A stretch of 64,000 bases of DNA from Treponema primitia ZAS-2 (GTDB lineage: Bacteria > Spirochaetota > Spirochaetia > Treponematales > Breznakiellaceae). The position numbers were made by a program, and so were the translations under genes. Where the stretch lies: assembly GCF_000214375.1 (NCBI RefSeq), contig NC_015578.1, positions 3,658,001-3,722,000 on the forward strand, given 5' to 3'. Under the pieces are notes generated by a model. It searched no databases. It was not told the DNA's origin and saw nothing but the letters and a program-made list of their open reading frames with translations. How positions within the stretch are numbered: position 1 is the stretch's first letter; the number at the start of each line of letters is the position of its first letter. Of this stretch, positions 1 through 64,000 are shown piece after piece.

Positions 1-1478
1 TTTCCAGTTACCGCCAACTTCCCCTTTCCCTGTACCAGATCAACACCAAGTACCGGGACGAGGTCCGCCCCCGCTACGGGGTCATGCGGGGCCGGGAATT
101 TACCATGAAGGACGCCTATTCCTTCCATACTAACGAAGAAAGTCTGGATGAGACCTATCAAAAAATGGGCCGGGCTTACCGGCGTATCTTCAAACGCTGC
201 GGCCTCACGGTGATCCCTGTCCAGGCCGATTCGGGGGCCATGGGCGGCACGGGGTCGGAAGAATTTATGGTGGAAAGCGAAATCGGGGACAATACCCTGC
301 TGCTCTGCAAAGCCGGCGATTACGCCGCCAATGTGGAGAAAGCCGGCTGTAAGCCCGACTACAGCGCCCCCGCTTCTCCGGAAGCCGCCAAGGCCGCCGC
401 TGCTTCGATTCCGGCGCTGGAAAAAATCGACACCCCCCATGTCAGGACCATCGAGGAACTTTGCGCCTTCCTTAAAACCGATGCGAAAAAATTTATCAAA
501 ACCCTGATCTACAAAGCGGTCAACGTGGAACTGGACCTCAGCTCCGCCCCGGGCTGTTCCAAACTTCAGCGGCGCAAACCTGCCCCGGATGCGCCCGAGG
601 TGTACCCCGAAGCCTTCTTTGCCGTGGCCATCCGGGGCGACCTGGATGTCAACGAAGTCAAACTTGCCGCGATTATCAAAGCCGCAGAAGTCATGCTTGC
701 AGCGGACACGGATGTGGAGCGGATCACCGGCGCACCGGTGGGCTTTGCCGGGCCTGTGGGGCTCAGCACGGTCCCGGTGATCGCCGACGAAACCGTCACC
801 GCCATGAACGATGCTGTGGCCGGGGCGCTTGCCAAGGACCTCCACTATACCCACGTTGCCTATGGTCGGGACTTTGGCCCCTGGCTGGTCACGGATCTAC
901 GTACCGTGGTCGCCGGGGACCGTTGCCCTGTCTGCGGGGGAGAACTCTACGAAAAGAAGGGAAACGAGCTGGGGCATATCTTCAAGCTGGGATACAAGTA
1001 TACCACTTCCATGAAGGTCAGCTATCTAGACGAAAACGGCAAAAGCCACACCCCCACCATGGGGTGCTACGGCATAGGCCTGGATCGGACCCTGGCCTCG
1101 GCTATTGAGGAACACCACGACGATCAGGGCATACTCTGGCCCATAACCCTTGCGCCCTTCCATGTGATCATCATCCCCATCAAATACGACGGGGCGGTCA
1201 AGGCTGTTACGGATCAAATCGTTGCGGAGCTGGAACAGAAGGGCATAGAAATACTGCTGGATGACCGGAACGAACGACCCGGGGTCAAGTTCAACGATGC
1301 AGACCTCATCGGCATACCCTACCGGGTGGTGGTGGGGGATAAGAATCTTGCCGGGGACACCCCCAAGGTCGAGGTAAAAGCGCGGGCCGAAAAGGAAAAC
1401 CGGCTGGTGGAAGTGAGCAAAGCTGCGGATGAGCTGGCGGCCCTGGTTTTCAGCGCATTGGCGGAACTTAACCGGTAG
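1..1478 (+). CDS. proS: prolyl-tRNA synthetase, 5'-truncated by window edge
   Basis: Charges tRNA-Pro with proline in the cytoplasm. The frame is open from base 3, before the first ATG (84), and already reads class II motif 2 sequence (SLYQINTKYRDEVRPRYG, then RGREFTMKDAYSFH), so the true start lies outside the window. Next comes the bacterial-type INS editing domain (about residues 110-300 of the visible part), motif 3 (GCYGIGLDRTLA) and the anticodon-binding domain to the C-terminus. Roughly the first hundred or more residues of the usual 570-620 are missing. A stretch SSAPGCSKLQRRKPAPDAP inside the editing domain looks longer than I expect for the family. The gene converges on the minus-strand catabolic operon with a 31-bp gap and no obvious terminator. 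Identification is secure. Confidence 0.96.
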   Translation, partial: SSYRQLPLSLYQINTKYRDEVRPRYGVMRGREFTMKDAYSFHTNEESLDETYQKMGRAYRRIFKRCGLTVIPVQADSGAMGGTGSEEFMVESEIGDNTLLLCKAGDYAANVEKAGCKPDYSAPASPEAAKAAAASIPALEKIDTPHVRTIEELCAFLKTDAKKFIKTLIYKAVNVELDLSSAPGCSKLQRRKPAPDAPEVYPEAFFAVAIRGDLDVNEVKLAAIIKAAEVMLAADTDVERITGAPVGFAGPVGLSTVPVIADETVTAMNDAVAGALAKDLHYTHVAYGRDFGPWLVTDLRTVVAGDRCPVCGGELYEKKGNELGHIFKLGYKYTTSMKVSYLDENGKSHTPTMGCYGIGLDRTLASAIEEHHDDQGILWPITLAPFHVIIIPIKYDGAVKAVTDQIVAELEQKGIEILLDDRNERPGVKFNDADLIGIPYRVVVGDKNLAGDTPKVEVKARAEKENRLVEVSKAADELAALVFSALAELNR

Positions 1479-1509
1479 ACGTTACTAGGTCCGGACGAAC
1501 TGTGGGACA

Positions 1510-1800
1510 TTAATCCTTCAGCAAGTAATTGTTTTCCTCATTTCCCTCTATCCACTCATAGAGGACATACCCGGTAAAATAGCCTGCTGTGGTATGAGGG
1601 TCCATCTTCACATACCCATCGGCTTCATCGTAGCTATCTGCCTCAAGGACCTGTATAGCTTTATGGGTATCCTTAAGGGGGCCGCACATAAAGAGGATGT
1701 TTTTCTTCCGCAGGGCTTTAAGGTGATCTATATGCCTAATCAAAGCATCCCTTGGCTGGGGCTTATCACTTATATCAAAGATAGCAACGAATTTAGACAT
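1510..1800 (-). CDS. YciI-like (YCII-related) small protein
   Basis: A 96-residue protein with the YCII fold pattern: an N-terminal strand (KFVAIFDISDKP), a helix with paired basic residues (RHIDHLKALRKK), the GPL turn (FMCGPLKDTH), then an EADSYDEADGYVKMDP segment and a C-terminal strand ending in an aromatic-rich tail. YciI-like proteins are small ferredoxin-like enzymes or accessory domains, often beside degradative genes, with mostly unknown reactions. It is the last gene of the eight-gene minus-strand operon, 23 bp after the amidohydrolase gene. A role in handling a cyclic or lactone intermediate is only an inference from its neighbour. The family call is good, the function is open. Confidence 0.8.
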   Translation of the reverse strand: MSKFVAIFDISDKPQPRDALIRHIDHLKALRKKNILFMCGPLKDTHKAIQVLEADSYDEADGYVKMDPHTTAGYFTGYVLYEWIEGNEENNYLLKD

Positions 1801-1823
1801 ACGCTATTCCCCTTAGGCCCCTT

Positions 1824-2540
1824 TTATTTAAAGCCCAAAATCCCCGCAACGGTACCGCCGATAATCTGCTCAAATTCCGTATCGTTACGGACAATCCGTT
1901 CTATCTTTTTATATTCCGCTTCATAGTCTGCAAAGGGACCATCGGTACCCCACATCATTTTTGAGGCAGATGTTTTTTCCAGAACCTTGCCTGTTTCAAA
2001 CGGAGGCACCCGGGAAGTTTCAAGATACAAATTGTCGTTTTCATTAGCTAGTTCGCAGGCCAACTCCCATTCCCAAAAAAAGCCGCAGTGGGCCATAATC
2101 AGAGGAACCTGGGGGAAACGGCGGGCCATGCGGTCGAATTCCAGAGGACAGTTGTACAGATCCGAAGCTCCATGAACAATGATCACCGACTTATGGGCCT
2201 GGACGATCTCAAACAGGGAATCGCAAAGGGCGTGATCGCTCAAGCGGAAACCGCAGAGTGTGGGGTGCAGCTTTAGTCCCTTAAAGCCTGAACTCAGACA
2301 GCGCTCCAATTCATCCGTGGCTCGTTTCTTTTCCCACGGATTCACCGCACAGAAAGGAATCAACCGATCAGGAAATTCTGTCACATACCGGGGAATATCC
2401 TGATTGTTGAAGAATCCTTCGGTAAAGGGAAAAATAATCGTCTTATCAATCCCGATGGTATCCATGCGTTCTACTACTTGTTTTCCACTCCAGACTGCAG
2501 CGCCTTCTCCGGCATGGCTGTGTGCATCGATCTTTAGCAT
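1824..2540 (-). CDS. TIM-barrel amidohydrolase (amidohydrolase_2 type)
   Basis: Metal-dependent hydrolase of the amidohydrolase superfamily. The protein begins MLKIDAHSHAGEG with the HxH metal motif on strand 1, has a KLHPT segment, a histidine in VIIVHGAS, a second in LIMAHCGFFWEWE and the strand-8 aspartate in MMWGTDGPF. I chose ATG 2540 because a good ribosome binding site (AAGGAG) precedes it and overlaps the stop of the upstream gene at 2546; a longer reading frame to 2645 would run into that gene. Family members hydrolyse lactones or decarboxylate/hydrolyse small acids, so a lactonase step in the sugar or polyol pathway of this operon is plausible. The substrate cannot be read from sequence. 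Confidence 0.85.
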   Translation of the reverse strand: MLKIDAHSHAGEGAAVWSGKQVVERMDTIGIDKTIIFPFTEGFFNNQDIPRYVTEFPDRLIPFCAVNPWEKKRATDELERCLSSGFKGLKLHPTLCGFRLSDHALCDSLFEIVQAHKSVIIVHGASDLYNCPLEFDRMARRFPQVPLIMAHCGFFWEWELACELANENDNLYLETSRVPPFETGKVLEKTSASKMMWGTDGPFADYEAEYKKIERIVRNDTEFEQIIGGTVAGILGFK

Positions 2541-2545
2541 ATCCG

Positions 2546-3373
2546 TTACTCCTTCTCCAAAATAATATCCTCTATGGTTTTGCGAAGCTGATCGAAAATA
2601 ATTGGATTCGCTCCCAGGATTCCGACGGCTTTGGTATAATCCCAACTATCAGGCGCCAGAGCTTCAAGGCGGGCACCGGCTTCCCGCAGGATAATAGAAG
2701 CCCCTGCATAGTCCCATGGGCTCAGATGCAACTCGTAGAAAGCATCGTGGCGTCCGCAGGCGACATAACACAGATCCAGGGCGGCGCATCCCGCCCTGCG
2801 TAAATCACAGCAGCCAACGGTGAATACCCTACCCAGAATCTTCATAGCCAGTTCAGCACGGTCATGATAATAGGACGCCGTACCAAAACCAATCAGCGCT
2901 GTCTTATAGGGCCTGTTTGAGACCTTAATCGGATGGCCATTCAGAAAAGCGCCTTGTCCCAGAATGGCGGAAAAGAGTTCATCCACATAGGGGTTGTATA
3001 CCACACCGAATATCCCTGTGGTCCCCCTGAGCAAAGCAACGGAAATGGCGGAATGCCGGTATCCATTAATAAAATTTTGAGTCCCGTCTATGGGATCGAT
3101 GATCCAGGTATATTCACCCAGGGCAGGAACCGTTTCCTGTTCTTCCTCCAAAATAAACACCGCCCCGAAAATTAGTGGGCTGAGCTTTTCCACAAGCAGA
3201 CGCTGTACCCTGATATCCACTTCTGTTGCATAATTTTCATGGCCCTCTTTTGTAAAAATCGTATAGTCATGGGCCCGGCATATTTCCCGGCCCGCTTCAC
3301 GGACAATTTCCACAACCCTTTTTGCCAAGCCGCTAATATCCGGACCTTCCGAAATATCCGTCGTTCCCTGCAT
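2546..3373 (-). CDS. inositol-monophosphatase-family phosphatase
   Basis: Mg2+-dependent phosphatase of the IMPase/FBPase-like superfamily, about 276 residues. The sequence shows the acidic metal site (ILEEEQE), the hallmark WIIDPIDGTQNF motif and the C-terminal WDYAGASIILREAG motif. ATG 3373 is preceded by AGGAC at good spacing; the frame extends upstream to 3418 but would overlap the ATPase gene. It sits directly behind an ABC transporter of the AfuABC/FbpABC type, so it may dephosphorylate an imported or intermediate sugar phosphate or inositol phosphate. That link is inference. The family call is firm; members also hydrolyse PAP, FBP or histidinol phosphate. Confidence 0.88.
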   Translation of the reverse strand: MQGTTDISEGPDISGLAKRVVEIVREAGREICRAHDYTIFTKEGHENYATEVDIRVQRLLVEKLSPLIFGAVFILEEEQETVPALGEYTWIIDPIDGTQNFINGYRHSAISVALLRGTTGIFGVVYNPYVDELFSAILGQGAFLNGHPIKVSNRPYKTALIGFGTASYYHDRAELAMKILGRVFTVGCCDLRRAGCAALDLCYVACGRHDAFYELHLSPWDYAGASIILREAGARLEALAPDSWDYTKAVGILGANPIIFDQLRKTIEDIILEKE

Positions 3374-3381
3374 ATAATGTC

Positions 3382-4446
3382 CTATTCCGCCACCAGATGG
3401 GGCTTTCCCGCGGTCCATGTCATAAAAACAGAACCCCTAAGGGCTTCTGTCCCTGTATCAAATGCATCAACGATCCATTCTTTATCGGCTTCATCCCGGA
3501 GGAAATACCGTACCTTTTCACCTAAGAACATAGAATGTTCTACATCACAGGGCAAACTCACTTCCCCCGGCACAGCCTGGGTGGAAAGCCGTATTGATTC
3601 AGGACGAATACTGAAGGTGATAGTTCCCGTTTCCGTAGAGTTCAGATCTCCTATCACTTTCTGGCCGCAGTAAGAAAAAGCGGCAGCGCCATTTACCGGT
3701 TCGTTTTGGCCGGAAATAAAATTGGTGGTGCCGATAAAATCCGCCACAAACTTGGTCCGGGGACTAAAATAAATTTCCCGGGGAGTTCCGTATTGCTGTA
3801 CCGTGCCGTGGTTCAATACCAGAATCTTATCGGACATAGAAAGGGCTTCCTGCTGATCATGGGTAACATAAAGCATAGTTATTTTCATTTTCTGCTGAAT
3901 CATCCGCAGCTCCACCCGCACAGACTCCCGCAGTTTGGCGTCTAGGTTAGAAAGGGGCTCATCCAGCAGGAGTAGTTCCGAATTATTCACCATGGCCCGG
4001 GCAATGGCCACCCGTTGCTGCTGCCCCCCGGACATCTGATTGGGGAACCGTTTTTCCAACCCGGTTAGATTAACCAGTTCCAGAACCGACCGCACCCGGG
4101 TGGCAATTTCGGTCTTAGGAACCTTCCGGTTCCTGAGACCATAGGCAATATTTTCGTGTACTGTCATATGGGGGAAAAGGGCATATTCCTGGAATACCAT
4201 GGGTGTATTCCGTTTTTGCGGAGGCAGAGGGGCAATATCTTTTCCGTTGAGCAAAATAGCGCCGCTATCAAGATGATAAAACCCCGCTATCATACGCAGC
4301 AGTGTTGTTTTACCACACCCCGAAGGCCCCAAAAAGGTAATAAACTTGCCCCGTTCCAAATCAAGGTTGACATGGTTAATCACCGTATGATCATCAAAAA
4401 TTTTTACAGCATCGCTGATTTTCAGTAAAATATCGGATTCGCCCAT
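3382..4446 (-). CDS. ABC transporter ATP-binding protein (FbpC/AfuC/PotA type)
   Basis: Energises uptake through the fused permease encoded just upstream. It has Walker A (GPSGCGKTTLLRM), the Q-loop (MVFQEYALFPHMT), the ABC signature (MSGGQQQRVAIARAM), Walker B (ELLLLDEPLSNLD) and the switch histidine (YVTHDQQEALSM). The last third is a TOBE-like C-terminal domain as in FbpC, PotA and MalK relatives. 354 residues is normal length. The gene lies 41 bp after the permease gene and its end nearly touches the phosphatase start. Substrate class is not decided by the ATPase; iron, phosphonate, spermidine and sugar-phosphate transporters share this subunit type. Confidence 0.93.
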   Translation of the reverse strand: MGESDILLKISDAVKIFDDHTVINHVNLDLERGKFITFLGPSGCGKTTLLRMIAGFYHLDSGAILLNGKDIAPLPPQKRNTPMVFQEYALFPHMTVHENIAYGLRNRKVPKTEIATRVRSVLELVNLTGLEKRFPNQMSGGQQQRVAIARAMVNNSELLLLDEPLSNLDAKLRESVRVELRMIQQKMKITMLYVTHDQQEALSMSDKILVLNHGTVQQYGTPREIYFSPRTKFVADFIGTTNFISGQNEPVNGAAAFSYCGQKVIGDLNSTETGTITFSIRPESIRLSTQAVPGEVSLPCDVEHSMFLGEKVRYFLRDEADKEWIVDAFDTGTEALRGSVFMTWTAGKPHLVAE

Positions 4447-4487
4447 TTACTATATCTCCTCTTAGCCCACTTCTGTCTTTATTTGTT

Positions 4488-6149
4488 TTATAGATCAAAA
4501 ATATTAATCTTATCTTTCAGCAAAAGCTTGGCTATCCCGAAGGTAATCAGAATAATCAACATCATCCCCAGAGCAGTAGCTGCCGCCCCACCGTAGCTGC
4601 CAAAATCCGCCAGATTCAATATACTATTGGATGCCAGATTCCACCGGGGGGATACCAGGAAAATAACTGTACTTAGAGTATTCATACATTTCATAAAGCT
4701 ATAAACCAAACAAATAGAAAGAGGATTTTTCAACATAGGCATAACAATGGTAACAAAGGTATGCACACTGCCGCTGCCCAGATTAGCGGCTGCTTCCTCT
4801 ATAGATTTATCGATCTGCTTGAACCCCGCCACAGCGTTTCGATACCCTACAGGAATTTGGCGAATAGTCATACCAATGACGATTATCGCTGCAGAACTGG
4901 TAAGCATCAGAGGCGGGGAATTGAAGGAAATCAACAGGGCAAGACCGATAAAGGTACCGGGCAAACAGGCCGGCAGCATGGCAAGAAAATCCGCCAAACC
5001 CCGCCCCGGGAAACGCTTACGGTTAACCAGGTAACCCAACATCACCCCAATGGATGCGGTCACCGCAGCTGCCACCAGAGAAAGATGCCAACTATTCCCC
5101 ATGGTTTTCGAAGTAATTACATTGCTGTAAAAATGTTTCAATACAAAAGTATTATTTACTCCGAAGGTTTCGGTAAAGGAAAATCCAACCACACCACCAA
5201 TCAGGAGCATAATCATCAAACTGATAACTGAACAAATAACGAACAATACCACTTTAACCGGCAGAGATACAACATCCCGCACCAATCTGCCGGAGGGTTT
5301 CCCCGTAACAGTCACATAGGACCGGCGGTCTAAAAAATATTTTTGCAAAATAAAAACCAAAAGTGACGGGGCTACCAGAAAAAGGCTCAAAGCCGCTGCC
5401 AATGGCATATCGTAATTACCGGTCACTGTAGTATAGGCCAGGGTCGCCAAGGTACCGTAATTACCCCCTACCAGCTTGGGATTGCCGAAATCCGCCAAGG
5501 CGTTGATAAATACCAGCAAAAAGGCGCTGGCTATCCCGGGAATAGCCAGGGGCAGGGTTACGGTTCGAAAAAGCCTCAGCCCCGATGCCCCCAAATTTTG
5601 AGCTGACAGCTCCACATTGGAGCTGATGGATTTCAGCACCCCGGAGATAGTTATATACGCCAAGGGGAAAAAAGCGATACTTTGAACAATCCACAATCCA
5701 AACCAACCATAGGGATCAAAATGTAGCCTGAAAATACGGTAGGTAATTACTCCGCGCCGTCCAAAAAGCAGCAAAAACGAAAGCCCGGTCATTACTGATG
5801 GCGCCATATTAGGGAGTAGCGCCAGGACACGAAAAAACTTTTTGCCGGGAATATTGGTATAGTTCATAGCATAGGCAAAAGAAAAGCCCATGACAATAGC
5901 GGTTACTGTTGCTAACAATGAAGAAGCCATGGTATGCCAAAAAGCCTGAAATACCTTATTGGAGGTGAACGCAGTTTTCCAATCCGCCAATGTGGGAAGA
6001 AAAATCAATTTGGAGAATGGATAGATGATAAAAACTAAAAAGGTAAGAAATACCAGCGAAATCAAAATCGTCAGGCCGGGATCCTTAAACATATCCGCCG
6101 CATCAATCAAAAACCCCTTTTTTTCTTTCGTCTTAGCTACATTTTTCAT
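4488..6149 (-). CDS. ABC transporter permease, two fused MetI-like domains (FbpB/AfuB type)
   Basis: Inner-membrane channel with about 12 predicted membrane segments in two homologous halves (first about residues 25-270, second about 295-550). Each half has an EAA loop that contacts the ATPase (QNLGASGLRLFRTVTLPL and EEAAANLGSGSVHTFV). Fusion of two permease domains in one chain of about 550 residues is typical for the FbpB/AfuB/ThiP group. It follows the binding-protein gene after a 60-bp spacer that holds a long hairpin, and no strong ribosome binding site is visible. Function as importer is certain, substrate unknown. Confidence 0.93.
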   Translation of the reverse strand: MKNVAKTKEKKGFLIDAADMFKDPGLTILISLVFLTFLVFIIYPFSKLIFLPTLADWKTAFTSNKVFQAFWHTMASSLLATVTAIVMGFSFAYAMNYTNIPGKKFFRVLALLPNMAPSVMTGLSFLLLFGRRGVITYRIFRLHFDPYGWFGLWIVQSIAFFPLAYITISGVLKSISSNVELSAQNLGASGLRLFRTVTLPLAIPGIASAFLLVFINALADFGNPKLVGGNYGTLATLAYTTVTGNYDMPLAAALSLFLVAPSLLVFILQKYFLDRRSYVTVTGKPSGRLVRDVVSLPVKVVLFVICSVISLMIMLLIGGVVGFSFTETFGVNNTFVLKHFYSNVITSKTMGNSWHLSLVAAAVTASIGVMLGYLVNRKRFPGRGLADFLAMLPACLPGTFIGLALLISFNSPPLMLTSSAAIIVIGMTIRQIPVGYRNAVAGFKQIDKSIEEAAANLGSGSVHTFVTIVMPMLKNPLSICLVYSFMKCMNTLSTVIFLVSPRWNLASNSILNLADFGSYGGAAATALGMMLIILITFGIAKLLLKDKINIFDL

Positions 6150-6165
6150 TTACAGCCCCGCAGTG

Positions 6166-6204
6166 TTTTTACCGAACCTCGTGTTACCGAAGGTCCGGTA
6201 AAAA
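6166..6204 (-). promoter_or_regulatory. intercistronic stem-loop between binding-protein and permease genes
   Basis: Arms 6166-6179 (TTTTTACCGAACCT) and 6191-6204 (AGGTCCGGTAAAAA) pair over 14 positions with one mismatch around an 11-base loop. On the minus-strand transcript the downstream arm ends in A residues, not a U tract, so it is not a standard intrinsic terminator. Stem-loops at this position (for example malE-malF) protect the upstream mRNA and let the binding protein be made in excess. That role is inferred. Confidence 0.6.
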
Positions 6205-6209
6205 ATTTA

Positions 6210-7265
6210 CTATTTACCTGTCTTTGAGTTGAAGGTAGCCAGGACATCAGCCTTATGTACAGCCCCTTCAACGGGATCATAATTCCGGTTAATAGGTATA
6301 TCCTTTAGTCCTATACCACCGTCAGGAGGATTTGCATCCGTCCGTACTGCCAGTGTGGAAGCTACTTTTACCATGGCATCGATCGCTTCCTTGGTCAGAC
6401 AGAAATCAATAAACTGCCGGGTAACAGGATCGTTTTCCGATCCGGCGACAACAGAAATGGGGATCATGCTCCATCCAGCCCCTTCGTAGGCAATACTTTT
6501 CAGGGGATACCCGGAGTTACGAACCAGGACCTGATCGGTAAGATAATTGATACAGATAAGGTATTCCCCTAAACCAGTTTTTTCAGCAGGGGTATAACCA
6601 CTGGAGGTATACTGTCCAACCTGCTTATTTAATCCTTCAAGGAAAGCCCAGCCCCGGGTTTCTCCCATATAGGCAAGAACAGAATCGACAAAATTATACC
6701 CCGTACCGGATGATGTCGGATCAGGCATAATAATTTCACCCTTAAACAGGGGATTCAGGAGGTCTTCCAGCTTAGTGGGCTCTGGTATTCCCTTTCCGGC
6801 AAATTCCTCTTTCCAGCGTTCAGTGTTGAGCCCAATAGAAAGAACTTCCAAGTGTTGTGTTTTATATACCCCAGCAGAATCCCTGAATTCGGTGGGGATA
6901 AAATTTTCCTCGGGAGAAACATAGGAGGCCAGCAGATTCTTAGCCTTAAGGTTCTCATGGGCATCCACGGTCCCTCCCATGAACACACTCACCGTGGGTC
7001 TGTCCGCTTCCGCCACCAGTTTAGCGGTGGCCTCTCCGGTGGGCATACGCAGATAGGACACCTTAGCACCGGTCTTTGCCTCGAAAAGTTCCGCCAGGGT
7101 CTTAACCATACTCTCGTGATAGGCAACCAGGACATTCAAATTTTTTCCAGCGAGACTTCCATTAGCATTGCTTCCGGCTACGTTGCTGCCTTGGGTCTTA
7201 CTGTTGCCGCATGAGGCCAGTACCAAAAAGGGAATAGTCAGTGATAAAACCAAAAACTTCTTCAT
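6210..7265 (-). CDS. ABC transporter substrate-binding lipoprotein (AfuA/FbpA-like)
   Basis: Periplasmic solute-binding lipoprotein, about 351 residues. The N-terminus has lysines, a hydrophobic stretch and a lipobox (FLVLASC, Cys about residue 19), followed by a low-complexity Asn/Ser/Gly linker. The body follows the FbpA/AfuA family: NVLVAYHESMVKTLAELFEAKTGAKV, PDPTSSGTGYNF, and a C-terminal QFIDFCLTKEAIDAM. ATG 7265 has a GGAGG seven bases upstream and is preferred over GTG 7271. AfuA proteins of Pasteurellaceae and enterics bind hexose phosphates rather than iron. The phosphatase and kinase in the same operon fit a sugar-phosphate or polyol ligand here, but this is inference. Confidence 0.88.
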   Translation of the reverse strand: MKKFLVLSLTIPFLVLASCGNSKTQGSNVAGSNANGSLAGKNLNVLVAYHESMVKTLAELFEAKTGAKVSYLRMPTGEATAKLVAEADRPTVSVFMGGTVDAHENLKAKNLLASYVSPEENFIPTEFRDSAGVYKTQHLEVLSIGLNTERWKEEFAGKGIPEPTKLEDLLNPLFKGEIIMPDPTSSGTGYNFVDSVLAYMGETRGWAFLEGLNKQVGQYTSSGYTPAEKTGLGEYLICINYLTDQVLVRNSGYPLKSIAYEGAGWSMIPISVVAGSENDPVTRQFIDFCLTKEAIDAMVKVASTLAVRTDANPPDGGIGLKDIPINRNYDPVEGAVHKADVLATFNSKTGK

Positions 7266-7303
7266 TTTCACTCCTCCATACTAAAAATAACTTCCACCCG
7301 TAT

Positions 7304-8080
7304 TCAGATACAGGTAAACGCCCCGTCAATTACAAAGTCTGACCCGGTGGTAAATGCGCTGGAATCTCCTGCAAGGTACACCGCAATGGCCTGCAACTCC
7401 TCAGGCCTCCCCAGCCGATGCAGGGGCGCCATGGCGTTCCATTTTTCAATCAGGGGTTTCAGGGTAGGCGAACTCAGGGTTAAATCCGTTCCTATATAGC
7501 CCGGACTGATGCAGTTGACCCGCACGTTTTTCAGCGCCCACTCCACGGCCAGGGATTTGGTCAGCTGTATAACCCCCGCCTTTGACGCATTGTAAGAACA
7601 CTGGGGTTGGGGCACATTAACGATGTGGGCCGACATAGATGCGGTATTAATAATTGAGCCGCCCCCCTGTTTTATCATCACTTTTCCTGCTGCCTGGGCG
7701 GTAAGAAAAACCCCGGTAAGGTTGATATTGATAACCTTATTCCAATCTTCCAGGGTCATCTCCTCGGCAGGAATATTCATACAAATTCCCGCATTGCAAA
7801 AAGCCACATCAATCCTGCCGAAGCTCTTAAGGATGCTCTCGATCATAGAATCCACATCAGCTTTTTTGGTGACATCCGCCTTAAGGGCCAGGGTTTTCCT
7901 GCCCGTAAGCCTGGCAATTTCTTCCGCCGAAGCCTTTGCGGTCCCTTCGTCGGTATCGACCAGGGCCACATCCGCCCCTGCCTCTGCCAGAGCGATGGCG
8001 ATGTTATAGCCAATCCCCCTAGCGCCGCCCGTTACAAAGGCTTTTTTATTATCAAGTCTTAGTTTTTCAATGATTCCCAT
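7304..8080 (-). CDS. short-chain dehydrogenase/reductase, polyol type
   Basis: NAD(P)-dependent oxidoreductase of 258 residues. It shows the cofactor motif TGGARGIG (about residues 17-24), an acidic residue after strand 2 (ALVDTDEG, suggesting NAD), NAG (CNAGI), the catalytic Ser in INTASMSA and YNASK with the Tyr-Lys pair. The end (GRPEELQAIAVYLAGDSSAFTTGSD split by the usual loop, then DGAFTCI) resembles mannitol, arabinitol and xylulose reductases. GGAGG precedes ATG 8080. Next to an FGGY kinase it probably oxidises a polyol to a ketose that the kinase phosphorylates. Substrate is unproven. Confidence 0.87.
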   Translation of the reverse strand: MGIIEKLRLDNKKAFVTGGARGIGYNIAIALAEAGADVALVDTDEGTAKASAEEIARLTGRKTLALKADVTKKADVDSMIESILKSFGRIDVAFCNAGICMNIPAEEMTLEDWNKVININLTGVFLTAQAAGKVMIKQGGGSIINTASMSAHIVNVPQPQCSYNASKAGVIQLTKSLAVEWALKNVRVNCISPGYIGTDLTLSSPTLKPLIEKWNAMAPLHRLGRPEELQAIAVYLAGDSSAFTTGSDFVIDGAFTCI

Positions 8081-8098
8081 TTTTTCCTCCGATATGTT

Positions 8099-9622
8099 TT
8101 ATAGTTTGCTCAATTCTGCAAAATCACCTTTTAAGTTTCCGTATATGGACTTATAAACCATAAACAAGCGGTCGTAGATCTTCTGCGCCTCCCCATTGGG
8201 TCTCACAGGCTCGTCAAAAACCTGCCAGTTTTGGACATCCTCGTAGCTGAAACACCCGGTTCCCACTCCAGCAAGGATCACATCCCCCAGATTCGCCTCC
8301 ACATCATCCTTGGGACAGAGAATCGAATGGCCCGTAACATCGGCGATGATCTGCCGCCACAAGGGAGACTTAGCGGCGCCCCCGGCTACCAGAATAGATT
8401 CGCCGATATCAGTGTTGGTACTTTCCATAGAATCCCGCAGGGAATAGGCCACCCCCTCAAGGAAGGCCCGGTAGATATGCCCCCTGGTGTGGGTCAGGCT
8501 TAGGCCAACCAGGGTTCCCCGGGCGTTGGTGTCCCAGATGGGGCTCCGCTCTCCCATAAAGTAGGGGAGCAGGATCAGGCCTTCACTGCCGGGGCCTATC
8601 CCGGTGGCTAATTTATCCAGGGCTCTATAGGCGTCGGGGCCGCCGTTCTGTTCGGCGATCCGTTCCGGCTGGCCAAAATTGTCCCGGAACCACTTGATCA
8701 GGGCGCCTGCGGTAGCGGCCCCGCCAAAGGAATAGGACAGGGTTTTCGCATCCTTCACATAGGGCATCTCGATAAGGCCCTGGGCGGGAATGGGTTTGTC
8801 GTGGATCAGGGCGGCGCACATGGAGGTTCCGATGGCGGTGGCGTAGGTCCCGGGCTTGAACACCCCAAGCCCCAGGGTCGCCACCACGCAGTCAACCCCG
8901 CCGGCGCATACGGGGGTTCCCTCCTTCAGCCCCAGGTCCTCCGCCACGGCTTTGGTCAAATGCCCCACGATGTCGCTGGACTCAACGATACGTTGAGGCA
9001 TCATGCTCAGGGGAATGCCCATCTCGGCGAGCAGCTCCGCAGACCAGGTCCGGGTATTCATATCAAAGATGCCACCGATATTGCCCGCCGAGGAATAGTC
9101 CACCGCGATTTCCCCGGTCCACTGATAGATCACATAGGCGTTGGGGGGCAGAAACAGCTTGGTTTTCTTCCAATTATCAGGCTCGTTATCCTTAATCCAA
9201 AGTATTTTCGTGTATCCATAATAAGGATCGGTCCCGTTATGGGTGATCTTCCGTATCCGGTCTATGCCTATATGCTCCAGCACCCACTTTTCCTGGGCTC
9301 CGGCCCGGCGATCCATCCATATAAGACAGGGCCGCAGGGGCTTCATATCCCCGTCCAGGGGAATGCCGGAACCGCCGTAGAGGCCACTCACCGCAAGCCC
9401 CGCAATATCCCCGGCATTACAGCCGCTTTTTTTCACCAGCTCCCGGATTGAGGCATTGCACGCCTCCAGCCAGACCTGGGGCCACTGCTCCGCCCAGAGC
9501 GCCCGGGGGGTTAACACATCGTAGGTTTTCAGGCTGGAAGCGATAAGCTTACCCCCCGTATCCATGAGTATGGACTTGGTTCCCGACGTCCCAATATCAA
9601 TTCCAACCAGATACTTTGCCAT
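8099..9622 (-). CDS. FGGY-family carbohydrate kinase (xylulokinase-like)
   Basis: ATP-dependent sugar kinase of 507 residues with the actin-like fold: phosphate-1 motif GIDIGTSGTKSI at residues 7-18, the substrate aspartate region in GVDCVVATLGLG (residues 240-252), adenosine-site motif VAGGAAKSPLWRQIIADV and DVILAGVG near the C-terminus. ATG 9622 follows GAGGA at suitable spacing; the open frame to 9718 would start inside the operator region. It is the first gene of the operon, 18 bp ahead of the dehydrogenase. Xylulose, ribulose, gluconate and glycerol kinases share this pattern, so only the family is secure. Confidence 0.9.
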   Translation of the reverse strand: MAKYLVGIDIGTSGTKSILMDTGGKLIASSLKTYDVLTPRALWAEQWPQVWLEACNASIRELVKKSGCNAGDIAGLAVSGLYGGSGIPLDGDMKPLRPCLIWMDRRAGAQEKWVLEHIGIDRIRKITHNGTDPYYGYTKILWIKDNEPDNWKKTKLFLPPNAYVIYQWTGEIAVDYSSAGNIGGIFDMNTRTWSAELLAEMGIPLSMMPQRIVESSDIVGHLTKAVAEDLGLKEGTPVCAGGVDCVVATLGLGVFKPGTYATAIGTSMCAALIHDKPIPAQGLIEMPYVKDAKTLSYSFGGAATAGALIKWFRDNFGQPERIAEQNGGPDAYRALDKLATGIGPGSEGLILLPYFMGERSPIWDTNARGTLVGLSLTHTRGHIYRAFLEGVAYSLRDSMESTNTDIGESILVAGGAAKSPLWRQIIADVTGHSILCPKDDVEANLGDVILAGVGTGCFSYEDVQNWQVFDEPVRPNGEAQKIYDRLFMVYKSIYGNLKGDFAELSKL

Positions 9623-9661
9623 AAGTACATCCTCGATTGAACCACAAGTTTGACACAAACA

Positions 9662-9679
9662 AACGATTGCGCAATCGTT
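9662..9679. promoter_or_regulatory. LacI-family operator candidate
   Basis: The sequence AACGATTGCGCAATCGTT is a perfect 18-bp palindrome with the central CG step typical of LacI/GalR/PurR operators. It lies 40 bp upstream of the kinase start, in the 5' region of the eight-gene minus-strand operon. A LacI-family gene follows 1.7 kb away on the other strand. A second, shorter dyad (CGTTAACG, 9676-9683) overlaps its edge. Confidence 0.7.
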
Positions 9680-9778
9680 AACGCAACTGTTTAAGTATGG
9701 TAACACTGAAAATTTCACCTGTCAAGAAAAAAGTTTAAAAAATATTGGAAAATAACAAGAAGGCGCCCGGCGCCGAAT

Positions 9779-10837
9779 TTGTCAAAAGTACTCGAATCCA
9801 GCGGGCGTAATAGCGTCCTAAACTCCAAATCCTTTACACGCCCCTGTTTTACAGTTATCTTTACAGTAGAAATAAGTATATTAGCCCTTCAGGAACTTGC
9901 CGTCACCCGCCAAGCCCGTATCTCCACGGTCAAAGCCTCCCATAAGGAAGAATTTGCCCAGTACCTTACCCCCTTCGAAATTGCCCGGTACATGGCAGAA
10001 TTGACGCTCCGCTATAAAAGAACAGACACGCCACAATTTGGTCGTCCCATTGTAATCCTCGATCCCGGAGCGGGTTCAGGCATACTTGCAGGTTCTCTTG
10101 TCAATTTCTTGCAAAGACAGCACCAAAACATCCCCTTATCTCTTGAAGCTTGGGAGATAGACCCCACGATATTCGATACCCTCGACCAAACTTTAAGCCA
10201 TCTCGGAGTTCCGTATACCATACGCCGGGAAGATTTTATCTCCCAAATGAGCCATGAAATTTACAGGAAGCTGAACCGCCAATATGACCTTATCATCATG
10301 AACCCGCCATACAAGAAGATAAATTCCGGTACTATCTACCGCGGTGACTTGCATGACATTGGTATCGAAACAGTAAATACCTATAGTGCCTTTATAGCTA
10401 TAGCCGTAAAATTACTTGCAGAAGGCGGCGTCCTCACAGCCATTGTTTCACGCAGTTTTTGTAACGGCCTTTATTTTTTGCCTTTTAGAAAATTCCTTAA
10501 CGCAAACATTGTTATCCGTCATATCCATTCTTTTGAGAAACGTGATACTGCCTTTGCCGATGAAAAAGTCCTGCAGGAAAATATCATCATCACGCTCCAA
10601 AAATCAAAAGGCCGCAAAAAGCCTATAACGATTAGCCATTCTGTTGATAAGATATTTTCAGGATATTTTGAATTTTCAGGTCACACCCAGGTTAATGCAA
10701 CCGATTTGCGCAATATGTGGTATCCTTCCAGAGAAACACTCATCAAATTCGGCCATCTTGTCCAGGGTAAAGCTATTGATGAATATGACACTGTTTATAC
10801 AACATTAAACAAACAGGAAAAAAATGGCGGCCAATAA
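9779..10837 (+). pseudogene. N6-adenine DNA methyltransferase of a BsuBI/PstI-type system, internally deleted
   Basis: Remnant of a type II modification enzyme. It keeps the N-terminal signature EFAQYLTPFEIARYMAEL, the SAM-binding motif ILDPGAGSGILAG and the catalytic NPPY (IIMNPPYKK). After about residue 285 the reading jumps from ITISHS directly to VDKIF...FSGHTQVNATDL, a segment that in intact relatives sits near the C-terminus behind the target recognition domain. About 150 residues including that domain therefore appear deleted in frame. The only upstream start is TTG 9779 and the first 40 or so residues look unlike the family. Modification activity is unlikely. The fragment separates the catabolic operon from its presumed LacI regulator. 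Confidence 0.75.
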
Positions 10838-11338
10838 TAATGGCATGAAGGCCCAAAACTTTCAGAAGCCCTACAGGTACTTGTTGACCTTGATGTCCCC
10901 AGAGCCCTGCAGAACGACCGCACCGCTCTTTGCTTATTGGCATTATTGGATATTAAACCTGAAAGCAAATGGGAAGATGCAAAAACTCCTCTTATTGGTA
11001 TAACACCCATAATGGACTATGCCAAGAATAATTATGATAAGGATTATGCCCCCAATTCGCGCGAAACTTTTCGCCGTTTCAGTATGCACCAGTTAGTAGA
11101 AGCCGGAATTGCCCTCTATAACCCCGATAAGCCGGATCGTCCTGTAAATAGCCCTCATGCAGTCTATCAAATATCTGCGGCAGCAGTCCTTCTTATCAAA
11201 CATTTTGGGACTAAAGCTTTTGCGCCCCTTTTGACCGACTTCAAAGCAAAAGTCGGCTCCCTTGCAGAACGCTACCAGCAAGTACGCAATATGGCGATGA
11301 TACCCGTTCAAATTTCCGGTGATAAGTTTTTAGGGTAA
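10824..11338 (+). pseudogene. BsuBI/PstI-family restriction endonuclease, frameshifted and truncated
   Basis: Remnant of the partner endonuclease. Reading starts at ATG 10824 (MAANNNGMKAQ) overlapping the methylase end, but family sequence continues in another frame from about 10859 (KLSEALQVLVDLDVPRALQ, then LLALLDIKP, GITPIMDYAK, NSRETFRRFSMHQLVEAGIA and YNPDKPDRPVNS). This fits loss of one base near 10850-10860. The frame stops at 11338 just after RNMAMIPVQISGD, which is the end of the N-terminal domain; the whole C-terminal catalytic domain is missing. It cannot be an active nuclease. Known family enzymes are a little over 300 residues. Confidence 0.78.
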
Positions 11339-11381
11339 TCATGCTGTATCTCCTTGTTTTTCTTTGACACAGGTGCAAAAA

Positions 11382-12476
11382 ATGAATAGCATGGGGATTA
11401 TGGATGAACAAAAGGACGATTCTGGCACCGGATCAGTACAAAATGGCAAATTTCGCAAACCAACTATGAAAGATGTGGCGGAAGCCGCAGGGGTATCCAT
11501 AACCACGGTCTCCCATGTCCTGAATGAGACCCGTTTTGTCTCTCAGGAAGTAACAACCAAGGTCAAAAATGCGGTGGAATCCCTCAATTTTAGGGCCAAT
11601 CCCATTGCGCGGAACCTCAGAAGCGGGGAATCACGGATTATTGGCTTTGTGGTATCCAACCTGGAGCACTACTTTTATGTCAATATTGCCAAGGGTATTG
11701 AAAAAACTATCAATTCCCTGGGGTACCAACTGGTTCTTATTGATTCGGCGGAAAACAAGGACGCTGAAATCAAAAATATAGAATCCCTCTATCTCCGGGG
11801 GACCGATGGTATCATCATAGCCCCCACGACTACCGATTGCGGCTACCTGAAAAACATAGTGCCCCCGGACTTCCCCCTGGTTTTTGTGGACAGGCAGCCC
11901 GTCGCCTACCAGGCCGATTGTGTCCTCCTCAACAATTCCGGGGCCGCTTATGAGGCAACCCGGTACCTGTTGAATAAGGGGCATACAAAAATCGGCTTTG
12001 TTTCCTTTCATTTTGGGGAAACCGACATCGATCCCACCATTATGGAGCGTATTGAAGGGTATAAACGGGCATACCGGGATGCGGAGCTTACAATTGAAGA
12101 GAAGCTCATCAGGGCAGTCCACGGAGGATCTTCCACCCCGGCGGAACTCCGCTATGCCGAACCGTATACTATAATGAAGGAATTTCTCGGCTCTTCGGTC
12201 CAGGCGGTGCTCTGTGGAAACAGCCTGGCGGCGATCGGGGTATTCTCCTGCCTTAAGGAGGCTTCGGTCAAAATCCCCGGGGATATCGCCCTGATCAGCT
12301 TCGATGACGATCTCTGGCTTTCTATGGCTACCCCCTGTATCTCCGCAGTAGCCCAACCCGCCGAATCCATAGGCTCCACCGCTGCCCGGCAGCTTTTAAA
12401 ACGGCTTCAGACAAAAACGATGAATTATGAGACCATTCGGCTGAATGCGGAGATTATTTACCGGGAGTCCTGTTAA
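11382..12476 (+). CDS. LacI-family transcriptional regulator
   Basis: DNA-binding repressor/activator of 364 residues. The HTH is at about residues 27-46 (PTMKDVAEAAGVSITTVSHV), followed by the hinge (NPIARNLRSGESRIIG) and a periplasmic-binding-like ligand domain ending with ISFDDDLWLSMATPCISAV and the usual REQPAESIG-type helix (here AVAQPAESIGSTAARQLL). ATG 11382 has AGGTG at good spacing; the frame is open from TTG 11364. It is the best candidate to bind the 18-bp dyad at 9662 and to sense the substrate of the minus-strand operon. The R-M remnant now lies between them. Confidence 0.93.
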   Translation: MNSMGIMDEQKDDSGTGSVQNGKFRKPTMKDVAEAAGVSITTVSHVLNETRFVSQEVTTKVKNAVESLNFRANPIARNLRSGESRIIGFVVSNLEHYFYVNIAKGIEKTINSLGYQLVLIDSAENKDAEIKNIESLYLRGTDGIIIAPTTTDCGYLKNIVPPDFPLVFVDRQPVAYQADCVLLNNSGAAYEATRYLLNKGHTKIGFVSFHFGETDIDPTIMERIEGYKRAYRDAELTIEEKLIRAVHGGSSTPAELRYAEPYTIMKEFLGSSVQAVLCGNSLAAIGVFSCLKEASVKIPGDIALISFDDDLWLSMATPCISAVAQPAESIGSTAARQLLKRLQTKTMNYETIRLNAEIIYRESC

Positions 12477-12530
12477 CTTTATAGTAGAAAATGCCGAAAA
12501 TTTACGAATGAAACACTTTCTTTGTTTCTA

Positions 12531-12560
12531 TTGCAATATACTTTTATATTGAATTATACT
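12531..12560 (+). promoter_or_regulatory. sigma70-type promoter candidate for the OmpA-like lipoprotein
   Basis: TTGCAA (12531-12536), an 18-bp spacer and TATACT (12555-12560), followed by the AGGAG ribosome binding site at about 12567 and ATG 12577. The leader is therefore very short. No other gene start lies downstream on this strand. Confidence 0.5.
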
Positions 12561-12576
12561 AAATCTAGGAGTTTTC

Positions 12577-13506
12577 ATGAAAAAAACATTGTCAGCTATC
12601 TTGGGATTTCTAATCATATTGTGTGTCCTTTCATGCGCCGCAGCCCCGCCGCCTGCGCCGCCGCCTCCGGTAGAGGTGCCGCCCCCCCCTCCGCCGCCGC
12701 CACCTCCTCCGCCCCCGCCGCCTCCCCCGCCGCCGCCTGAACCTGATGCGGAAATTGTGGAGGAACCTGATCTTGAAGGCCCGGTATTGAACGCTGTTTT
12801 CTCGTCGGATCTTTTCAGCCCCGATGGGGATGGTGAAAACGATGAGATGTTTATTGAGCTGAGCGCCGAGGATGAAGCGGGCATCTGGAGTTGGATGATT
12901 GAAATTTTCGACCCTGAGCCTTCGACTAATCTGTTCTTCAGGATAAGCGGCGAAGGGAAACCTCCCTCGAAACTTGTCTGGGACGGCCACAGCAACATCA
13001 CCGGCGAGCTGGTACAATCCGCTTCGGATTATCCCTGTGCCTTCACGGTAACCGACACTCTGGGCAATGTATCAATCATACGCGGAGTAATCCGGGTGGA
13101 TATTCTGGTTATACGGGAAGGAGATCTGCTCCGGGTACAGGTGCCGTCCATTGTGTTCGGGTCCAATTCCGGGGGCTTCGACGGCCTTTCAAAGGAAGTC
13201 ATCGATAACAACGAATTTATTCTCACCCGTATTGCAGAGGTTCTGAACAAATTTGACGCCTACAAAATTTCGGTTGAGGGCCATACAAACCCCCTGACCC
13301 GGGCTGAACGGGAACGCCCATCGGCGGCGGATCGTAGGCTCAGTGAACAGCGGGCAAATACCGTGGTGGATCACCTGGTAAACCTCGGGGTAGATCGCAG
13401 CCGCCTGAGCGCTTTTGGTATCGCCGGCGCCCGGCCTATCGTCCCCCTGGAGGACAAGGATAACTGGTGGAAAAACCGGCGGGTTGAGTTCCTGCTGGTG
13501 CGGTAA
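12577..13506 (+). CDS. OmpA-family peptidoglycan-binding lipoprotein with polyproline spacer
   Basis: Exported lipoprotein of 309 residues. The signal peptide ends in a lipobox (CVLSC, Cys about residue 20). It is followed by a proline-rich spacer containing an uninterrupted run of about 20 prolines, then an acidic linker, a FlgD/Ig-like middle domain (FSPDGDGENDEMFIELSAED) and an OmpA C-terminal domain with the diaminopimelate-binding pattern (VEGHTNP, LSEQRANTVVDHLVNLG, NRRVEFLLV). It probably links a membrane to the peptidoglycan, with the polyproline stretch as a rigid rod. Such a run would need elongation factor P to be translated. Middle domains of this type occur in several Treponema proteins. 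Confidence 0.9.
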   Translation: MKKTLSAILGFLIILCVLSCAAAPPPAPPPPVEVPPPPPPPPPPPPPPPPPPPPEPDAEIVEEPDLEGPVLNAVFSSDLFSPDGDGENDEMFIELSAEDEAGIWSWMIEIFDPEPSTNLFFRISGEGKPPSKLVWDGHSNITGELVQSASDYPCAFTVTDTLGNVSIIRGVIRVDILVIREGDLLRVQVPSIVFGSNSGGFDGLSKEVIDNNEFILTRIAEVLNKFDAYKISVEGHTNPLTRAERERPSAADRRLSEQRANTVVDHLVNLGVDRSRLSAFGIAGARPIVPLEDKDNWWKNRRVEFLLVR

Positions 13507-13538
13507 ATACTAAAAAATCTTTTGGGTTATTGGTAATG

Positions 13539-13575
13539 GGGGCTTTGCGGATGGTTTTCCGCAAAGCCCCTTTTT
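13539..13575 (+). terminator. intrinsic terminator after the OmpA-like gene
   Basis: A perfect 12-bp stem, GGGGCTTTGCGG (13539-13550) with CCGCAAAGCCCC (13559-13570), an 8-base loop and TTTTT directly after. No U tract follows in the minus direction, so it serves the plus strand only. Confidence 0.9.
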
Positions 13576-13618
13576 ACTGTAGGGGTGTTGGGCGCCCTAA
13601 AAGGGAACCTGAGGAACC

Positions 13619-15412
13619 CTACAGGGTCCCTTCGTAGATCAGTTTCTCCGCCCCATCCAGGGTTACCGTGGAATTTTCCTCAAATAAATTCATTGCCCCC
13701 GGTACTTGGGCCACATAGACCACATTGGGGTTGATATTCTTGATATGCTCCCGGGACAATTCCGAAGTCCCCTCAAGGATAACGCCGTCCACGATGCGGA
13801 TAATGGGGGTAAAGGATTCATCCAGGGTATGGGTCAGGAGTATTTCCCCCCCCTTGCTCCGAAGCCACCGGGCCGCCTCTACAAGGTTTTCCGCCTTAAT
13901 CACCCGGCCGGTACAGCGGCCGCCGAAGCCCCGGGCACCCCGGCCCAGTACGGTACCGATTACATGGACCCTGATGCTGTTGGTGGTTATGGGCGAATTG
14001 ACCGGCAGCCCCGCCACTACCACCACCTTATCCGCAGATGCGGCAAAGCCTTCCTTGATCGCGGCACCGATAGCCCCCTGGATCATGGCCTCCGAATCCT
14101 CTTCCCTCTGTACCTCCACTGGGACCACCCCCCAATAGAGGAGGAGCCGCCGGCGCACCTTTTCACTGGGGGTAGCCGCCACAATACAGCGTTGGGGACG
14201 GCGCTTGCTCACCAGCTGGGCGGTAAGGCCGCTCAGGGTGGGCATGATGATACAGGAAGCGCCGATAGCGTCGGCGGTGTTAACCGCAGCCCCGGCGATG
14301 ACCTGGCCCAGATCCTGTTCGTGGAAGGTTCTGCGGCGTTCCCACATGTTGTTCCGGTATTCCTCCGAAGACTCCGCCGCCAGGGCGATGCGGTCCATCA
14401 CTTCTACCGCCGCTTCAGGCCAGGCGCCGTTGGCGGTTTCTCCGGAAAGCATCACGCAGTCCGTGCCGTCCAGGATAGCGTTGGCCACATCCCCCGCTTC
14501 AGCCCGGGTAGGCCGGGAGTTATGGGTCATGGAGTCCAACATCTGGGTGGCGGTGATCACCGGCTTTCCCTCTTTATTGCAGAGGCTGATGATCCGTTTC
14601 TGTTCCAGGGGCACCCGTTCAGGGGGTATCTGCACCCCTAGGTCTCCCCGGGCTACCATTATCCCGGCAGAAACCCGGATAATTTCTTCGATATTTTGCA
14701 GCCCCTCATCGTCTTCAATTTTAGCAATAACCTGCATATCCGAACCGATGGAGACCAGGTATTTCTGTATGGCCGTAACATCCGAAGCCTTGCGGATAAA
14801 GGAAGCCGCCACATAATCCATCTCCTGTTCATGGCCAAACCGGAGATCATCCATATCCTTTTCAGACATAGCCGGAAGCCGGGTGTGCACCCCCAGGATG
14901 TTCACATTTTTCCTGCCCCCCAATTCTCCCCCGGTTTCAACCCGGCAGCGCATGACCCGTCCCTCAAGGGAAAGAACATCCAGGGAAAAAATCCCATCCG
15001 CAATAAGGATCCGGGCGCCTGGCCGTATATCATCTGCCAGGGATTGGTAACTCACGGTGATCCGCCCTTTACTGGTAAAAGCGCCCTCCTCACCATAGAG
15101 GGCCGTCGCATCGGCTTCGGCGATCACATCCAATTTTTCACCGGAAACCAACTCGACAATACCGTTGTCCCTGATCTTGCCGGTGCGAATTTCCGGGCCC
15201 TTGGTATCCAGGATCAGGGCAATGGGAACCCCCTCGGCGGCGGCGGCCTCCCGGACCCGGGCTATCATCGCCCCATGATACCCATGTTCCCCATGGGAAA
15301 AATTAAACCGGGCCAGGTTCATCCCCTTACGGATTAGGGAACGGACCATTTCCAACGATTCTGTGGTAGGTCCCATGGTACAAATAATGTGGGTATTTCG
15401 GATTATTTTCAT
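13619..15412 (-). CDS. pyk: pyruvate kinase, long form with C-terminal extension
   Basis: Makes pyruvate and ATP from PEP and ADP. The protein begins MKIIRNTHIICTMGP, has RFNFSHGEHGYH, LDTKGPEIRTG, the K-binding active-site loop VIAKIEDDEGLQNIEEI, VARGDLGVQIP and ATQMLDSM..PTRAE, and the C-terminal allosteric domain with SGLTAQLVSKRRPQ. About 95 residues after the normal end (IKAENLVEAARWLRSKGGEIL onward) form the extra PEP-utilising-mobile-like domain seen in Bacillus-type enzymes, giving 597 residues. ATG 15412 matches the conserved start; the frame is open to 15475. The gene is monocistronic and faces uvrB in tandem. Confidence 0.95.
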   Translation of the reverse strand: MKIIRNTHIICTMGPTTESLEMVRSLIRKGMNLARFNFSHGEHGYHGAMIARVREAAAAEGVPIALILDTKGPEIRTGKIRDNGIVELVSGEKLDVIAEADATALYGEEGAFTSKGRITVSYQSLADDIRPGARILIADGIFSLDVLSLEGRVMRCRVETGGELGGRKNVNILGVHTRLPAMSEKDMDDLRFGHEQEMDYVAASFIRKASDVTAIQKYLVSIGSDMQVIAKIEDDEGLQNIEEIIRVSAGIMVARGDLGVQIPPERVPLEQKRIISLCNKEGKPVITATQMLDSMTHNSRPTRAEAGDVANAILDGTDCVMLSGETANGAWPEAAVEVMDRIALAAESSEEYRNNMWERRRTFHEQDLGQVIAGAAVNTADAIGASCIIMPTLSGLTAQLVSKRRPQRCIVAATPSEKVRRRLLLYWGVVPVEVQREEDSEAMIQGAIGAAIKEGFAASADKVVVVAGLPVNSPITTNSIRVHVIGTVLGRGARGFGGRCTGRVIKAENLVEAARWLRSKGGEILLTHTLDESFTPIIRIVDGVILEGTSELSREHIKNINPNVVYVAQVPGAMNLFEENSTVTLDGAEKLIYEGTL

Positions 15413-15498
15413 CGGATACCGCCTTTCCTGATGCAGGATAAGAATAGTATAGTACGCAGGGATGGATGTCCACAAGGAGACGAACCGATATTGACCCC

Positions 15499-17490
15499 CT
15501 ACTTCTTCCCCACCTCGTTTATCTTCGCTATCTCGTCCCGTATCGCCGCAGCCTGCTCGTACTCTAAATTTTTGGCGTGTTCCAGCATCTCTCCTTCCAG
15601 GGCCCGGATGAGCTGCTTCCGCTGATTGGGTATGAGGACATTGTAGGACTTTTTGAGGACCTCCACCGCAGTGGCGGCGGCGTCCTTTTCTTCTTCGGCG
15701 TGGCGGGTCAGGATGTCTGCGATAGCCTTCTTTATCGTGGTAGGTGTGATGCCGTTTGCCTGGTTGTACTCTATCTGTACCTGCCGCCGCCGCTCGGTCT
15801 CCGCAATAGCCGCCGTCATGGCATCGCTCATACGGTCCGCGTACATGATCACCTTTCCTGCGGCGTTCCGGGCTGCCCGGCCTATGATCTGCACCAGGCT
15901 GGTCAGGGAGCGGAGGAAGCCTATCTTGTCCGCATCCAGGATTGCGATAAACGAAACTTCCGGAAGGTCGATGCCTTCCCGGAGGAGGTTGATCCCCACC
16001 AGAACATCGAAAACCCCCTGACGCAGTTGTGTCAGTATTTCTACCCGTTCTATGGTTTCAACTTCGCTGTGGATGTACCGGACCTTGAGACCCAGGCCGG
16101 TCAGGTAATCGGTCAGGTCTTCGGCCATCTTTTTGGTTAGGGTGAGTATCAGGGAACGCTCCCCGGCGGCAATGCGGCTGCGGATCTCACCGTAAATGTC
16201 CTCCATCTGGCCATCACTGGGGCGCACTTCAATAATCGGGTCCAGGAGCCCTGTGGGGCGTATCATTTGCTGGACCACCCGCTTGGACTGCTCCAGTTCG
16301 GCCTTGCCCGGGGTGGCGGACACGTAGACGGCCTTGTACAGCCGGCCGGCAAATTCGTCGTAGCGCAGAGGCCGGTTGTCCAGGGCGCAGGGCAGGCGGA
16401 AACCGTAGTCCACCAGGCTGGTTTTGCGGCTCCGGTCACCGGCGTACATGGCCCCAATCTGGGGGAGGGTCACGTGGCTCTCGTCAATAAAAGTAAGATG
16501 CTGCTTGGGGAAGTAGTCGATCAAGGTGTCCGGGGGATCCCCGGGTTTCCGGCCCGCCAGGGGGGCGGAGTAGTTCTCGATCCCCGGGCAATAGCCCATC
16601 TCGGTGAGCATCTCGATATCGTATTCCACCCGGGTCTTGAGCCGTTCTGCCTCCATGATCTTCCCGGTGTTTTTCAAAAACTCGTACCGGTCCGCCAGTT
16701 CGTCTTTGATACGGTCCAGGGCATTGTGGATCATCTCAGCGGGCATGACAAACTGTTTGGCCGGGTAGATCAAGGCCCGGTCCAGCTCCTCAAAGACCTG
16801 CCCGGAAACAGGATTAAATCGCCGTATCCGCTTGACCTGGTCCCAGTCTAGGTCCACCCGGTAGGCCTCCTCCAGGTAGGCGGGGAAAATTTCCAGGGTG
16901 TCCCCCCGGCGGCGGAAACGGCCCCGCTCCAGGACAGCATCGTTACGCTCGTACTGGAGTTCCACAAAGCGGCGAATCAGGGCGTCCACGTCGATGGTTT
17001 CCCCTACAGAAAAAGTGGCGGTCATGGTCCGGTAAATTTCCGGGGTAGCCAGGCCGTAGATGCAGGAGACCGTGGCCACGATGATCACATCTTCCCGCTC
17101 CATGAGGCTCCGAGTGGCGGAAAGGCGCAACCGTTCAATCTCATCATTGATGGATGCATCTTTTTCTATATAAAGGTCCCGGCTGGCCACATACGCTTCG
17201 GGCTGGTAGTAGTCGTAGTAGGAAACGTAGTACTCCACCGCATTGTGGGGGAAAAAGCCCTTGAATTCCCGGAACAGCTGGGCTGCCAGGGTCTTGTTGT
17301 GGCTGATGATCAGGGTGGGCATCTGCACCGACTCAATGATCTTCGCCATGGTAAAAGTTTTTCCCGAGCCGGTAACCCCCTGAAGGGTCTGGAACTGGTC
17401 CCCCGCCTTAATACCCTTTGCCAGGGCCGCAATTGCCTCCCCCTGATCCCCTGCGGGGCTAAAGGGGGACACTACTTCAAATGAACGCAT
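15499..17490 (-). CDS. uvrB: excinuclease ABC subunit B
   Basis: Damage-verifying helicase-like subunit of nucleotide excision repair. All expected elements are present: Walker A (GVTGSGKTFTMAKI), the beta-hairpin region (EYYVSYYDYYQPEAYV), DESHVTLPQ, helicase motif V/VI (VGINLLREGIDLPE and QIIGRAARN) and the C-terminal UVR motif (LEGEMLEHAKNLEYEQAAAIRDE, shown here as two pieces EGEMLEHAKNL and EYEQAAAIRDEI). 663 residues is standard. It lies upstream of pyk on the same strand with an 86-bp gap. Certain. Confidence 0.97.
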   Translation of the reverse strand: MRSFEVVSPFSPAGDQGEAIAALAKGIKAGDQFQTLQGVTGSGKTFTMAKIIESVQMPTLIISHNKTLAAQLFREFKGFFPHNAVEYYVSYYDYYQPEAYVASRDLYIEKDASINDEIERLRLSATRSLMEREDVIIVATVSCIYGLATPEIYRTMTATFSVGETIDVDALIRRFVELQYERNDAVLERGRFRRRGDTLEIFPAYLEEAYRVDLDWDQVKRIRRFNPVSGQVFEELDRALIYPAKQFVMPAEMIHNALDRIKDELADRYEFLKNTGKIMEAERLKTRVEYDIEMLTEMGYCPGIENYSAPLAGRKPGDPPDTLIDYFPKQHLTFIDESHVTLPQIGAMYAGDRSRKTSLVDYGFRLPCALDNRPLRYDEFAGRLYKAVYVSATPGKAELEQSKRVVQQMIRPTGLLDPIIEVRPSDGQMEDIYGEIRSRIAAGERSLILTLTKKMAEDLTDYLTGLGLKVRYIHSEVETIERVEILTQLRQGVFDVLVGINLLREGIDLPEVSFIAILDADKIGFLRSLTSLVQIIGRAARNAAGKVIMYADRMSDAMTAAIAETERRRQVQIEYNQANGITPTTIKKAIADILTRHAEEEKDAAATAVEVLKKSYNVLIPNQRKQLIRALEGEMLEHAKNLEYEQAAAIRDEIAKINEVGKK

Positions 17491-17601
17491 GAAGTCAGTA
17501 TGGTCTCATCGGAGAGAAATTTACAAGGGGAATACCTACCAACACTAAGTGCATATTTTATTAAAATAATTCCTGCTTTTTTGTAAATTCGGTGGAACTT
17601 T

Positions 17602-17632
17602 TTGAATTTGCAAGATATAATTCTACTATAAT
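17602..17632 (+). promoter_or_regulatory. promoter candidate for the LPP20-like lipoprotein cluster
   Basis: TTGAAT (17602-17607) and a consensus TATAAT (17627-17632) separated by 19 bp, about 39 bp before ATG 17671 with AAGGAG in between. The -10 match is exact while the spacing is slightly long. Confidence 0.45.
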
Positions 17633-17670
17633 TGGGCTTAAGTCCAAAAAAGATTTTAAGGAGTTTTTGT

Positions 17671-18234
17671 ATGAAAAAATGGGGTTTTATTTATATTTCC
17701 CTGATCATTGCAGCCTTCGTACTGGCGGGTTGCGGCAGTGCTCCTGCCCCAGCAGATCCGCAGACAGATCCCAATTCCCCGGAATGGCTCAACGATTTTC
17801 CCCCGGAAGATGCGATTTGGGGAATCGGTACTGCCAAGCAGTCCTCTGATTCACTGTCCATGTCCACAGCGGAAACCCGTGCCCGGACAAGCATCGCCCG
17901 GCAGCTTGACATCAAGGTTAAGGCTATGTTCACCAACTACCAGCGGGATGCAGGAACCATCGGCAGCCAGACCGCCCTTTCCCTTCAGGAAGATGTGAGT
18001 AACCAGGTGACCTCCATGCAACTTAGTGGTTCCCGGCCCATCAAACGCTGGAAGGCCCCGGATGGTACATGGTGGTATCTGATCGAATATAAAATCGCCG
18101 ATGCTAAAGCTGCTCTCAGCACCGTGATTGACGATGAAGCGGCCCGTTTCTCGGAATTCAAAGCCGCAGAAGCCCTGAAGATGCTTGATGCACAACTGGC
18201 TAAGAGCGAAAAGCCGCAACCGGTAAACAACTAA
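17671..18234 (+). CDS. LPP20-like lipoprotein 1
   Basis: Exported lipoprotein of 187 residues: MKKWGFIYISLIIAAFVLAGC gives a lysine-start signal and lipobox LAGC (in pieces MKKWGF and VLAGC). The body follows the LPP20 pattern: PEWLNDFPPEDAIWGIGTA, a helix rich in A/R (AETRARTSIARQLD), and a strand WWYLIEYKI. I chose ATG 17671 because the signal peptide starts there and an AAGGAG lies upstream. Members are outer-membrane or periplasmic lipoproteins of unknown mechanism, best known from Helicobacter flagellar sheath antigens. First of three related genes in a row. Confidence 0.82.
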   Translation: MKKWGFIYISLIIAAFVLAGCGSAPAPADPQTDPNSPEWLNDFPPEDAIWGIGTAKQSSDSLSMSTAETRARTSIARQLDIKVKAMFTNYQRDAGTIGSQTALSLQEDVSNQVTSMQLSGSRPIKRWKAPDGTWWYLIEYKIADAKAALSTVIDDEAARFSEFKAAEALKMLDAQLAKSEKPQPVNN

Positions 18235-18291
18235 TGAGCCTCCGCGCGGCAAGCCGCGGAGTATTAAACCAGACTCACGAATAACATAGGG

Positions 18292-18315
18292 ACCCCCGTT
18301 GCTTACGGCGGGGGT
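18292..18315 (+). terminator. hairpin between lipoprotein genes 1 and 2
   Basis: ACCCCCG (18292-18298) pairs with CGGGGGT (18309-18315). It follows a smaller CTCCGCG/CGCGGAG hairpin at about 18239-18263. Only a weak T stretch follows (TTCGTTAAAA), so it may attenuate rather than stop transcription into the second lipoprotein gene. Confidence 0.4.
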
Positions 18316-18333
18316 TCGTTAAAAGGCAGCATT

Positions 18334-19143
18334 ATGTTAAAAAAACCGTTTGGTATGATGACTGTATTTTTTTTGTTCATTGTGTTGTCATGCGCAAGCT
18401 CGTCTGTCTCCAAAAATTCCGGTGTAAATGTTCGTGAGATTGAATCGGCAGAATCCCGCTTTTGGCATTCCATCCCTTCTTATGATGAGTTGATTTTTAT
18501 AGGCGCCGCCGGAGTACGCACTAACCGGGACGATTCAATCAAACTGGCTCTCCAGGATGCCGCCCGGAAAGTATCCATCTTTGATAATGTTGAAGGACAA
18601 TTTGTAACGAATAATAAATCCGGAGCTGGTTTTTTTGATTATTCCACAGACACAAAAACATCTCTGCTCTTTAATGAAGATTATCAGGAGTATCTAGAAA
18701 ATTTGAGTTTTGATCCCGACACCGATGTTATGCAATATGAAAATACAATTTTTATCCGGACCCGGTATAAAGGCTCGATTCAAGTAAAGTATGATCTTTC
18801 CACCGGCAGCAATTCAAAGCCCTCATGGATTGATAATCCCCCAAAAGAAATCTCCAGGTATACCGTAGGGGTGGGGTTTGCCGGTCGCCGCTCAACATAC
18901 CGGGATACGGTAAACGCATCCTTTGAAGCGGCTATTTTTTCCATAATAAGAGAAATTTCCAGTCAGGTAGGAGTGGATTCGACAAATTACCATGGAAACG
19001 TCACCTTTGAGTACCGTTCTACCACTGAAAACACATTAACAGCCCGGGGGGTCCTGAAGGATTTTTATGTTCTGGATACCTGGACCGATAAATCAAATAT
19101 GACCGTATGGACCCTGGCAGTAGCCCGGGTTTCAGATTTATAG
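18334..19143 (+). CDS. LPP20-like lipoprotein 2
   Basis: 269-residue exported lipoprotein; signal peptide with lipobox IVLSC (Cys about residue 20) followed by Ala/Ser. Two copies of the LPP20-type pattern can be seen: FWHSIPSYDELIFIGAAGVR with LALQDAARKVSIF, and PSWIDNPPKEISRYTVGVGFAG with ASFEAAIFSIIREISSQVG. Such a duplicated arrangement is common in spirochaete relatives. AAGG precedes ATG 18334 at acceptable spacing. It stands between two other LPP20-like genes, so the three probably act in one envelope complex, which is inferred only from clustering. Confidence 0.75.
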   Translation: MLKKPFGMMTVFFLFIVLSCASSSVSKNSGVNVREIESAESRFWHSIPSYDELIFIGAAGVRTNRDDSIKLALQDAARKVSIFDNVEGQFVTNNKSGAGFFDYSTDTKTSLLFNEDYQEYLENLSFDPDTDVMQYENTIFIRTRYKGSIQVKYDLSTGSNSKPSWIDNPPKEISRYTVGVGFAGRRSTYRDTVNASFEAAIFSIIREISSQVGVDSTNYHGNVTFEYRSTTENTLTARGVLKDFYVLDTWTDKSNMTVWTLAVARVSDL

Positions 19144-19186
19144 AAACCGAAAAAATTGGCGTAAAAAAATAAGGAAAGGTTCAGCA

Positions 19187-20344
19187 ATGAGAAAGTCTAA
19201 AATAGGTACTTGTATAATTGGCCTTTGTTTTCTGGTATTCCTATATGGTTGTGCAAGCACACCCCCGGCCCCAGCCAGGGATAACCGGGAAGCGGAAGCG
19301 GAAGCTGCTGCCGCAGCAGCGGTAGCAGCAATGAATGGTAGTCCGCCGCCGTCCAGCGCTTCTTCCGGCCCTGTGGCCGTCAATTCCAGTAGGACCGAAC
19401 CCGCATGGGTTAGCTCCCCAGATTCTGTCTTTAACCGGAATACCTTTGTAACCGGTGTAGGCGCCGGCAATAACCGGGCTCAGGCAGAGATGAACGCCCT
19501 GGCGGCCTTGTCTTCGGTTTTTCACCGATCCCTTCAGGCGGACGAGACAATAACAAACTCCTATCAGGAAATGATCAAAAATGGTTCCGCTGCAAGCTGG
19601 ATTGAAAATACATCCGTGGAAAGCGCCATAAAGGCCTCAACTTCAATGGATTTGATTGGCGCCGAAATAAGGGATGTCTGGTTCGATAGTAAAAGTACTT
19701 ACTATGCTGCGGCAGTCATGGAAGTTGATAAAACCGCCCGGCTATATACCCAGATGATCCAGGATAACCAGCAGATTATCAATACCCTGCTCGATATTCC
19801 TGCTGCGGACCGAAATAGCATAGATAGCCTTGCCAGATATCAGTTTGCCGTTACCATTGCAGAGGTAAATCAGATTTTTACCAATGTCCTTTCAGTGATA
19901 AATTCCCCTGTGCCGGCAGATGTAAAGCGGCCTGCGGAGTATCGTTCTGAAGTCGCCAATATCCTGAGGGCGATTCCGGTATCGGTTATCGTGGAGAACG
20001 ACCGGGAAAACCGTGTCCGGGATGCCTTTTCCTCGGTACTTTCCGCCGCAGGTTTCCGGACAGGGGGTAATAATACCCGTTATCAACTGCAAGCCCGGCT
20101 TTCGCTTTCCGAGGTCTCCTTGGCCAACCAGAATAATAAATTTGTCCGTTATGTGGTGGATGGAAATTTTGTGGACACCTCGAGTGATGCAATTCTGTTC
20201 CCCTATAATATAAATGGCCGAGAAGGTCATTTAAGCCTTTCGGAGGCAGAGGTCCGGGCAGTCCGGGCGGCGGAGACTAAAATCAAAGAGGACTACGCAG
20301 CAGCGCTGAACGCCTATCTTTCCCAGTTGATACCCAAAAAGTAA
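19187..20344 (+). CDS. LPP20-like lipoprotein 3
   Basis: 385-residue exported lipoprotein. Signal peptide with lipobox LYGC (Cys about residue 22), then a low-complexity Pro/Ala/Glu stretch including AEAEAAAAAAVAAM. LPP20 pattern: PAWVSSPDSVFNRNTFVTGV, AQAEMNALAALSSVFHRSL and YYAAAVMEVDKTA. A second C-terminal domain (from about residue 240) contains VSVIVENDRENRVRDAFSSV and YQLQARLSLSEV and resembles the variable domain found after LPP20 in treponemes. AAGGAAAGG precedes ATG 19187. The gene ends at a strong terminator, closing the cluster. Confidence 0.78.
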   Translation: MRKSKIGTCIIGLCFLVFLYGCASTPPAPARDNREAEAEAAAAAAVAAMNGSPPPSSASSGPVAVNSSRTEPAWVSSPDSVFNRNTFVTGVGAGNNRAQAEMNALAALSSVFHRSLQADETITNSYQEMIKNGSAASWIENTSVESAIKASTSMDLIGAEIRDVWFDSKSTYYAAAVMEVDKTARLYTQMIQDNQQIINTLLDIPAADRNSIDSLARYQFAVTIAEVNQIFTNVLSVINSPVPADVKRPAEYRSEVANILRAIPVSVIVENDRENRVRDAFSSVLSAAGFRTGGNNTRYQLQARLSLSEVSLANQNNKFVRYVVDGNFVDTSSDAILFPYNINGREGHLSLSEAEVRAVRAAETKIKEDYAAALNAYLSQLIPKK

Positions 20345-20376
20345 TTCCCTCAATTTAGAAGCTGCGGTTTTTAATG

Positions 20377-20417
20377 AGCCCCACGTACTGCGGATTTATG
20401 CGGGGTGGGGCTTTTTT
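20377..20417 (+). terminator. intrinsic terminator closing the lipoprotein cluster
   Basis: AGCCCCAC (20377-20384) pairs with GTGGGGCT (20405-20412), with a further short inner stem, and the run of T residues continues to 20417. It lies 33 bp after the stop of the third lipoprotein gene. Confidence 0.85.
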
Positions 20418-20460
20418 ATCCTAATTACAGCAATTTTCAGCTCTGATCCCTTAAGGGGGT

Positions 20461-21972
20461 ATGAACCGGGAAATTTATCTATTTTGGCGGAACCTTAGTT
20501 TCAGCCTCCTTATGATCTTGACGGCTGCCGAGGCTTTTCCCCTGGGTATGGGGATACCTGGCTTTTCCACTGATCTCCTCTGGTCCGGCTCTTGGGAAAC
20601 CGAGGGGAGCCTTATTAACCGGGGGGATATACGACTGCGAGCCCATAAGCCGGCGCTGGTCTTGCGAGCCCAGGCTGTGGATAAACGACCAGCCCCGCCC
20701 TGGGAGGGGTTTGAGGAGGGTAACACTGCCTTTGCCGGGGGGCTCTACCATGAAACCACCGGGTCCAGGCTTCTCTGGGGTATTCTGGATGAGGGGGGCC
20801 TTCCCGCTCGAGTCAGGAATATCTGGAGCCGGGGTATGCCCTTTGTGGAACAGCATCAGCCCAGCATAAGCGATTTATATACCGAACCCTCTTCCACCAA
20901 GGAACCCGGGGCCTACCTCTACCTGGGAAGCCCCTGGCTCGGGCCGATGCTCCGGGGAGCTTCTCTAGAGCTACGGGGCTTCGGGTCCGTACTTTTGGAT
21001 GCGGAAAACCAAGCCCTCTTTGATGGGGGCCTGGAAACACGGTTTTTTGGGGAAAACATCTTGCGCCTGGAGGGCTTTTACACCAGAAATCACCTGGCCG
21101 CAAAAACACCCTCTGCCTGGTTTTCCGAAACCCCTCCCCTGCCGGACCGGGAACAGGATCTTATCGCCGGAAACCTGTTCTTCAACGGCACACTTTTTGC
21201 TGCCGCCGCTGACCTGGCCTGGTCGGAAACCTTTGCCTACGGGAAGGGCCTCTATGGGAATCTCGGCCTCCGGCTTGGAGACCGACCCTGGCGGCTCTCC
21301 CTGGCCGCGGATGGGGCCAGCAGCCGTTATGTGGACCGGGCCGGCAGCGCCGGAGGATCAGGGTTCCGCAGCGCCGGTAAGCTGGAATGGCGGGGGAAGC
21401 GGAGCAGCCTCGCTCGGGTAAGTTCCACCCTCCGGGCCGCTGCCCTGGGAGAGCGATTTTACCGAAGTTCCACCCTTTTCTACTACCACTTCCCCACATT
21501 TAGCGCGGGCCGGGGGGCTGCCCGGAGGAAAACACCCCTTTTCTATCCATCCAGGGTTTCCATGACCCTGTCCCGGGAAGCCTCGAACCCTCAAAAAATT
21601 CTGGATACCCTAGAAGCCTTGGGGGCATTCCGCTTATGGGAACTTAATTTTACTTTCCAGGGCGGGGTATCTGGCCTCAGCATCATTGAAACCGCAAATC
21701 AAGATGATCCCTTCCCCCTCCCTATTCCCTCAACGGAATACCCCTACACCTACGATTCGGCAAAATTCGGCGCGGAAGCTTCATATACCCTAAAGCCATT
21801 TCAGTTCGGGATAAAAGCCGGGTGCACATTGAAGCGGGAAAAGGAGGCCAAATGGGACGGCGCCCTCAGTGCGGCAATCCGGGGCAAGTGGGGCAGATTC
21901 ACTGCCAAACTGAGTTCACCGGCCTTCCCCGAAGAATGGGAGCTGGGGCTGTCCTGGCGGGTGCAACTGTAA
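20461..21972 (+). CDS. predicted outer-membrane beta-barrel protein
   Basis: Unrecognised 503-residue exported protein. It has an N-terminal signal peptide (hydrophobic segment about residues 11-25, cleavage near AEAFP) and no lipobox. The rest shows many short alternating hydrophobic/polar stretches with aromatic girdles and turns of Gly/Pro/Asp (LYLGSPWLGPML, GAEASYTLKPFQFGIKAG in the last third, and a C-terminal strand ELGLSWRVQL ending in a hydrophobic residue), as in outer-membrane barrels. GGGGGT precedes ATG 20461. No close family comes to mind; the location after three lipoproteins suggests an envelope role. Confidence 0.65.
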   Translation: MNREIYLFWRNLSFSLLMILTAAEAFPLGMGIPGFSTDLLWSGSWETEGSLINRGDIRLRAHKPALVLRAQAVDKRPAPPWEGFEEGNTAFAGGLYHETTGSRLLWGILDEGGLPARVRNIWSRGMPFVEQHQPSISDLYTEPSSTKEPGAYLYLGSPWLGPMLRGASLELRGFGSVLLDAENQALFDGGLETRFFGENILRLEGFYTRNHLAAKTPSAWFSETPPLPDREQDLIAGNLFFNGTLFAAAADLAWSETFAYGKGLYGNLGLRLGDRPWRLSLAADGASSRYVDRAGSAGGSGFRSAGKLEWRGKRSSLARVSSTLRAAALGERFYRSSTLFYYHFPTFSAGRGAARRKTPLFYPSRVSMTLSREASNPQKILDTLEALGAFRLWELNFTFQGGVSGLSIIETANQDDPFPLPIPSTEYPYTYDSAKFGAEASYTLKPFQFGIKAGCTLKREKEAKWDGALSAAIRGKWGRFTAKLSSPAFPEEWELGLSWRVQL

Positions 21973-22034
21973 GCATATAGTGTCCAAGTCCTACCGCAAT
22001 TTTGGAACTCGTCAAAATAATAATTTTCATACTA

Positions 22035-23294
22035 TTATCGACCCCAAACTTGAATAATGTTGTATGCATTTTCAGGGACTATTTTTATCTCGCTTAGTAT
22101 ATTCCTCCTTCCTTTATATATCAAAGTAAATACTTCTCTCCCATCTTTTAATAATGAAATAGTATCTTGTTCTATCTTATAAGAATACTGATTTCCAAAC
22201 CGAGCAATAACATTATCTATTGTTGCTTGATCAGATGATTTAGACCCGCCTACGTCAAACGGTGCACTCGTTCCAAATATAATAATACGTTGTATTTTTT
22301 TAATAGATTTTACATGGGTTATCCAATCATTACGTATACGTTCTTCGTGTTCTCTTTCCTGTTCTTCGACCAGCCTTGCATGTTCCTGTAGTTCTTGTTC
22401 ACGCGCCACATCTCTATTTTTTCGTTCCCCTTCTATTTTTTGCCGCTGTTCCTCGGTCAGCCTCGCACGTTCCTGTTCCTGCTGTTCCCGCCTTTCGCGT
22501 TCCTGTCGATCTTGCTCCATTTTTTGCCGTTGTTCCTCGGCCAGCCTTTCGCGTTCCTGATCTTCTTTTATTTTATTTTCCCGGCTTATTCTGATTTCAG
22601 GATTTACAATTTCTAAACCTGTCAATTTTTCAGAATTGTTGTTATAGATCACCTTTCTTCCGGTACGTGTTTCGTACTCAAAAACCCAATCGACATCGGA
22701 TTTGAATTTTGAGGCAACTGCGGACTCCAGTAACGCAATATTCATCCCCACTAAAGCAGTGCTTATAGAAACTGCCACATAATTAGGTTCAAATAATACA
22801 TTGCCCATAAATATGTGGAGATCCTTTATGGTATAATCTTTTCCATGAACCGCCTCAACCATATTGATTGTGAAAACTTTTAAACCATCAATCCAGGTAA
22901 CATCAGAATCGGTTTGGTACAAGGAGATATACCGCAATTTATTGCCACTATCATAAACCAGTTTAATTTGACTACCCGAACCAGAAAATAGTATTCCATG
23001 TAAATCCTTCTCAACAGTTTCATGATTCACCGTAATATCATAATCACAGGTTTCGATTGAATATTTGCCGGTAAAACCATTGACCCAGTTTAATGATTCA
23101 CCACGTTGTAGTGAACTGGCAGAATTATGCCCTTCGTACCATTTATTAAAGATTAGACCATAATCATTCTGATATGTATTGATGCCCAGAGTAAATACCG
23201 TTCCATTAATTTTGACCTGATTAGCTTTCAATTCTTGACCAAATACACATACCGTCATTATACCGAAAAGCAAACAAAAAAATGATTTTTTCAT
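22035..23294 (-). CDS. secreted coiled-coil protein, unknown family
   Basis: 419-residue protein with a cleavable signal peptide (MKKSFFCLLFGIMTVCVFG). The N-terminal half is beta-rich. About residues 230-330 form a charged Glu/Gln/Arg coiled coil made of imperfect repeats (ERLAEEQRQKMEQDRQERE and ERARLTEEQRQKIEGERK), and a small folded C-terminal domain follows (IIIFGTSAPFDVGGSKSSDQ). ATG 23294 is preceded by AAAGGAGAG; the frame to 23327 would only lengthen the signal. The repeat DNA (22350-22580) is prone to expansion. It is less GC-rich than its neighbours. I do not recognise the family; a periplasmic structural role is only a guess. Confidence 0.6.
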   Translation of the reverse strand: MKKSFFCLLFGIMTVCVFGQELKANQVKINGTVFTLGINTYQNDYGLIFNKWYEGHNSASSLQRGESLNWVNGFTGKYSIETCDYDITVNHETVEKDLHGILFSGSGSQIKLVYDSGNKLRYISLYQTDSDVTWIDGLKVFTINMVEAVHGKDYTIKDLHIFMGNVLFEPNYVAVSISTALVGMNIALLESAVASKFKSDVDWVFEYETRTGRKVIYNNNSEKLTGLEIVNPEIRISRENKIKEDQERERLAEEQRQKMEQDRQERERREQQEQERARLTEEQRQKIEGERKNRDVAREQELQEHARLVEEQEREHEERIRNDWITHVKSIKKIQRIIIFGTSAPFDVGGSKSSDQATIDNVIARFGNQYSYKIEQDTISLLKDGREVFTLIYKGRRNILSEIKIVPENAYNIIQVWGR

Positions 23295-23536
23295 CAAAGC
23301 TCTCCTTTGTACACATTTCCATGTCAAGCAGAATTCAAAACCACTTACCTTTTCAACAAACGAAAAACCAGCTGGAGGCCCATTTTCCGATTTCCTATAG
23401 CTGGATTCCTGAATTTATCTTGCGATTATAAAACAAAATACAAGATAATTATCAGAAATACAATAATAATCAATATAAAGACGATTATCAATAACTATAA
23501 AGCATTTATTATTGCCTTTATGACAAGCGAGCCCAA

Positions 23537-23680
23537 GACATAACCAACATTAGAGATATTTTGGCTAATAATTTGAGGGAAAAACGTCGAAACTGCGGGA
23601 TTTCTCAGGCGAAACTGGCTGAAAGAGCGGATAGTTGGAGATGCTGTGGAAAGGGCTACAGAGAAAAGCACAAAGGGTAA
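23537..23680 (+). pseudogene. XRE/Cro-type HTH regulator remnant
   Basis: A 48-codon stretch reads DITNIRDILANNLREKRRNC then GISQAKLAERAD, the first two helices of a Cro/CI HTH, before degenerating into unrelated sequence and a stop at 23680. No start codon or ribosome binding site is evident upstream, and the recognition helix and rest of the domain are lost. The surrounding 23295-23697 gap is otherwise AT-rich and holds no gene that I can support. Confidence 0.5.
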
Positions 23681-23697
23681 GACCCTAATATCTCCCT

Positions 23698-24432
23698 TTA
23701 CCCTGCGGAAAGTTCCCCCCGCTCTGCCCGGCGTTTCTCCACAAAAGCCCGGAACCGCTCAAGGGAGCTGTTGATCACCAGTTCCGGCGGCACCCCGACA
23801 TCCTCCAAGAGGGCCTTGGCCTTGGCGAAGTTCCCCACATCCTCCCAGTAATGGGCATCGCTGCCGCAGCTGAGAAGGCTGCCGTATTGCACTGAAAGGC
23901 TGGCCACCAAACGGCAGTTTTCCTCACTGCCTGGGCGGATGCGAAAGGAACTGTTGTTAATTTCCAGGGTTTTGCCGTATTGAGCGGCGGCTTTTACTAC
24001 CGCTTCTATATCTATGGGAAAGGCGGGATTTCCAGGATGGGAAATTCCATCCACCAGGGGATTTGCCAGGGCGGCAATTAAGGCATGGGTGTTCTTTTCC
24101 CTACCCTGGGAGCCGAAACATACCTCGTGGAACCCCGCCATGACAAAGTCCAGACGTTTACAGTACACCAAGCCAAGGTCCAGCCCACCCTGGTCGTTCA
24201 TGATATTGGTTTCTGCCCCACGGAAGAAGAGGACTCCCTGGATCTTTGCGGGGAGTATCCGCAGATTGGAAAAATGATAAGAATGGGGGCCACCGGGCAT
24301 GGCAGGGCCATGGTCGGTTAACACAAAACCCTTGAGGCCCCGTTTACGGGCGCCCCGAGCCAGATCGTCAATAGTGGAATAGGCGTGACCGGAAACTACC
24401 GAATGGGTATGGGTGTCGATACAAATTTTCAT
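23698..24432 (-). CDS. PHP-domain phosphatase/phosphoesterase (YcdX-like)
   Basis: 244-residue metal-dependent phosphoesterase of the PHP family. Metal ligands are visible in order: DTHTHSVVSGHA (residues 6-17), LTDHGPAMPGGPH (about 39-51), RGAETNIMN (about 70-78), GFHE (about 100), ISHPGNP (about 130) and CGSDAHYWEDVG (about 188-199). YcdX-type enzymes bind three zinc ions and hydrolyse phosphate esters. It stands alone, divergent from aroC with an 80-bp spacer. Biological substrate unknown. Confidence 0.9.
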   Translation of the reverse strand: MKICIDTHTHSVVSGHAYSTIDDLARGARKRGLKGFVLTDHGPAMPGGPHSYHFSNLRILPAKIQGVLFFRGAETNIMNDQGGLDLGLVYCKRLDFVMAGFHEVCFGSQGREKNTHALIAALANPLVDGISHPGNPAFPIDIEAVVKAAAQYGKTLEINNSSFRIRPGSEENCRLVASLSVQYGSLLSCGSDAHYWEDVGNFAKAKALLEDVGVPPELVINSSLERFRAFVEKRRAERGELSAG

Positions 24433-24512
24433 ATATATCTATTATATAATCCTTTTTATCAAATTTACAATCATACGGTTTTGCTATACACTCATTCCTG
24501 AAAGGAGCATTC

Positions 24513-25697
24513 ATGGCAGGCAATAGTTTTGGAACAATTTTCACCGTAACCACCTTCGGTGAATCCCACGGCCCTGCCTTGGGCTGCATAGTGGACGGCT
24601 GTCCTGCGGGGCTGCCCCTGGATATTGGGGACATACGCCGGGAACTCAGGCGTCGCCGCCCCGGAGGAGGGGGCCCCGCTACTACCCGCTCCGAAGAGGA
24701 CGAACCGGAAATCCTTTCCGGGGTGTTTGAAGGCAAGACCCTGGGGACCCCCATCGCCATCATGGTCAGAAACAATAATCAGCGCTCCTCCGATTATGAC
24801 GAACTACGGGATCTTTACCGCCCGGGCCACGCCGACTGGGCCTGGGAAGCCAAATACGGCTTTCGTGACCACCGTGGGGGCGGCCGTAGTTCCGCCCGGG
24901 AAACCCTGGGCCGGGTCGCCGCAGGGGCCGTAGCCAAGGCATTTCTCGCAACCCAGGGCATTTCCATCCATGGCTGGACCTCATTCGCTGCGAGAATCCA
25001 TGCTCCCGGGCCTGATGAGCAGGGCTTTGACCTGGAAGAAGTTGAACGGAACCCCCTACGCTTTCCCCACCGGGAAAAGGCGGAACAGGCCCTAGAAATA
25101 ATTGAAGGGCTTCGCAAGGAAGGGGACAGCGCCGGGGGTACGGTTTCCTGCCGGGTACTGGGGCTAAAACCGGGCTTGGGAACCCCGGTTTTCGGCAAAC
25201 TGGACGCCCTGCTCGCCTCAGCCATGCTTTCCTTGGGTGCCGCCAAGGGCATAGAATTCGGCGCCGGCTTTAGAGCCGCCTCCATGCAGGGTTCCTCTGC
25301 CAATGACAGCCCCATACCACCCGCCTCCGGTCGTAGCGCTGCCGCCAGCCTGGGATCGGTCAACAATGACCGCTTCATCCCCCACACCAAAGGTGCTGAC
25401 AGCATCAGCTCTCTGCCCCCGGGGGTCCCGGACCTGGACTACGCCGCCAACAACGCCGGGGGCATCCTTGGTGGCATCTCCACGGGCATGCCCCTGGACT
25501 TTACTGTAGCCTTTAAACCGGTCCCCTCAATTTCCAAAAAACAGCAGACCCTGGACCGCAGTGGAACTGTCCGGGAACTGGTCATCCAGGGCCGCCACGA
25601 TGTATGTCTCTGCCCCCGGGCCGTCCCGGTGGTGGAAGCCATGGCCGCCCTGGTCCTGGCGGATCTGCTGCTACTCAGCCGCAGCGACCGGATATAA
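24513..25697 (+). CDS. aroC: chorismate synthase
   Basis: Last step of the shikimate pathway: converts EPSP to chorismate with reduced FMN. Signature segments are present: FGESHGPALGCIVDGCPAG (residues 11-29), RPGHADWAWEAKYG with DHRGGGRSSARET, and a C-terminal RHDVCLCPRAVPVVEAM. 394 residues is slightly above the usual size because of an insertion around residues 260-300 (SANDSPIPPASGRSAA). AAAGGAG lies before ATG 24513. Monocistronic by appearance; hflX follows after 63 bp. Confidence 0.97.
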   Translation: MAGNSFGTIFTVTTFGESHGPALGCIVDGCPAGLPLDIGDIRRELRRRRPGGGGPATTRSEEDEPEILSGVFEGKTLGTPIAIMVRNNNQRSSDYDELRDLYRPGHADWAWEAKYGFRDHRGGGRSSARETLGRVAAGAVAKAFLATQGISIHGWTSFAARIHAPGPDEQGFDLEEVERNPLRFPHREKAEQALEIIEGLRKEGDSAGGTVSCRVLGLKPGLGTPVFGKLDALLASAMLSLGAAKGIEFGAGFRAASMQGSSANDSPIPPASGRSAAASLGSVNNDRFIPHTKGADSISSLPPGVPDLDYAANNAGGILGGISTGMPLDFTVAFKPVPSISKKQQTLDRSGTVRELVIQGRHDVCLCPRAVPVVEAMAALVLADLLLLSRSDRI

Positions 25698-25760
25698 ACG
25701 GGAGGGCAATACCCCAGTGCAACCCTTTCCTCTTGATCTATAATTGCTATAAAATGCTCT

Positions 25761-27104
25761 ATGGCTGAACTTTACGAGACCGAAATTGCCCCGAAAAGGG
25801 CGTTATTGATAAGCATCAGGAGCGGCAAATCCGGGGCGGTAGAGACCGAATCCATGGCAAAAGAACTGGCGGGGCTGGTGAAAACCCTGGGGTTTGAGAT
25901 CGCCGCCCAGGAAACGGTACATATCCGAGAAAATCATCCCAAATTCGGGATGGGAACCGGGAAAGCTGAGGAGATGGCCGAAAAAGCGGCTGAACTGGAG
26001 GCGGACTGCCTGGTTTTTGACGGGGATTTGAGCCCTTCCCAACAGCGAAACTGGGAACGGCTTACAGGGATCTCCGCAGTGGACCGGCAGGAACTTATCA
26101 TCCAAATTTTTGCCGGCAGAGCCAAAACCCGGGAAGCGGAACTCCAGGTTTCCCTAGCGGAACTTTACTACACCCTACCTCGGCTAACCCATAAGTACAT
26201 TGACCTATCCCGGCAGCGGGGGGGACGCTATGGCACCAAAGGCTCCGGAGAAACCAAGCTGGAAACTGACCGCCGGCAGATAGAACAGCGCATCCACCGG
26301 CTCAAGGAAGAATTGGAGGGGGTCCGAAAGAACCGGGAGACCCAGCGAAAGAAACGGGATAGGGATTCGGCCTCCTGCGCATTGGTAGGGTATACCAATT
26401 CAGGTAAATCCAGCCTCCTCAACGCCCTGACCGGGGCGGATGTCCTGGCGGAGGATAAGCTTTTCGCCACCCTGGACGCCACCACCAGGGTACTTCCCTC
26501 TAAGGGCCGTACCCTAGTCATCTCCGATACCGTAGGCTTCATCCGTCGGCTGCCCCACGCTCTGATTAATGCCTTCCGCTCCACCCTGGAAGAGACCGCC
26601 CAGGCGGATCTCCTGATCCATGTACTGGACGCCTCTGACCCTGATATAGACCAGTATTTTGAAACCACCCTCTCGGTACTCCGGGAATTGGGGGCGGTAT
26701 CCTCAGTTGAGGCCGCAGGCCGGCCTTCCCCTCCTGACAAAAAGCCCATGCTCACAGTACTAAACAAGATAGACCGCCTGGAACCGCCCAGCCTGGACTA
26801 CCTCCTAAAGCGCTACCCCGGCAGCATCCCTGTATCCGCCCTGACCGGGGCCGGCCTGGAAGAACTGGTTCTGCGGATCGATGAAGCTCTTTCTGGTCCG
26901 GCCCGGCGTTTCCGCTTTCCCCCGAACCGCTCCGATTTGGCCGCCATGGTCCACCGGAACGGAACGGTACTCTCAGAAAGCTATGAGGATACCTATATCG
27001 AAATAGAAGCCCGCCTTGAGGAGAGTATAACCGAAAAATTAAGGGAATACCTTGATACGGAGCTTAATGATCCCGGGCGAATTCCAGCATGGAACGGAAA
27101 ATGA
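25761..27104 (+). CDS. hflX: ribosome-associated GTPase HflX
   Basis: Ribosome-splitting GTPase that rescues stalled ribosomes. N-terminal HflX domain with FGMGTGKAEEM and FDGDLSPSQQRNWE, glycine-rich linker (GGRYGTKGSGETKLETDRR), then a G domain: GYTNSGKSSLLNAL (G1), DTVGFIRRLPH (G3) and LNKIDRL (G4). 447 residues is normal. No Shine-Dalgarno precedes ATG 25761, which is unusual here; a TATAAA-like box at 25746 is very close, so the mRNA could be nearly leaderless. It converges on clpB with a 6-bp gap. Confidence 0.95.
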   Translation: MAELYETEIAPKRALLISIRSGKSGAVETESMAKELAGLVKTLGFEIAAQETVHIRENHPKFGMGTGKAEEMAEKAAELEADCLVFDGDLSPSQQRNWERLTGISAVDRQELIIQIFAGRAKTREAELQVSLAELYYTLPRLTHKYIDLSRQRGGRYGTKGSGETKLETDRRQIEQRIHRLKEELEGVRKNRETQRKKRDRDSASCALVGYTNSGKSSLLNALTGADVLAEDKLFATLDATTRVLPSKGRTLVISDTVGFIRRLPHALINAFRSTLEETAQADLLIHVLDASDPDIDQYFETTLSVLRELGAVSSVEAAGRPSPPDKKPMLTVLNKIDRLEPPSLDYLLKRYPGSIPVSALTGAGLEELVLRIDEALSGPARRFRFPPNRSDLAAMVHRNGTVLSESYEDTYIEIEARLEESITEKLREYLDTELNDPGRIPAWNGK

Positions 27105-27110
27105 TCCATA

Positions 27111-29729
27111 CTATACGGCCGGACCTTTCTTAAAAATAAGACCGTCTCCACCGGGCGCTTTGTCCGCCGGACCTCGGTCCGCAGTGACCGCATCCCCGTC
27201 CTTTATCTTCCCGGCAATGATCCCCTTGGCCAGGGGGTTTTCCAGGTCCGCCTGTATGGTCCGTTTTAGGGGCCGGGCGCCGAAGAGGGGATCGTAACCC
27301 CGTTCCGCCAAAAGCTGCCTGGCACCATCGGTGACCGTGAGGGTGATCTTCCGGTCCAGAAGCCGGGCAGAAAGGCGCTTGAGCTGGATGTCCACAATTT
27401 TACTGATCTCATCCCGGCCCAGGCGGTTGAAGATCACCGTCTCATCGATGCGGTTTAAGAATTCCGGGCGGAAGCTTTGCTTGAGGAGTTCCATCAGCCC
27501 ATCCTTAATGTCATCGGGGTTTTTGGTTCCAAGGATCAGGTCTGAGCCAAGGTTGCTTGTCATGATGATGATCACGTTTTTGAAATCCACCACCCGGCCC
27601 TGGCCGTCGGTGAGGCGGCCATCGTCGAGGATCTGGAGAAAGACGTTGAACACTTCCGGGTGGGCCTTCTCGATTTCGTCAAAGAGGATCACGCTGTAGG
27701 GGCGGCGGCGCACCGCTTCGGTGAGCTGGCCCCCCTGCTCGTAACCCACATAGCCCGGAGGCGCACCGATGAGGCGGCTTACCGAATGCTTTTCCCCGTA
27801 TTCGCTCATGTCGATCCGGGTCAGGGCCTTTTCGTCGTTAAAGAGGAAGTCTGCCAGGGTCTTTGCAAGTTCAGTTTTGCCCACCCCGGTGGGGCCGAGG
27901 AACAGGAAGGAGCCCAGGGGACGGCTGGCATCGGAAAGACCGGCCTTGTTCCGCCGGATGGCATCGGCCACCGCGGACACCGCCGCGCCCTGGCCTACCA
28001 CCCGCTGTTCCAGGACCTTTTCCAAGTCCAGGTACTTCTGGAGTTCCCCGCTTAGCATCTTTGAAACCGGGATGCCAGTCCACGCGGATACCACCTGGGC
28101 AATATCTTCCTCGCTCACCTCTTCCCGGAGCAGGGCCGGCACGCCTCTGCCGCTTTCCCGTTTCTCTTCCATCAAGCCGGTGAGCCGGGCAAGCTCTTTC
28201 TGTGCCTCCGGGATGCGGCCGTGCTTAACTTCCGCAGCTTTTGTGAGGTTCCCCTCCCGTTCGTAACGGGTCTCTTCTATGCGCAGTTCTTCTATGCGTT
28301 GTTTGATTTCCCTTATCTTTTGGATATCCTGTTTTTCGCTGTCCCACCGGGCTTTCATAGCATCCCGTTCAGCGGTAAGCTCAGCGATTTCTTTTTCCAG
28401 TTTGCCTAGCCGGTCTTTGGAGGCAGCGTCCTCTTCGCGGGTCAGGGCCTGCCGTTCAATGGAAAGCTGCAACAGTTTCCGTTCCAGTTTGTCCAGCTCC
28501 GTGGGCCGGCTGTCCAGTTCCATCTTGAGACGGCTGGCCGCTTCGTCCACCAGGTCGATGGCCTTATCCGGAAGGAAGCGGCTGGTGATGTATCGGTCCG
28601 ACAGTGTTGCTGCGGCCACCAGGGCTTCGTCTTTTATACGCACCCCGTGGTGTACCTCGTAGCGTTCCTGCAAGCCCCGCAGTATCGCTATCGTGTCCTC
28701 CACGGAAGGCTCAGCGGTGTAGACCTGCTGGAAGCGCCGTTCCAGGGCGGCGTCTTTTTCAATATGTTTGCGGTACTCGTCCAGGGTGGTGGCGCCTATG
28801 CAGCGGAGTTCCCCCCGGGCCAGAGCAGGCTTGAGCAGATTGGAGGCGTCGGTGGCGCCTTCTGCGGCCCCCGCGCCCACCAGGGTGTGGAGTTCGTCGA
28901 TAAACAGTATTATGTTCCCGTCTGCGGCTTGGACCTCGTGGATCACCGCCTTGAGCCGCTCCTCGAATTCCCCCCGAAACTTGGCCCCCGCTACCAGGGC
29001 GCCTAAATCCAGGGACAGGAGTTTTTTCCCCTTGAGCCCTTCGGGCACATCCCCGGCCACGATGCGCCGGGCCAAGCCTTCGGCGATAGCGGTCTTCCCC
29101 ACACCGGGTTCGCCGATGAGGACCGGGTTGTTCTTGGTGCGCCGGGACAGGACCTGCATCACCCGGCGTATTTCCTCGTCCCGGCCTATGACCGGGTCGA
29201 GCTTTTCCTGCCGGGCCAGGGCGGTAAGGTCCCGGCAGTACTTGTCCAGAACCTGGTACTTGCCCTCGGGGTTCTGGTCAGTTACCCGAGCGTTCCCCCG
29301 GACCTGCTTCAATGCGGCAAGGATTGACTGATGGGTGACCCCTGCCTTTTTCAGGACATCCGCAGCCTTCCCTTCCCCGGCGACTATGGCAAGAAGCAGG
29401 TGTTCGGCGGAAATGTATTCGTCTTTTAAGGAAGAGGCCTCGGTTTCGGCCTTTGCCAAAACCTTGGAAGCCGCTGACGAGAGGTATACCTGGGCAGCTT
29501 CGCCATAAATCTTGGGGCTAGCGGCTACCAGGGCCTGTATGTCGGCGATAAGCTGCTCCGTATTGGCCCCGATTTGCTTGACAATGGGCAAAACAATGCC
29601 ATCTTCCTGGCTGAGCAGAGCCAGAAGCAGGTGTTCGGTTTCAATCTGGGAATGGTCGTTTTTTTGGGCGATTCCGGAAGCTTCGTTAATGGCTTCCTGG
29701 GCTTTTACGGTTAATTTTTCGAAATCCAT
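27111..29729 (-). CDS. clpB: ATP-dependent disaggregase ClpB
   Basis: Hsp100 chaperone that works with DnaK to dissolve aggregates. Order: Clp N-domain repeats (about residues 1-145), first AAA+ domain with [13 protein letters not shown] and [20 protein letters not shown], the long middle coiled coil (about 405-530) that distinguishes ClpB from ClpA/C, and a second AAA+ domain with [15 protein letters not shown] and [20 protein letters not shown]. 872 residues is full length. AAGGA precedes ATG 29729. I saw no CIRCE element upstream, so HrcA control is not supported. Confidence 0.97.
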
Positions 29730-29801
29730 GTTTTTTCCTTATATATATAAGATACAAAAAGGGAAGAGGAGAAGGCAAACCCTATTTCATCCTTTTAAAT
29801 C

Positions 29802-30800
29802 ATGGTAATCTTGATCCTCATGGCGAAACTCCAGCCTCTTATCATCATAGGCTCCGCCCTGATGGGCATCCTGATAGGCAAATTAAACCCCAACGCCGCA
29901 CCCTTTGCGGGAAGCCTTATCGAAGTATTCCTGATGCTCCTCCTCTTTTTTGTTTTCCTGGGAGTAGATATCAGGGGAATCAGAAAATCTTTTACCAATA
30001 TCCGCTTCTCCCTGGCTGCCCTGACCATCAACTTTATCTGGACCCCGGTGTTTGCCTTTATCCTGGGTAGGCTGTTCATGGCGGGCCGCATAGACATGCA
30101 GACCGGATTCATTATGCTCATGGTGACCCCCTGTACCGACTGGTATCTCATATTCACCGGCATAGCCGGGGGGAACGTGAGCCTGGGCTCCTCCCTGCTC
30201 CCCCTGAACCTGATTCTGCAGATCACCCTGCTGCCGGTATATCTGCTTTTATTTATGGGTGACGCTATTTCCTTCAGCGCCGGGACCATGCTCACCAGTA
30301 TACTCCTGGTTCTGGTCATCCCCCTGGTATCCGCCAATATCGTAAAATTGGTGGTTGGGAGACTGCCCATACAGGAGAAGTTTGAAAAGGCGATCAGCGC
30401 CTGGTCCGACGGCATCCAGCTGATCTTTCTCTGCCTGGCCGTGGCGGCCATGTTCACATCCCAGGGAAAACTCATACTGGAGAACCCCGGCCTCTTTGCA
30501 GGAATCTTTCCCCCGCTGATCATCTTTTTTGTCGTTATTTTTATACTTGCTCTGTTCACCGGGCGCTTGTTAAAATTATCTTTCCAGGACATCATACCCC
30601 TAATCTTCACAAGCTCGGCCCGGAATTCTCCGGTTTCTTTGGCTATTGCCGCCATCAGCTTTCCCGATCGGCCGGTGATATCCCTGGTTTTGGTAATTGG
30701 CCCCCTGATAGAGCTGCCGGTACTTGCGGTGGACGCCTGGATTTTGAAATCCCGATTTAACCGCCGGGAAATGGTTACAAATAAAAGCGAAAATAATTGA
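29802..30800 (+). CDS. BASS-superfamily membrane transporter (bile acid symporter / ACR3-like)
   Basis: Integral membrane protein of 332 residues with about ten hydrophobic segments. The segment VTPCTDWYLIFTGIAGGNVSLG and the later SSARNSPVSLAIA are typical of the SBF/BASS fold, and similar proteins are often annotated as arsenic resistance proteins. The arsenite exporter ACR3 carries a Cys in the same helix (here TPCTD), but no arsR or arsC lies nearby, so an organic-anion or other substrate is equally possible. Start is uncertain: ATG 29802 or ATG 29820, neither with a clear ribosome binding site. Confidence 0.75.
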   Translation: MVILILMAKLQPLIIIGSALMGILIGKLNPNAAPFAGSLIEVFLMLLLFFVFLGVDIRGIRKSFTNIRFSLAALTINFIWTPVFAFILGRLFMAGRIDMQTGFIMLMVTPCTDWYLIFTGIAGGNVSLGSSLLPLNLILQITLLPVYLLLFMGDAISFSAGTMLTSILLVLVIPLVSANIVKLVVGRLPIQEKFEKAISAWSDGIQLIFLCLAVAAMFTSQGKLILENPGLFAGIFPPLIIFFVVIFILALFTGRLLKLSFQDIIPLIFTSSARNSPVSLAIAAISFPDRPVISLVLVIGPLIELPVLAVDAWILKSRFNRREMVTNKSENN

Positions 30801-30817
30801 TGTTTTTGGCTAGTATA

Positions 30818-30846
30818 TTGACAATAAATTGTTTTCTGTCGAGAAT
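30818..30846 (+). promoter_or_regulatory. promoter candidate for the radical SAM-glycosyltransferase operon
   Basis: A perfect -35 TTGACA (30818-30823) is followed 17 bp later by GAGAAT (30841-30846), with AATATAC overlapping just downstream. The -10 is weak, so an activator or different spacing may be used. TAGGAG precedes the ATG at 30904. Confidence 0.4.
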
Positions 30847-30903
30847 ATACGAACTCATTCAATGATTTCATTTGTAGGATAATTTTGCTATAGGAGATTT
30901 AAT

Positions 30904-32136
30904 ATGGAAGCAGAAAGAACAAAGAGTTCATTTAATTCTTTCAATTCAAAACGGAAGCTGGAGTCGGTTTTTCTTTTTACCACTGGAAAATGTAATGCCA
31001 AGTGTGCCATGTGCTTTTACGCCAATGATATGGCGGAAAAGAAGCAGGATCTAAATTTTGAGGAAATTAAGAAACTTTCCGAAACTGCAGGGGATTTTAA
31101 CCGCCTGTGGCTTTCCGGGGGTGAACCCACCCTCAGGGAAGATTTACCTGAAATTATCGAGATGTTCTATAAGAACAACCACATCAAGGACATCAATTTC
31201 CCCACCAATGGTACCCAACCGGACCGGGTTATCGAATGGCTGAAGCGTATCAGAAAAAACTGTCCGGATGTCAATATCGCCATCAGCATTTCCCTGGACG
31301 GTTTTCAGGAAACCCATGACCGGCAGCGGGGGCTTACCAGCTTCTACAAGGCGGTGGAAACCGTCAAGAAAATCGACGATAACTTTGGGAATGACGGTAA
31401 AATCATACGGAACCTCGCCACGGTTATTACCAAGTACAATGTACAAGAAGTTGAAGATCTGCTGCTCTGGGTATACGGCCGGTTTAATGCCTCTACCCAT
31501 ACCATTGAGGCGGCTCGCGGAGTAACTAGGGAAGACGGGGTAAAGGTCCTTACCGAAAAGTCCCTGCGGAAGATCCAGGATGATATAGCCCCCTATTATA
31601 TAGCCTATGCGGACCGGGTTGCCGAGGGGGTTAAGGGCAAATTCGCTAAATGGGTTACCCGCTACTTCTACGTCGGACTTATGCGGACCATGTACAATAT
31701 CCGGGCCAGCAACCTCGAAAAGCCCACACCCTGGAATATGGACTGTACCGCCGGGGAGACCACCCTGGTTCTCGACTACGATGGCCGGTTCCGGGGCTGT
31801 GAATTGCGGCCTCCCATCGGAACCGTACAGGAATATGGCTGCGATGTACAAAAAATCATGCACAGCGATGCCATGAAAAACGAGATCGCCGCCCTGGGAC
31901 ACGGGCACAAGGCGAATTGCTGGTGCACCCACGGCTGCTGGATCATGTCCTCCATTACCTTCAGCCCCGGCAAAATGATTTCCAAATTGATGTCCGCCAA
32001 TAAGGAAGTAAAAAAACTTTACCACCCCTTGGCCATCAACGAAGCAATCATGAGCGACCTGGAAAAGAAGTACAACCTGGATATGGATAAACTGGCCCAG
32101 CTTGGAATTGTTGAAGCCCAGCGCGGCATTGCATGA
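30904..32136 (+). CDS. radical SAM protein with C-terminal SPASM-like cysteines
   Basis: 410-residue radical SAM enzyme. The SAM cluster motif CNAKCAMC is at residues 30-37 (C30, C34, C37), followed by the GGEP motif (LWLSGGEPTLRE) and ISISLDG. The C-terminal part has extra cysteines (MDCTAGETT, FRGCELRPP and CWCTHGCW), as in SPASM or twitch domains that bind auxiliary iron-sulfur clusters. Its stop overlaps the start of the first glycosyltransferase (ATGA at 32133), so the two are translationally coupled. Family members modify peptides or small molecules, and some act on glycan or lipid precursors. The substrate here is unknown. Confidence 0.88.
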   Translation: MEAERTKSSFNSFNSKRKLESVFLFTTGKCNAKCAMCFYANDMAEKKQDLNFEEIKKLSETAGDFNRLWLSGGEPTLREDLPEIIEMFYKNNHIKDINFPTNGTQPDRVIEWLKRIRKNCPDVNIAISISLDGFQETHDRQRGLTSFYKAVETVKKIDDNFGNDGKIIRNLATVITKYNVQEVEDLLLWVYGRFNASTHTIEAARGVTREDGVKVLTEKSLRKIQDDIAPYYIAYADRVAEGVKGKFAKWVTRYFYVGLMRTMYNIRASNLEKPTPWNMDCTAGETTLVLDYDGRFRGCELRPPIGTVQEYGCDVQKIMHSDAMKNEIAALGHGHKANCWCTHGCWIMSSITFSPGKMISKLMSANKEVKKLYHPLAINEAIMSDLEKKYNLDMDKLAQLGIVEAQRGIA

Positions 32137-33356
32137 AACTATTCCTCATAACCAGAGGTTCCCAGGGGGATGTCTATCCCTACTTTGCTTTAGCTACCAA
32201 TCTGATCAAAGCAGGTCATGAAATAACCATAAGCCTGCCCAGGGTCTTTGAAGAACAGGCAAAACAGGCAGGGTTTAACTATGTGCTTCAGAATTACGAT
32301 GACATAAACACCCTTCTGGAAAAATCTACCACGAACCGGGACCTCCTGGCCTGGATGCAGCGGGTAACGGATCAGCAGTTTGACGAATTTATCCCCATTC
32401 TGGAAAAACAGGATCTGCTGGTTTCCACCAACACGGAATTTTCCGCCCCCCATATCGCCGAATATTGTAAAAAACCAATCATCAGAACAGCCTTTGCCCC
32501 CTTTATCCCGGGGCGTAAGATACCGCCTCCGGTCATGCCCTGGCCCAGACCAAACCCCCTGATAGTACCGCTGCTCTGGGGCGGGCTGAACCTGGGAGTT
32601 AACCTGCTGACCGTGGGTATTATCAACAAAAACCGGAAACGCCTGGGAATGCCCCTCTTCAAGGATCAGGGGGAATACGCCCCCTCCCATGCGGAAAACT
32701 TCCTGATGTTCAGCCCATCCCTGGGTTCGGTTGATCCGGACTGGAAATACCCCTGGCATATCGGGGGCTACTGTTTTGACGATGCCATTCCCTACGAAGA
32801 AAAAAAATTCCAGGAATTAAAGTCCTTTGTTCAAAAGGATGATAAGCCGGTACTGTTCTTTACCATGGGAAGCTGTAAAACTAAGAAGAAAGAACTTATC
32901 TGCGCATGGCTTTTGGATATTTGCCACCACCAGGGGTATAAATTAGTGATCGGTTCAGGATGGTGGCATACCGGAGAAGCCCTGGCGGGACAGGAGAACA
33001 TATTCCTCATGGATTGTATCATCCCCCACAACCTGGTCTTCTCCCTCTGCGACGGCATCATCCATCACGGCGGAAGCGGGACCACCCACAGCGCTGCCCG
33101 GGCAGGAAAACCCCAGATGGTACTGCCCATTTTTGTGGATCAGCATTACTGGGGGGACCGGGTACACAGCCTTGCTGTGGGACCTGATTATTTGACGGCA
33201 ACTCATGTGACAGAAAAGAAACTGGAAAAACGGGTTCTGGATTTAATGAATAACCGGGACTACAAAAAAAACGCCACGGCATTAGGAGAAAAGCTCGGTC
33301 AGGAAAACGGCATTCAGGCGCTCAGCGATTATATCAGCCGTTTCAACGCCCGGTAA
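32133..33356 (+). CDS. GT1-family glycosyltransferase, copy A
   Basis: 407-residue UDP-sugar glycosyltransferase with the two-domain GT-B fold. N-terminal motif TRGSQGDVYPYFALATNL (residues 7-24) matches the sterol/macrolide-type GSRGDVQP family; the donor-binding motif is HHGGSGTTHSAARAGKPQM followed by PIFVDQHYWGDRV. No signal peptide or membrane helix, although a hydrophobic stretch around residues 145-165 could associate with the membrane. Translationally coupled to the radical SAM gene. Acceptor may be a lipid or small hydrophobic product. Strong family call. Confidence 0.9.
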   Translation: MKLFLITRGSQGDVYPYFALATNLIKAGHEITISLPRVFEEQAKQAGFNYVLQNYDDINTLLEKSTTNRDLLAWMQRVTDQQFDEFIPILEKQDLLVSTNTEFSAPHIAEYCKKPIIRTAFAPFIPGRKIPPPVMPWPRPNPLIVPLLWGGLNLGVNLLTVGIINKNRKRLGMPLFKDQGEYAPSHAENFLMFSPSLGSVDPDWKYPWHIGGYCFDDAIPYEEKKFQELKSFVQKDDKPVLFFTMGSCKTKKKELICAWLLDICHHQGYKLVIGSGWWHTGEALAGQENIFLMDCIIPHNLVFSLCDGIIHHGGSGTTHSAARAGKPQMVLPIFVDQHYWGDRVHSLAVGPDYLTATHVTEKKLEKRVLDLMNNRDYKKNATALGEKLGQENGIQALSDYISRFNAR

Positions 33357-33368
33357 CAGCAGGATTCA

Positions 33369-34631
33369 ATGAAAGTATTTTTAGTAACCAGAGGGGCCCA
33401 AGGGGATGTATACCCCTATTTTGCCATAGCCGAAAAACTGGTCAGAGACGGGCATGAAGTTACCTTAAGCTTGCCCCAGGTCTTTGAGGTACACGCGAAA
33501 CAGTTAGGTTTTAACTACGTCCTTCAAAATTACGATGATATCAACACCCTCATGGAAACTTCCACCAACAACCGGGAACTCATGGCCTGGATGCACCGGG
33601 TAACGGATAAACAGTTTGAAGAATTTATTCCTATCCTGGAAAAGCACGATATCATGGTTGCCACCAACACGGAATTTTCCGCCCCCCATATCGCCGAATA
33701 CTGCGGGAAGCCCATACTTCGCACGGCCTACGCCCCCTTCATTGCGGGGCGCAAAATACCGCCCCCGGTCATGCCCTGGCCGAAACCGAACCCCATCATC
33801 CGGCCCATGATACTCTGGGGCGCCCTGAACATCGGGGTCAATATAATGATCGACGGGATCATCAACAAAAACCGAAAACGCCTGGGGATGCCCCTGTTTA
33901 AGAACCAGGGGGAATACGCCCCCAGCCGCTCGGATAATTTTCTCCTCTACAGCCCTTCCCTGGGTTCGGTTGATCCTGACTGGAAATACCCCTGGCATAT
34001 CGGGGGCTACTGTTTTAATGACACCATTGCCTACGATCAGGAAAAGTACGGAAAACTCAAAGCCTTTATTGATAAGGACGACAGGCCTGCACTGTTCTTC
34101 ACCATGGGGAGCTGTAAAGCAAAAAAGAAAGACAGTATTTGTGCGTGGCTCTTTGATATATGCCGCCGGCACAATTACAAGTTCGTAGTCGGATCCGGGT
34201 GGTGGCATACCGGGGATGAGCTCCTCGGCCAGGATAACATATTCCTTCTGGACAGTTTTGTTCCCCACCATCTGGTCTTCCCCCTCTGTGACGGGATCAT
34301 CCACCACGGCGGGAGTGGAACCTCCCATAGCGCCGCCAGAGCGGGAAAACCCCAGATGGCCCTGCCCATCTTCATCGATCAGCATTACTTCGGGAATCAG
34401 ATTTACGATTTGAAGATAGGACCTCATTACCTTGACGCCACCAAGGTCACCCTGGGGGAACTTGAAAAGCGGACGGTGGACCTGTTAAGCAACCCGGTCT
34501 ATAAACAGAACGCCGCTATCCTGGGAACAAAGGTCCGTAACGAAAACGGCGTCCAGGCTATTTGCGATTATATTTACCGCAAGGTTGATGGGGTAACGGA
34601 ATTTAAGGCTGCATCCGGTTTTTCATCTTAA
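33369..34631 (+). CDS. GT1-family glycosyltransferase, copy B (tandem duplicate)
   Basis: 420-residue paralogue of the preceding protein, matching it almost residue for residue over long stretches (TRGAQGDVYPYFAIAEKL, NTEFSAPHIAEYCGKP, GRKIPPPVMPWPKPNPI, HHGGSGTSHSAARAGKPQM). It starts 13 bp after copy A with AGGA before ATG 33369. Differences concentrate in the linker and C-terminal helices, with a 12-residue extension at the end. The duplication suggests two sequential glycosylations or two sugars on one product. Its 3' end overlaps the convergent aminotransferase gene by 29 bp. Confidence 0.9.
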   Translation: MKVFLVTRGAQGDVYPYFAIAEKLVRDGHEVTLSLPQVFEVHAKQLGFNYVLQNYDDINTLMETSTNNRELMAWMHRVTDKQFEEFIPILEKHDIMVATNTEFSAPHIAEYCGKPILRTAYAPFIAGRKIPPPVMPWPKPNPIIRPMILWGALNIGVNIMIDGIINKNRKRLGMPLFKNQGEYAPSRSDNFLLYSPSLGSVDPDWKYPWHIGGYCFNDTIAYDQEKYGKLKAFIDKDDRPALFFTMGSCKAKKKDSICAWLFDICRRHNYKFVVGSGWWHTGDELLGQDNIFLLDSFVPHHLVFPLCDGIIHHGGSGTSHSAARAGKPQMALPIFIDQHYFGNQIYDLKIGPHYLDATKVTLGELEKRTVDLLSNPVYKQNAAILGTKVRNENGVQAICDYIYRKVDGVTEFKAASGFSS

Positions 34632-35778
34632 GCCGCATAGCTTCAAGACGGTTCAGGGCATCCAGGAGGGTCTCTTTTTTCTTGGCAAAGTGGAGCCGTA
34701 TCAGATGGCTCACGGGCTCCCGGAAAAAACTGGAACCCGGTACCGCACCGAGACCCACCTTACGGGCCAGGTCTTCACAAAAGCTAACATCACTTTCATA
34801 GCCGTATTCGGAAATGTCCAGCAAAATGTAATAGGCGCCTTCAGGATTAGTGTGGGGGAGCTTAAGATCATCCAACCCGTTAACAAAGATATCCCGCCGT
34901 TCTGTGTATTCCTCCTGTAAGTGACGGTAGTAATCCTCTCCAAAGCGGAGTGCCGGGACAACCGCCTCCTGCAAGGGCGCTGCGGCACCCACGGTGAGAA
35001 AATCGTGGACCTTCTTTGCAGTATCAATAATTTCCGGCGAGGCAATGATATACCCCAAACGCCAGCCGGTGATGGAGTAGGTTTTAGAAAGGGAGCTGCA
35101 GGAAAGGGTGCGCTCCTCCATACCGGGAAGAGAAGAAATATAAATATGCTCATTGGGAGCGTAGATAATATGCTCATAGACTTCATCGGTGATCACATAG
35201 GCATCGTACTTTTTCGCCAGATCCGCGATAATCCTCAATTCCTCCCTGGTGAACACTTTTCCTGTGGGGTTAGAGGGATTGCAAAGGATCAGCGCCTTGG
35301 GGTTTTGCTTAAAGGCAGCTTCAAGTTCATTAGGATCAAAGCGGAATTCCGGCGGACATAGGGGCACATAGACAGGTTCAGCCCCGGAAAGGATGACGTC
35401 GGCGCCGTAGTTTTCATAAAAGGGGGAAAAGATAATCACCTTATCCCCGGGGTTTGTCACGGTCATCATGGCAGCCATCATCGCCTCGGTACTGCCGCAG
35501 GTGGTTACAATCTCAGTATTGGGATCGATGGAACGACCCATATACCGGGACTGTTTTTCCGCCAGGGCTTCCCGAAAGTTTTGGGCGCCCCAGGTTACTG
35601 AATACTGATGGGGTCCTGTCCCGGCAATTGCCGCCAGACGGTCCGTAATTTCCTTTGGGGGATCAAAGTCCGGAAAGCCCTGGGAAAGGTTCAGGGCATT
35701 GTACTGCATAGAGATCCGGGTCATACGCCGGATGACCGAATCGGTAAAACCCTTTGTCCTGTCGCTTAATGGTCGCAT
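34603..35778 (-). CDS. class I/II PLP-dependent aminotransferase
   Basis: 391-residue aminotransferase of fold type I. Visible are LSQGFPDFDPP, YSVTWGAQNFREALAEK, the substrate/PLP segment NPSNPTGKVFTREEL, ITDEVYEHIIY and the Schiff-base lysine in SLSKTYSITGWRLGYI, then a C-terminal arginine (HLIRLHFAKK). It resembles aspartate, methionine or kynurenine-type aminotransferases. ATG 35778 has AGG upstream; the frame opens at TTG 35796 right behind the Rrf2 stop. As last gene of the sulfur amino-acid operon it may transaminate methionine or a precursor, which is inference. Confidence 0.9.
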   Translation of the reverse strand: MRPLSDRTKGFTDSVIRRMTRISMQYNALNLSQGFPDFDPPKEITDRLAAIAGTGPHQYSVTWGAQNFREALAEKQSRYMGRSIDPNTEIVTTCGSTEAMMAAMMTVTNPGDKVIIFSPFYENYGADVILSGAEPVYVPLCPPEFRFDPNELEAAFKQNPKALILCNPSNPTGKVFTREELRIIADLAKKYDAYVITDEVYEHIIYAPNEHIYISSLPGMEERTLSCSSLSKTYSITGWRLGYIIASPEIIDTAKKVHDFLTVGAAAPLQEAVVPALRFGEDYYRHLQEEYTERRDIFVNGLDDLKLPHTNPEGAYYILLDISEYGYESDVSFCEDLARKVGLGAVPGSSFFREPVSHLIRLHFAKKKETLLDALNRLEAMRLKMKNRMQP

Positions 35779-35796
35779 AGAAAAACCTGGAAACAA

Positions 35797-36231
35797 TTAA
35801 ATAAAGTACATATAAGACTCGTCGGGGTCCACGGTGCCCACCACTGAAGCCAAGGTTTTCCGGTCTATTACCTGGGAGATACGTTCGTTTAAGCGATCAA
35901 ACACCGTAACCCTGATGCAGCGCTGGAATTTGTTATCCGGGCTGCCGGGAAGGGGGGGATCAACCACCAGCATGTCCCCTTCCAGTTCCCGCAGGGCGTC
36001 ACCAATAAGGATGTCCTGGGGCCGCCGGGCCAGGGCATAGCCCCCGGAGGCGCCCTTAACTGAACGGATAAAACCGGAACGTCTGAGTATCACTGCTACC
36101 TGTTCAAGGTAACGTATGGATATTTTCTGCCGCTCTGCCACGCTGGCCAGGGCTACATGGGATTCGCTGGTATGTTCCGCCAAATCAATGAGCAGCCGGA
36201 TTCCGTACCGTCCCCGGGTTGAAATCTTCAT
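35797..36231 (-). CDS. Rrf2-family regulator B (CymR-like, no Cys triad)
   Basis: 144-residue Rrf2 winged-helix protein: MKISTRGRYGIRLLIDLAEH, the HTH helix around ISIRYLEQVAVILRRSGFI and the wing VKGASGGYALARRP. It has a single cysteine (QRCIRV), so it should not hold an iron-sulfur cluster in the IscR manner. CymR-type proteins of this kind repress cysteine-metabolism genes together with CysK. Its ATG overlaps the stop of regulator A (ATGA). Control of the surrounding transsulfuration operon is the obvious inference. Confidence 0.9.
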   Translation of the reverse strand: MKISTRGRYGIRLLIDLAEHTSESHVALASVAERQKISIRYLEQVAVILRRSGFIRSVKGASGGYALARRPQDILIGDALRELEGDMLVVDPPLPGSPDNKFQRCIRVTVFDRLNERISQVIDRKTLASVVGTVDPDESYMYFI

Positions 36232-36662
36232 ATAGCGTACTCCATCTTGTCCATGGCATAGTATGCTTCTACCAGGTTTCCCAGGCTGATTGCATCAACA
36301 CATTCGGTAATTTCATGGTAAAGTTCGCTCCAAGTCAGGATACTGATACAAGTTTCCTTATAAGGGCAGGTACTATTGTCATTAACACAGGCCACCAGTT
36401 CCAGGGGGCCCTCTACCGCCCGCAAGACATCCCCCACGGTAATTTCCTCCAAGGGGCGGCCGGGAAGATATCCTCCCTGGGGTCCCCGTATACCCTGCAC
36501 TATTCCTGCTTTCCGCAGGGGAATAAAAAGCTGTTCCAAATAACCATCGGAAATCCCGGTTTTCTCCGCAATAGAGCGGGTACTTGTATATTCTCCCTGG
36601 GGCAGAAGGGCCATGTACAGCAGGGCCTCAAGAGAATAGCGTCCCTTAGTAGAAATTCTCAT
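36228..36662 (-). CDS. Rrf2-family regulator A with IscR-like cysteine triad
   Basis: 144-residue Rrf2 protein: MRISTKGRYSLEALLYMALL, recognition helix region ISDGYLEQLFIPLRKAGIV, wing IRGPQGGYLPGRP. In the loop after it lies C-x6-C-x5-C (ACVNDNSTCPYKETC), close to the C-x5-C-x5-C that ligates [2Fe-2S] in IscR; another Cys is near the C-terminus (TECVD). It may sense iron-sulfur status or redox. The ribosome binding site TAGGAG is the last of several carried by a 47-bp tandem repeat upstream. Overlaps regulator B by 4 bp. Confidence 0.9.
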   Translation of the reverse strand: MRISTKGRYSLEALLYMALLPQGEYTSTRSIAEKTGISDGYLEQLFIPLRKAGIVQGIRGPQGGYLPGRPLEEITVGDVLRAVEGPLELVACVNDNSTCPYKETCISILTWSELYHEITECVDAISLGNLVEAYYAMDKMEYAI

Positions 36663-36667
36663 TTTTT

Positions 36668-36808
36668 ACTCCTATTTTTCTTTTAATCGGAAGGAAACGC
36701 AAAGCGTTTCCCTTACTCCTATTTTTCTTTTAATCGGAAGGAAACGCAAAGCGTTTCCCTTACTCCTATTTTTCTTTTAATCGGAAGGGAACGCAAGGCG
36801 TTCCCCTT
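36668..36808 (-). repeat. three tandem 47-bp repeats with hairpin and ribosome-binding-site motif
   Basis: Units start at 36668, 36715 and 36762, and a partial fourth begins at 36809. Units 1 and 2 are identical and carry the dyad GGAAACGC-AAA-GCGTTTCC. In unit 3 the stem has a paired change (GGGAACGC-AAG-GCGTTCCC), so pairing is kept. Read on the transcribed minus strand each unit ends in TAGGAGT, the ribosome binding site used by the regulator A gene. They lie between the second PLP enzyme gene and the Rrf2 genes. Confidence 0.95.
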
Positions 36809-36812
36809 ACTC

Positions 36813-38045
36813 CTATATACATTTTGAAAAAGCGCCGTCCAGATCCGTAATAAGATCCCCGGCGTCCTCAATACCTACGGACAGGCGCATGAGCCGATCA
36901 TTCACTCCGGCGGAAAGCCGCATTTCTTCCGGGATAGCCCCGTGGGTCTGCACCAGTGGATAGGTCAGCAGTGTCTCTACCCCCCCAAGGCTTTCTGCAA
37001 AAAGAATGAGTGAAATGTTTTTAAGAAGAATCGGCACATCATCCCTGTTCTTCAGATAAAAAGATATCATACCTCCGAAGCCCCGGGACTGGGACTTACT
37101 CAAACTGTACTGGGGGTGATCCTCAAACCCGGTATAAAACACTTTTTCTACCCGCTTGTGTTCTCGCAGCCAGGCAGCGATACGGTAGGCGTTTTTTTCA
37201 TGCTGCTCCATCCTTATCGATAGGGTTTTTATCCCCCGCAGGACGAGCCATGCGTCAAAAGGCGCGAGGGTGGCGCCTTCGCTTTTATGGGCATTGGCCA
37301 GGGGCTCGGCCAGATCCTCCCTGGAGTGGACAAGAAGTCCCGCCAGGGTATCGTTGTGCCCTGCCAGGTACTTTGTCCCGCTGTGGACCACAATATCCGC
37401 ACCCAGGTCCAGGGGGGTTTGGTAATAAGGGGAAAGGAAAGTATTGTCCACGATAAGAATGCCCTGCTGTTTATGGATAAGATCCCCAGAGCGGCGGATA
37501 TCACTAACCTTCATCATGGGATTGGAGGGGGTTTCAATAAAAATCCCCCGGGTATTGCTCTTCATCGCCCCTTCCACCAGGGCAAAGTTACTGGTATCGA
37601 TCCAGGAAAAGCTAAAGCCGTACTTGGCGTAGTATTCATGGAAGAGCCGGTAGGTGCCGCCGTAGAGATCCTCCGACACAATAATGTGATCCCCGGGCTT
37701 GAACAGTTTTATTACCGATGAGATAGCCCCCATACCGCTGGCAAAGGCAAGGCCGTATTTCCCATGTTCCAGGAGGGCAATAGTCTTTTCCAGTTCCGAC
37801 CTAGTGGGGTTGACGGCTCGGGAATAGTCAAATCCCGTGGACTCATAGAGCCCAGGGTGCCTGAAAGTTGAACTCTGGTATATGGGCGTGCTGACCGCCC
37901 CGGTATGGGGCTCAAACAGGGTAGCCCCATGCACGGTAACGGTTTTAATCGACAGTTTACCGTAAGGGGCCGTACAGGGAACCTTGCCGCAGTCGGCGGC
38001 ATCCTTGTCGGAATGTTGATTTATACCTTCATGTTTATCGGGCAT
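36813..38045 (-). CDS. Cys/Met-metabolism PLP enzyme 2 (cystathionine lyase/synthase family)
   Basis: 410-residue transsulfuration-family enzyme. Features: STPIYQSSTFRHPG, YSRAVNPTRSELEKTIALLE, the PLP aspartate/Asn region IVDNTFLSPYYQTPLDLGAD and Schiff-base lysine in HSGTKYLAGHNDTLAG, C-terminal RLSVGIEDAGDLITDL. It has an N-terminal extension of about 30 residues with two cysteines (DAADCGKVPC) compared with its neighbour. Gap to the upstream paralogue is only 9 bp. The pair could be cystathionine gamma-synthase plus beta-lyase (or gamma-lyase), but which is which cannot be decided by reading. Confidence 0.9.
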   Translation of the reverse strand: MPDKHEGINQHSDKDAADCGKVPCTAPYGKLSIKTVTVHGATLFEPHTGAVSTPIYQSSTFRHPGLYESTGFDYSRAVNPTRSELEKTIALLEHGKYGLAFASGMGAISSVIKLFKPGDHIIVSEDLYGGTYRLFHEYYAKYGFSFSWIDTSNFALVEGAMKSNTRGIFIETPSNPMMKVSDIRRSGDLIHKQQGILIVDNTFLSPYYQTPLDLGADIVVHSGTKYLAGHNDTLAGLLVHSREDLAEPLANAHKSEGATLAPFDAWLVLRGIKTLSIRMEQHEKNAYRIAAWLREHKRVEKVFYTGFEDHPQYSLSKSQSRGFGGMISFYLKNRDDVPILLKNISLILFAESLGGVETLLTYPLVQTHGAIPEEMRLSAGVNDRLMRLSVGIEDAGDLITDLDGAFSKCI

Positions 38046-38054
38046 ACACTTTTC

Positions 38055-39200
38055 CTATTTCAATGCTTCATCAAAATCTTCTATCAAATCCTCCGGGTCC
38101 TCAAGGCCCACGGATATCCGTATCAGGGTATCGGTGATACCCAAGCGCAGCCGTTCTGCCTCTGGTATGGAGGCATGGCTCATCTTCACCGGATAGGAGG
38201 CAATGGTCTCCACCCCCCCTAGGCTCACTGCAGCGGCGGCGTATTTGACTGTGCCAAGAAAACGGATCGCCTGTTCGGTGGTCTTCGTCTTGAAAGAGAG
38301 TACCGCCCCTGCGCCGGAAGACTGGGCCTCGTTGATCCCCCGGCCGGGATGATCCGGCAACCCGGGATAAAACACGGCGTCCACGTTTTTATGCGCCTTG
38401 AGCCAGGGCGCCAGTTTGCGGGCCCCGGCTTCCTGGGCTTCCAGGCGCACCCTGAGGGTCTTGATCCCCCGCATGACCAGCCAGGTATCCCAGGGGCCGG
38501 GCACGGCGCCGAAGCCGTTCTGCATCTGGTAAACCCGTTTCCCCAGTTCCTCGGTCCTGGTAACCGCCAGGCCGAAGATCACGTCGCTGTGGCCGCCGAG
38601 AAATTTGGTAGCCGAATGGACCACGATATCCGCGCCCAGCTCAATAGGCCGCTGAAGATAGGGGGTCATGAAGGTATTGTCCACGATGGTCAGGAGCCCT
38701 GCTTCTTGGGCAATTTTTATACACCCCGCCAAGTCGGTGATCTTGAGCAGGGGGTTTGAAGGGGTCTCCAGAAACAGGGCTTTGGTATTAGGCCTGATGG
38801 CCCTTTTCACCGCCCCTAAATCCGTGGTATCCACCGGGGTGACTTCAAGGTTCCAGCGTTTGTAGAAGGTGTTGAGGATACGCCAGCTCCCGCCGTAGAT
38901 ATCCTCGGCGGCGACAATATGGTCCCCCCCGGAAAGTATGCCTAAAACCGAAGATACCGCAGCGATGCCGCTCCCAAAGGCATAACCTTTGGCGCCCCCC
39001 TCCAGGTCTGCGATGATTTCTTCCAGGGCTTTCCGGGTAGGATTCCCCGAGCGGGCATAGTCAAATTCCCGGTGCTCCGAAAGATCTCCCTGATCAAAGG
39101 TAGAGGTCTGGTATATGGGCACCCCCAGGGCGCCGGTATTGCCCCCGACGGAAAAATCCGTTTCAAAGCCGTTGTGGATGAGCTTCGTTCCCCTCTTCAT
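38055..39200 (-). CDS. Cys/Met-metabolism PLP enzyme 1 (cystathionine lyase/synthase family)
   Basis: 381-residue enzyme of the same family: VPIYQTSTFDQGDLSE, YARSGNPTRKALEEIIADLEGG, IVDNTFMTPYLQRPIELGAD and HSATKFLGGHSDVIFG with the PLP lysine, ending RISVGLEDPEDLIEDF. The YARSGNPT and HSATKFLGGHSD forms are common to gamma-lyases and beta-lyases of MccB/MetC type. AAGGA precedes ATG 39200. It is the first gene of the operon and is transcribed from a promoter that carries a dyad over its -35 box. Confidence 0.9.
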   Translation of the reverse strand: MKRGTKLIHNGFETDFSVGGNTGALGVPIYQTSTFDQGDLSEHREFDYARSGNPTRKALEEIIADLEGGAKGYAFGSGIAAVSSVLGILSGGDHIVAAEDIYGGSWRILNTFYKRWNLEVTPVDTTDLGAVKRAIRPNTKALFLETPSNPLLKITDLAGCIKIAQEAGLLTIVDNTFMTPYLQRPIELGADIVVHSATKFLGGHSDVIFGLAVTRTEELGKRVYQMQNGFGAVPGPWDTWLVMRGIKTLRVRLEAQEAGARKLAPWLKAHKNVDAVFYPGLPDHPGRGINEAQSSGAGAVLSFKTKTTEQAIRFLGTVKYAAAAVSLGGVETIASYPVKMSHASIPEAERLRLGITDTLIRISVGLEDPEDLIEDFDEALK

Positions 39201-39235
39201 GAACCATCCTTATTAGTAGTTAAAAACCTATATAA

Positions 39236-39264
39236 ATTGTAGGATATAATTTGACTTAAATCAA
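39236..39264 (-). promoter_or_regulatory. promoter of the sulfur amino-acid operon with overlapping dyad
   Basis: On the minus strand TTGATT (39264-39259), 17-bp spacer, TACAAT (39241-39236), ending 36 bp before ATG 39200. The -35 is covered by TTGACTTAAATCAA (39251-39264), a 14-bp dyad with one mismatched pair, a likely repressor site. The two Rrf2 proteins of the operon are the natural candidates. The leader is too short for a SAM riboswitch or T-box. Confidence 0.55.
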
Positions 39265-39295
39265 GGGCCAAAGGGCGCCAAAAAATTCAAAGGTA

Positions 39296-39323
39296 TTGAC
39301 TTTCCCTGCTGTTATAATATACT
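39296..39323 (+). promoter_or_regulatory. promoter of feoAB
   Basis: TTGACT (39296-39301), 16-bp spacer, TATACT (39318-39323), 66 bp before ATG 39390. It lies back to back with the promoter of the sulfur operon, so a regulator bound between them could act on both. Confidence 0.6.
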
Positions 39324-39389
39324 AACACAAGGAGCCATTTTGTCAAAATCCATACGCTTGACCTGACGGCTCTAAAGAAAGGGAATTAC

Positions 39390-39782
39390 ATGGTTTTATC
39401 AGACGCGCCCAATGGGGCTTCCTTCAGGGTGGTTAAAGTCGCCCTGAGAAAAGAAGTCGGCAAACGTCTTGCCGATATGGGTTTTACCGAGGATGCTGAA
39501 GGTGCCGTGGTCCGTTCCGGCTTTTTCCGCGGACCCTTACAGGTGCGAATCCGGGGTTATGATATCCTAATCCGCCGTGACGAAGCCGGGGGCATTGAAG
39601 TTCTTCCGGTAGGCGACTGGTCTGCGGTGAAGGATGCCGGAAAGATCCTCCGCCGGAAAAAAATAGCTACTCGCAATGCCGACTTCAGTCGGCAAGTTCC
39701 CCGTGCGAAGCTTGAGCCCCCTCCTAAGGCTCCGGAAACTCCGGCAAAGCTCCCTGCCGAGACGTGCCATGCCGGGAAATAA
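39390..39782 (+). CDS. feoA: FeoA-type SH3-like protein with palindromic-element tail
   Basis: Small cytoplasmic partner of the ferrous iron channel. Residues 1-75 form the FeoA domain (LSDAPNGASFRVVKVA, KRLADMGFTEDAEGAVV, VRIRGYDILIRRDEAGGIEVLP). The C-terminal 40 residues are not FeoA sequence: they include [14 protein letters not shown], which is the translation of a dispersed palindromic DNA element, and a Pro/Lys-rich end. AAGGGA precedes ATG 39390. The last 14 bp overlap feoB, so expression is coupled. 130 residues is long for FeoA (about 75-90). Confidence 0.88.
   Translation: MVLSDAPNGASFRVVKVALRKEVGKRLADMGFTEDAEGAVVRSGFFRGPLQVRIRGYDILIRRDEAGGIEVLPVGDWSAVKDAGKILRRKKIATRNADFSRQVPRAKLEPPPKAPETPAKLPAETCHAGK
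39666..39710 (+). repeat. palindromic coding element, copy 1 (long form) in feoA
   Basis: GCTACTCGCAATG, hairpin CCGACTTCAGTCGG (39679-39692), then CAAGTTCCCCGTGCG. It is read in the sense orientation by feoA as [14 protein letters not shown] without breaking the frame. It is the most diverged of the long copies. Confidence 0.85.
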
Positions 39783-41934
39783 AAACACCCTGCGAATAGC
39801 CCTGGCCGGAAACCCCAATGCAGGAAAAACCACCCTGTTCAATGCCCTCACCGGGGCTCACCACAAGGTGGGGAATTACCCCGGGGTTACGGTGGAAAAA
39901 CGGGAGGGCATACGCATACGCCGGGAAAAACAGTACCATTTTATCGACCTGCCGGGTATTTACAGCCTGACCGCCTATTCCATCGACGAGGTGGTGGCCC
40001 GGGACTTTATCCTGGATGAAAAACCTGACGTTATCGTGGATGTGCTGGACTCCACCAACCTGGAACGGAACCTCTACCTCTGCCTCCAATTTCAGGAACT
40101 GGGCATCCCGGTCATCGGCGCCCTGAACATGAGCGATGAGGCGGAATCAAAGGGCATCTTTATTGACGACAAGCAGCTCACCCTGACCTTGGGCATACCC
40201 CTGGTGAAAACCGTGGGCCCCAAGGGTACCGGCGCCGAGGCGCTCCTGGACTGCATAGATCAGGTGATGGCCGTAGAAGAAGGTTCGCCGGCTAAAGCCG
40301 ACACCGGCAGCGCCAAGAGCCAAAACGCCGGGACCTCTCCGTCAGAAGCCGGCCTGGCCCTCCCGGACAAACGGCTCAGTTACGGCGCTGAGATTGAATC
40401 CCGGCTTGAGACGATTCAGGAAGCCATTGCCTCGGATACCTCCTTTGCGGCAAAGTACCCTGTCCGCTGGCTGGCGGTGAAGCTCATTGAAAAGGATACC
40501 AATGCGTACCGGCGGCTACAGGAGCATCCCCAGGCCGCTTCGATTGAAACCGCCGCGCGGGAAGCCGTGGTCTGGATCGAAAAGCACTTTGGCAAGGATG
40601 CGGAGATCATCATCTCCGAACAGCGTTACGGCTATATACGGGGGGCGGTTAAGGAATCGGTACAAATTGTCAGAAAACCCGATTTTTCCGTCACCGAGGC
40701 TCTGGACCGGGTGATCATGAACCGGTTTTTGTCATTGCCCATCTTTATCCTGGTCCTCTGGGCGGTGTTTCAGCTCACCTTCCTCCTGGGGGAATACCCC
40801 ATGGCCTGGCTGGAAGCCCTCTTTAGCCTTTTAAGCGGCGCCATCATGAATGCCATGCCCGCAGGCCTCCTGCGCTCCCTCCTGGTAGACGGGATCATAG
40901 GCGGCGTGGGGGGCGTCCTCTCCTTTGTCCCCCTGATAGTAATACTGTTTTTCCTCCTTTCGATACTGGAAGACGTAGGCTATATGTCCCGGGCGGCCTT
41001 TGCAACAGATAAACTGCTCCACAGCTTCGGCCTCCACGGCCAGTCGGTTTTCCCCATGATGCTGGGCTTCGGCTGTTCCGTCCCGGCGATCATGGCCTCC
41101 CGGACCCTGAAAAGCCCCCGGGACCGTATCCTCACCATACTCATCACCCCCATGATGAGCTGCGGGGCAAAATTGCCGGTCCATGTGCTTCTGGCAGCGG
41201 CCTTCTTCCCGAACCATGCCGCCAACGTGATCATGCTGATCTATGCCCTAGGGGTCATCCTCAGCCTCTGCTGCGCCTTTGTGCTGAAGAAAACTGTGCT
41301 CAAAGGGGACCCCACACCTTTTGTGATGGAACTGCCCCCTTACCGCTCTCCCACTCTGCGAGGCATACTCTGGCATGTGCAGGAAAAAACCTGGCTCTAT
41401 GTCAAAAAAGCGGGGACCATCATCCTGGCCTCGGCGATCCTGATCTGGGCCATCACCAGCTTCCCCGCCTACGAGCCCCCGCCGGGTTTGGCCGAAGATT
41501 CGGTCCAGGCAACAGAAGCGGCCCTGGAACACAGCTACGCCGGCCGGCTGGGCAAATTCATCGTCCCCATTTTCCGGCCCATGGGCTTTGAGTGGAAACT
41601 AGCCGCCGCCTCGGTCACTGGCTTTGCCGCCAAAGAGGTGATCGTCTCCACCCTGGGCATACTCTACCGGGTCGGGGCCGAAGAAACCGAGGAAAGCGAA
41701 GGCCTCAGAGACGCCATCAGGCAGGACCCGGACATGAGCCCCCTGGCAGCCTTTGTGTTCATGCTCTTTACCCTGATCATCCCCCCCTGTTTCGCCGCCC
41801 TGGCAACCATCAAGGCGGAAATCGGCTGGAAGTGGCTGGGATTTGAGCTGGTCTTTCTCCTGGCCCTGGGCTGGGTCCTCTGCACCATCGTTTTCCAGGT
41901 CGGGAGCTTGATTGGTTTAGGAGGCTTATTGTGA
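39769..41934 (+). CDS. feoB: ferrous iron transport protein B
   Basis: GTP-gated Fe2+ channel of the inner membrane, 721 residues. G domain: GNPNAGKTTLFNALTG (residues 13-28), HKVGNYPGVTVEKREG, DLPGIYSLTAYS, LNMSDEAE (variant NxxD). Helical GDI domain, then membrane part with Gate domains (IVILFFLLSILEDVGYMSRAAF in pieces LEDVGYMSRAAF, MLGFGCSVPAIMASR, MMSCGAKLPVHVLLAAAFF). I chose ATG 39769 because the G domain starts right after it and it overlaps feoA; the open frame to 39676 is translated element and feoA sequence. Followed by its Cys-rich partner. Confidence 0.96.
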   Translation: MPGNKNTLRIALAGNPNAGKTTLFNALTGAHHKVGNYPGVTVEKREGIRIRREKQYHFIDLPGIYSLTAYSIDEVVARDFILDEKPDVIVDVLDSTNLERNLYLCLQFQELGIPVIGALNMSDEAESKGIFIDDKQLTLTLGIPLVKTVGPKGTGAEALLDCIDQVMAVEEGSPAKADTGSAKSQNAGTSPSEAGLALPDKRLSYGAEIESRLETIQEAIASDTSFAAKYPVRWLAVKLIEKDTNAYRRLQEHPQAASIETAAREAVVWIEKHFGKDAEIIISEQRYGYIRGAVKESVQIVRKPDFSVTEALDRVIMNRFLSLPIFILVLWAVFQLTFLLGEYPMAWLEALFSLLSGAIMNAMPAGLLRSLLVDGIIGGVGGVLSFVPLIVILFFLLSILEDVGYMSRAAFATDKLLHSFGLHGQSVFPMMLGFGCSVPAIMASRTLKSPRDRILTILITPMMSCGAKLPVHVLLAAAFFPNHAANVIMLIYALGVILSLCCAFVLKKTVLKGDPTPFVMELPPYRSPTLRGILWHVQEKTWLYVKKAGTIILASAILIWAITSFPAYEPPPGLAEDSVQATEAALEHSYAGRLGKFIVPIFRPMGFEWKLAAASVTGFAAKEVIVSTLGILYRVGAEETEESEGLRDAIRQDPDMSPLAAFVFMLFTLIIPPCFAALATIKAEIGWKWLGFELVFLLALGWVLCTIVFQVGSLIGLGGLL

Positions 41935-42125
41935 ATACCATGATTGAAACCGGGGTTATTGTTGCTGTTATAGCCTTGGCAGCAGTTTTTGTGATTTTAC
42001 GGGTAGTGAAAACTTTTCGGAGTAGGCGGCCTTCCTGCTGTTCCGGGGATGGGGGGAAGGCTGTAAAAAAGGACGCTTGTCCGCATTGCGCGGGGAACTC
42101 CGTTGCAAGTAGCGCGGGGGAATAG
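41931..42125 (+). CDS. FeoB-associated Cys-rich membrane protein
   Basis: 64-residue protein with one membrane helix (about residues 5-23: VIVAVIALAAVFVILRVV) and a cytoplasmic tail with cysteines (RRPSCCSGDGG, DACPHC). Small proteins of this kind follow feoB in many bacteria and are thought to support Fe2+ uptake. It starts at GTG 41931, which overlaps the feoB stop (GTGA) behind TTAGGAGG. The last 12 residues (CAGNSVASSAGE) are encoded by a short-form palindromic element that also supplies the approach to the stop codon. Confidence 0.82.
   Translation: MNTMIETGVIVAVIALAAVFVILRVVKTFRSRRPSCCSGDGGKAVKKDACPHCAGNSVASSAGE
42088..42115 (-). repeat. palindromic coding element, copy 2 (short form) in the Cys-rich Feo gene
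   Basis: Reverse orientation: GCGCTACTTGCAACG followed by GAGTTCCCCGCGC on the minus strand, without the internal hairpin. Translated antisense to the element as CAGNSVASSAG, the same frame as copies 4, 5 and 6. Confidence 0.85.
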
Positions 42126-42287
42126 TGGCGAACTTTTTACGCCGTATATCTGTTCAGTACCTGGGGCTGATAAAGGCCTGCATAACCATCATTTCTTCAT
42201 CCATATAGTGTTTGTCTATACAAAACTCCTAAATTTCAACAAATTTCCCGGCGTTTAAAACAATTGTTTTCAGCCAATCAATGTGGA

Positions 42288-43397
42288 TTATCGTTTTCTT
42301 TGCAATATTTTAACAAACTCAATAAAACTAATTTCTTGATTAGCCAATTGGTTCAAATACTGTTCATTCCCTGAAATAAAGGCTTTGATCTGTTTCAATT
42401 CATCATCACTTAAATTGATTTCAATATCCTTTACCAATATTCGGGGATGTTCTTCAATGCTCATGGAAACCATTTTTGTACGATCTATTTTATCATCAGT
42501 ATTGGACTTAAATTTTAGTCGTTTATACTTTCCGATATTTTCCCATGCACCAATATCGTCCACTAATAGCTCTACCGGCAATCCGCTTTCCTCTTTAGAC
42601 AAGCGGCTCATATATTCCATCCGTATATTTTCAGCAATATTCTCATCTTCCGTTTGTAGCCCATTGTCCCAATAATCACCTTTACCAATGTTTTCAATAA
42701 AATGCTGATGATCGGTTTTTACTTCAACCCAAATCTCATTTATCCTCAATATATCAAACCATGAAAAAATATGACAATCCAACAATTGATGTATACCATA
42801 CCCTATATAATACTCGTCAAATTGACCGCTAAAGTACTCGCCATTCCAGTTGGTATCATCTTTCAAAAATCTTAAATATTCCGGGCCAAATCTACCATCA
42901 ATAATATCATCGGTCCATAAATATTCCGGTAGCGAGGAATACAGTACCCAGTAAATACCTTCTCCCCGCTCCGTTAATTCTCCGGTCTTATTGTCAATTT
43001 CAAGAATAAATGGCGATAACTTTATCCGAATGTTAAAATCATCCAAAAAACTATCATTTGAATTTAGTTTTTTGGTTAATTTATCATACAGTATTGCTGC
43101 TTCATCATATGCTTTCTTAAATCCGCTAATAATTTTATCGTTCAATTCAAGAAAATGCCTTTTGTTCTTTTCAGTCCAGGAAAAATGTCTATCAAGCTTT
43201 ATACGTCTTTCTAACAATATTTTTTCCAATAAGCCGGTTTCACCCTTGTTGTAATATGGATGTAGCAATTTATGATATTTACAAGCCATATCTTCAAGGT
43301 CGGTGACAGAACACATATCACGGAAATATAGACTTTTTTCTTCATAGGTTTGATTTAGCAGATTATTAAAAAAATCCCTATCATATATTTCACTCAT
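42288..43397 (-). CDS. uncharacterised protein, last gene of WYL-macro operon
   Basis: 369 residues, no signal or membrane segment. It is rich in acidic and aromatic residues. The C-terminal 60 residues are helical (LSDDELKQIKAFISGNEQYLN). A middle segment (GYGIHQLLDCHIFSWFDILRINEIWVEVK, in pieces IHQLLDCHIFSW and EIWVEVKTDHQHF) recalls proteins annotated only as hypothetical in accessory regions. I do not recognise a domain. Its ATG follows the NUDIX stop with no gap, so they are translated together. AT-rich like the whole island. The 162 bp between it and the Feo genes hold nothing that I can identify. Confidence 0.75.
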   Translation of the reverse strand: MSEIYDRDFFNNLLNQTYEEKSLYFRDMCSVTDLEDMACKYHKLLHPYYNKGETGLLEKILLERRIKLDRHFSWTEKNKRHFLELNDKIISGFKKAYDEAAILYDKLTKKLNSNDSFLDDFNIRIKLSPFILEIDNKTGELTERGEGIYWVLYSSLPEYLWTDDIIDGRFGPEYLRFLKDDTNWNGEYFSGQFDEYYIGYGIHQLLDCHIFSWFDILRINEIWVEVKTDHQHFIENIGKGDYWDNGLQTEDENIAENIRMEYMSRLSKEESGLPVELLVDDIGAWENIGKYKRLKFKSNTDDKIDRTKMVSMSIEEHPRILVKDIEINLSDDELKQIKAFISGNEQYLNQLANQEISFIEFVKILQRKR

Positions 43398-43871
43398 TCA
43401 TTTATTTACCTTACCATACTTATTTACATGAAACTTTCTAACAGCCTTCATCACGCCAAAATGAAGCGGCAAATCTTTTAGTTTGTCAAAAGTTACCCAT
43501 TTAAATTGTGAAAATTCATCAAAAGGGGTCGGGTTAATTCGTTTACCAATTTTGACCAGATATGTTTTCCAACGGAAGAACCAGAGGGCATTTATTGAGA
43601 CCACACCCGTTAAGGTATTGCCCAATTCTGACAGGATAAAACCCGTTTCTTCTTTAAATTCACGGACTGCTCCATCGTAAAAAGACTCGCCTTTTTCAAC
43701 TTTTCCGCCAGGAAACGACCATTTGCCTTTGCCGGGATTTCTTGTCCGTTTTCCAAGAAATACTGATACATTGTTAATTTCATCAACATGAAAAAGAGAA
43801 ATACCGGCGCCTTTATAACCACGAAGAAATTTTAATATACGATATAAAAACGTATGCTTGTATTTAGGCAT
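43398..43871 (-). CDS. NUDIX hydrolase
   Basis: 157-residue pyrophosphohydrolase. The Nudix box is complete: G56, E62, R70, E71, E74, E75, G77 in GGKVEKGESFYD and GAVREFKEETGF, fitting Gx5Ex7REUxEExGU. The fold begins with GAGISLFHVDEINNVSVFLGK (two pieces GAGISLFHVD, VSVFLGK). Nudix enzymes of this size act on NDP-sugars, ADP-ribose, oxidised nucleotides or capped RNA. Next to a macro-domain gene ADP-ribose chemistry is attractive but unproven. It is 87 bp behind the GIY-YIG gene and directly abuts the next gene. Confidence 0.88.
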   Translation of the reverse strand: MPKYKHTFLYRILKFLRGYKGAGISLFHVDEINNVSVFLGKRTRNPGKGKWSFPGGKVEKGESFYDGAVREFKEETGFILSELGNTLTGVVSINALWFFRWKTYLVKIGKRINPTPFDEFSQFKWVTFDKLKDLPLHFGVMKAVRKFHVNKYGKVNK

Positions 43872-43958
43872 TAGTGCGTCTCCTTTTACAGTAAGAAAAA
43901 TCTAAGTATAAGTACTACCCATCACGAAAATATTGTTCAAAAACATCCCTAGCCTCTT

Positions 43959-44798
43959 TTATTGCAATTCTTTCATTGTTTTACCATTGTTGTTTTTCCA
44001 CACATCTTGACCATTTACAGTTGAACCCAAAATAATGGATGCTGGCTGACTAGGACTACTGAAAATTGTGTTCTCTGTAAATTTATATTGGTCGTTTTCA
44101 AATACTAAAATACCGGCATCAATTAATTTTTCTCGATTCTTTTTGTATATAAATGAAGCTGTTACATCCTTACATACAGTAGAATCCTTTAGGACAATAT
44201 AATGATTATTTTCAATAACCATTCTTGCATAAATTCCTTTCGTTTTATTGTCAATGATAAAAGTATTAGTTTCCAGAATTATCTGTGCAGTAGTCGGTGA
44301 TAGACATAAAAACCCACATAATGGTAAAACCATTTTTAGTTGTCTGATGAATTCATCGACAATACTTTCATCGGCAAGTGATAAAGTTGAGAGCGTTGGT
44401 TTTGTCGCATTAAATATCTTAGAGTTTTTTGCCGAGTCAGATAACTGATAAAGCTTTGACTCCATGTTTTTTATATGCGCTTTTGTGAGCTCACCATCTT
44501 TAGTCGAAACAACAACAATGCATTCCTTAAATTCCAGCTTATCAGTTTTTAGATGTTGATTTAGTCTTTCCCGTAAAATTTCTGCCTCACCGATATACAC
44601 ACTATCAGAAAAATTGACATCATCACTATCATAACGTAATATATAAACGCCTGGATTTTCCAATTCTTTTCTTTCAAGCCATTCTGTAATACAGGCAATG
44701 GGCGAATATAACACCACCATTGACGAGCCACCAATGTCAATAATCTTTGGGCTATTTTCCGTATCATCCATTTGAAAGATTGTCACTTTTTTAGCCAT
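43959..44798 (-). CDS. GIY-YIG nuclease-domain protein with C-terminal DUF4357
   Basis: 279 residues. N-terminal GIY-YIG domain: GVYILRYD (residues 50-57), VYIGEAEILRERLNQH (67-82) with the catalytic arginine, and a likely catalytic Glu in NMESKLY. The C-terminal segment SSPSQPASIILGSTVNGQDV then KNNNGKTMKEL matches DUF4357, which is often fused to GIY-YIG or restriction-like proteins. It likely cleaves DNA or acts as a regulated nuclease. A strong AAGGAGG precedes ATG 44798, 12 bp after the upstream gene. Activity and target are unknown. Confidence 0.82.
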   Translation of the reverse strand: MAKKVTIFQMDDTENSPKIIDIGGSSMVVLYSPIACITEWLERKELENPGVYILRYDSDDVNFSDSVYIGEAEILRERLNQHLKTDKLEFKECIVVVSTKDGELTKAHIKNMESKLYQLSDSAKNSKIFNATKPTLSTLSLADESIVDEFIRQLKMVLPLCGFLCLSPTTAQIILETNTFIIDNKTKGIYARMVIENNHYIVLKDSTVCKDVTASFIYKKNREKLIDAGILVFENDQYKFTENTIFSSPSQPASIILGSTVNGQDVWKNNNGKTMKELQ

Positions 44799-44810
44799 TT
44801 CAATTCCTCC

Positions 44811-45653
44811 TTAATCCAGTACCCATCCGGCTTTTACCATTTCATGAACATCAGAATAATATTCCACATTCTCATCTTTGTCAACAACGGTATAAACACG
44901 GTTCAACGCATTAACCAGAGTAATATGCCCGTAAGTCCCATCATTGCGTTTCAGCATGACTCTACTCCTGGTCTCTAAGTCAACACCAAAAACAAGGTCG
45001 GGCAAATCATTTAATGTCCTTTTGATGACTTCATCACTCCACGGCCAGATTTCTTTTGGCTTGGGTGGCGGCTCTTTCAAATTCTCGTAGGAAGCTTCAA
45101 GATCACCGGAATTCACCTTGATATATATTCCAATCATATTATCAAAGGTGGTAAGAATTTCCTCATAGTCAATGTCGTTTAATTTGACAGCCTTTCCAAT
45201 GAAAATCGCTTCTACACCATCAGACGTTTTATTATTGATTTTCTGCACCTGGGTAATATCTACTATACTTCGATTTACTTCACGCCACATCGTATAATCA
45301 GAAAACAAATCAGGTGATTTATCATATAGCTTGTTAAAACTTTTATAACATTTTTTTAATTTAGGATCGTCTCTACGGAATGCATACATCCCTTTGTTTT
45401 GCAAAGGAAAAGATAAGCCGTACCAAAGTCTATCGGTACTATCAAGGGAAAGGCTAAACATAAAATCACGATGGCCTCCAAAAAGCAGTACCCAATTTCC
45501 CCACCATTGGAGAGTATCTTCGCTAATTAAAAAAAGGCGCTGAATTGCTTTTTTCCCCTGTAGTCCCATCTTGTACCGTATTACTTGAATCTCTCCAATG
45601 CGGTGAGTTTTTGCCTTTTCGTTCAGGATTTCACCTATTTGCGTAATCTTCAT
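44811..45653 (-). CDS. uncharacterised protein coupled to the macro-domain gene
   Basis: 280 residues, soluble. N-terminal part: IQVIRYKMGLQGKKAIQRLFLI followed by an aromatic-rich block (TLQWWGNWVLLFGGHRDFMFSL; both quoted in part: KKAIQRLFLI, WWGNWVLLFGGHRDF). A proline-rich linker (KEPPPKPKEIWPW) separates a small C-terminal domain that ends VHEMVKAGWVLD. I do not recognise a family. ATG 45653 has AAGGAGG and starts 10 bp after the macro-gene stop, so the two are made together; an open frame to 45731 would overlap that gene. It may be the effector or sensor of the module. Confidence 0.78.
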   Translation of the reverse strand: MKITQIGEILNEKAKTHRIGEIQVIRYKMGLQGKKAIQRLFLISEDTLQWWGNWVLLFGGHRDFMFSLSLDSTDRLWYGLSFPLQNKGMYAFRRDDPKLKKCYKSFNKLYDKSPDLFSDYTMWREVNRSIVDITQVQKINNKTSDGVEAIFIGKAVKLNDIDYEEILTTFDNMIGIYIKVNSGDLEASYENLKEPPPKPKEIWPWSDEVIKRTLNDLPDLVFGVDLETRSRVMLKRNDGTYGHITLVNALNRVYTVVDKDENVEYYSDVHEMVKAGWVLD

Positions 45654-45663
45654 CTTTTCCTCC

Positions 45664-46242
45664 TTATAAAATAGTATCTGCCTCTGCGAGATTGCGCGGA
45701 AACAAGGGAATCCTTCGTATAACGGAATCATACGCTTTCTTCATTTGAGTTGCACAGGACATTGGCGATATCAATCCGGTTAATGTTCCCAACCCAGGAC
45801 ACAAAACTTTTTTTATCGTATTCTCATTGTCTTTATTAAACTTGTTAATTTCTATCAATGCAGCACGAAAAGCCAAATATGCATTTATTGTTTTAGATAC
45901 ATCTTCGGGCAATCTCATCGTGGGAGCAGATATTAAATATTTAACATCTTTATTTTTAGTTTTAATCACCAATGCACTTCCAACAGGAAGTTCACCGTAA
46001 TAATCTTTTTGGATAGTCTTTTGTAATTTTTTCTGTAAATCCCATCCGAAGTAATGGCTGTACACCAAATCAATACCACCATCCATAAAACCAAAAGAGT
46101 TAGCCGGACTGACTATAGCATCTGCTTTTGCGTCAAATATATTTCCACAAGATACCTCAACATCTGAATACCCATTAAACACAGTAGCCCAGGCGTCTAC
46201 TATTTCTTTAGATAAATCCCTCAATAAAATTTTGACATTCAT
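45664..46242 (-). CDS. macro-domain protein
   Basis: 192-residue stand-alone macro domain, a binder or hydrolase of ADP-ribose groups. The ligand-binding segment is DAIVSPANSFGFMDGGIDLV (residues 41-60), where the conserved Asn of NAAN-type motifs is Asn48, and the phosphate loop is VLCPGLGTLTGLIS near residue 140. This SPANSFG variety is common in phage- and defence-associated macro proteins. ATG 46242 has TTAGGAGG upstream; the frame to 46272 lacks one. It follows the WYL regulator after 115 bp and is coupled to the unknown protein behind it. Confidence 0.88.
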   Translation of the reverse strand: MNVKILLRDLSKEIVDAWATVFNGYSDVEVSCGNIFDAKADAIVSPANSFGFMDGGIDLVYSHYFGWDLQKKLQKTIQKDYYGELPVGSALVIKTKNKDVKYLISAPTMRLPEDVSKTINAYLAFRAALIEINKFNKDNENTIKKVLCPGLGTLTGLISPMSCATQMKKAYDSVIRRIPLFPRNLAEADTIL

Positions 46243-46357
46243 TAATGAAATCCTCCTAAGAATTCGCAACATCGGTTTCTTTTTAAGACAAAAACCTATT
46301 TATCAGAACAATATATCTTTCAATAGCGCCTTACTTTTATTTTTCAAACTCTAATTT

Positions 46358-47389
46358 CTAAACCTTTTTTGCCAAAAGTGGCGAACGTTTACTATTTCCT
46401 TTCTGATAAAATGTTTGCAGCTGTTCTATTTCAAACCTCATTTTATCAACCAATTCCGGGGGACTTAAGACTTTAACCAGATGTCCCAGTGACAATACCC
46501 ACCGCTGAATTTCCTGAAACTCAGTTGATCTAAAGCTAACTTGTACCGTGTTATCATCAAGGGCTTTCACTGTCTGTTTGGGATGAAACGTGGCTTCACT
46601 TGCAAAAGACGTAGCATCTTTCTGAAACAACAATTCAAAAAGATACATCTTATTATCAGCAGGATGGACATCCGCAGAATTTTTTATATGATCCTGAATA
46701 TTGAAATTGACTGGAAGTTCAAAATAAGTACCTGTACCAAGCACTTTTTTGAACTTCTTTACAGAAAAAATACCCGATTTCCTATCATCGTTGCGATCAA
46801 GTGCAAGCAGGTAATAAATATGGTTCTGATAGAAAATATGTACAGGTTCAAGAGTTAGTGTAGAATATTTTCTATTTTCGGCAATCCAACATTGGGCTTT
46901 AATAACCTCTTTTTTAATAATGGCTGAATTTATTTCAGTAATAATATCATATTCGTATGAAATTCCAGGGTTAAAAAAATCACTGCCATCAAAATTGTTG
47001 ACTGGTAAATCCTTATCATATTTGTCCGGGACTACCGCAAGCAGTTTCTGGAATATCTTTTTGAATTTTGCCTCATAAGAATCTTCATCTTCTTCACTGT
47101 AAAATCTGTAGTATTGTTTAATTATCTCAAGTTCGGCTTCTGTGAAAAGAATACTCTTAATAAAGAAATTGGGTTCCGTATAATAAAAGCCATTACGGTC
47201 ACGGTCGAATTTCAAAGGAGCCTTGTATACATCACGTAAATAATCAATATCCCGGTTGATGGTACGGATACTGACTTCTAACTCCTTTGCTAAACCAGGG
47301 CAAGTGGGGTAGGAACCTAAACGGATTTTCTCATCAATTTTGAGTACCCGGCTAATTTGTATTTTTTTTTCGTTTTCCCCACCTTTCAT
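46358..47389 (-). CDS. WYL-domain transcriptional regulator
   Basis: 343-residue DeoR-like HTH plus WYL protein (YafY/PafBC/CapW/BrxR type). The N-terminal winged helix has CPGLAKELEVSIRTINRDID. The WYL part is seen in LEPVHIFYQNHIYYLLALD and VKKFKKVLGTGTYFELP. The C-terminal WCX segment follows (VSFRSTEFQEIQRWVLSLGH). WYL repressors of this kind control CBASS, BREX and other anti-phage loci and may sense nucleic acid or nucleotide ligands. ATG 47389 has GAGGAGG; the frame is open to 47434 within its own operator region. First gene of the minus-strand island operon. Confidence 0.88.
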   Translation of the reverse strand: MKGGENEKKIQISRVLKIDEKIRLGSYPTCPGLAKELEVSIRTINRDIDYLRDVYKAPLKFDRDRNGFYYTEPNFFIKSILFTEAELEIIKQYYRFYSEEDEDSYEAKFKKIFQKLLAVVPDKYDKDLPVNNFDGSDFFNPGISYEYDIITEINSAIIKKEVIKAQCWIAENRKYSTLTLEPVHIFYQNHIYYLLALDRNDDRKSGIFSVKKFKKVLGTGTYFELPVNFNIQDHIKNSADVHPADNKMYLFELLFQKDATSFASEATFHPKQTVKALDDNTVQVSFRSTEFQEIQRWVLSLGHLVKVLSPPELVDKMRFEIEQLQTFYQKGNSKRSPLLAKKV

Positions 47390-47416
47390 TTGGCAATCCT
47401 CCTCTTTATAGTTGAA

Positions 47417-47503
47417 AATATAGCACAGCATCATGCCATATACTGTCAGGGTGAAAAAAATTTAAAAAGGCAAAATAAATTATTGCCATGACAGTATTTG
47501 GCA
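47417..47503 (-). promoter_or_regulatory. promoter and paired operator of the WYL regulator
   Basis: An extended -10 box TGCTATATT (minus strand, 47425-47417) lies 28 bp before ATG 47389. TGCCATATACTGTCA (47434-47448) and TGACAGTATTTGGCA (47489-47503) are inverted copies of one 15-bp sequence with one mismatch, separated by 40 bp; the first covers the -35 position. A further GGCAA/TTGCC dyad lies between. This is the architecture of an autoregulated promoter with DNA looping or cooperative binding. Confidence 0.6.
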
Positions 47504-47664
47504 TAGTACTTAGAGTATATTGAGTATGTATGTTATACAAGAGGAATAAGGTAGTGGGTTAAAATCGCAAAAAGTGAGTCATTATGACACATTTTTTAAT
47601 AATGGCATTATTTTAGTCCAGAGTAATACGAGAATCCACCTGAAAAAATAAAAGGAGGTTGATC

Positions 47665-47811
47665 TTGGACGATGGTATAGGACCTGACATATCGATTTTA
47701 TATAAACAGGCGAGTAGCTCCAACAGTCAGAGCGGGACTCTTATAAGGTCACGGTTGATGGTGCAAATCCATCCTCGCCTAAACTTTTTAGGTAGTATCA
47801 GGGTTAAATAA
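47665..47811 (+). CDS. small ORF overlapping the tRNA-like gene
   Basis: A 48-codon frame beginning at TTG 47665 (MDDGIGPDISILYK...) with a near-perfect AGGAGG six bases upstream. It runs without stop through the whole tRNA-like sequence. The second half of the peptide is simply the translation of that structure, so coding value is doubtful. The strong ribosome binding site is real and could serve ribosome loading or leader regulation ahead of the 47845 gene. Confidence 0.3.
   Translation: MDDGIGPDISILYKQASSSNSQSGTLIRSRLMVQIHPRLNFLGSIRVK
47708..47781 (+). tRNA. tRNA-like RNA, putative anticodon UAU, non-canonical loops
   Basis: A complete cloverleaf can be drawn: acceptor AGGCGAG/CTCGCCT (7 bp), U8, D-stem GCTC/GAGC, anticodon arm GGACT-CTTATAA-GGTCA (four pairs) with anticodon UAU behind U33, five-base variable region and T-stem GATGG/CCATC. 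The D-loop CAACAGTCA lacks the GG pair and the T-loop is TGCAAAT rather than TTCRANY, so normal elbow contacts would be weak. No CCA is encoded. It lies in the 5' leader of the 47845 gene. It may be a decoy, cryptic or regulatory tRNA rather than a translational one. Confidence 0.55.
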
Positions 47812-47844
47812 AATTGAAAGCACAATTAAACCAGGTGAGGACGA

Positions 47845-48693
47845 ATGATAATGTATGTACAAGAATACCTTGATGATATTTCAGCGCAGAATATTTCTAA
47901 ATACCTGCAATTATCAAATGAAAATGTGCTTGAAAATAATATAGCGTATTTCATGAGCTTTATTAAGAGAAATCATATCTGCACACAATATGTATGCACA
48001 ACAACACGTGAAAAAGCATTGACATTTCTAAATAAATTGACAGACTATTTTAAGATAGAGTTTATCGATATTGATGAACTCTATAATGAAATAAAATGCA
48101 AAGCCACAATATTTATTCAGAGATCGTCCGAGTGGAACATAAAACCCATTACCTTGATCAGAAAAGGCACTGATCAATCAACCTTAAAATGCTATACCGC
48201 AAATACAATTTATACAAATTCATGGGGCTATAAATCAGAACAATCAGTTGCCAATATAGTTGTGAACAATGAAAGTGTTATTTGGATTAGTACTGAACAT
48301 GAAATGCCCCAATATTTTATCTACAAGGATGGTATATTTTTTTGTGTAAAATACCGGCATAAGGAAATTAATATAAAAAGAAATCTTGTTTATACTTTTA
48401 GAGAAATGGGCAACATGGATAATTCAAAACCCGATGATATACTAAATAATTATGACAAAATATCAATTAGTCCTATTGAAACTACTATTAATTTATCAGG
48501 CTATTTCTTCAAAGGCTTTTTTTATAAAGGGTTGTTATTTGACCGATACTGGAAAAGTGATTTATCGATGATAAAAAACATAGAATTTCTGGGAGATTTT
48601 ATAAAGGTTGAAATAGAAAATTTAACCTATCCACATAGTAATTATGTTTTATTGGATATTGATAATTGTAAAATTATTAACAAAATGTCATAA
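47845..48693 (+). CDS. uncharacterised island protein downstream of the tRNA-like gene
   Basis: 282 residues, soluble, AT-rich codon use. Predicted alpha/beta with many aromatic residues (YRHKEINIKRNLVYTFREMG in the middle, GYFFKGFFYKGLLFDRYWKSD after it). I do not recognise a family. GGTGAGGA precedes ATG 47845 (an ATG at 47851 is an alternative). It is divergent from the WYL operon, and the 455-bp spacer holds the paired operator, the tRNA-like gene and the short ORF. Its position suggests joint control with the minus-strand genes. Confidence 0.75.
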   Translation: MIMYVQEYLDDISAQNISKYLQLSNENVLENNIAYFMSFIKRNHICTQYVCTTTREKALTFLNKLTDYFKIEFIDIDELYNEIKCKATIFIQRSSEWNIKPITLIRKGTDQSTLKCYTANTIYTNSWGYKSEQSVANIVVNNESVIWISTEHEMPQYFIYKDGIFFCVKYRHKEINIKRNLVYTFREMGNMDNSKPDDILNNYDKISISPIETTINLSGYFFKGFFYKGLLFDRYWKSDLSMIKNIEFLGDFIKVEIENLTYPHSNYVLLDIDNCKIINKMS

Positions 48694-48704
48694 TATAGCC
48701 TATA

Positions 48705-50108
48705 CTATTTGTAAGGATTATACATATCGTCAAAATCCTTTAATTTAGGCAGCTCTTTTATGAGCATTTCGGGATTTGCTATTATATCATTACTGGTAAC
48801 ATCTAAATATTCAAGCTTTTTAAGGTTAGTAATCCAACTGGGAATTTCTGTAATCCAGGTGCTATGAAGATTGAGGATTTTCAATTTTGTTAAATTCCCT
48901 ATAAAATCAGGTAATGTTTTAAGTTTATTATGACTTATATCCAGCTCTGTTAAATCCTTTAGTTCGCCAATAAAATCAGGAATCCTGCCAAAAGAACTGA
49001 GACTGACTTTCCTTAACGTTTTAAGATTTTTCATTGACACTGGAAAACAAAAGTCGGGGGTAATGCTAGTGTAAATAGTTAAACATTTAAGAGATTTAAA
49101 ATTACCAAAATAATCAGGCAAGCTGGTTAATCGCGTTTCTGCAATAAAAAAATCCTTTAATGATAAAAGGTTCCCAAATGATTCCGGTAGAAAAGAAAAC
49201 CATGAACCCGGCCCTATTTTTTCTTCCAGTACGGGATGGTTATGTCTTTCCCAAAGCGTGAATAATTCGAGAGAACAAAGTTCGCCAAATGTCTCCGGTA
49301 AAGTTCTTAGCTTGTTTTCCGATAGCCTGATTTCTTTTAATTTTTTAAGACCACCAATTGAATCCGGTAATTCCGTTAATTCGTTACAACTTAGGTCTAA
49401 TAAGGTCAACTCGGGAAAATGACCGATCCATTTTGGCAATTGGATAAGGTTATTGCAGGTTAAATCAAGTTTATTTATCCAAGGCACGCCAGCTAATTCT
49501 TCCGGCAATTCGTTGATATAGAGAAATGACAAATCCAAATTTTTATAGTGCTTTTTTTTGCACCGATCTATTCGATGTAAAAATTCCTTTCGATTAAGTT
49601 CATTCTGTTTTTCAACAAGGGCAGGGAGATGTTTTATGTCATAACCACGGGTCTCTATTCGTTTAAGTTTAGGTAATTCAAGTATACTCTGCGGGACTTC
49701 TTTTAAGTCAACTATACTGATATCCAATACTTCCAGCGTGGTAAGTTTGCTGATAAAAGATGGAACCCTTTTAACGCCGGTGTTATCAAGAACCAACTTT
49801 TTTAAATGCGTTAAATTGGTCAAACTGTCGGGCAATTTTCGAATCTTCTGATTTGTACTGAGGTCAAGAATCTTTAAACTTTCCAGTTCACCAATCCATT
49901 CAGGCAAAACTCTAATATCCGTACATATTACAGAAAGGCTTGTAAGCCATGTTAATTGCCTGATTTCTTCGGGGAATAGATTAAGATATAAATCATAGCC
50001 AATTTCGAGGGATTTTTCATGTTGTTCTCGACATTTCTCGATTTTCTGAAGAGCTTCAAGTATTGCGTCTTTTTGCTTAATCAAAGCCTTTTCATTTTTC
50101 TTCTTCAT
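48705..50108 (-). CDS. leucine-rich-repeat protein
   Basis: 467 residues: a charged N-terminal helical segment (about 1-40), then about fifteen LRR units of bacterial type with the consensus LxxLDLSxNxLxxLPxxIGxL (examples LTELDISHNKLKTLPDFIG and LKEIRLSENKLRTLPETFG). No signal peptide, so cytoplasmic. LRR proteins of this type mediate protein binding; in bacteria some belong to conflict or surveillance systems, many are of unknown role. GGAGG precedes ATG 50108. It converges on the 47845 gene with an 11-bp gap, at the edge of the AT-rich island. Confidence 0.88.
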   Translation of the reverse strand: MKKKNEKALIKQKDAILEALQKIEKCREQHEKSLEIGYDLYLNLFPEEIRQLTWLTSLSVICTDIRVLPEWIGELESLKILDLSTNQKIRKLPDSLTNLTHLKKLVLDNTGVKRVPSFISKLTTLEVLDISIVDLKEVPQSILELPKLKRIETRGYDIKHLPALVEKQNELNRKEFLHRIDRCKKKHYKNLDLSFLYINELPEELAGVPWINKLDLTCNNLIQLPKWIGHFPELTLLDLSCNELTELPDSIGGLKKLKEIRLSENKLRTLPETFGELCSLELFTLWERHNHPVLEEKIGPGSWFSFLPESFGNLLSLKDFFIAETRLTSLPDYFGNFKSLKCLTIYTSITPDFCFPVSMKNLKTLRKVSLSSFGRIPDFIGELKDLTELDISHNKLKTLPDFIGNLTKLKILNLHSTWITEIPSWITNLKKLEYLDVTSNDIIANPEMLIKELPKLKDFDDMYNPYK

Positions 50109-50285
50109 TATGTACCTCCACGTTGGAGATTTGTACCCTCCATCAGGTCTTTACAATAAAATACACCACATAATATGACAAATAATGTCATGGCTTGATC
50201 TTTTTGATAAGAAAAATAATTATCTCTCCCCACACTCCAAACTTAGGACGAATAAATAAGCCGCTTTGGTAAAAAAGCAGATCGT

Positions 50286-52994
50286 TCATTTTCCGTCAAC
50301 CGACTCCAGTATCTCCAGGGCCCGCTTAAATTCAAACTCCTGCATTTGCTGAATCAGCTCCCCACCTTCCTTGAGCGGAAAGCTTGCGCGTATTTCGTCA
50401 ATCAGCTTAAGGCTCCCGGCATTCCCCGCCGCCAGCAAAGGCCTGAGCCGCCCCGCCAGTTCCCGTATCTTCACCGGGTCCGCTACTTGCAACGCCGACT
50501 TTAGTCGGAGAGTTCCCCGCCCAGGGGGCTCCCCGATCAAAGCCGATGCCGGAAATTCCTCCGTAAAGGCGCCATCCCCGCCGCTACCGGCCCCTTTTCT
50601 GTCTCCCGCCGGAATCAGGGTATCCAGCTCTTTCAATACTGCGGCGAATTCCGCTCCCGCCTGTACCATCAGTTTTTCTGCCGCACTGGGATTCTTCTCG
50701 GCCAGGGCTTTCTCAATCTCAGAAGAAAGCTGCCGCAACCGGCCGGCGCCAATGAGGCCGGCGGTGCTTTTCAGGGTATGGGCCAAGCGATGGGCCAGGG
50801 GCATATCCCCGGTTTCCAGGGCAGTGCGTATCTTTACTATGTCATCGCCATGTTCCTTGCGGAAACTAAGCAGAAGCTGATTGTAGAGTTCTTCGCTTCC
50901 CCCAATATCGCTGACCGCCTTATCCCGGTCAATGACAGCAACACTTTCCACTGCGGAAACAGGAGCAGCAGGTTTTGCGTCACTGCTATGGATTTCAACC
51001 CAGGTGCATTTGCCCGGGGGCAGCCACTTTTCAAGCTTTCGGTTAAGTTCCGCAGCGTCAATAGGCTTGGAAATAAAGTCATTCATCCCCCCGGCAAGGA
51101 AACTCTCCCTGGCCCCGGAAACGGCGTTGGCTGTAAGGGCGATGATGGGCATTTTCCTTAGCCAGGGATCCTCCATGGAACGGATACATTTGGTCGCTTC
51201 AATACCGTCCATACCGGGCATCATGTGATCCATAAAAACCAAATCGTAGTTTCTCTCTGACACCTTTGCTATAGCCTCATCGCCGCTTTCGGCGGTTTCC
51301 GCATGGATATCGTGGGTGGCCAGAAAAGCCAGGGCAACCTTGAGGTTTATCCGGTTGTCGTCTACCACAAGCACTTTGACATCTCCGGTAGCCTTAATCT
51401 GTGCGTTCAGGCCCTTCCGTTCAATCCGCTCAGGGTCCCCCGGAACCAGGGGCAGCAAAACTGTAAATGCCGATCCAGCGCCGTATTCGCTTTCAAAAGA
51501 GATTTCCCCGCCCATCATGGTGACTAGGTTTTTGGTGATCGCCAGCCCCAGGCCTGTGCCCACAATGCCCCTGTTACGATCGCTGTCCAACTGCTGGAAA
51601 TTCCCGAACAGCTTAGGAAAGTCCTCTTTCTTGATGCCGATCCCCGTATCCTTTACGGTAAAGACAAGATAGTCCTTGCCATCCTTTGCCGTAACGTCCA
51701 CCGTAAAGTCAACATAGCCCTGACGGGTATACTTGATAGCGTTGTTAATAATATTGGTAAGTATCTGGCGAAGTCGCACATCATCGCCGTAGATAATCTG
51801 CGGGACCCTGGAGGTGAAGGAATGGCGGAAATCCAGGTCTTTGGACTGGGCGGTGAAGCGGCTCATGGAAGCGATATTATCGTAGAGTTCCATCAGGTTA
51901 AAATGCACCGGGGACAGTTCCATCTTCCCCACTTCGATCTTTGAAATGTCCAGCACATCGTTGATGATCTGCAGCAGGGCCTTGGACATCTTCTTGATGT
52001 CCGTAAAAAAATCCCGCTGGGTGTCGTCCAGGTTGTCGGTACGCATGAGATCGCTCATGCCGATGATGGCGTTCATGGGGGTGCGGATCTCGTGGCTCAT
52101 GGAAGCCAGGAAGCGACTTTTGGCCTCAGAAGCGACCTGGGCGGCCCGGGTCTCCACTTCCAGTTCCCTGCCACGTTCATCCGCCTGGTGCAGCAGGTCC
52201 TCGGACTCCTTGAGCTTTCGCAAGTCCCGGGTATAAGCTACTACCCGGTAGTCATCCTGCCAGGCAACCCGGACCAGGATTACTTCGGCAGGGATAAACT
52301 CACCCTTACTGCTGCGGTGCATCCATTCAAATTCCAGACGCTTCCCGGTGCGGTAGGTTTCAGCTATTTCCCGGGATATACGCTCGTTGCTTATGGAGCC
52401 GTCCATTTGGATGAACACAGAAAATCTGCTGAACCCTTCTATGAGTTCCTTTTTTGTCGAAACGTCAAAAAGTTTCAAAGCCTCCTGGTTACAGTCCAAT
52501 ATATTCCCACCGGCATCCCAAAAGGTGCAGGCCAGGGGGGTAGCATCGAACATTACCTTGATCCGGTCATTGGATTCAGCTTGAAGCAGTTCTGTTATAT
52601 CATGGTAGATAACCAGGACCCCGTCAAAGTTGTCCCCTTCATCCAGAATAGGGGTACTGTTGATACTGTAACTGCGACTGTACCCTTTGCCGGTAAAATC
52701 AATGCGGGCAGTATCAGTGATAGTTTTATTGCCCTGTTTGACCCGGGCAAAGCGATCCAGGGATTGTTCCAGAAAGACCGGATCGCCAAAGAAGGCATAC
52801 ACCTCATCAAAAAAACGCCCGCGTATGCTGATAAAGTCGTTTATCCCGGCAAGTTCCAGAAAGGCATTGGAGCAGTAAAGGAAGCGGCCTTCCGCATCCA
52901 GGAGGAGGATCACATCAGGGCTGTTTTCCAGCATCAGGGAGAGGTACTTTCCCTGCTTTTCCCAGATACGCCGCTGTTCTCCTTCGTTGGTCAA
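50286..52994 (-). CDS. cytoplasmic hybrid sensor histidine kinase (PAS-PAS-HisKA-HATPase-REC-HPt)
   Basis: 902 residues without membrane helices. Two PAS domains (about 15-135 and 140-260), a coiled-coil, the H-box SMSHEIRTPMNAIIGMSDLM (about 295-315), ATPase motifs N (NIINNAIKYT), G1 (DTGIGI) and G2 (GTGLGLAI), a receiver (VLVVDDNRIN and VFMDHMMPGMDG with the phospho-Asp) and an HPt domain (AHRLAHTLKSTAGLIG). The C-terminal 100 residues are an extra helical segment interrupted by GEPPGRGTLRLKSALQVAD, which is translated palindromic element. A phosphorelay ending in an unlinked regulator is expected. No response regulator lies adjacent. Confidence 0.93.
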   Translation of the reverse strand: MTNEGEQRRIWEKQGKYLSLMLENSPDVILLLDAEGRFLYCSNAFLELAGINDFISIRGRFFDEVYAFFGDPVFLEQSLDRFARVKQGNKTITDTARIDFTGKGYSRSYSINSTPILDEGDNFDGVLVIYHDITELLQAESNDRIKVMFDATPLACTFWDAGGNILDCNQEALKLFDVSTKKELIEGFSRFSVFIQMDGSISNERISREIAETYRTGKRLEFEWMHRSSKGEFIPAEVILVRVAWQDDYRVVAYTRDLRKLKESEDLLHQADERGRELEVETRAAQVASEAKSRFLASMSHEIRTPMNAIIGMSDLMRTDNLDDTQRDFFTDIKKMSKALLQIINDVLDISKIEVGKMELSPVHFNLMELYDNIASMSRFTAQSKDLDFRHSFTSRVPQIIYGDDVRLRQILTNIINNAIKYTRQGYVDFTVDVTAKDGKDYLVFTVKDTGIGIKKEDFPKLFGNFQQLDSDRNRGIVGTGLGLAITKNLVTMMGGEISFESEYGAGSAFTVLLPLVPGDPERIERKGLNAQIKATGDVKVLVVDDNRINLKVALAFLATHDIHAETAESGDEAIAKVSERNYDLVFMDHMMPGMDGIEATKCIRSMEDPWLRKMPIIALTANAVSGARESFLAGGMNDFISKPIDAAELNRKLEKWLPPGKCTWVEIHSSDAKPAAPVSAVESVAVIDRDKAVSDIGGSEELYNQLLLSFRKEHGDDIVKIRTALETGDMPLAHRLAHTLKSTAGLIGAGRLRQLSSEIEKALAEKNPSAAEKLMVQAGAEFAAVLKELDTLIPAGDRKGAGSGGDGAFTEEFPASALIGEPPGRGTLRLKSALQVADPVKIRELAGRLRPLLAAGNAGSLKLIDEIRASFPLKEGGELIQQMQEFEFKRALEILESVDGK
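50482..50520 (+). repeat. palindromic coding element, copy 3 (long form) in the hybrid kinase gene
   Basis: GCTACTTGCAACG, hairpin CCGACTTTAGTCGG (50495-50508), then AGAGTTCCCCGC. The gene is on the opposite strand and reads it as RGTLRLKSALQVA, a different frame from the other copies, yet still open. It sits in the linker after the HPt domain. Confidence 0.85.
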
Positions 52995-53024
52995 GATACC
53001 ACCCTGTTAATTTATATAGTAGCC

Positions 53025-54401
53025 TTAGCGGCCCTGAAACTGTCCCATCTTTGAAAACATGGATTGTGCTGCCGCGGGATTTCTGCTCAGCTTGGACATC
53101 TTCTTCATCATGGTCCGCATCTTTTCGAATTTTTTGAGGAGCCGCCCCACCTCCGCCACGGAGGTACCGGAACCCCGGGCTATCCGGGAACGGCGGGTGG
53201 GACCGATGATAAGGTGATTTGCCCGTTCCTTCCGGGTCATGGAGGAAAGAATCGCTTCCTGGTATTTCAGTTCCGCTTTGTCGATATCCTCTTCGCTGAT
53301 TTGCCCCGACATGCCGGGGATCATCTCCAGCATTGATTGGAGGGAACCCATCTTCTTCATGGACCGGAGCTGGTCCAGCCAATCCTCCAGGGTGAAGTTC
53401 TCCTTCTCCATTTTTTTGCGAAGCACTTCCGCTTCTTTCTGGTCGATCACTTCCTGGGCTTTTTCCACCAGGCTGACCACATCCCCCATGCCCAGGATGC
53501 GGCTGGCCATGCGCTCGGGGTGGAAGACTTCAAAGTCCTCAGGCTTTTCCCCGGTACCCACAAACTTCAGGGGCTTGCCGGTAATGGTCTTCAGGGACAG
53601 GGCCGCCCCGCCCCGGGTATCGGAATCAAACTTGGTGAGGATCACCCCCGAAAGGCCGATTTTCTCGTCAAAGGTCTTGGCAATATCCACCGCAGACTGG
53701 CCGGTCATAGAATCCGCCACCAGGAGCAGTTCGTCGGGCTTGGCTGCATTCTTAAGCCGGGCAAGCTCCTCCATCATAGGCTCGTCTATCTGAAGCCGGC
53801 CCGTGGTATCCACAATAACCGTGTCGATAAGGTTCTTCTGAGCCCAGTTCCAGGCGTTTTTGAAAACAGCAACACTATCTTTAGCGCCGTCCTCCTTGTG
53901 CACCGGGACGCTGATTTGAGTACCCAGGACCGCGAGCTGTTCCATGGCAGCGGGGCGCACCAGGTCGCAGGCTACCAGCAAGGGCTTGCGGCCGTCTTTC
54001 TTGAGGCGAAGGGCCAGCTTAGCGGAACTGGTGGTTTTCCCCGAACCCTGGAGCCCCAGCATGAGGATCACAGAAATAGTGTCCGGTCCCTTTAGCTGAA
54101 GGTCCTGGGCGGATTGCCCATTGGCGTTCAGGGTGGTGTCCCCCAGGTAACCGGTCAGCTTATCGTGGACTATCTTGATAAACTGCTGGCCCGGGTCAAC
54201 CGAGCGGAGGACCTTTTCCCCCTTGGCCTCTTCAATGGTAGAATTAACAAAGCGCCGGACCACCCGGAGGTTTACATCCGCCTCCAGCAGTGCCAGCTTG
54301 ATGGCTTCAACCGCATCATCAATGTTCTTCTCGGTGATCGTAGCCTTGCCGGAGACAATCCTGAGGGCATCGGAAATCTTCGCCGTTAGTTTATCTAACA
54401 T
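53025..54401 (-). CDS. ffh: signal recognition particle GTPase Ffh
   Basis: Protein subunit of SRP, targets nascent membrane proteins. N-domain (about 1-90), G domain with GLQGSGKTTSSAKLALRL (G1), DTTGRLQID (G3) and TKFDSDTRGG (G4), then the methionine-rich M domain with the RNA-binding segment (SRIARGSGTSVAEVGRLLKKF). 458 residues is standard. It starts three bases after gpsA ends and uses a GGAG inside the end of gpsA, so the two are co-translated. Confidence 0.97.
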   Translation of the reverse strand: MLDKLTAKISDALRIVSGKATITEKNIDDAVEAIKLALLEADVNLRVVRRFVNSTIEEAKGEKVLRSVDPGQQFIKIVHDKLTGYLGDTTLNANGQSAQDLQLKGPDTISVILMLGLQGSGKTTSSAKLALRLKKDGRKPLLVACDLVRPAAMEQLAVLGTQISVPVHKEDGAKDSVAVFKNAWNWAQKNLIDTVIVDTTGRLQIDEPMMEELARLKNAAKPDELLLVADSMTGQSAVDIAKTFDEKIGLSGVILTKFDSDTRGGAALSLKTITGKPLKFVGTGEKPEDFEVFHPERMASRILGMGDVVSLVEKAQEVIDQKEAEVLRKKMEKENFTLEDWLDQLRSMKKMGSLQSMLEMIPGMSGQISEEDIDKAELKYQEAILSSMTRKERANHLIIGPTRRSRIARGSGTSVAEVGRLLKKFEKMRTMMKKMSKLSRNPAAAQSMFSKMGQFQGR

Positions 54402-54404
54402 GTT

Positions 54405-55472
54405 TTACTGCATCTCCTCCAGGAAGGAGTTCAGGAATTCCTGGGGCTCAATCTCCCTGTTTAGTATCTGGTAGAGCCCGGTGGATATGGGCATCTTGAG
54501 TTTGAATTTTTCCCCCAGGGCCTTGATGTGCTTTGCGGCCACCACACCTTCGGGCAGATAGCCGATCTCAGCAATCCTGTCGATAATATCATCCAAGCCG
54601 GCAAAGGGTTTAAGAATATTTTTCTCTATTATTTCCCTGCCGAAGCGGCGGTTTCTGCCAAAAACAGAACGGCAGGTAACATCCAGGTCCCCCACCCCGG
54701 ATATGGATGTGAAAGTTTCCGGGTGAGTTGCCCCCATGGCCATGCCCAGGGTTTGTATCTCGTTGAGCCCTGCAGCAAGGAGCAGTGACTCTGTCCCGTC
54801 ACCAAAGATATCCTCGGCCCCGGAACTAGTAGTTCTGTTTTTCAAAGCATCCAGCATCCCAAAGGTGATGGCAATAACGTTCTTAGCCGCTGCCGCTACC
54901 TGAACCCCCCGGACATCAAGGGACGAAAAAACCAGCAGCCGGGGGCTTTTTAACAAATTTCTGAACCTTATGGAATTCTTGGGGCTTTCGCTGGCGGCGA
55001 TAAGCCCGGTAACCTTGCCCCGGGATACCTCTTCGGCATGGCTGGGGCCGGCGATATACACCAGTGACTGGCGGTAAAACCCCGGCAGGTAGTCCTCCAG
55101 GGTTTCCAGGATCAGCCGAGGGCCCTTGGGCGAAGGGAGGAAGCCCTTGGTGATCACCGCGATGGCAGTTTCCCCTTCCCGTATAGAAGGCGCCGTCAAC
55201 AGTTGTTTTGCCGTATCCAGAAGGTAAAGCGAAGGGGTCGCCAGGATCAAGTATTCTTTGCCATTGACCACTTCATTTATATCGTCGCAGGCCTGGAGAT
55301 TGTTGGGCAGGACCACATCGGGCAGATACCGGGAATTGGTATGCCTCTGGTTAACGTCCTCCAGGACAGCTTTGCTGTGGCTCCAGATCAGTACATCGTT
55401 TCCCTTTTCGGCGATAACCTTTGCCACCGCAGTTCCCCAGGCGCCCGCCCCCAAAATGCCTATTTTTGTCAT
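54405..55472 (-). CDS. gpsA: glycerol-3-phosphate dehydrogenase [NAD(P)+]
   Basis: Reduces dihydroxyacetone phosphate to sn-glycerol-3-phosphate for phospholipid synthesis. NAD-binding motif GILGAGAWGTAVAKV (residues 4-18), YIAGPSHAEEVSRGKVT, the catalytic lysine in AAAKNVIAIT and the substrate motif GDLDVTCRS..RNRRFG. 355 residues is normal. AAAGGAAC precedes ATG 55472. It forms an operon with ffh. The 91 bp before it contain a CTGCGC/GCGCAG hairpin at 55530-55550 without a U tract. Confidence 0.96.
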   Translation of the reverse strand: MTKIGILGAGAWGTAVAKVIAEKGNDVLIWSHSKAVLEDVNQRHTNSRYLPDVVLPNNLQACDDINEVVNGKEYLILATPSLYLLDTAKQLLTAPSIREGETAIAVITKGFLPSPKGPRLILETLEDYLPGFYRQSLVYIAGPSHAEEVSRGKVTGLIAASESPKNSIRFRNLLKSPRLLVFSSLDVRGVQVAAAAKNVIAITFGMLDALKNRTTSSGAEDIFGDGTESLLLAAGLNEIQTLGMAMGATHPETFTSISGVGDLDVTCRSVFGRNRRFGREIIEKNILKPFAGLDDIIDRIAEIGYLPEGVVAAKHIKALGEKFKLKMPISTGLYQILNREIEPQEFLNSFLEEMQ

Positions 55473-55563
55473 ACCGTTCCTTTACCATTCATGGGGGTGA
55501 TAGCTGCCCTCTGACTCACTGTAGCAACTCTGCGCTGTGAATAGGCGCAGTAATGCTCCGTAT

Positions 55564-57447
55564 TTAAAGAGTTTTTGCAAGTTTTACAAATTCCTCCACC
55601 CGTTCCGCAATAAGGGCAATGCCCCCCTGCCAGAAAGCGCCATCCTCAATGTCGAAGCCCGCAGACTTGGCCACATCCACGGCGGAAGCCTGCCCGGTGA
55701 GCCTCAGCATCTTCCGGTACCCGGAGGCAAAACCCGTCTTGCCCCCGGCTAATCCCTGGCCTTCTTTCTTTGCCCGGGCAAAAAGACCCAGGGAAAAAAG
55801 CTGCCCAAAAGCGTAGGGGTAATTGTAAAACGCCAGGCCTGGATTGTAATAGTGGCTTTTTACCGCCCACATATAGGGGTGGAGCTGCTCCGGGTCCAGT
55901 CCGTCACCATAAGTCTTTTTCTGGGCATCGATCATCAGGGCGCAAAGTTCCTCCGCCGGCAATTCACGGTTTTCCCGCTGCTCAAAGAGGGCCTGCTCAA
56001 AGTAGAACCGGGAAAGTATGTCCACGATTACCTGACAGCAGTCCTTGAGGTTCCCCTCAATAAGCCCGACCCGTTCATGATCATCAGTAGCGTTGCCCAG
56101 GGCGCCCTCAAAGATGATGGTCTCAGCAAAGATGCTGGCGGTCTCAGCCAGGGTCATGGGATAGGCCGCCTGAAAGCGGTTTAGATCCTTGATCAGCTCG
56201 TGGTGCCAGGCATGGCCCAATTCGTGGGCCACCGTAAAGACCGAGTCGAAGGACCCCTCGAAGTTGCAAAGTATCCGGGATTCGCCCCGGGGCAATTCAC
56301 CGGGGTGGCCTGCCAGGGGAAAATCGGTACAGTAGGCCCCGCCGATCTTGCCCTCCCGGCCCAGGGCGTCTATCCAGGACGAATCGACCGCCCGCCGGGC
56401 AAAGGCCCCCATATCCGGGTCAAAGGCGCCGAATTGTTCAATGATAAATTCCGTTGCCCCGGTCCAGGTCCACTTTTTGGTAATACCTCCGACTGGGGCA
56501 AAAAGGTCGTAGAAAGCACAACTTGCAACGCAGTTCCCCGCGCAGGACTTGAGCCCCAGCAGGGAAGCCTTGGTTTTAAGGTAGCGCCGGAAAACCGGGA
56601 GGGACCCTTCCATGGCGACGATAAGCGCACCCAGGGCCTTTTCGCTCACCCGGGACTGGAAGGCTGATTTTTGCAGTATCGATTTCCATCCCCGCCGTTT
56701 ACCCACAGTCAGGGAGCTGCCCTTAACGCCGTTCAAGGATGAAGCTAAGGGTATTTTCATGGAAGCCCAGGCTTCAAGCTCTGCCCGGTAAGCCCGTTCC
56801 CGCACTTTCCGGTCCGGGCTGTGGGCCAGGTCCCGCAGGGCTATCACGGTCTTTCGCTCCCCGGTGTCCCGGTCCCACAAAGCCGTTGCGGTGGAGGAAA
56901 CCGCCTCCTGGAGCCGGCCCCAGGCATCTCCCCCGGACCGGGCAAGATCATTGGCCAGATCCTCCAGTTCAGGGCTCATCTGGTAGGCGGCTTTTTCCAG
57001 GCTCTCCCGAATAAAAAAATCAAAGGGTTTCAGAGCCGGCTCCGTATCCAGGGCCTTCAAAACCCTATCCTTAGCCTCCGCAAGGCGGTTCCGAAAAATC
57101 ACCGCCCCCTTCCCCAAAGGCAGGGCCGCCGCATCAATGGCATTTATCTCCGCCAGAGCCCGGCTATCCCGGGTATCGGCGGTGTAGATCGCCTCCGCAT
57201 AGGCGGAAAGGTTCTCGTTCAGGTTCCCCGCCTCCTCATAGACCCCTATCAGGGCAAGCAGGGCCGCCGCAATCCCCGATTCGGGCAGGGGCGTTCCCAG
57301 CAATTGCAAAAAAGCTGCGATCTTCCCCTTCAGCAGTTCCAAGTCCCGCCGATATTCCGGTGAGTCAAAGGAGGGGTAAATCGTTGTAAGGTCCCACTTT
57401 GGGAGGGCTTCCGTTTGGGCATCTCCGGTTTTAATACCACTGGGCAT
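55564..57447 (-). CDS. pepF: oligoendopeptidase F family metallopeptidase (M3B)
   Basis: Cytoplasmic zinc peptidase cleaving oligopeptides. Zinc site HELGHAWHHELI with the downstream Glu ligand in MTLAETASIFAETI; N-terminal helical domain begins PKWDLTTIYPSFDSPEY. About 627 residues. ATG 57447 is six bases behind GGGAGG; ATG 57453 would abut it. The start overlaps ndk by 17 bp. Between GLKS and FYDLFAPVG, which are contiguous in the family, ten residues CAGNCVASCA are inserted and correspond to a short-form palindromic element. Confidence 0.93.
   Translation of the reverse strand: MPSGIKTGDAQTEALPKWDLTTIYPSFDSPEYRRDLELLKGKIAAFLQLLGTPLPESGIAAALLALIGVYEEAGNLNENLSAYAEAIYTADTRDSRALAEINAIDAAALPLGKGAVIFRNRLAEAKDRVLKALDTEPALKPFDFFIRESLEKAAYQMSPELEDLANDLARSGGDAWGRLQEAVSSTATALWDRDTGERKTVIALRDLAHSPDRKVRERAYRAELEAWASMKIPLASSLNGVKGSSLTVGKRRGWKSILQKSAFQSRVSEKALGALIVAMEGSLPVFRRYLKTKASLLGLKSCAGNCVASCAFYDLFAPVGGITKKWTWTGATEFIIEQFGAFDPDMGAFARRAVDSSWIDALGREGKIGGAYCTDFPLAGHPGELPRGESRILCNFEGSFDSVFTVAHELGHAWHHELIKDLNRFQAAYPMTLAETASIFAETIIFEGALGNATDDHERVGLIEGNLKDCCQVIVDILSRFYFEQALFEQRENRELPAEELCALMIDAQKKTYGDGLDPEQLHPYMWAVKSHYYNPGLAFYNYPYAFGQLFSLGLFARAKKEGQGLAGGKTGFASGYRKMLRLTGQASAVDVAKSAGFDIEDGAFWQGGIALIAERVEEFVKLAKTL
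56517..56544 (+). repeat. palindromic coding element, copy 4 (short form) in pepF
   Basis: CACAACTTGCAACG followed by CAGTTCCCCGCGCA, no internal hairpin. The minus-strand gene reads it as CAGNCVASCA. It interrupts a conserved block of the peptidase, so the insertion boundary is visible at the protein level. Confidence 0.88.
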
Positions 57448-57874
57448 TGCCATCCTCCCATTCAATAATCTCTTCGGGCTTGAAAAACAGGGCTATTTCC
57501 CGTGCCGCGCTGGCCGGGGAATCTGAGGCGTGGACAATATTGAGCCTGGTCCGGTAGGCGTAATCCCCCCGGATGGTTCCGGGCAGGGATTCCCGGGTAT
57601 CAGTGGGCCCCACCAGGCGGCGTACTGCGGCAATCCCATCCTCCCCCTCCAAAATCATGGCCACCACGGGCCCTGAGAGGGTATAGGCCAGGAGCTTTTC
57701 GTAAAAATCCTTCCCCTTATGCTCGGCATAATGGGCCTCTACCATGGCGGTATCCATTTGTAGCAGCTTCAGGGCAATAAGCTTAAGCCCCTTCCGTTCA
57801 AAGCGGCTCAATACTTCCCCCACAATCCGCCGCTGCAGGACCCCGGGTTTTAGCATAACAAAGGTCTTTTCCAT
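57431..57874 (-). CDS. ndk: nucleoside diphosphate kinase
   Basis: Transfers the terminal phosphate of ATP to NDPs via a phospho-histidine. The protein starts MEKTFVMLKPGVLQRRIVGE, has the RLVGPTDTRESLPGTIRGDY block and the active-site histidine in NIVHASDS, ends with the usual IEWEDGNAQWY. 147 residues is normal. No standard ribosome binding site is obvious before ATG 57874. Overlaps the start of pepF, so both are in one transcript. Confidence 0.96.
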   Translation of the reverse strand: MEKTFVMLKPGVLQRRIVGEVLSRFERKGLKLIALKLLQMDTAMVEAHYAEHKGKDFYEKLLAYTLSGPVVAMILEGEDGIAAVRRLVGPTDTRESLPGTIRGDYAYRTRLNIVHASDSPASAAREIALFFKPEEIIEWEDGNAQWY

Positions 57875-57933
57875 AAGAGTAAGTGTAATGTATAAGAAAT
57901 ATTTTTCATAGATTCGTATTTAAAGGCGGATAC

Positions 57934-59775
57934 TCATTTTCTCACCAAACATTCGGCCCCGTTCCCTATCAGGTCCTCCCGGCCCGCCATACGTAGCGCT
58001 TCCAATACCAGGGCTTTCTGCTCAGCATGGTTGAACTGCAATAGGGCCCGCTGAAGCCGTTTCTCCCGTTCACCCCGGGGCACAGAAATACTTTCCATGG
58101 TCCGGGGGTCCAGGCCGGTATGGTACATCACTGTAGACAATGTTCCCGGGCTTGGGTAGAAATCCTGGACCTGGTCCGGCACAAAGTGGCTCTTTTTCAT
58201 AAACAGGGCCAGCTCCACAGCGTCCGCCAGGCTTGAGCCGGGGTGGCTGGAAATAAAGTAGGGGATCAGGTACTGCTTCAGCCCCAGCCGCCGATTTGTT
58301 TCTGCATAGTCTTCCCGGAATTTTTCGTAGGTTTCAGCTTTTCCTTTCCCCATAGCGGCCAGTACCCCAGGCGTTATATGTTCCGGTGCAACTTTGAGCT
58401 GTCCGCTGACATGGTACTTGCAGAGGGTTTCCAGGAATTCCTGCCCCGACTGTGTATCCAGTTCCAGATAGTCAAAGCGGATGCCGGATCGGATAAACAC
58501 TTTTTTAACGGTGTCAATATTCCGCAGGGCAGTCAGGGTTTCGATATAGGGCCGGTGATCCGCCTTTAGCTGGGGGCAGGGCTTGGGGTAAAGGCACTCT
58601 TTTTCCGGGCAGAACCCGCCCTTAGCCTGTCGCTTACAGGGGGCACGGTAAAAGTTGGCCGTGGGCCCTCCCACATCGTGGATATAGCCCTTAAAGTCCC
58701 GGTGACGGGCCAGGGTTTCCGCTTCCCGGACCAGGCTTTCCCGGCTTCGGGAACTTATGGCCCGGCCCTGGTGGGAAGTGATGGCGCAGAATGAACAGCC
58801 CCCGAAACAGCCCCGGCTTGAGACCAGGGAAAACTGCACCTCTTTCAGGCCAGGGATACCCCCGGCTGCATCGTACATGGGGTGAGCCCGGCGCTGATAG
58901 GGAAGTTCGTAAATGCTATCCAGTTCAGGGGCAATAAGGGGAAAGGCCGGGGGATTCTGGATCACCCAGCGGTCCCCATCGGATTTCTCCGCCAGGGGCT
59001 TTGCGGTTTGAGGATCCCCCTGGAGCTTTTGCAGCATGAAGTGTTCCGCATAGGCCCGCAAAGACCCGGGATCGGCGCCCTTAACCGCCTCGTAGTCCGG
59101 GAGCCGCACGCAAGCGGCTATCTCCGGCGGCTGGCCGTGGGAACGGACGCAGGTACCCCGGACATCCCGGATGGTGGAAACCGGCTCCCCCTTTTGGAGG
59201 CGCCGGGCAATCTCTAGGATCGGCCGCTCCCCCATGCCGTAGACCAGGATGTCTGCCTTGGAATCCAGCAGTATTGAGCGGCGCACCGTATCGGACCAAT
59301 AATCGTAGTGGGCAAAACGACGGAGACTGGCCTCGATACCCCCGATGATCACCGGTATGTCCTTATAAGCAGCCCGGATGCATTCTACGTATTTCAGGGT
59401 AGCCCGGTCAGGGCGGAAACCTGCTTTGCCGCCGGGAGAATAGGCGTCTTCGGAGCGGGGCTTCCGGGCGGCAGTGTAGTGGGCCATCATGGAGTCCATG
59501 GCGCCTGGGCCGACAAGAAATCCCAGCCTGGGACGGCCTAAGACGGTGTAGGATTCGGGGGTTTTCCAGTCCGGCTGAGGTATAACACCAACCCGGAAAC
59601 CCTGGGCTTCAAGGTAGCGTGAGACAAGAGCAACGGCAAATGAGGGATGATCCACATAGGCGTCGCCGGAAATGAAGATAAAATCACAGGATTCCCAGCC
59701 CCGCCCCTTCATTTCTTTGGAATTTACAGGGAGAAACCGGGAATTTTCAGGCCTGCCGAGGATTTTAGACCCCAA
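57934..59775 (-). CDS. ygiQ: YgiQ-family radical SAM protein
   Basis: 613 residues, UPF0313/YgiQ family. N-terminal domain with CDFIFISGDAYVDHPSFA and GGIEASLRRFAHYDYW, radical SAM core with RGCFGGCSFCAITSHQGR (CxxxCxxC), followed by CxxxxxCLYPKPCPQ-type extra cysteines (GGFCPEKECLYPKPC). The exact reaction is unknown. The start overlaps the end of the NifU-like gene by 11 bp, which suggests coupled expression and fits the need for iron-sulfur cluster delivery. Confidence 0.93.
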   Translation of the reverse strand: MGSKILGRPENSRFLPVNSKEMKGRGWESCDFIFISGDAYVDHPSFAVALVSRYLEAQGFRVGVIPQPDWKTPESYTVLGRPRLGFLVGPGAMDSMMAHYTAARKPRSEDAYSPGGKAGFRPDRATLKYVECIRAAYKDIPVIIGGIEASLRRFAHYDYWSDTVRRSILLDSKADILVYGMGERPILEIARRLQKGEPVSTIRDVRGTCVRSHGQPPEIAACVRLPDYEAVKGADPGSLRAYAEHFMLQKLQGDPQTAKPLAEKSDGDRWVIQNPPAFPLIAPELDSIYELPYQRRAHPMYDAAGGIPGLKEVQFSLVSSRGCFGGCSFCAITSHQGRAISSRSRESLVREAETLARHRDFKGYIHDVGGPTANFYRAPCKRQAKGGFCPEKECLYPKPCPQLKADHRPYIETLTALRNIDTVKKVFIRSGIRFDYLELDTQSGQEFLETLCKYHVSGQLKVAPEHITPGVLAAMGKGKAETYEKFREDYAETNRRLGLKQYLIPYFISSHPGSSLADAVELALFMKKSHFVPDQVQDFYPSPGTLSTVMYHTGLDPRTMESISVPRGEREKRLQRALLQFNHAEQKALVLEALRMAGREDLIGNGAECLVRK

Positions 59776-59989
59776 CGACCGCCTTAACTTCGGGGATTTC
59801 CTTCTTTAGGTAGTTTTCAATCCCCATTTTAAGGGTCATCTGGGCCATAGGGCAGGAACCGCAGGCTCCGGTCAGCTTCAGGGAAACGGTCCCATCATCG
59901 GAAAGGGACACAAATTCCACATCCCCACCGTCATTCTGGAGGGAAGGGCGGACATTGTCCAGGGCGAGCTTAACTTGTTCTTCGAGCAT
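59765..59989 (-). CDS. NifU-like iron-sulfur scaffold (C-terminal domain type)
   Basis: 74-residue Nfu protein consisting only of the NifU C-terminal domain, with the cluster motif CGSC at C43 and C46 (GACGSCPMAQMTLKMGIE). It carries or transfers [4Fe-4S] clusters. GGAG precedes ATG 59989. It overlaps the radical SAM gene that follows, a likely client. Confidence 0.93.
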   Translation of the reverse strand: MLEEQVKLALDNVRPSLQNDGGDVEFVSLSDDGTVSLKLTGACGSCPMAQMTLKMGIENYLKKEIPEVKAVVGV

Positions 59990-60076
59990 GGTAATCTCCT
60001 ATTATTTATATGTTCCTTATAATATACTATAAATTAACAATATAAACTAATTAAGTATACATTTTTTTAAAGTCCA

Positions 60077-60105
60077 TTGAAAGAGTGGTTCAGAAGGTTT
60101 ACTAT
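60077..60105 (+). promoter_or_regulatory. promoter candidate for phosphofructokinase
   Basis: TTGAAA (60077-60082), 17-bp spacer, TACTAT (60100-60105), 75 bp before ATG 60180. Surrounding sequence is AT-rich as expected for a strong promoter. Confidence 0.5.
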
Positions 60106-60179
60106 ATTATTATAACATAATCGTGAATAGCCGATCCCCGGCATGGGGCGGAAATAATTTGGGAAACAGGGAGCATCTA

Positions 60180-61538
60180 ATGAGTGAAAGTCTTGATTTC
60201 ACAATTGAAGAGCTTGGAAACCGTAATATCCATTCACCTATCGCTATGTCCAAGACTTACGGTGATTTAATCGCGAATTATGTGCGGGACGACGAGTTTG
60301 TCGTGATTAAACCCCAGGTAAGCCTGGGGGAACAGCCGCCCCTTAAACGAAGCGATGTCCTGGAATTAGCCGGGCCCCGGGAAATGATCTACTTTACCCC
60401 CCACCACGTGCATGCGGGGATTGTAAGCTGCGGCGGCCTCTGCCCGGGGATCAACGACGTCATCCGGGCCATTGTGCGCTGCCTGGTCCGCTACGGGGTA
60501 ACCCGGATTTCCGGCATCCGCTTCGGGTATAAGGGCTTCCTGCCCGAGTACCACTTCGATGTCATTCCCCTGGACCAAAAGAACGTGGATGATATCCACA
60601 AGCTGGGTGGTACCTTTCTGGGGAGCGCCCGGGGTGGCGGCAAAGAAGTCGAAAAAATTGTGGATGCCATGGAACAGCTCAACATGAACGTGCTCTTTAC
60701 CATAGGCGGGGATGGAACCCAGCGGGGATCCCTGGATATTGCCAATGAAATTGAAAAGCGGGGGCTCAAGATAGCCACTGTGGGTATCCCCAAAACGGTG
60801 GATAACGACTTTTCCTTTATAGAACGTTCATTCGGTTTCGACACTGCGGTCTCCAAGGCGGTAGATGTGGTAACCGCCGCCCACATGGAGGCTGTTTCTG
60901 CGATCAACGGTATAGGCCTGGTAAAGGTTATGGGTCGGGAATCGGGCTTTATCGCCGTGCATACCGCCCTGGCCAGCCATGAAGTAAATTTCGTGCTCAT
61001 CCCTGAAGTACCCTTTGACCTGGAAGGTCCCAATGGCTTCTTCCATCACCTGGAAATGCGCCTGCAACGGCGAAACCACGCGGTGATCGTCATCGCCGAA
61101 GGTGCCCTGCAGGATCAGCTGATAAAGGAAGTCAAAACCGATGCAGGTGGAAACGTTAAGATGGAAGATGTGGGCTCCTATATGCGGGATCAGATACAAA
61201 AATATTTCAGCGACAAAAAAATCGAAATCAACCTAAAGTACATCGATCCCAGCTACATTATCCGTTCAGCCCCTGCCTCACCGGTAGATTCCATCTACTG
61301 CGAACGGCTAGGCAATGCCGCTGCCCACGCAGCCATGGCGGGAAAAAACAAGTGCATCATCGGCCTGGTAAACGGCGAATTTGTGCACCTCCCCACCAAG
61401 GTTGCTGTTTCCCAGCGCAACCATGTGGACCCCGAGGGCAGCCTCTGGCGGGATTGCCAGGATGCGACCCAGCAGCCGGTGATCATGCTAAACAATTACC
61501 AAAGCGAAGGCTTTACCGCCGAATATAATTTTAGCTAA
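60180..61538 (+). CDS. 6-phosphofructokinase (spirochaete/trypanosomatid-type)
   Basis: Glycolytic kinase making fructose-1,6-bisphosphate, about 452 residues. It resembles the long PFK clade that includes Treponema TP0108 and trypanosomatid enzymes. Motifs: [27 protein letters not shown], and [21 protein letters not shown] (as GIPKTVDND), then [14 protein letters not shown] (Gly where PPi-dependent enzymes carry Asp) argues for ATP as donor, while the Lys in PKTVDND is the PPi-type residue. ATG 60180 has GGGAG upstream; the frame opens at GTG 60123. Monocistronic. Donor specificity is uncertain. Confidence 0.92.
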
Positions 61539-62413
61539 CTGAGGGCTATGGTGTGGGCCTTGCCAAAGGGATGGAAGGTTCCATACAAAACATCCGGCTC
61601 GTCGCCGCTCATGGATTCTCCGGGATGGATGGACAGGGTGGTTACCATCCCGTCACTGTGGGTAATGGCGAGTTTGTCAAAGCTGCGGATTAGGCCGTAA
61701 TACAGGGCCTGAAAATTATGGTCCAGTTCCGAAAGCGTATCCTCCCCCAGAGTTGACCTATCTTGTAGGAAACGGATGATCACCCGGCATTCTGCCATGG
61801 CCTCTTCCTGCCGTATCAGGGGGGCAAAGTCCAGACTGGTATGAATGGTCCGCATGATGCCCAGGAGCAGGGGGTTTATTGCCGTATCACACGAATAGTG
61901 TTCCCCCGCCGGCTTATACCAGCGGAAAATAGCTTTTCTAACCGCGCTGCGGCTCATCATAAAATTATTCCGGTAAAAAGAATCATCATAATCTTCAAGC
62001 CCCTCATCAAAAAAGGTGTTGAAGTCATCCTTGCCGATTTTATTATAGATATCAAAATTGGTCTGATCAAAAACAAAATCTTCAAACCCCGCCTCAGGCT
62101 TGGCTTTCTTAAAATCCAGCTTGCTCAGCTCCGAATAGACCACCCGGATCCTGGCATAGCGCCGGTCAAGCCGCCGCCGCACAAGCCCCGGCGCCCCGGC
62201 AGGATAAGACGTTCCAGCACTGCTCGCGCCACTTGCAACTCCGACTTTAGTCGGCAAGTTCCCCGCGCTACTTGCAACGAAGTTCCCCGCGCACAGTTCC
62301 GCTATGTCCGCCAATACCGGCGTTTCCTCCCGCACCCCCGCAGGCATAGCTTTCAGAAGCCTGAGGAATTGAGCTACCAGGGAATCCTTTGATTCCATGT
62401 CAGCAGCGCTCAT
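61535..62413 (-). CDS. uncharacterised protein carrying two tandem palindromic elements
   Basis: About 292 residues, soluble. Conserved-looking body from about residue 75: [53 protein letters not shown] and [14 protein letters not shown] near the end. I do not recognise the family. Residues 41-68 ([24 protein letters not shown] in part) are the translation of two tandem elements in the N-terminal linker. ATG 62413 overlaps the methyltransferase gene end; ATG 62398 right behind its stop is an alternative. Its stop overlaps the convergent pfk stop by four bases. Confidence 0.75.
62228..62293 (+). repeat. palindromic coding elements, copies 5 (long) and 6 (short) in tandem
   Basis: Copy 5 (62228-62268) has CCACTTGCAACT, hairpin CCGACTTTAGTCGG and CAAGTTCCCCGCGC. 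Copy 6 (62267-62293) follows directly as GCTACTTGCAACG with AAGTTCCCCGCGC and no hairpin. Both are read by the minus-strand gene in the same frame ([11 protein letters not shown] and [10 protein letters not shown]), the two forms differing by exactly 15 bases. Confidence 0.9.
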
Positions 62414-63176
62414 AGATTTCGTGGAAGAAGAGGGTCGCCGCCTGGGCAACGTTGAGACTTTCTATGGCCCCTGTGCCGGGGATACGCACCAGGGCGGAAC
62501 AGCGTTCCTTGATTTCAGACGGCAGCCCCGTCTCTTCATTGCCCACCACCAAGGCTATGCCCGGCCGTTCCCCCAGGGCCGCAGCCTTTTCCCGGATCAC
62601 CCGATCCAGGTCCCTGACCCGCAGCCGGGCCCGGTGATCCGCCCCGATGATGACCATGGATTTCCCCGCGCTTTTTAGAAAGAACGGAACATTTCTCAGT
62701 TTCCGGAACTCCACGTGTTCCATGCCCCCCTCGGCAACCCGGTAGGCGCTGGTAGTAAGCTGGGCAGCCTCGTCGGTATCGGAGATCACCACATAGGGGA
62801 CGTCGAAAAAAGCGGCGGACCGGACTATGGCCCCCAGGTTATGATCGTTCCCCACAGAAAACAGGATGACCCCCGTCTTCCCCTCCCGGGCCCAGGCATC
62901 AAGATCCTCTTGGGACAGGGGCTCCACCGGGATCTCCTCGATCATGGCAACTATCCCCTGGTGCCGGGTGCTCTTGCAGACCCGTTCCAGTTCCTCGTCC
63001 TCGCAGATCTTGTAGGGCCGTTTCCATTCCGCTAGCTGCTTGCACAGCTTTGTGAAAGCCGGCAGCCGGTCCTCCCGGAGAAAAAGCCGGTTGATCCGTT
63101 CAGGGTGGACTTCGCCCAGGGCGCTTACCGCATTAAACCCGCAGACCGCCAGCTCATTGGTCAGTCTGTTACGCAT
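62400..63176 (-). CDS. SpoU/TrmH-family RNA methyltransferase
   Basis: 258-residue SPOUT 2'-O-methyltransferase. An N-terminal substrate-binding domain (about 1-95) precedes the catalytic domain: motif 1 NDHNLGAIVRSAAFF, motif 2 IALVVGNEETGLPSEI and motif 3 VRIPGTGAIESLNVAQAATL. It methylates tRNA or 23S rRNA; which nucleotide cannot be told. It is coupled to the unknown gene behind it. No strong ribosome binding site precedes ATG 63176. Confidence 0.93.
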   Translation of the reverse strand: MRNRLTNELAVCGFNAVSALGEVHPERINRLFLREDRLPAFTKLCKQLAEWKRPYKICEDEELERVCKSTRHQGIVAMIEEIPVEPLSQEDLDAWAREGKTGVILFSVGNDHNLGAIVRSAAFFDVPYVVISDTDEAAQLTTSAYRVAEGGMEHVEFRKLRNVPFFLKSAGKSMVIIGADHRARLRVRDLDRVIREKAAALGERPGIALVVGNEETGLPSEIKERCSALVRIPGTGAIESLNVAQAATLFFHEIYERC

Positions 63177-63204
63177 AGCCTTCCCATTAAATTACCTCCT
63201 GGTT

Positions 63205-63600
63205 TTATACCCAATTTTCTACCTTTAAATTCTTTATCCTTTCAAATTCTTTTGTGTTATTTGTCACCAATGTCATACCCAGTGATTTTGCATGGGCTCC
63301 TATTAACATGTCTAGCGGCCCTATTAAACATTGCCTGTCTTTTAAGCCCTTCTTTATTATTCCATATTCTTTCGTTGCCTTTTCATCAAAACTTTTTATA
63401 TCTATTATTGACAAAAATTCGATTAAGGCAATTTGATTCTTTTCTTTATACATACTATTTTCATTACCAAATTCCAATTCAGCCAATGTTATTGTCGAAA
63501 TTGCCAGGCCCTTTTTCCATCTTGATTTTAATTTTTTCAATACATTGGGATTTTTCTTCTTGATAATATATATACATATATTTGTATCAAGCATGTACAT
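63205..63600 (-). CDS. vapC: PIN-domain toxin (VapC type)
   Basis: 131-residue PIN ribonuclease. Acidic active-site residues: Asp in MYMLDTNICIY, Glu in TLAELEFGNE, Asp in IGPLDMLIGAH and the C-terminal VTNNTKEFERI. Such toxins cut tRNA or rRNA when free. Its ATG overlaps the antitoxin stop by one base (TAATG), so it is made after the antitoxin. AT-rich relative to the upstream genes. Confidence 0.92.
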   Translation of the reverse strand: MYMLDTNICIYIIKKKNPNVLKKLKSRWKKGLAISTITLAELEFGNENSMYKEKNQIALIEFLSIIDIKSFDEKATKEYGIIKKGLKDRQCLIGPLDMLIGAHAKSLGMTLVTNNTKEFERIKNLKVENWV

Positions 63601-63875
63601 TATAACTCTTCTCTTTCCTGATCTGCGCCCTGATATCTTCCTTCGCTCATAAAATCTTCAGAAAATCCATTAAGCCCATGTAAAAATGTTTCCCATCCCT
63701 TATCAACAGGAAATAGCATGACAGCGTCCCCTACCTTCTGAATATATACATTTTCACCTTTAAACTGATATTCTTTAGGGAGTCTTACAGCTTGGCTCCT
63801 GCCATTTATAAACAAACGCGCTGTTTGCAAACCCTTAGGGCTTACTTCTGATTTAGGTTTAACCGGTGCATGCAT
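63600..63875 (-). CDS. vapB: VapB-type antitoxin (AbrB/MazE-like)
   Basis: 91-residue antitoxin. The swapped-hairpin DNA-binding domain covers TARLFINGRSQAVRLPKEY and VYIQKVGDAVMLFP; the acidic C-terminus (GLNGFSEDFMSEGR) should wrap the PIN toxin. AGGAGGG lies eight bases before ATG 63875. It is expressed from the consensus promoter just upstream and likely represses it together with VapC. Confidence 0.9.
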   Translation of the reverse strand: MHAPVKPKSEVSPKGLQTARLFINGRSQAVRLPKEYQFKGENVYIQKVGDAVMLFPVDKGWETFLHGLNGFSEDFMSEGRYQGADQEREEL

Positions 63876-63895
63876 ATAGTACCCTCCTGTAAATA

Positions 63896-63924
63896 AGTAT
63901 ATATCATGATATATACCTTGTCAA
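63896..63924 (-). promoter_or_regulatory. vapBC promoter with palindromic operator
   Basis: On the minus strand TTGACA (63924-63919), 17-bp spacer, TATACT (63901-63896): an almost perfect sigma70 promoter. A perfect 18-bp palindrome TATATATCATGATATATA (63898-63915) fills the spacer and the -10, the expected place for VapBC autorepression. Confidence 0.75.
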
Positions 63925-64000
63925 GTGTGGTAAATTTTTACCACCTGAAGTTTTAAAAAATTTCTACATTCTATACCCCGCTTCTGCTGCCGCAAATAGC

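Follow-up and report, generated by a model that had tools for sequence, protein, structure and literature searches.

The window, the whole 64-kb stretch of DNA that was analysed, comes from the spirochaete Treponema primitia ZAS-2, which we take to be a termite-gut organism, and contains six copies of a short repeated unit at five places. Each place lies in an open reading frame (FeoA, a 64-aa ORF, a histidine kinase, an M3-type peptidase and a Pfam-less protein), as the original prediction described; its coordinates are off by a few bases because the unit is defined here as N...GCGC. The units and their hosts are arranged as follows.

39390..39782, + strand: host gene FeoA (Pfam FeoA, E 3e-16; FeoA domain, residues 1-71)
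39668..39706, + strand: degenerate long-form unit of 39 nt, in frame within the FeoA C-terminal tail
41931..42125, + strand: host 64-aa ORF with a GTG start and a putative product, overlapping the stop of the preceding ORF (presumed feoB)
42088..42111, - strand: 24-nt unit at the C-terminal end of the 64-aa ORF
50286..52994, - strand: host gene for a histidine kinase / response regulator / Hpt protein (Pfam)
50484..50522, + strand: 39-nt unit; the host reads the opposite strand, RGTLRLKSALQVA
55564..57465, - strand: host gene for a peptidase of family M3 / oligopeptidase F (Pfam)
56520..56543, + strand: 24-nt unit on the strand opposite its host, peptide CAGNCVAS
61535..62449, - strand: uncharacterised host gene of the pair below (no Pfam match)
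62230..62268, + strand: 39-nt unit, first of a head-to-tail pair
62269..62292, + strand: 24-nt unit, second of the pair, starting right after the GCGC end of the first

The feoB label is taken from the neighbouring gene. By eye, the 64-aa ORF appears Cys-rich and membrane-like, and a Pfam search with it returned no match. A tRNA was the sole match in an Rfam search of the window.

The units in the window are part of a genome-wide family of 177 units at 143 places in the scanned DNA. Across the 4.06-Mb genome, 91 sites match the core pattern exactly versus none for a reversed-pattern control, and a PWM at 20 bits gives 181 matches versus none for the control (738 kb scanned). The 177 units were drawn from 187 PWM matches by a score of at least 20 and chosen gap classes, with four matches removed by hand (38262, 2106188, 507012 and 1080472); a low match at 1265678 is still counted among them although it is no true element, since the orthologue there aligns gap-free. 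Unit length follows the series 24 nt + 15n within genes and outside them. With the gap left free from 0 to 24, 89 of the 91 exact matches belong to the 24-nt or 39-nt class, and the PWM scan, which mildly favours the expected gaps (3 bits), places 174/187 in the 24, 39, 54 and 69 classes; outside genes, 37 of 39 units have an expected length.

Called genes contain 109 of the 143 places, in all six frames, so copies are not mainly intergenic. The claim that every copy sits inside a gene holds for the window and fails genome-wide, where 31 of 143 places fall outside genes called by a simple, home-made caller that failed to call one or more of the window's host genes; at least one of the 31 lies in a small ORF that it overlooked. 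The hosts include MutS, MutL, DnaX, RecG, UvrD-like, RelA/SpoT, PurL and DeoC proteins, with names such as PurL being readings of Pfam domains. Treponema socranskii paredis carries 23 exact copies. A scan of 84,980 genomes found three single matches outside Treponema, which we read as chance; the one in Opitutaceae does not fit the unit. A literature search found no such element in treponemes, in keeping with the original prediction.

The 24-nt basic form reads NAC-TT(G/C)C-A(A/G)C-GNA-G(T/C)T-YCCC-GCG(C/G) and holds a 3-bp stem closed by a GNA loop, with compensatory changes in the stem. Such loops, with any N, form very stable DNA mini-hairpins according to passages of PMC4686876. The DNA fold of the 24-nt form has a z of +0.88, and ViennaRNA finds no stable fold for it, with parameters that may fail to reward GNA loops. 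A real 14-nt hairpin is present in the 39-nt and longer forms; the term "palindromic", used in the original prediction, suits these forms better than the 24-nt form, which is not an extended palindrome. Among 59 distinct 24-nt units, aligned with the common type from the window's genome held to at most 20 rows, the variable stem pair is AU in 46, GC in 9 and GU in 4. The base upstream of the stem that faces the 3' end (the guide) forms with it a GC pair in 45 rows, CG in 10, GU in 2 and other combinations in 2. The covariation score exceeds all 500 shuffles and every slid register. Of five measures, two do not rise above the shuffles, namely pairs altered on both sides and additional pair types; each helix has only one variable pair, and kinship among rows can lift values above the shuffles even where no structure exists. 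Over 240 contexts, some of them loci counted twice under two names, the guide/end pair is G-C in 216, C-G in 13 and other in 11. Guide state and stem state occur in differing combinations.

Insertion is precise. At the 136 of 143 places whose units all reach 25 bits, the unit lies 3' of a GCGC-like tetranucleotide and before A, without target-site duplication; position -1 is C in 97%, -2 is G in 83% and +1 is A in 90%. Only one of 81 sites with a non-GCGC left tetranucleotide has a matching right one, and a MITE, with terminal inverted repeats and target-site duplication, was rejected for lack of the duplication. The unit itself ends in GCGC and so rebuilds the target sequence, which can explain the head-to-tail arrays.

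In a rarer subfamily three positions shift together: the guide goes from TTGC to TTCC, the 3' end from GCGC to GCGG, and the neighbouring host base from C to G (P=1.8e-8). At non-tandem sites outside the T. socranskii group, a G guide accompanies C at -1 in 90 of 95 cases, and a C guide accompanies G in 7 of 10, one of the ten being no element. Guide pairing spans two bases, of which the second does not vary among units and agrees with the flank in 43 of 59 rows. The T. socranskii group, excluded from the flank count, has 14 guide-G units of 54 with G at -1, contrary to guide pairing; many of its G-at-(-1) units are common to one larger repeat. As few as one or two origins may lie behind the guide/end change.

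Alignment of host proteins with relatives exposed the corresponding empty sites. The peptide is missing from relatives at all 22 real-element sites spanned by an alignment (the match at 1265678 excluded); at 20 further sites the relative's match did not span the unit. In DeoC, 8 residues are missing in five relatives and in PDB 8qps, and 9 in two relatives; the three-unit array of RelA/SpoT is absent in four. At 52 places with clear coding on both sides and on one strand, the frame is kept without a stop at 49 and changed at three, all near gene ends. The 49 frame-keeping sites contain no stop, versus 5.5 expected; this is the fair stop test, because the eight intragenic units that occupy the stop-prone frame had been selected for being open. 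Six-frame use, the missing peptides and the preserved frames bear out the proposal of a DNA element tolerated in coding sequence. An ordinary conserved protein motif, which has nothing in its favour beyond the residues in common, was rejected on the six frames, both strands and relatives without the residues, and we regard its probability as negligible.

Selection for a host function of the peptides or DNA sites would fit the prominence of two frames, LLATKFPA on the same strand and RGTSLQVA on the opposite one, which together account for 61 of the 109 intragenic places, and an overall frame use at odds with target-site phase for each of the four target patterns tried, the phase expectation depending on the pattern chosen. 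We nevertheless regard such positive selection as very improbable: RGTSLQVA shows enrichment with just two of these patterns, the bias is explained no less simply by purifying selection that acts against stops and disfavoured frames, and the hosts are unrelated and lack the unit in relatives. Scarcely more credit goes to a minisatellite, with local multiplication by slippage and dispersal by gene conversion but no transposition. It would account for the head-to-tail arrays, in which units are 95% identical versus 89% between arrays, and for a paralogous pair with 78 nt versus 39 nt between near-identical flanks; because of the greater likeness within arrays, copying in place does contribute to them. 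Yet 119 of the 143 places hold a single unit, so the family is not confined to local arrays, only one distant pair among the 143 loci shares long flanks, and relatives lack the single insertions.

A more serious rival, though still an unlikely one, is a short selfish repeat akin to Rickettsia palindromic elements or CGTC-REPs, spread by some enzyme that recognises its sequence directly, with guide/end covariation hitchhiking in two lineages. Its behaviour in coding genes would be alike, no dedicated transposase was found, the T. socranskii exceptions break the guide/flank rule, and the replication and repair hosts (MutS, MutL, DnaX, RecG, UvrD-like) recall intragenic REPs of other species, reported in such genes in passages of PMC3733652. 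Against it, the flanking base belongs to the host and does not descend with the element, yet it tracks the guide at non-tandem sites once the T. socranskii group is set aside; guide state is untied from stem state, and neither a GTAG nor a CGTC tag is fixed. GTAG arises on the reverse strand only if N is T (47% of first units), and membership in the GTAG/CGTC REPs was rejected on this lack of a fixed tag.

IS200/IS605 elements are not known to duplicate their target, a trait in common with the treponeme unit. The treponeme unit resembles IS608 and ISDra2 of this family in its exact insertion 3' of a short left-flank target, its +1 preference and a guide 5' of a hairpin that matches both target and own 3' end, read here from sequence covariation alone. 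It differs in having one hairpin rather than two ends, 24 nt in total, no tnpA, a target and 3' end of one shared sequence, no autonomous relative found and no replication-strand bias (41+/30- and 40+/25- in the first and second halves of the genome, with the origin assumed at coordinate 1). For IS608, passages of PMC5934647 describe insertion 3' of a tetranucleotide retained in the left flank, cleavage sites that pair with guides 5' of hairpins, and a +1 base that matters. REPs, which RAYT/TnpA-REP mobilises, as outlined in parts of PMC3733652 and PMC8266576, share a short single hairpin after a guide-like tetranucleotide, high copy number and some intragenic copies, whereas the treponeme unit is mostly intragenic, forms head-to-tail arrays, has no fixed GTAG/CGTC tag and does not flank the RAYT genes of its genome. 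The likeness to Rickettsia palindromic elements holds for in-frame insertion into many unrelated protein genes (portions of PMC10969869); compared by their description there, those elements are ~150 bp long, unlike a 24 nt + 15n unit whose basic form has no long palindrome, and the closest mechanistic parallel is the guide pairing of IS200/IS605/REP rather than the Rickettsia elements alone.

A Y1 search of 20 genomes found matches in seven: the source genome (three genes), G004, G152, G085 (with stops), Treponema sp. Marseille-Q4130 (G129), G061 and G073, the last two having zero exact element matches. None was found in T. socranskii paredis or G119, and neither this search nor the neighbourhoods of the source genome's Y1 genes revealed an autonomous copy or element-linked enzyme. 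Two of those three genes are flanked by other palindromes (GGTGCCAGGCACC and GGTGACTGTCACC) and none of the three adjoins a unit, which does not support RAYT as a proven mobiliser. In Marseille-Q4130, a Y1 fragment lies ~0.4 kb from a seven-unit array, a possible exception to the rule that RAYT genes are not flanked by the unit.

The family, marked out at the sequence level by its lengths, precise insertion, target preference, guide/end/flank covariation, stem compensation, frame preservation and stop avoidance, follows the plan of the IS200/IS605 and REP single-strand elements, pared down to a single mini-hairpin. We favour a very small non-autonomous element of this type, 24 nt in its basic form, as the probable explanation, and we infer single-strand transposition in which a Y1 (HUH) enzyme would act in trans as the mobiliser, perhaps one of the RAYT-like proteins of the source genome or one since lost. 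Base pairing seems to determine where the insert lands. The guide dinucleotide (GC or CC), 5' of the 3-bp GNA-loop mini-hairpin, would pair both with the two final bases of the target, which lie in the left host flank, and with the two that terminate the element at its 3' end, directing exact insertion after the target tetranucleotide and before A, with no target-site duplication. Ending in that tetranucleotide, the element would recreate the target, and more units could insert behind it, head to tail; longer forms would carry 15-nt hairpins added on the mini-hairpin. Intragenic insertion of 24, 39 or 54 nt would add 8, 13 or 18 residues and keep the frame because these lengths are multiples of three, and selection would later remove stop-bringing insertions and skew the surviving frames. 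We give even chances to a fuller proposal: a self-contained 24-nt transposable unit of one GNA mini-hairpin and a two-base guide, whose specificity switched in nature from GCGC to GCGG via matching guide and 3'-end changes, and whose 24+15n series would be a built-in, frame-preserving peptide-insertion mutagen of treponeme proteins.

If true, guide-directed single-strand insertion would be readable from sequence in a very small unit, with a natural switch of specificity as evidence. The ~100 natural in-frame insertions in called genes would form a data set on the tolerance of proteins for at least 8 extra residues, and the mechanism would bear on how Rickettsia-type intragenic palindromes spread.

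All six units predicted in the window were recovered, both by direct reading of the sequence and with a PWM. The window occupies positions 3,658,001–3,722,000 of its genome, one contig of 4,059,867 bases that contains 91 exact matches to the core TTGCAAC-gap-AGTTCCC and none to the reversed control pattern. Model searches, as the original prediction had proposed, returned 157 matches with a sequence model and 123 with a covariance model (E ≤1). At 20 bits, the PWM found 181 units in 738 kb of fetched DNA and none in the control. Filtering left a working set of 177 units at 143 places, a place being one unit or one array. Of these places, 119 hold one unit, 17 hold two, five hold three, and there is one array each of four and five units.

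The short unit measures 24 nt. In longer units, a 14-nt hairpin (CCGACTTYAGTCGG) replaces the GNA loop, and each step adds 15 nt. A free-gap search with 91 exact matches contained 62 of the 24-nt form and 27 of the 39-nt form; gap lengths in the PWM scan (187 units) were 2 in 130, 17 in 38, 32 in 5 and 47 in 1. Because 37 of 39 units outside genes fall into the 24+15n classes, selection in each gene is not the sole source of the length rule, which belongs to the element itself. The genome has 49 exact copies of the 14-nt hairpin, mostly within units. Among the copies read, one (genome 1267482–1267495) lacks unit ends, three hairpins in a row at 2385824–2385867 follow the left half of a unit only, and two more copies are accompanied by the right half only.

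Sequence comparison with relatives and paralogues identifies the units as genuine insertions. We compared 100 host proteins with 845 kb of related DNA, mostly from one same-genus genome, and 39 had a match. Twenty-three alignments span a site, 22 of them at real elements (19 proteins), and at 22 of these 22 sites the peptide is absent from the relative, an outcome that agrees with the prediction's expectation of element-free orthologues. At 20 additional sites, the match did not extend across the unit. Net gaps range from 8 to 38 residues, equalling the exact element length in three alignments and exceeding it where linkers differ. Seven DeoC relatives have 8 (five) or 9 (two) residues fewer than the host protein, and PDB entry 8qps has 8 fewer; in the AlphaFold model of the host DeoC (mean pLDDT 87.9), the extra residues 132–139 occupy the end of helix 118–134 and the loop before strand 145–151. 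RelA/SpoT carries a 34-residue array of three units C-terminal of its HD domain that is absent from four relatives. Two duplicated loci with nearly identical flanks, genome 1399000–1399600 and 2868650–2869250 (fetched loci L026 and L052), differ in their element content, 54+24 nt (78) against 39 nt; changes in unit number are thus recent and come in multiples of three.

The target was analyzed at 136 places. Host DNA on the left mostly reads (G/C)CGC (−1 C 97%, −2 G 83%, −3 C 77%, −4 G 62%), the host base on the right is A at 90% of places, and there is no target-site duplication. A unit has GCGC as its own end and arrays still end at A, so a further unit can insert after an existing one. Units are nevertheless more alike inside arrays than between them, so in-place copying occurs as well.

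Hairpin copies with unusual ends pointed to a second subfamily, TTCC-AGC-GNA-GCT-YCCC-GCGG. When 291 genomes of the order were searched with a degenerate pattern, 11 contained short units. In 26 units read from fetched examples, every TTGC guide (the guide being the motif 5' of the stem) accompanies a GCGC end (21 units) and every TTCC guide a GCGG end (5 units). The stem takes the form AAC/GTT, AGC/GTT or AGC/GCT with either guide. Across all fetched loci, some counted twice, this rule fits 229 of 240 contexts, and most exceptions are single mutated units. The guide–end pair in 59 distinct units is GC in 45, CG in 10, GU in 2 and other in 2; the stem pair is AU in 46, GC in 9 and GU in 4. For these units, the covariation score and paired cells lie above 500 of 500 shuffles and every slid register; changed-pair and pair-type counts do not exceed the same shuffles. 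Guide and host flank covary too: at non-tandem sites, leaving out the T. socranskii group, units with guide G have C at −1 in 90 of 95 cases, and units with guide C have G there in 7 of 10 (P 1.8e-8). The flank being host DNA, dispersed sites are largely independent counts. In the T. socranskii group, 14 of 54 units combine guide G with flank G (TTGC guide, GCGG-type flank) and speak against guide pairing; many of these 14 belong to one larger repeat. The guide/target/end arrangement follows the same scheme as that described for IS608 (PMC5934647), and both the GNA loop with its free N and the GCGAAGC of some subfamily-2 units match the very stable DNA mini-hairpins reported in PMC4686876.

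A long-pattern scan of 84,980 species genomes, a set that may not include the window's own, listed 46 stretches, all in Treponema except three single matches elsewhere. Of 291 genomes of the order, 9 contain exact matches.

Exact matches per genome (G numbers denote genomes of the order)
Window's genome: 95
G085: 48
G129 (T. sp. Marseille-Q4130): 27
G070 (T. socranskii paredis): 23
G119 (T. socranskii socranskii): 7
G152 (MAG Crp329_bin9): 3
G189: 2
G207: 1
G251: 1

Units of the T. socranskii group keep guide, stem, spacer and end, with a different inner hairpin and a length of mostly 37 nt, not a multiple of three. They lie within ~150–450 bp repeats common to loci and species (L109–L126, L132–L169), and 13 of 54 fall in a stop-free span of at least 300 aa, an open-span criterion rather than called genes.

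A search for Y1 (HUH transposase) genes and inspection of their flanks in the window's genome found no enzyme tied to the element. Of three RAYT-like Y1 genes there, two are flanked by palindromes other than the element:

L211:1206-1977, RAYT-like Y1 gene with its own palindromes
L216:1298-2020, RAYT-like Y1 gene with its own palindromes
Palindromes of these genes: GGTGCCAGGCACC; GGTGACTGTCACC

These genes and palindromes are a separate REP/TIR-like system. Both genes are followed by similar ORFs, phage-like by eye. A Y1 search of T. socranskii paredis gave no match, and two other genomes (G061, G073) have Y1 genes and no exact unit. The one Y1 gene seen near the element is a transposase fragment (L213:2133-2366) in Treponema sp. 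Marseille-Q4130, ~0.4 kb away from an array with about seven units. A replication-strand bias is expected of single-strand elements (PMC6006769); the units show none in the window's genome, with the origin assumed at coordinate 1. With no tied enzyme and no strand bias, the sequence record documents mobility through past insertions rather than through a reaction seen to take place.

REPs and RPEs that lie in frame inside genes have been described before (PMC3733652, PMC10969869). The CGTC-tagged repeats reported in Spirochaetes (PMC3733652, main text without mention of Treponema) differ from the window's unit, which lacks the CGTC tag. In keeping with the original prediction, no description in treponemes appeared by title or abstract among the matches listed, a T. 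socranskii repeats query included (for one query, the best 8 of 43), with subscription journals mostly outside the scope.

The original prediction described every copy in the window as lying inside a gene without breaking the frame. Over the fetched DNA, the majority of places are intragenic (109, versus 31 outside and 3 partly within called genes), but not all; as the fetched DNA is 86% coding, this indicates insertion without bias toward genes. Among the places tallied as extragenic is the window copy at 42088, which lies within a small ORF overlooked by the gene caller. Pfam matches were found for 34 of 39 host proteins scanned, including PurL, MutS, MutL, DnaX, RecG, a UvrD-like helicase, DNA polymerase B, RelA/SpoT, PrmC, a PBP, GH94, DeoC, PAP2, FeoA and several kinases. 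In a test based on flank coding, which did not require the unit itself to be open, 49 places have same-frame coding on both sides and 0 stops in the unit, but 3, all close to gene ends, change frame; the rest were opposite strands (1), one-sided coding (57), neither side (25) and edge-limited (1). Random control sites (n = 1310) gave 691 same-frame and 28 changed-frame. Dealing units at random to the 49 same-frame sites would leave 5.5 of them with a stop (P of none 2e-4). Intragenic units are read in all six frames, and their frame use deviates from what the phase of the target sites present would give. Over the 109 intragenic places, the LLATKFPA frame is over-used and the RGELRCK frame under-used under 4 of 4 target patterns, and the RGTSLQVA frame is over-used under 2 of 4. 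The LLATKFPA excess and RGELRCK deficit suggest selection on the added peptide.

What the first reader, a model, noticed from the sequence alone, without database searches (positions are those of the whole stretch)
47665..47811. Non-canonical tRNA with UAU anticodon overlapped by a short ORF with strong ribosome binding site
All cloverleaf stems form, but the D-loop has no GG and the T-loop is TGCAAAT, so canonical elbow contacts are missing. The anticodon would read AUA, normally served by a modified CAU tRNA in bacteria. An AGGAGG plus TTG starts a 48-codon frame running through the structure. It lies between a WYL-controlled operon and an unknown gene, so it may be a decoy or sensor RNA for anticodon nucleases or repair, or a phage-derived tRNA.
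Basis: partly seen in the sequence, partly recalled or inferred. Interest (0 to 1): 0.72.

Follow-up and report, generated by a model that had tools for sequence, protein, structure and literature searches.

The report
Phage-type isoleucine tRNA with swapped elbow
The odd structure is a real accessory isoleucine tRNA on a small foreign DNA island; its apparently broken elbow is a matched pair of changes (A18 with G55 in place of G18 with U55) that I found again and again in phage tRNAs, so it looks like a working phage-style tRNA rather than a decoy.

Summary
Window 47708-47781 (+) is a tRNA with anticodon UAU (ARAGORN; Rfam tRNA 52.3 bits). Stems form except a G-A mismatch at 27-43, the D-loop lacks GG, and the T-loop is TGCAAAT. 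The elbow is not missing: G19-C56 is kept, and G18-U55 is replaced by A18 and G55. In phage contigs this swap is a rule. Of 157 unique G55 (TGC) tRNAs, all have AG in the D-loop; 1249 of 1271 TTC tRNAs have GG. Selecting on A18 instead, 52 of 57 have G55. Both types occur side by side in 75 contigs. No such UAU tRNA turned up in about 85,000 bacterial species genomes searched by one exact pattern. Among 393 genomes of the host's phylum only the window and one relative have it, the relative at the head of a tRNA array beside RNA-repair genes. Cloverleaf stems covary strongly. The host has TilS and three CAU tRNAs, so this tRNA is accessory. Best reading: a phage-type tRNA-Ile(UAU), probably functional, on an AT-rich island. 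A decoy role is unsupported; the overlapping ORF shows no sign of conservation. The new part is the covarying A18/G55 phage elbow, not found described in the papers I could search.

The parts
47708..47781 (+). tRNA-Ile(UAU), no encoded CCA; A18 G19 in the D-loop, T-loop T54 G55 C56 A57 A58 A59 T60, discriminator A73
   Evidence: ARAGORN; Rfam 52.3 bits; alignment A1 and covariation
47726..47727 (+). A18 G19 (canonical G18 G19)
   Evidence: sequence; alignment (A18 and G19 invariant in 19 of 19 relatives)
47762..47768 (+). T-loop TGCAAAT with G55 in place of U55
   Evidence: sequence
47653..47811 (+). AGGAGG (47653-47658) plus a TTG-started open frame through the tRNA (first TTG 47659, better spaced TTG 47665); most likely not the selected feature
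47433..47504 (.). 19-nt inverted repeat with arms 47433-47451 and 47486-47504, upstream of the WYL start; candidate operator between the WYL operon and the tRNA
   Evidence: fold z -4.1; 89% complementary; operator role inferred
46358..47389 (-). HTH-WYL-WCX regulator; likely true start is the ATG at 47389 behind AGGAGG, not 47434
   Evidence: Pfam WCX 4.4e-11, WYL 3.5e-4 (below cut-off); start choice from the sequence
45664..46272 (-). macro-domain (ADP-ribose processing) protein, like phage 'Appr-1-p processing' proteins
   Evidence: Pfam 3.8e-10; PHROG 2613 202 bits; up to 46% identity in phages
44811..45731 (-). 306-aa protein of unknown family
   Evidence: no Pfam, NCBIfam or PADLOC match
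43959..44798 (-). GIY-YIG-like plus DUF4357 protein, PADLOC candidate PDC-S14
   Evidence: DUF4357 3e-21 (GIY-YIG 0.0027, below cut-off); PDC-S14 4e-72
43398..43871 (-). NUDIX hydrolase
   Evidence: Pfam 6.1e-19
47845..48693 (+). 282-aa AT-rich orphan protein downstream of the tRNA, 53 AUA codons per 1000
   Evidence: no relatives; codon counts
42100..50280 (.). AT-rich island (29-38% GC against 50-58% in the flanks) carrying the tRNA; limits approximate
   Evidence: similarity of same-genus relatives to the FeoB flank ends at 42046-42097; Ffh flank is conserved from 53025

Best explanation
It is a genuine accessory tRNA-Ile(UAU) of the phage type, brought in with an AT-rich island. Its elbow uses A18 with G55 in place of G18 with pseudouridine 55, next to the normal G19-C56 pair, so the D- and T-loops should still dock and the L-shape form. 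The tRNA keeps positions used for isoleucine recognition in E. coli (A73, C4-G69, U12-A23, A37, A38, anticodon NAU; identity set from memory). It should therefore be charged by the host IleRS after CCA addition and read AUA codons with UAU, without the lysidine modification that the host's own AUA-reading CAU tRNA needs. The likely benefit is extra AUA decoding for AT-rich mobile genes, or a spare tRNA that host-tRNA-damaging systems or modification limits do not touch. Shown: the cloverleaf, the anticodon, the A18/G55 swap, its recurrence and covariation in phage tRNAs, the island context, and the host's own TilS and CAU tRNAs. Inferred: expression, aminoacylation, AUA reading, the three-dimensional A18-G55 contact, the phage source of this copy, and the selective benefit.
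For: tRNA calls at 52.3 bits. T-loop and D-loop tabulation on phage tRNAs: 157/157 unique TGC (G55) tRNAs have AG in the D-loop core and 156 lack GG, while 1249/1271 TTC tRNAs have GG. In 75 contigs holding both types, 102/102 G55 tRNAs have AG and 547/551 U55 tRNAs have GG. Reciprocal selection on A18 gives G55 in 52 of 57 cloverleaf-like hits. Cloverleaf covariation among 19 UAU/G55 tRNAs: 97.4% of cells paired, 117 double-change cells against 31.9 in shuffles. One exact UAU + TGCAAAT pattern gave 9 true tRNAs in 17 viral hits and none in 51 hits from 84,980 bacterial and archaeal species genomes. Among 393 genomes of the phylum only the window and G312 carry a true one. In the G312 array only the tRNA-Ile(UAU) has A18/G55, the other 14 have GG and TTC (one of them, tRNA-Glu, reads CGGC). 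Island GC 29-38% against 50-58%; AUA share of Ile codons 0.33 in the island and 0.24 in four flanking genes. The host has TilS, TruB and three CAU tRNAs.
Against: No expression or charging data. The G27-A43 mismatch and C14 could be early decay. AUA enrichment in the island is modest and follows from its low GC. There are no phage structural or integrase genes on the island, so a phage source is inferred from tRNA type and gene families, not from a prophage. The homologous phage tRNAs are not phylogenetically independent, so the Fisher value is not a true probability.
Confidence: 0.78

Rival explanations
1. A spare tRNA in a WYL-regulated damage response: the regulator upstream, with the inverted repeat as operator, silences both its macro/NUDIX/GIY-YIG operon and the tRNA until RNA damage or ADP-ribose signals appear, and the tRNA then replaces damaged host tRNA-Ile.
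For: Divergent arrangement with a 19-nt inverted repeat between the WYL gene and the tRNA. The only other carrier found in the phylum, G312, has this tRNA type at the head of a 13-tRNA array followed by RlaP, two WYL/WCX proteins, RtcB and DUF2828/vWA. A second relative, G115, has RlaP beside a five-tRNA array. Precedent: the Anabaena trn operon is silent and induced by translational stress together with rtcB (PMC10272220), though by an RHH repressor. WYL regulators are predicted to sense RNA ends or ADP-ribose in such systems (PMC9503650).
Against: No RtcB, RlaP or tRNA array in the window island. The WYL proteins of G312 and the window are only distantly alike and the window repeat motif is absent from the G312 locus. 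The tRNA starts about 200 bp from the repeat and no convincing promoter was found.
Confidence: 0.22
2. A decoy or sensor for anticodon nucleases, not used in translation.
For: Defence-like neighbours (PDC-S14, macro, WYL). Phage tRNAs can blunt tRNA-targeting defences (PMC10264068, PMC11555353, found).
Against: A decoy needs no isoleucine identity set nor a matched elbow. The class covers many anticodons and amino acids in phages. No anticodon nuclease was recognised in the island.
Confidence: 0.06
3. A decaying tRNA gene, left by a mobile element and no longer functional.
For: G27-A43 mismatch and C14; lower score than most host tRNAs.
Against: All other stem pairs intact, A18/G55 and G19/C56 both kept, identity positions kept; several host tRNAs score as low.
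Confidence: 0.13
4. The 48-codon ORF is the functional element (a leader peptide or small protein) and the tRNA overlaps it by chance.
For: Strong AAAGGAGGT with good spacing; SD + start + at least 40 codons has a 0.25% chance in this intergenic region.
Against: The frame is open in 7 of 42 related tRNAs; no comparable Shine-Dalgarno upstream of them; no PHROG match; the tRNA itself shows stem covariation.
Confidence: 0.05

Closest known systems
Phage-encoded tRNA-Ile(UAU) and phage tRNA sets
   Same: Anticodon, cloverleaf, presence outside the host core tRNA set; many phage contigs carry it
   Different: Most phage tRNAs have G18/U55 (0 TGC among 593 tRNAs in loci not selected for it); this one belongs to the A18/G55 minority
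Canonical bacterial tRNA (Rfam RF00005)
   Same: Stems, lengths, G19-C56, U33, A37, A58, T54
   Different: A18 and G55 in place of G18 and U55; C14 in place of A14; TruB cannot make pseudouridine at 55
Host tRNA-Ile2(CAU) with lysidine
   Same: Serves AUA
   Different: Here UAU is encoded directly and needs no TilS; the host has TilS
Anabaena trn operon with TrcR and rtcB (PMC10272220)
   Same: Accessory tRNAs tied to a repressor and to RNA repair; resembles the G312 locus
   Different: TrcR is an RHH protein, not WYL; 26 tRNAs; the window has a single tRNA and no RtcB was seen beside it
Reviewed naturally non-canonical tRNAs (PMC7609411: tRNA-Pyl, mitochondrial)
   Same: Depart from the G18/G19 and T-psi-C motifs
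   Different: Those lose or remodel the loops; here one pair is swapped as a unit. The text of that review has no mention of G55, A18 or phage

Membership tests
tRNA (RF00005) | covariance-model score above the family cut-off | tested here: met
   52.3 bits against 29
tRNA (RF00005) | stem covariation among relatives | tested here: met
tRNA (canonical elbow) | G18-U55 and G19-C56 elbow pairs | tested here: not met
   G19-C56 kept; G18-U55 replaced by A18/G55 as a unit. The motif is usual but is not required for membership of the tRNA family by the model
tRNA-Ile(UAU) | anticodon UAU with U33, A37 and isoleucine identity positions (E. coli set, from memory) | tested here: met
   anticodon; identity positions read from the sequence; charging untested
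Phage A18/G55 elbow class (defined here) | A18 G19 in the D-loop with G55 C56 in the T-loop | tested here: met
Prophage | integrase or structural genes beside the tRNA | tested here: not met
   no such gene among island ORFs in Pfam, PHROGs or NCBIfam; macro and GIY-YIG proteins have phage relatives
Anticodon-nuclease decoy | linked nuclease that cleaves it, no use in translation | not testable with these tools
   no known anticodon nuclease recognised in the island
WYL-regulated tRNA / RNA-repair locus | RtcB or RlaP with WYL and tRNA genes in one locus | tested here: not met
   met in G312; in the window only WYL and the tRNA are present, and RlaP has no match in the host genome
Y RNA (YrlA) | match to a Y-RNA family | tested here: inconclusive
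   only the tRNA family was reported as a credible match, but overlapping families of one clan are suppressed; no Ro60 gene on the island

The most novel reading that the evidence does not exclude
Phages and mobile elements maintain a separate tRNA elbow, A18 with G55, as a functional variant that avoids host systems which read G18 or pseudouridine 55 (modification enzymes, tRNA quality control or tRNA-cleaving defences), and this island carries one such protected tRNA under a WYL damage-responsive switch.
Probability: 0.13. Interest if true: 0.82.

Novelty: new variant of a known kind. Interest (0 to 1): 0.56.

Why it matters
[quoted passage not shown] A recurrent class of phage tRNAs that swaps both partners together, for many amino acids and beside normal tRNAs in the same phage, gives a natural test of what the elbow pair and pseudouridine 55 are needed for, and of whether phage tRNAs are shaped to escape host enzymes. 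It also gives annotators a rule for accepting tRNAs that look broken.

Tried and rejected
Broken elbow or pseudo-tRNA: set aside because A18/G55 covary. ORF as the selected element: frame not kept in relatives, Shine-Dalgarno not shared. Homologues of the downstream 282-aa protein: none in plasmids, phages, viral contigs or 296 genomes of the phylum. DNA homologues of the locus in 40 relatives: none. Macro-protein loci elsewhere in the phylum: one hit (G224, 35% identity) next to a ParB-like gene, with no WYL gene among the ORFs read. Macro relatives in viral contigs by pattern: none, although tblastn finds phage macro proteins. The first anticodon-arm pattern was too short and mostly chance. 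Literature on A18-G55: nothing relevant in ten searches (one search was an input error); one enzyme study made a G18U-U55G double mutant and found that TrmK still rejects it (PMC9801127). Work on artificial elbow variants by Steinberg and colleagues is known to me from memory only and was not found in the held library.

Full report
What is there. ARAGORN finds one tRNA in the window, tRNA-Ile with anticodon TAT, at 47708-47781 on the plus strand, and Rfam's tRNA model matches the same stretch over its full length at 52.3 bits against a cut-off of 29. The host genome has 50 tRNA matches in all; ours is among the lower scores but in line with several others. The stems are intact except for a G27-A43 mismatch. 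Folding alone is only somewhat better than shuffles (z -1.67), so the evidence rests on the model match and on relatives.

The elbow is swapped, not lost. Aligned to the tRNA model the D-loop reads A18 G19 where G18 G19 is normal, and the T-loop reads T54 G55 C56 where T54 T55 C56 is normal. An exact pattern for UAU anticodon plus TGCAAAT T-loop, with the D-loop left free, gave 17 hits in viral contigs, nine of which are complete tRNAs, and 51 hits in 84,980 bacterial and archaeal species genomes, none of which is a tRNA. All nine phage tRNAs have AG in place of GG. Wider scans and ARAGORN on all loci gave 1561 unique tRNAs. In a strict count on the D-loop core, all 157 TGC tRNAs have AG and 156 of them lack GG, whereas 1249 of 1271 TTC tRNAs have GG. 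In 75 contigs that hold both kinds, 102 of 102 G55 tRNAs have AG and 547 of 551 U55 tRNAs have GG. T-loops with U56 mostly have GA in the D-loop, suggesting that G19-C56 can likewise become A19-U56.

Reciprocal test. Searching instead for the A18 D-loop TAGCTCAATAGT-AGAGC with the T-loop left free gave 57 unique cloverleaf-like sequences, 52 of them with G55 (TGC 21, AGC 19, GGC 12), while other tRNAs in the same loci are mostly TTC with GG. The link therefore holds in both directions. These sequences are related, so the counts are not independent events; the within-contig contrast and the spread over many amino acids argue against a single inherited family.

How rare. In phage loci not chosen for it, none of 593 tRNAs has TGC. 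One named example is tRNA-Met of Campylobacter phage F336, the only one of six tRNAs in that cluster with A18/G55. In 393 genomes of the host's phylum the UAU type occurs in the window and in one other genome, G312; a pattern covering the other NAU anticodons added none.

Stem covariation. Nineteen UAU/G55 tRNAs, including the window and G312, give 97.4% standard pairs and 117 double-change cells against 31.9 in shuffles and at most 29 in slid controls. The ORF test goes the other way: its frame is open in 7 of 42 relatives and no comparable Shine-Dalgarno with a start lies upstream of them. The Shine-Dalgarno and start are nevertheless unlikely by chance in this intergenic region (0.25%), and I leave that unexplained.

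Setting. The tRNA lies on an AT-rich stretch of about 8 kb (29-38% GC) between normal host genes at 50-58% GC. Same-genus relatives match the FeoB side up to 42046-42097 and the Ffh side from 53025; whether they lack the island at this exact site could not be shown, because FeoB and Ffh lie on different contigs in their draft genomes. Island genes are a 369-aa unknown, NUDIX, a DUF4357 protein matching PADLOC candidate PDC-S14, a 306-aa unknown, a macro protein with phage relatives, a WYL regulator, the tRNA, a 282-aa orphan and an LRR protein. The WYL gene most likely starts at 47389 behind AGGAGG, which puts a 19-nt inverted repeat (47433-47451 with 47486-47504) in its promoter region, between it and the tRNA. 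An operator role is inference.

The G312 locus. In G312 the same tRNA type heads an array of 13 tRNAs followed by RlaP, two WYL/WCX proteins, RtcB, two more tRNAs and a DUF2828/vWA protein; only the tRNA-Ile(UAU) has A18/G55. A second genome has RlaP beside five tRNAs. This resembles the silent, stress-induced tRNA operon of Anabaena that shares a repressor with rtcB (PMC10272220), though that repressor is of another family. It makes a damage-response role for such tRNAs plausible, but the island has no RtcB or RlaP, and RlaP has no match anywhere in the host genome.

Function. The host carries TilS, TruB and three CAU tRNAs, one of which looks like the initiator, so AUA should already be served by a lysidine tRNA. 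The UAU tRNA is thus accessory. The island uses AUA more (0.33 of Ile codons against 0.24 in four flanking genes), as expected from its composition. The best-supported reading is an active accessory tRNA of phage type; expression, charging and benefit are not shown.

Limits. Host identity was not given; the relatives and the 4,059,867-bp single contig fit my memory of Treponema primitia ZAS-2, which I did not verify, so 'phylum' above means the phylum of the window's genome as the tool defines it. The bacterial collection was searched with a single exact pattern, and records of the window's own genome may be left out there, so the statement about bacteria holds only for that pattern. The library of papers is partial.

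Noticed in passing
L595:14803-19819 and L596:87-3478 (G312:C15:24000-60000): Array of 13 tRNAs followed by RlaP, two WYL/WCX proteins, RtcB, tRNA-Thr, tRNA-Pro and a DUF2828/vWA protein: a tRNA array physically joined to an RNA-repair locus in a relative of the host.
   Followed up: partly
L631:9990-10395 (G115:C19): Five-tRNA array Glu-Ser-His-Cys-Trp (minus strand) near an RlaP gene, with the same gene order as part of the G312 array.
   Followed up: no
L503, L504, L573:2501-2575 and many CAU loci: Many A18/G55 CAU tRNAs look like initiators (position 1-72 mismatch, A11-U24): phage-encoded initiator-like tRNAs appear common in this class.
   Followed up: no
loci, for example L365, L507: Phage tRNAs with T-loop TTT mostly have GA in the D-loop, suggesting A19-U56 replacing G19-C56; others have AGCGTTA or GGCAGAA loops, so the 54-58 pair may vary too.
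   Followed up: partly
L642, L663, L681 (pattern TAGCTCAATAGT): Family of phage tRNA-like sequences with stem CCCC-TATTCCAA-GGGG, an apparently 8-nt anticodon loop, and TGCAAYT T-loops.
   Followed up: no
window 47433-47504: Strong inverted repeat upstream of the WYL gene (arms 19 nt, 89% complementary).
   Followed up: partly
window 47653-47667: AAAAGGAGGTTGATC is close to the complement of the bacterial 16S rRNA 3' end, an unusually long Shine-Dalgarno in front of a frame with no visible conservation.
   Followed up: partly
window 48705-50108: LRR protein at the island edge with its best NCBIfam scores to XopAE/XopAC/XopL-type models, all far below their cut-offs, probably a generic LRR resemblance.
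   Followed up: no
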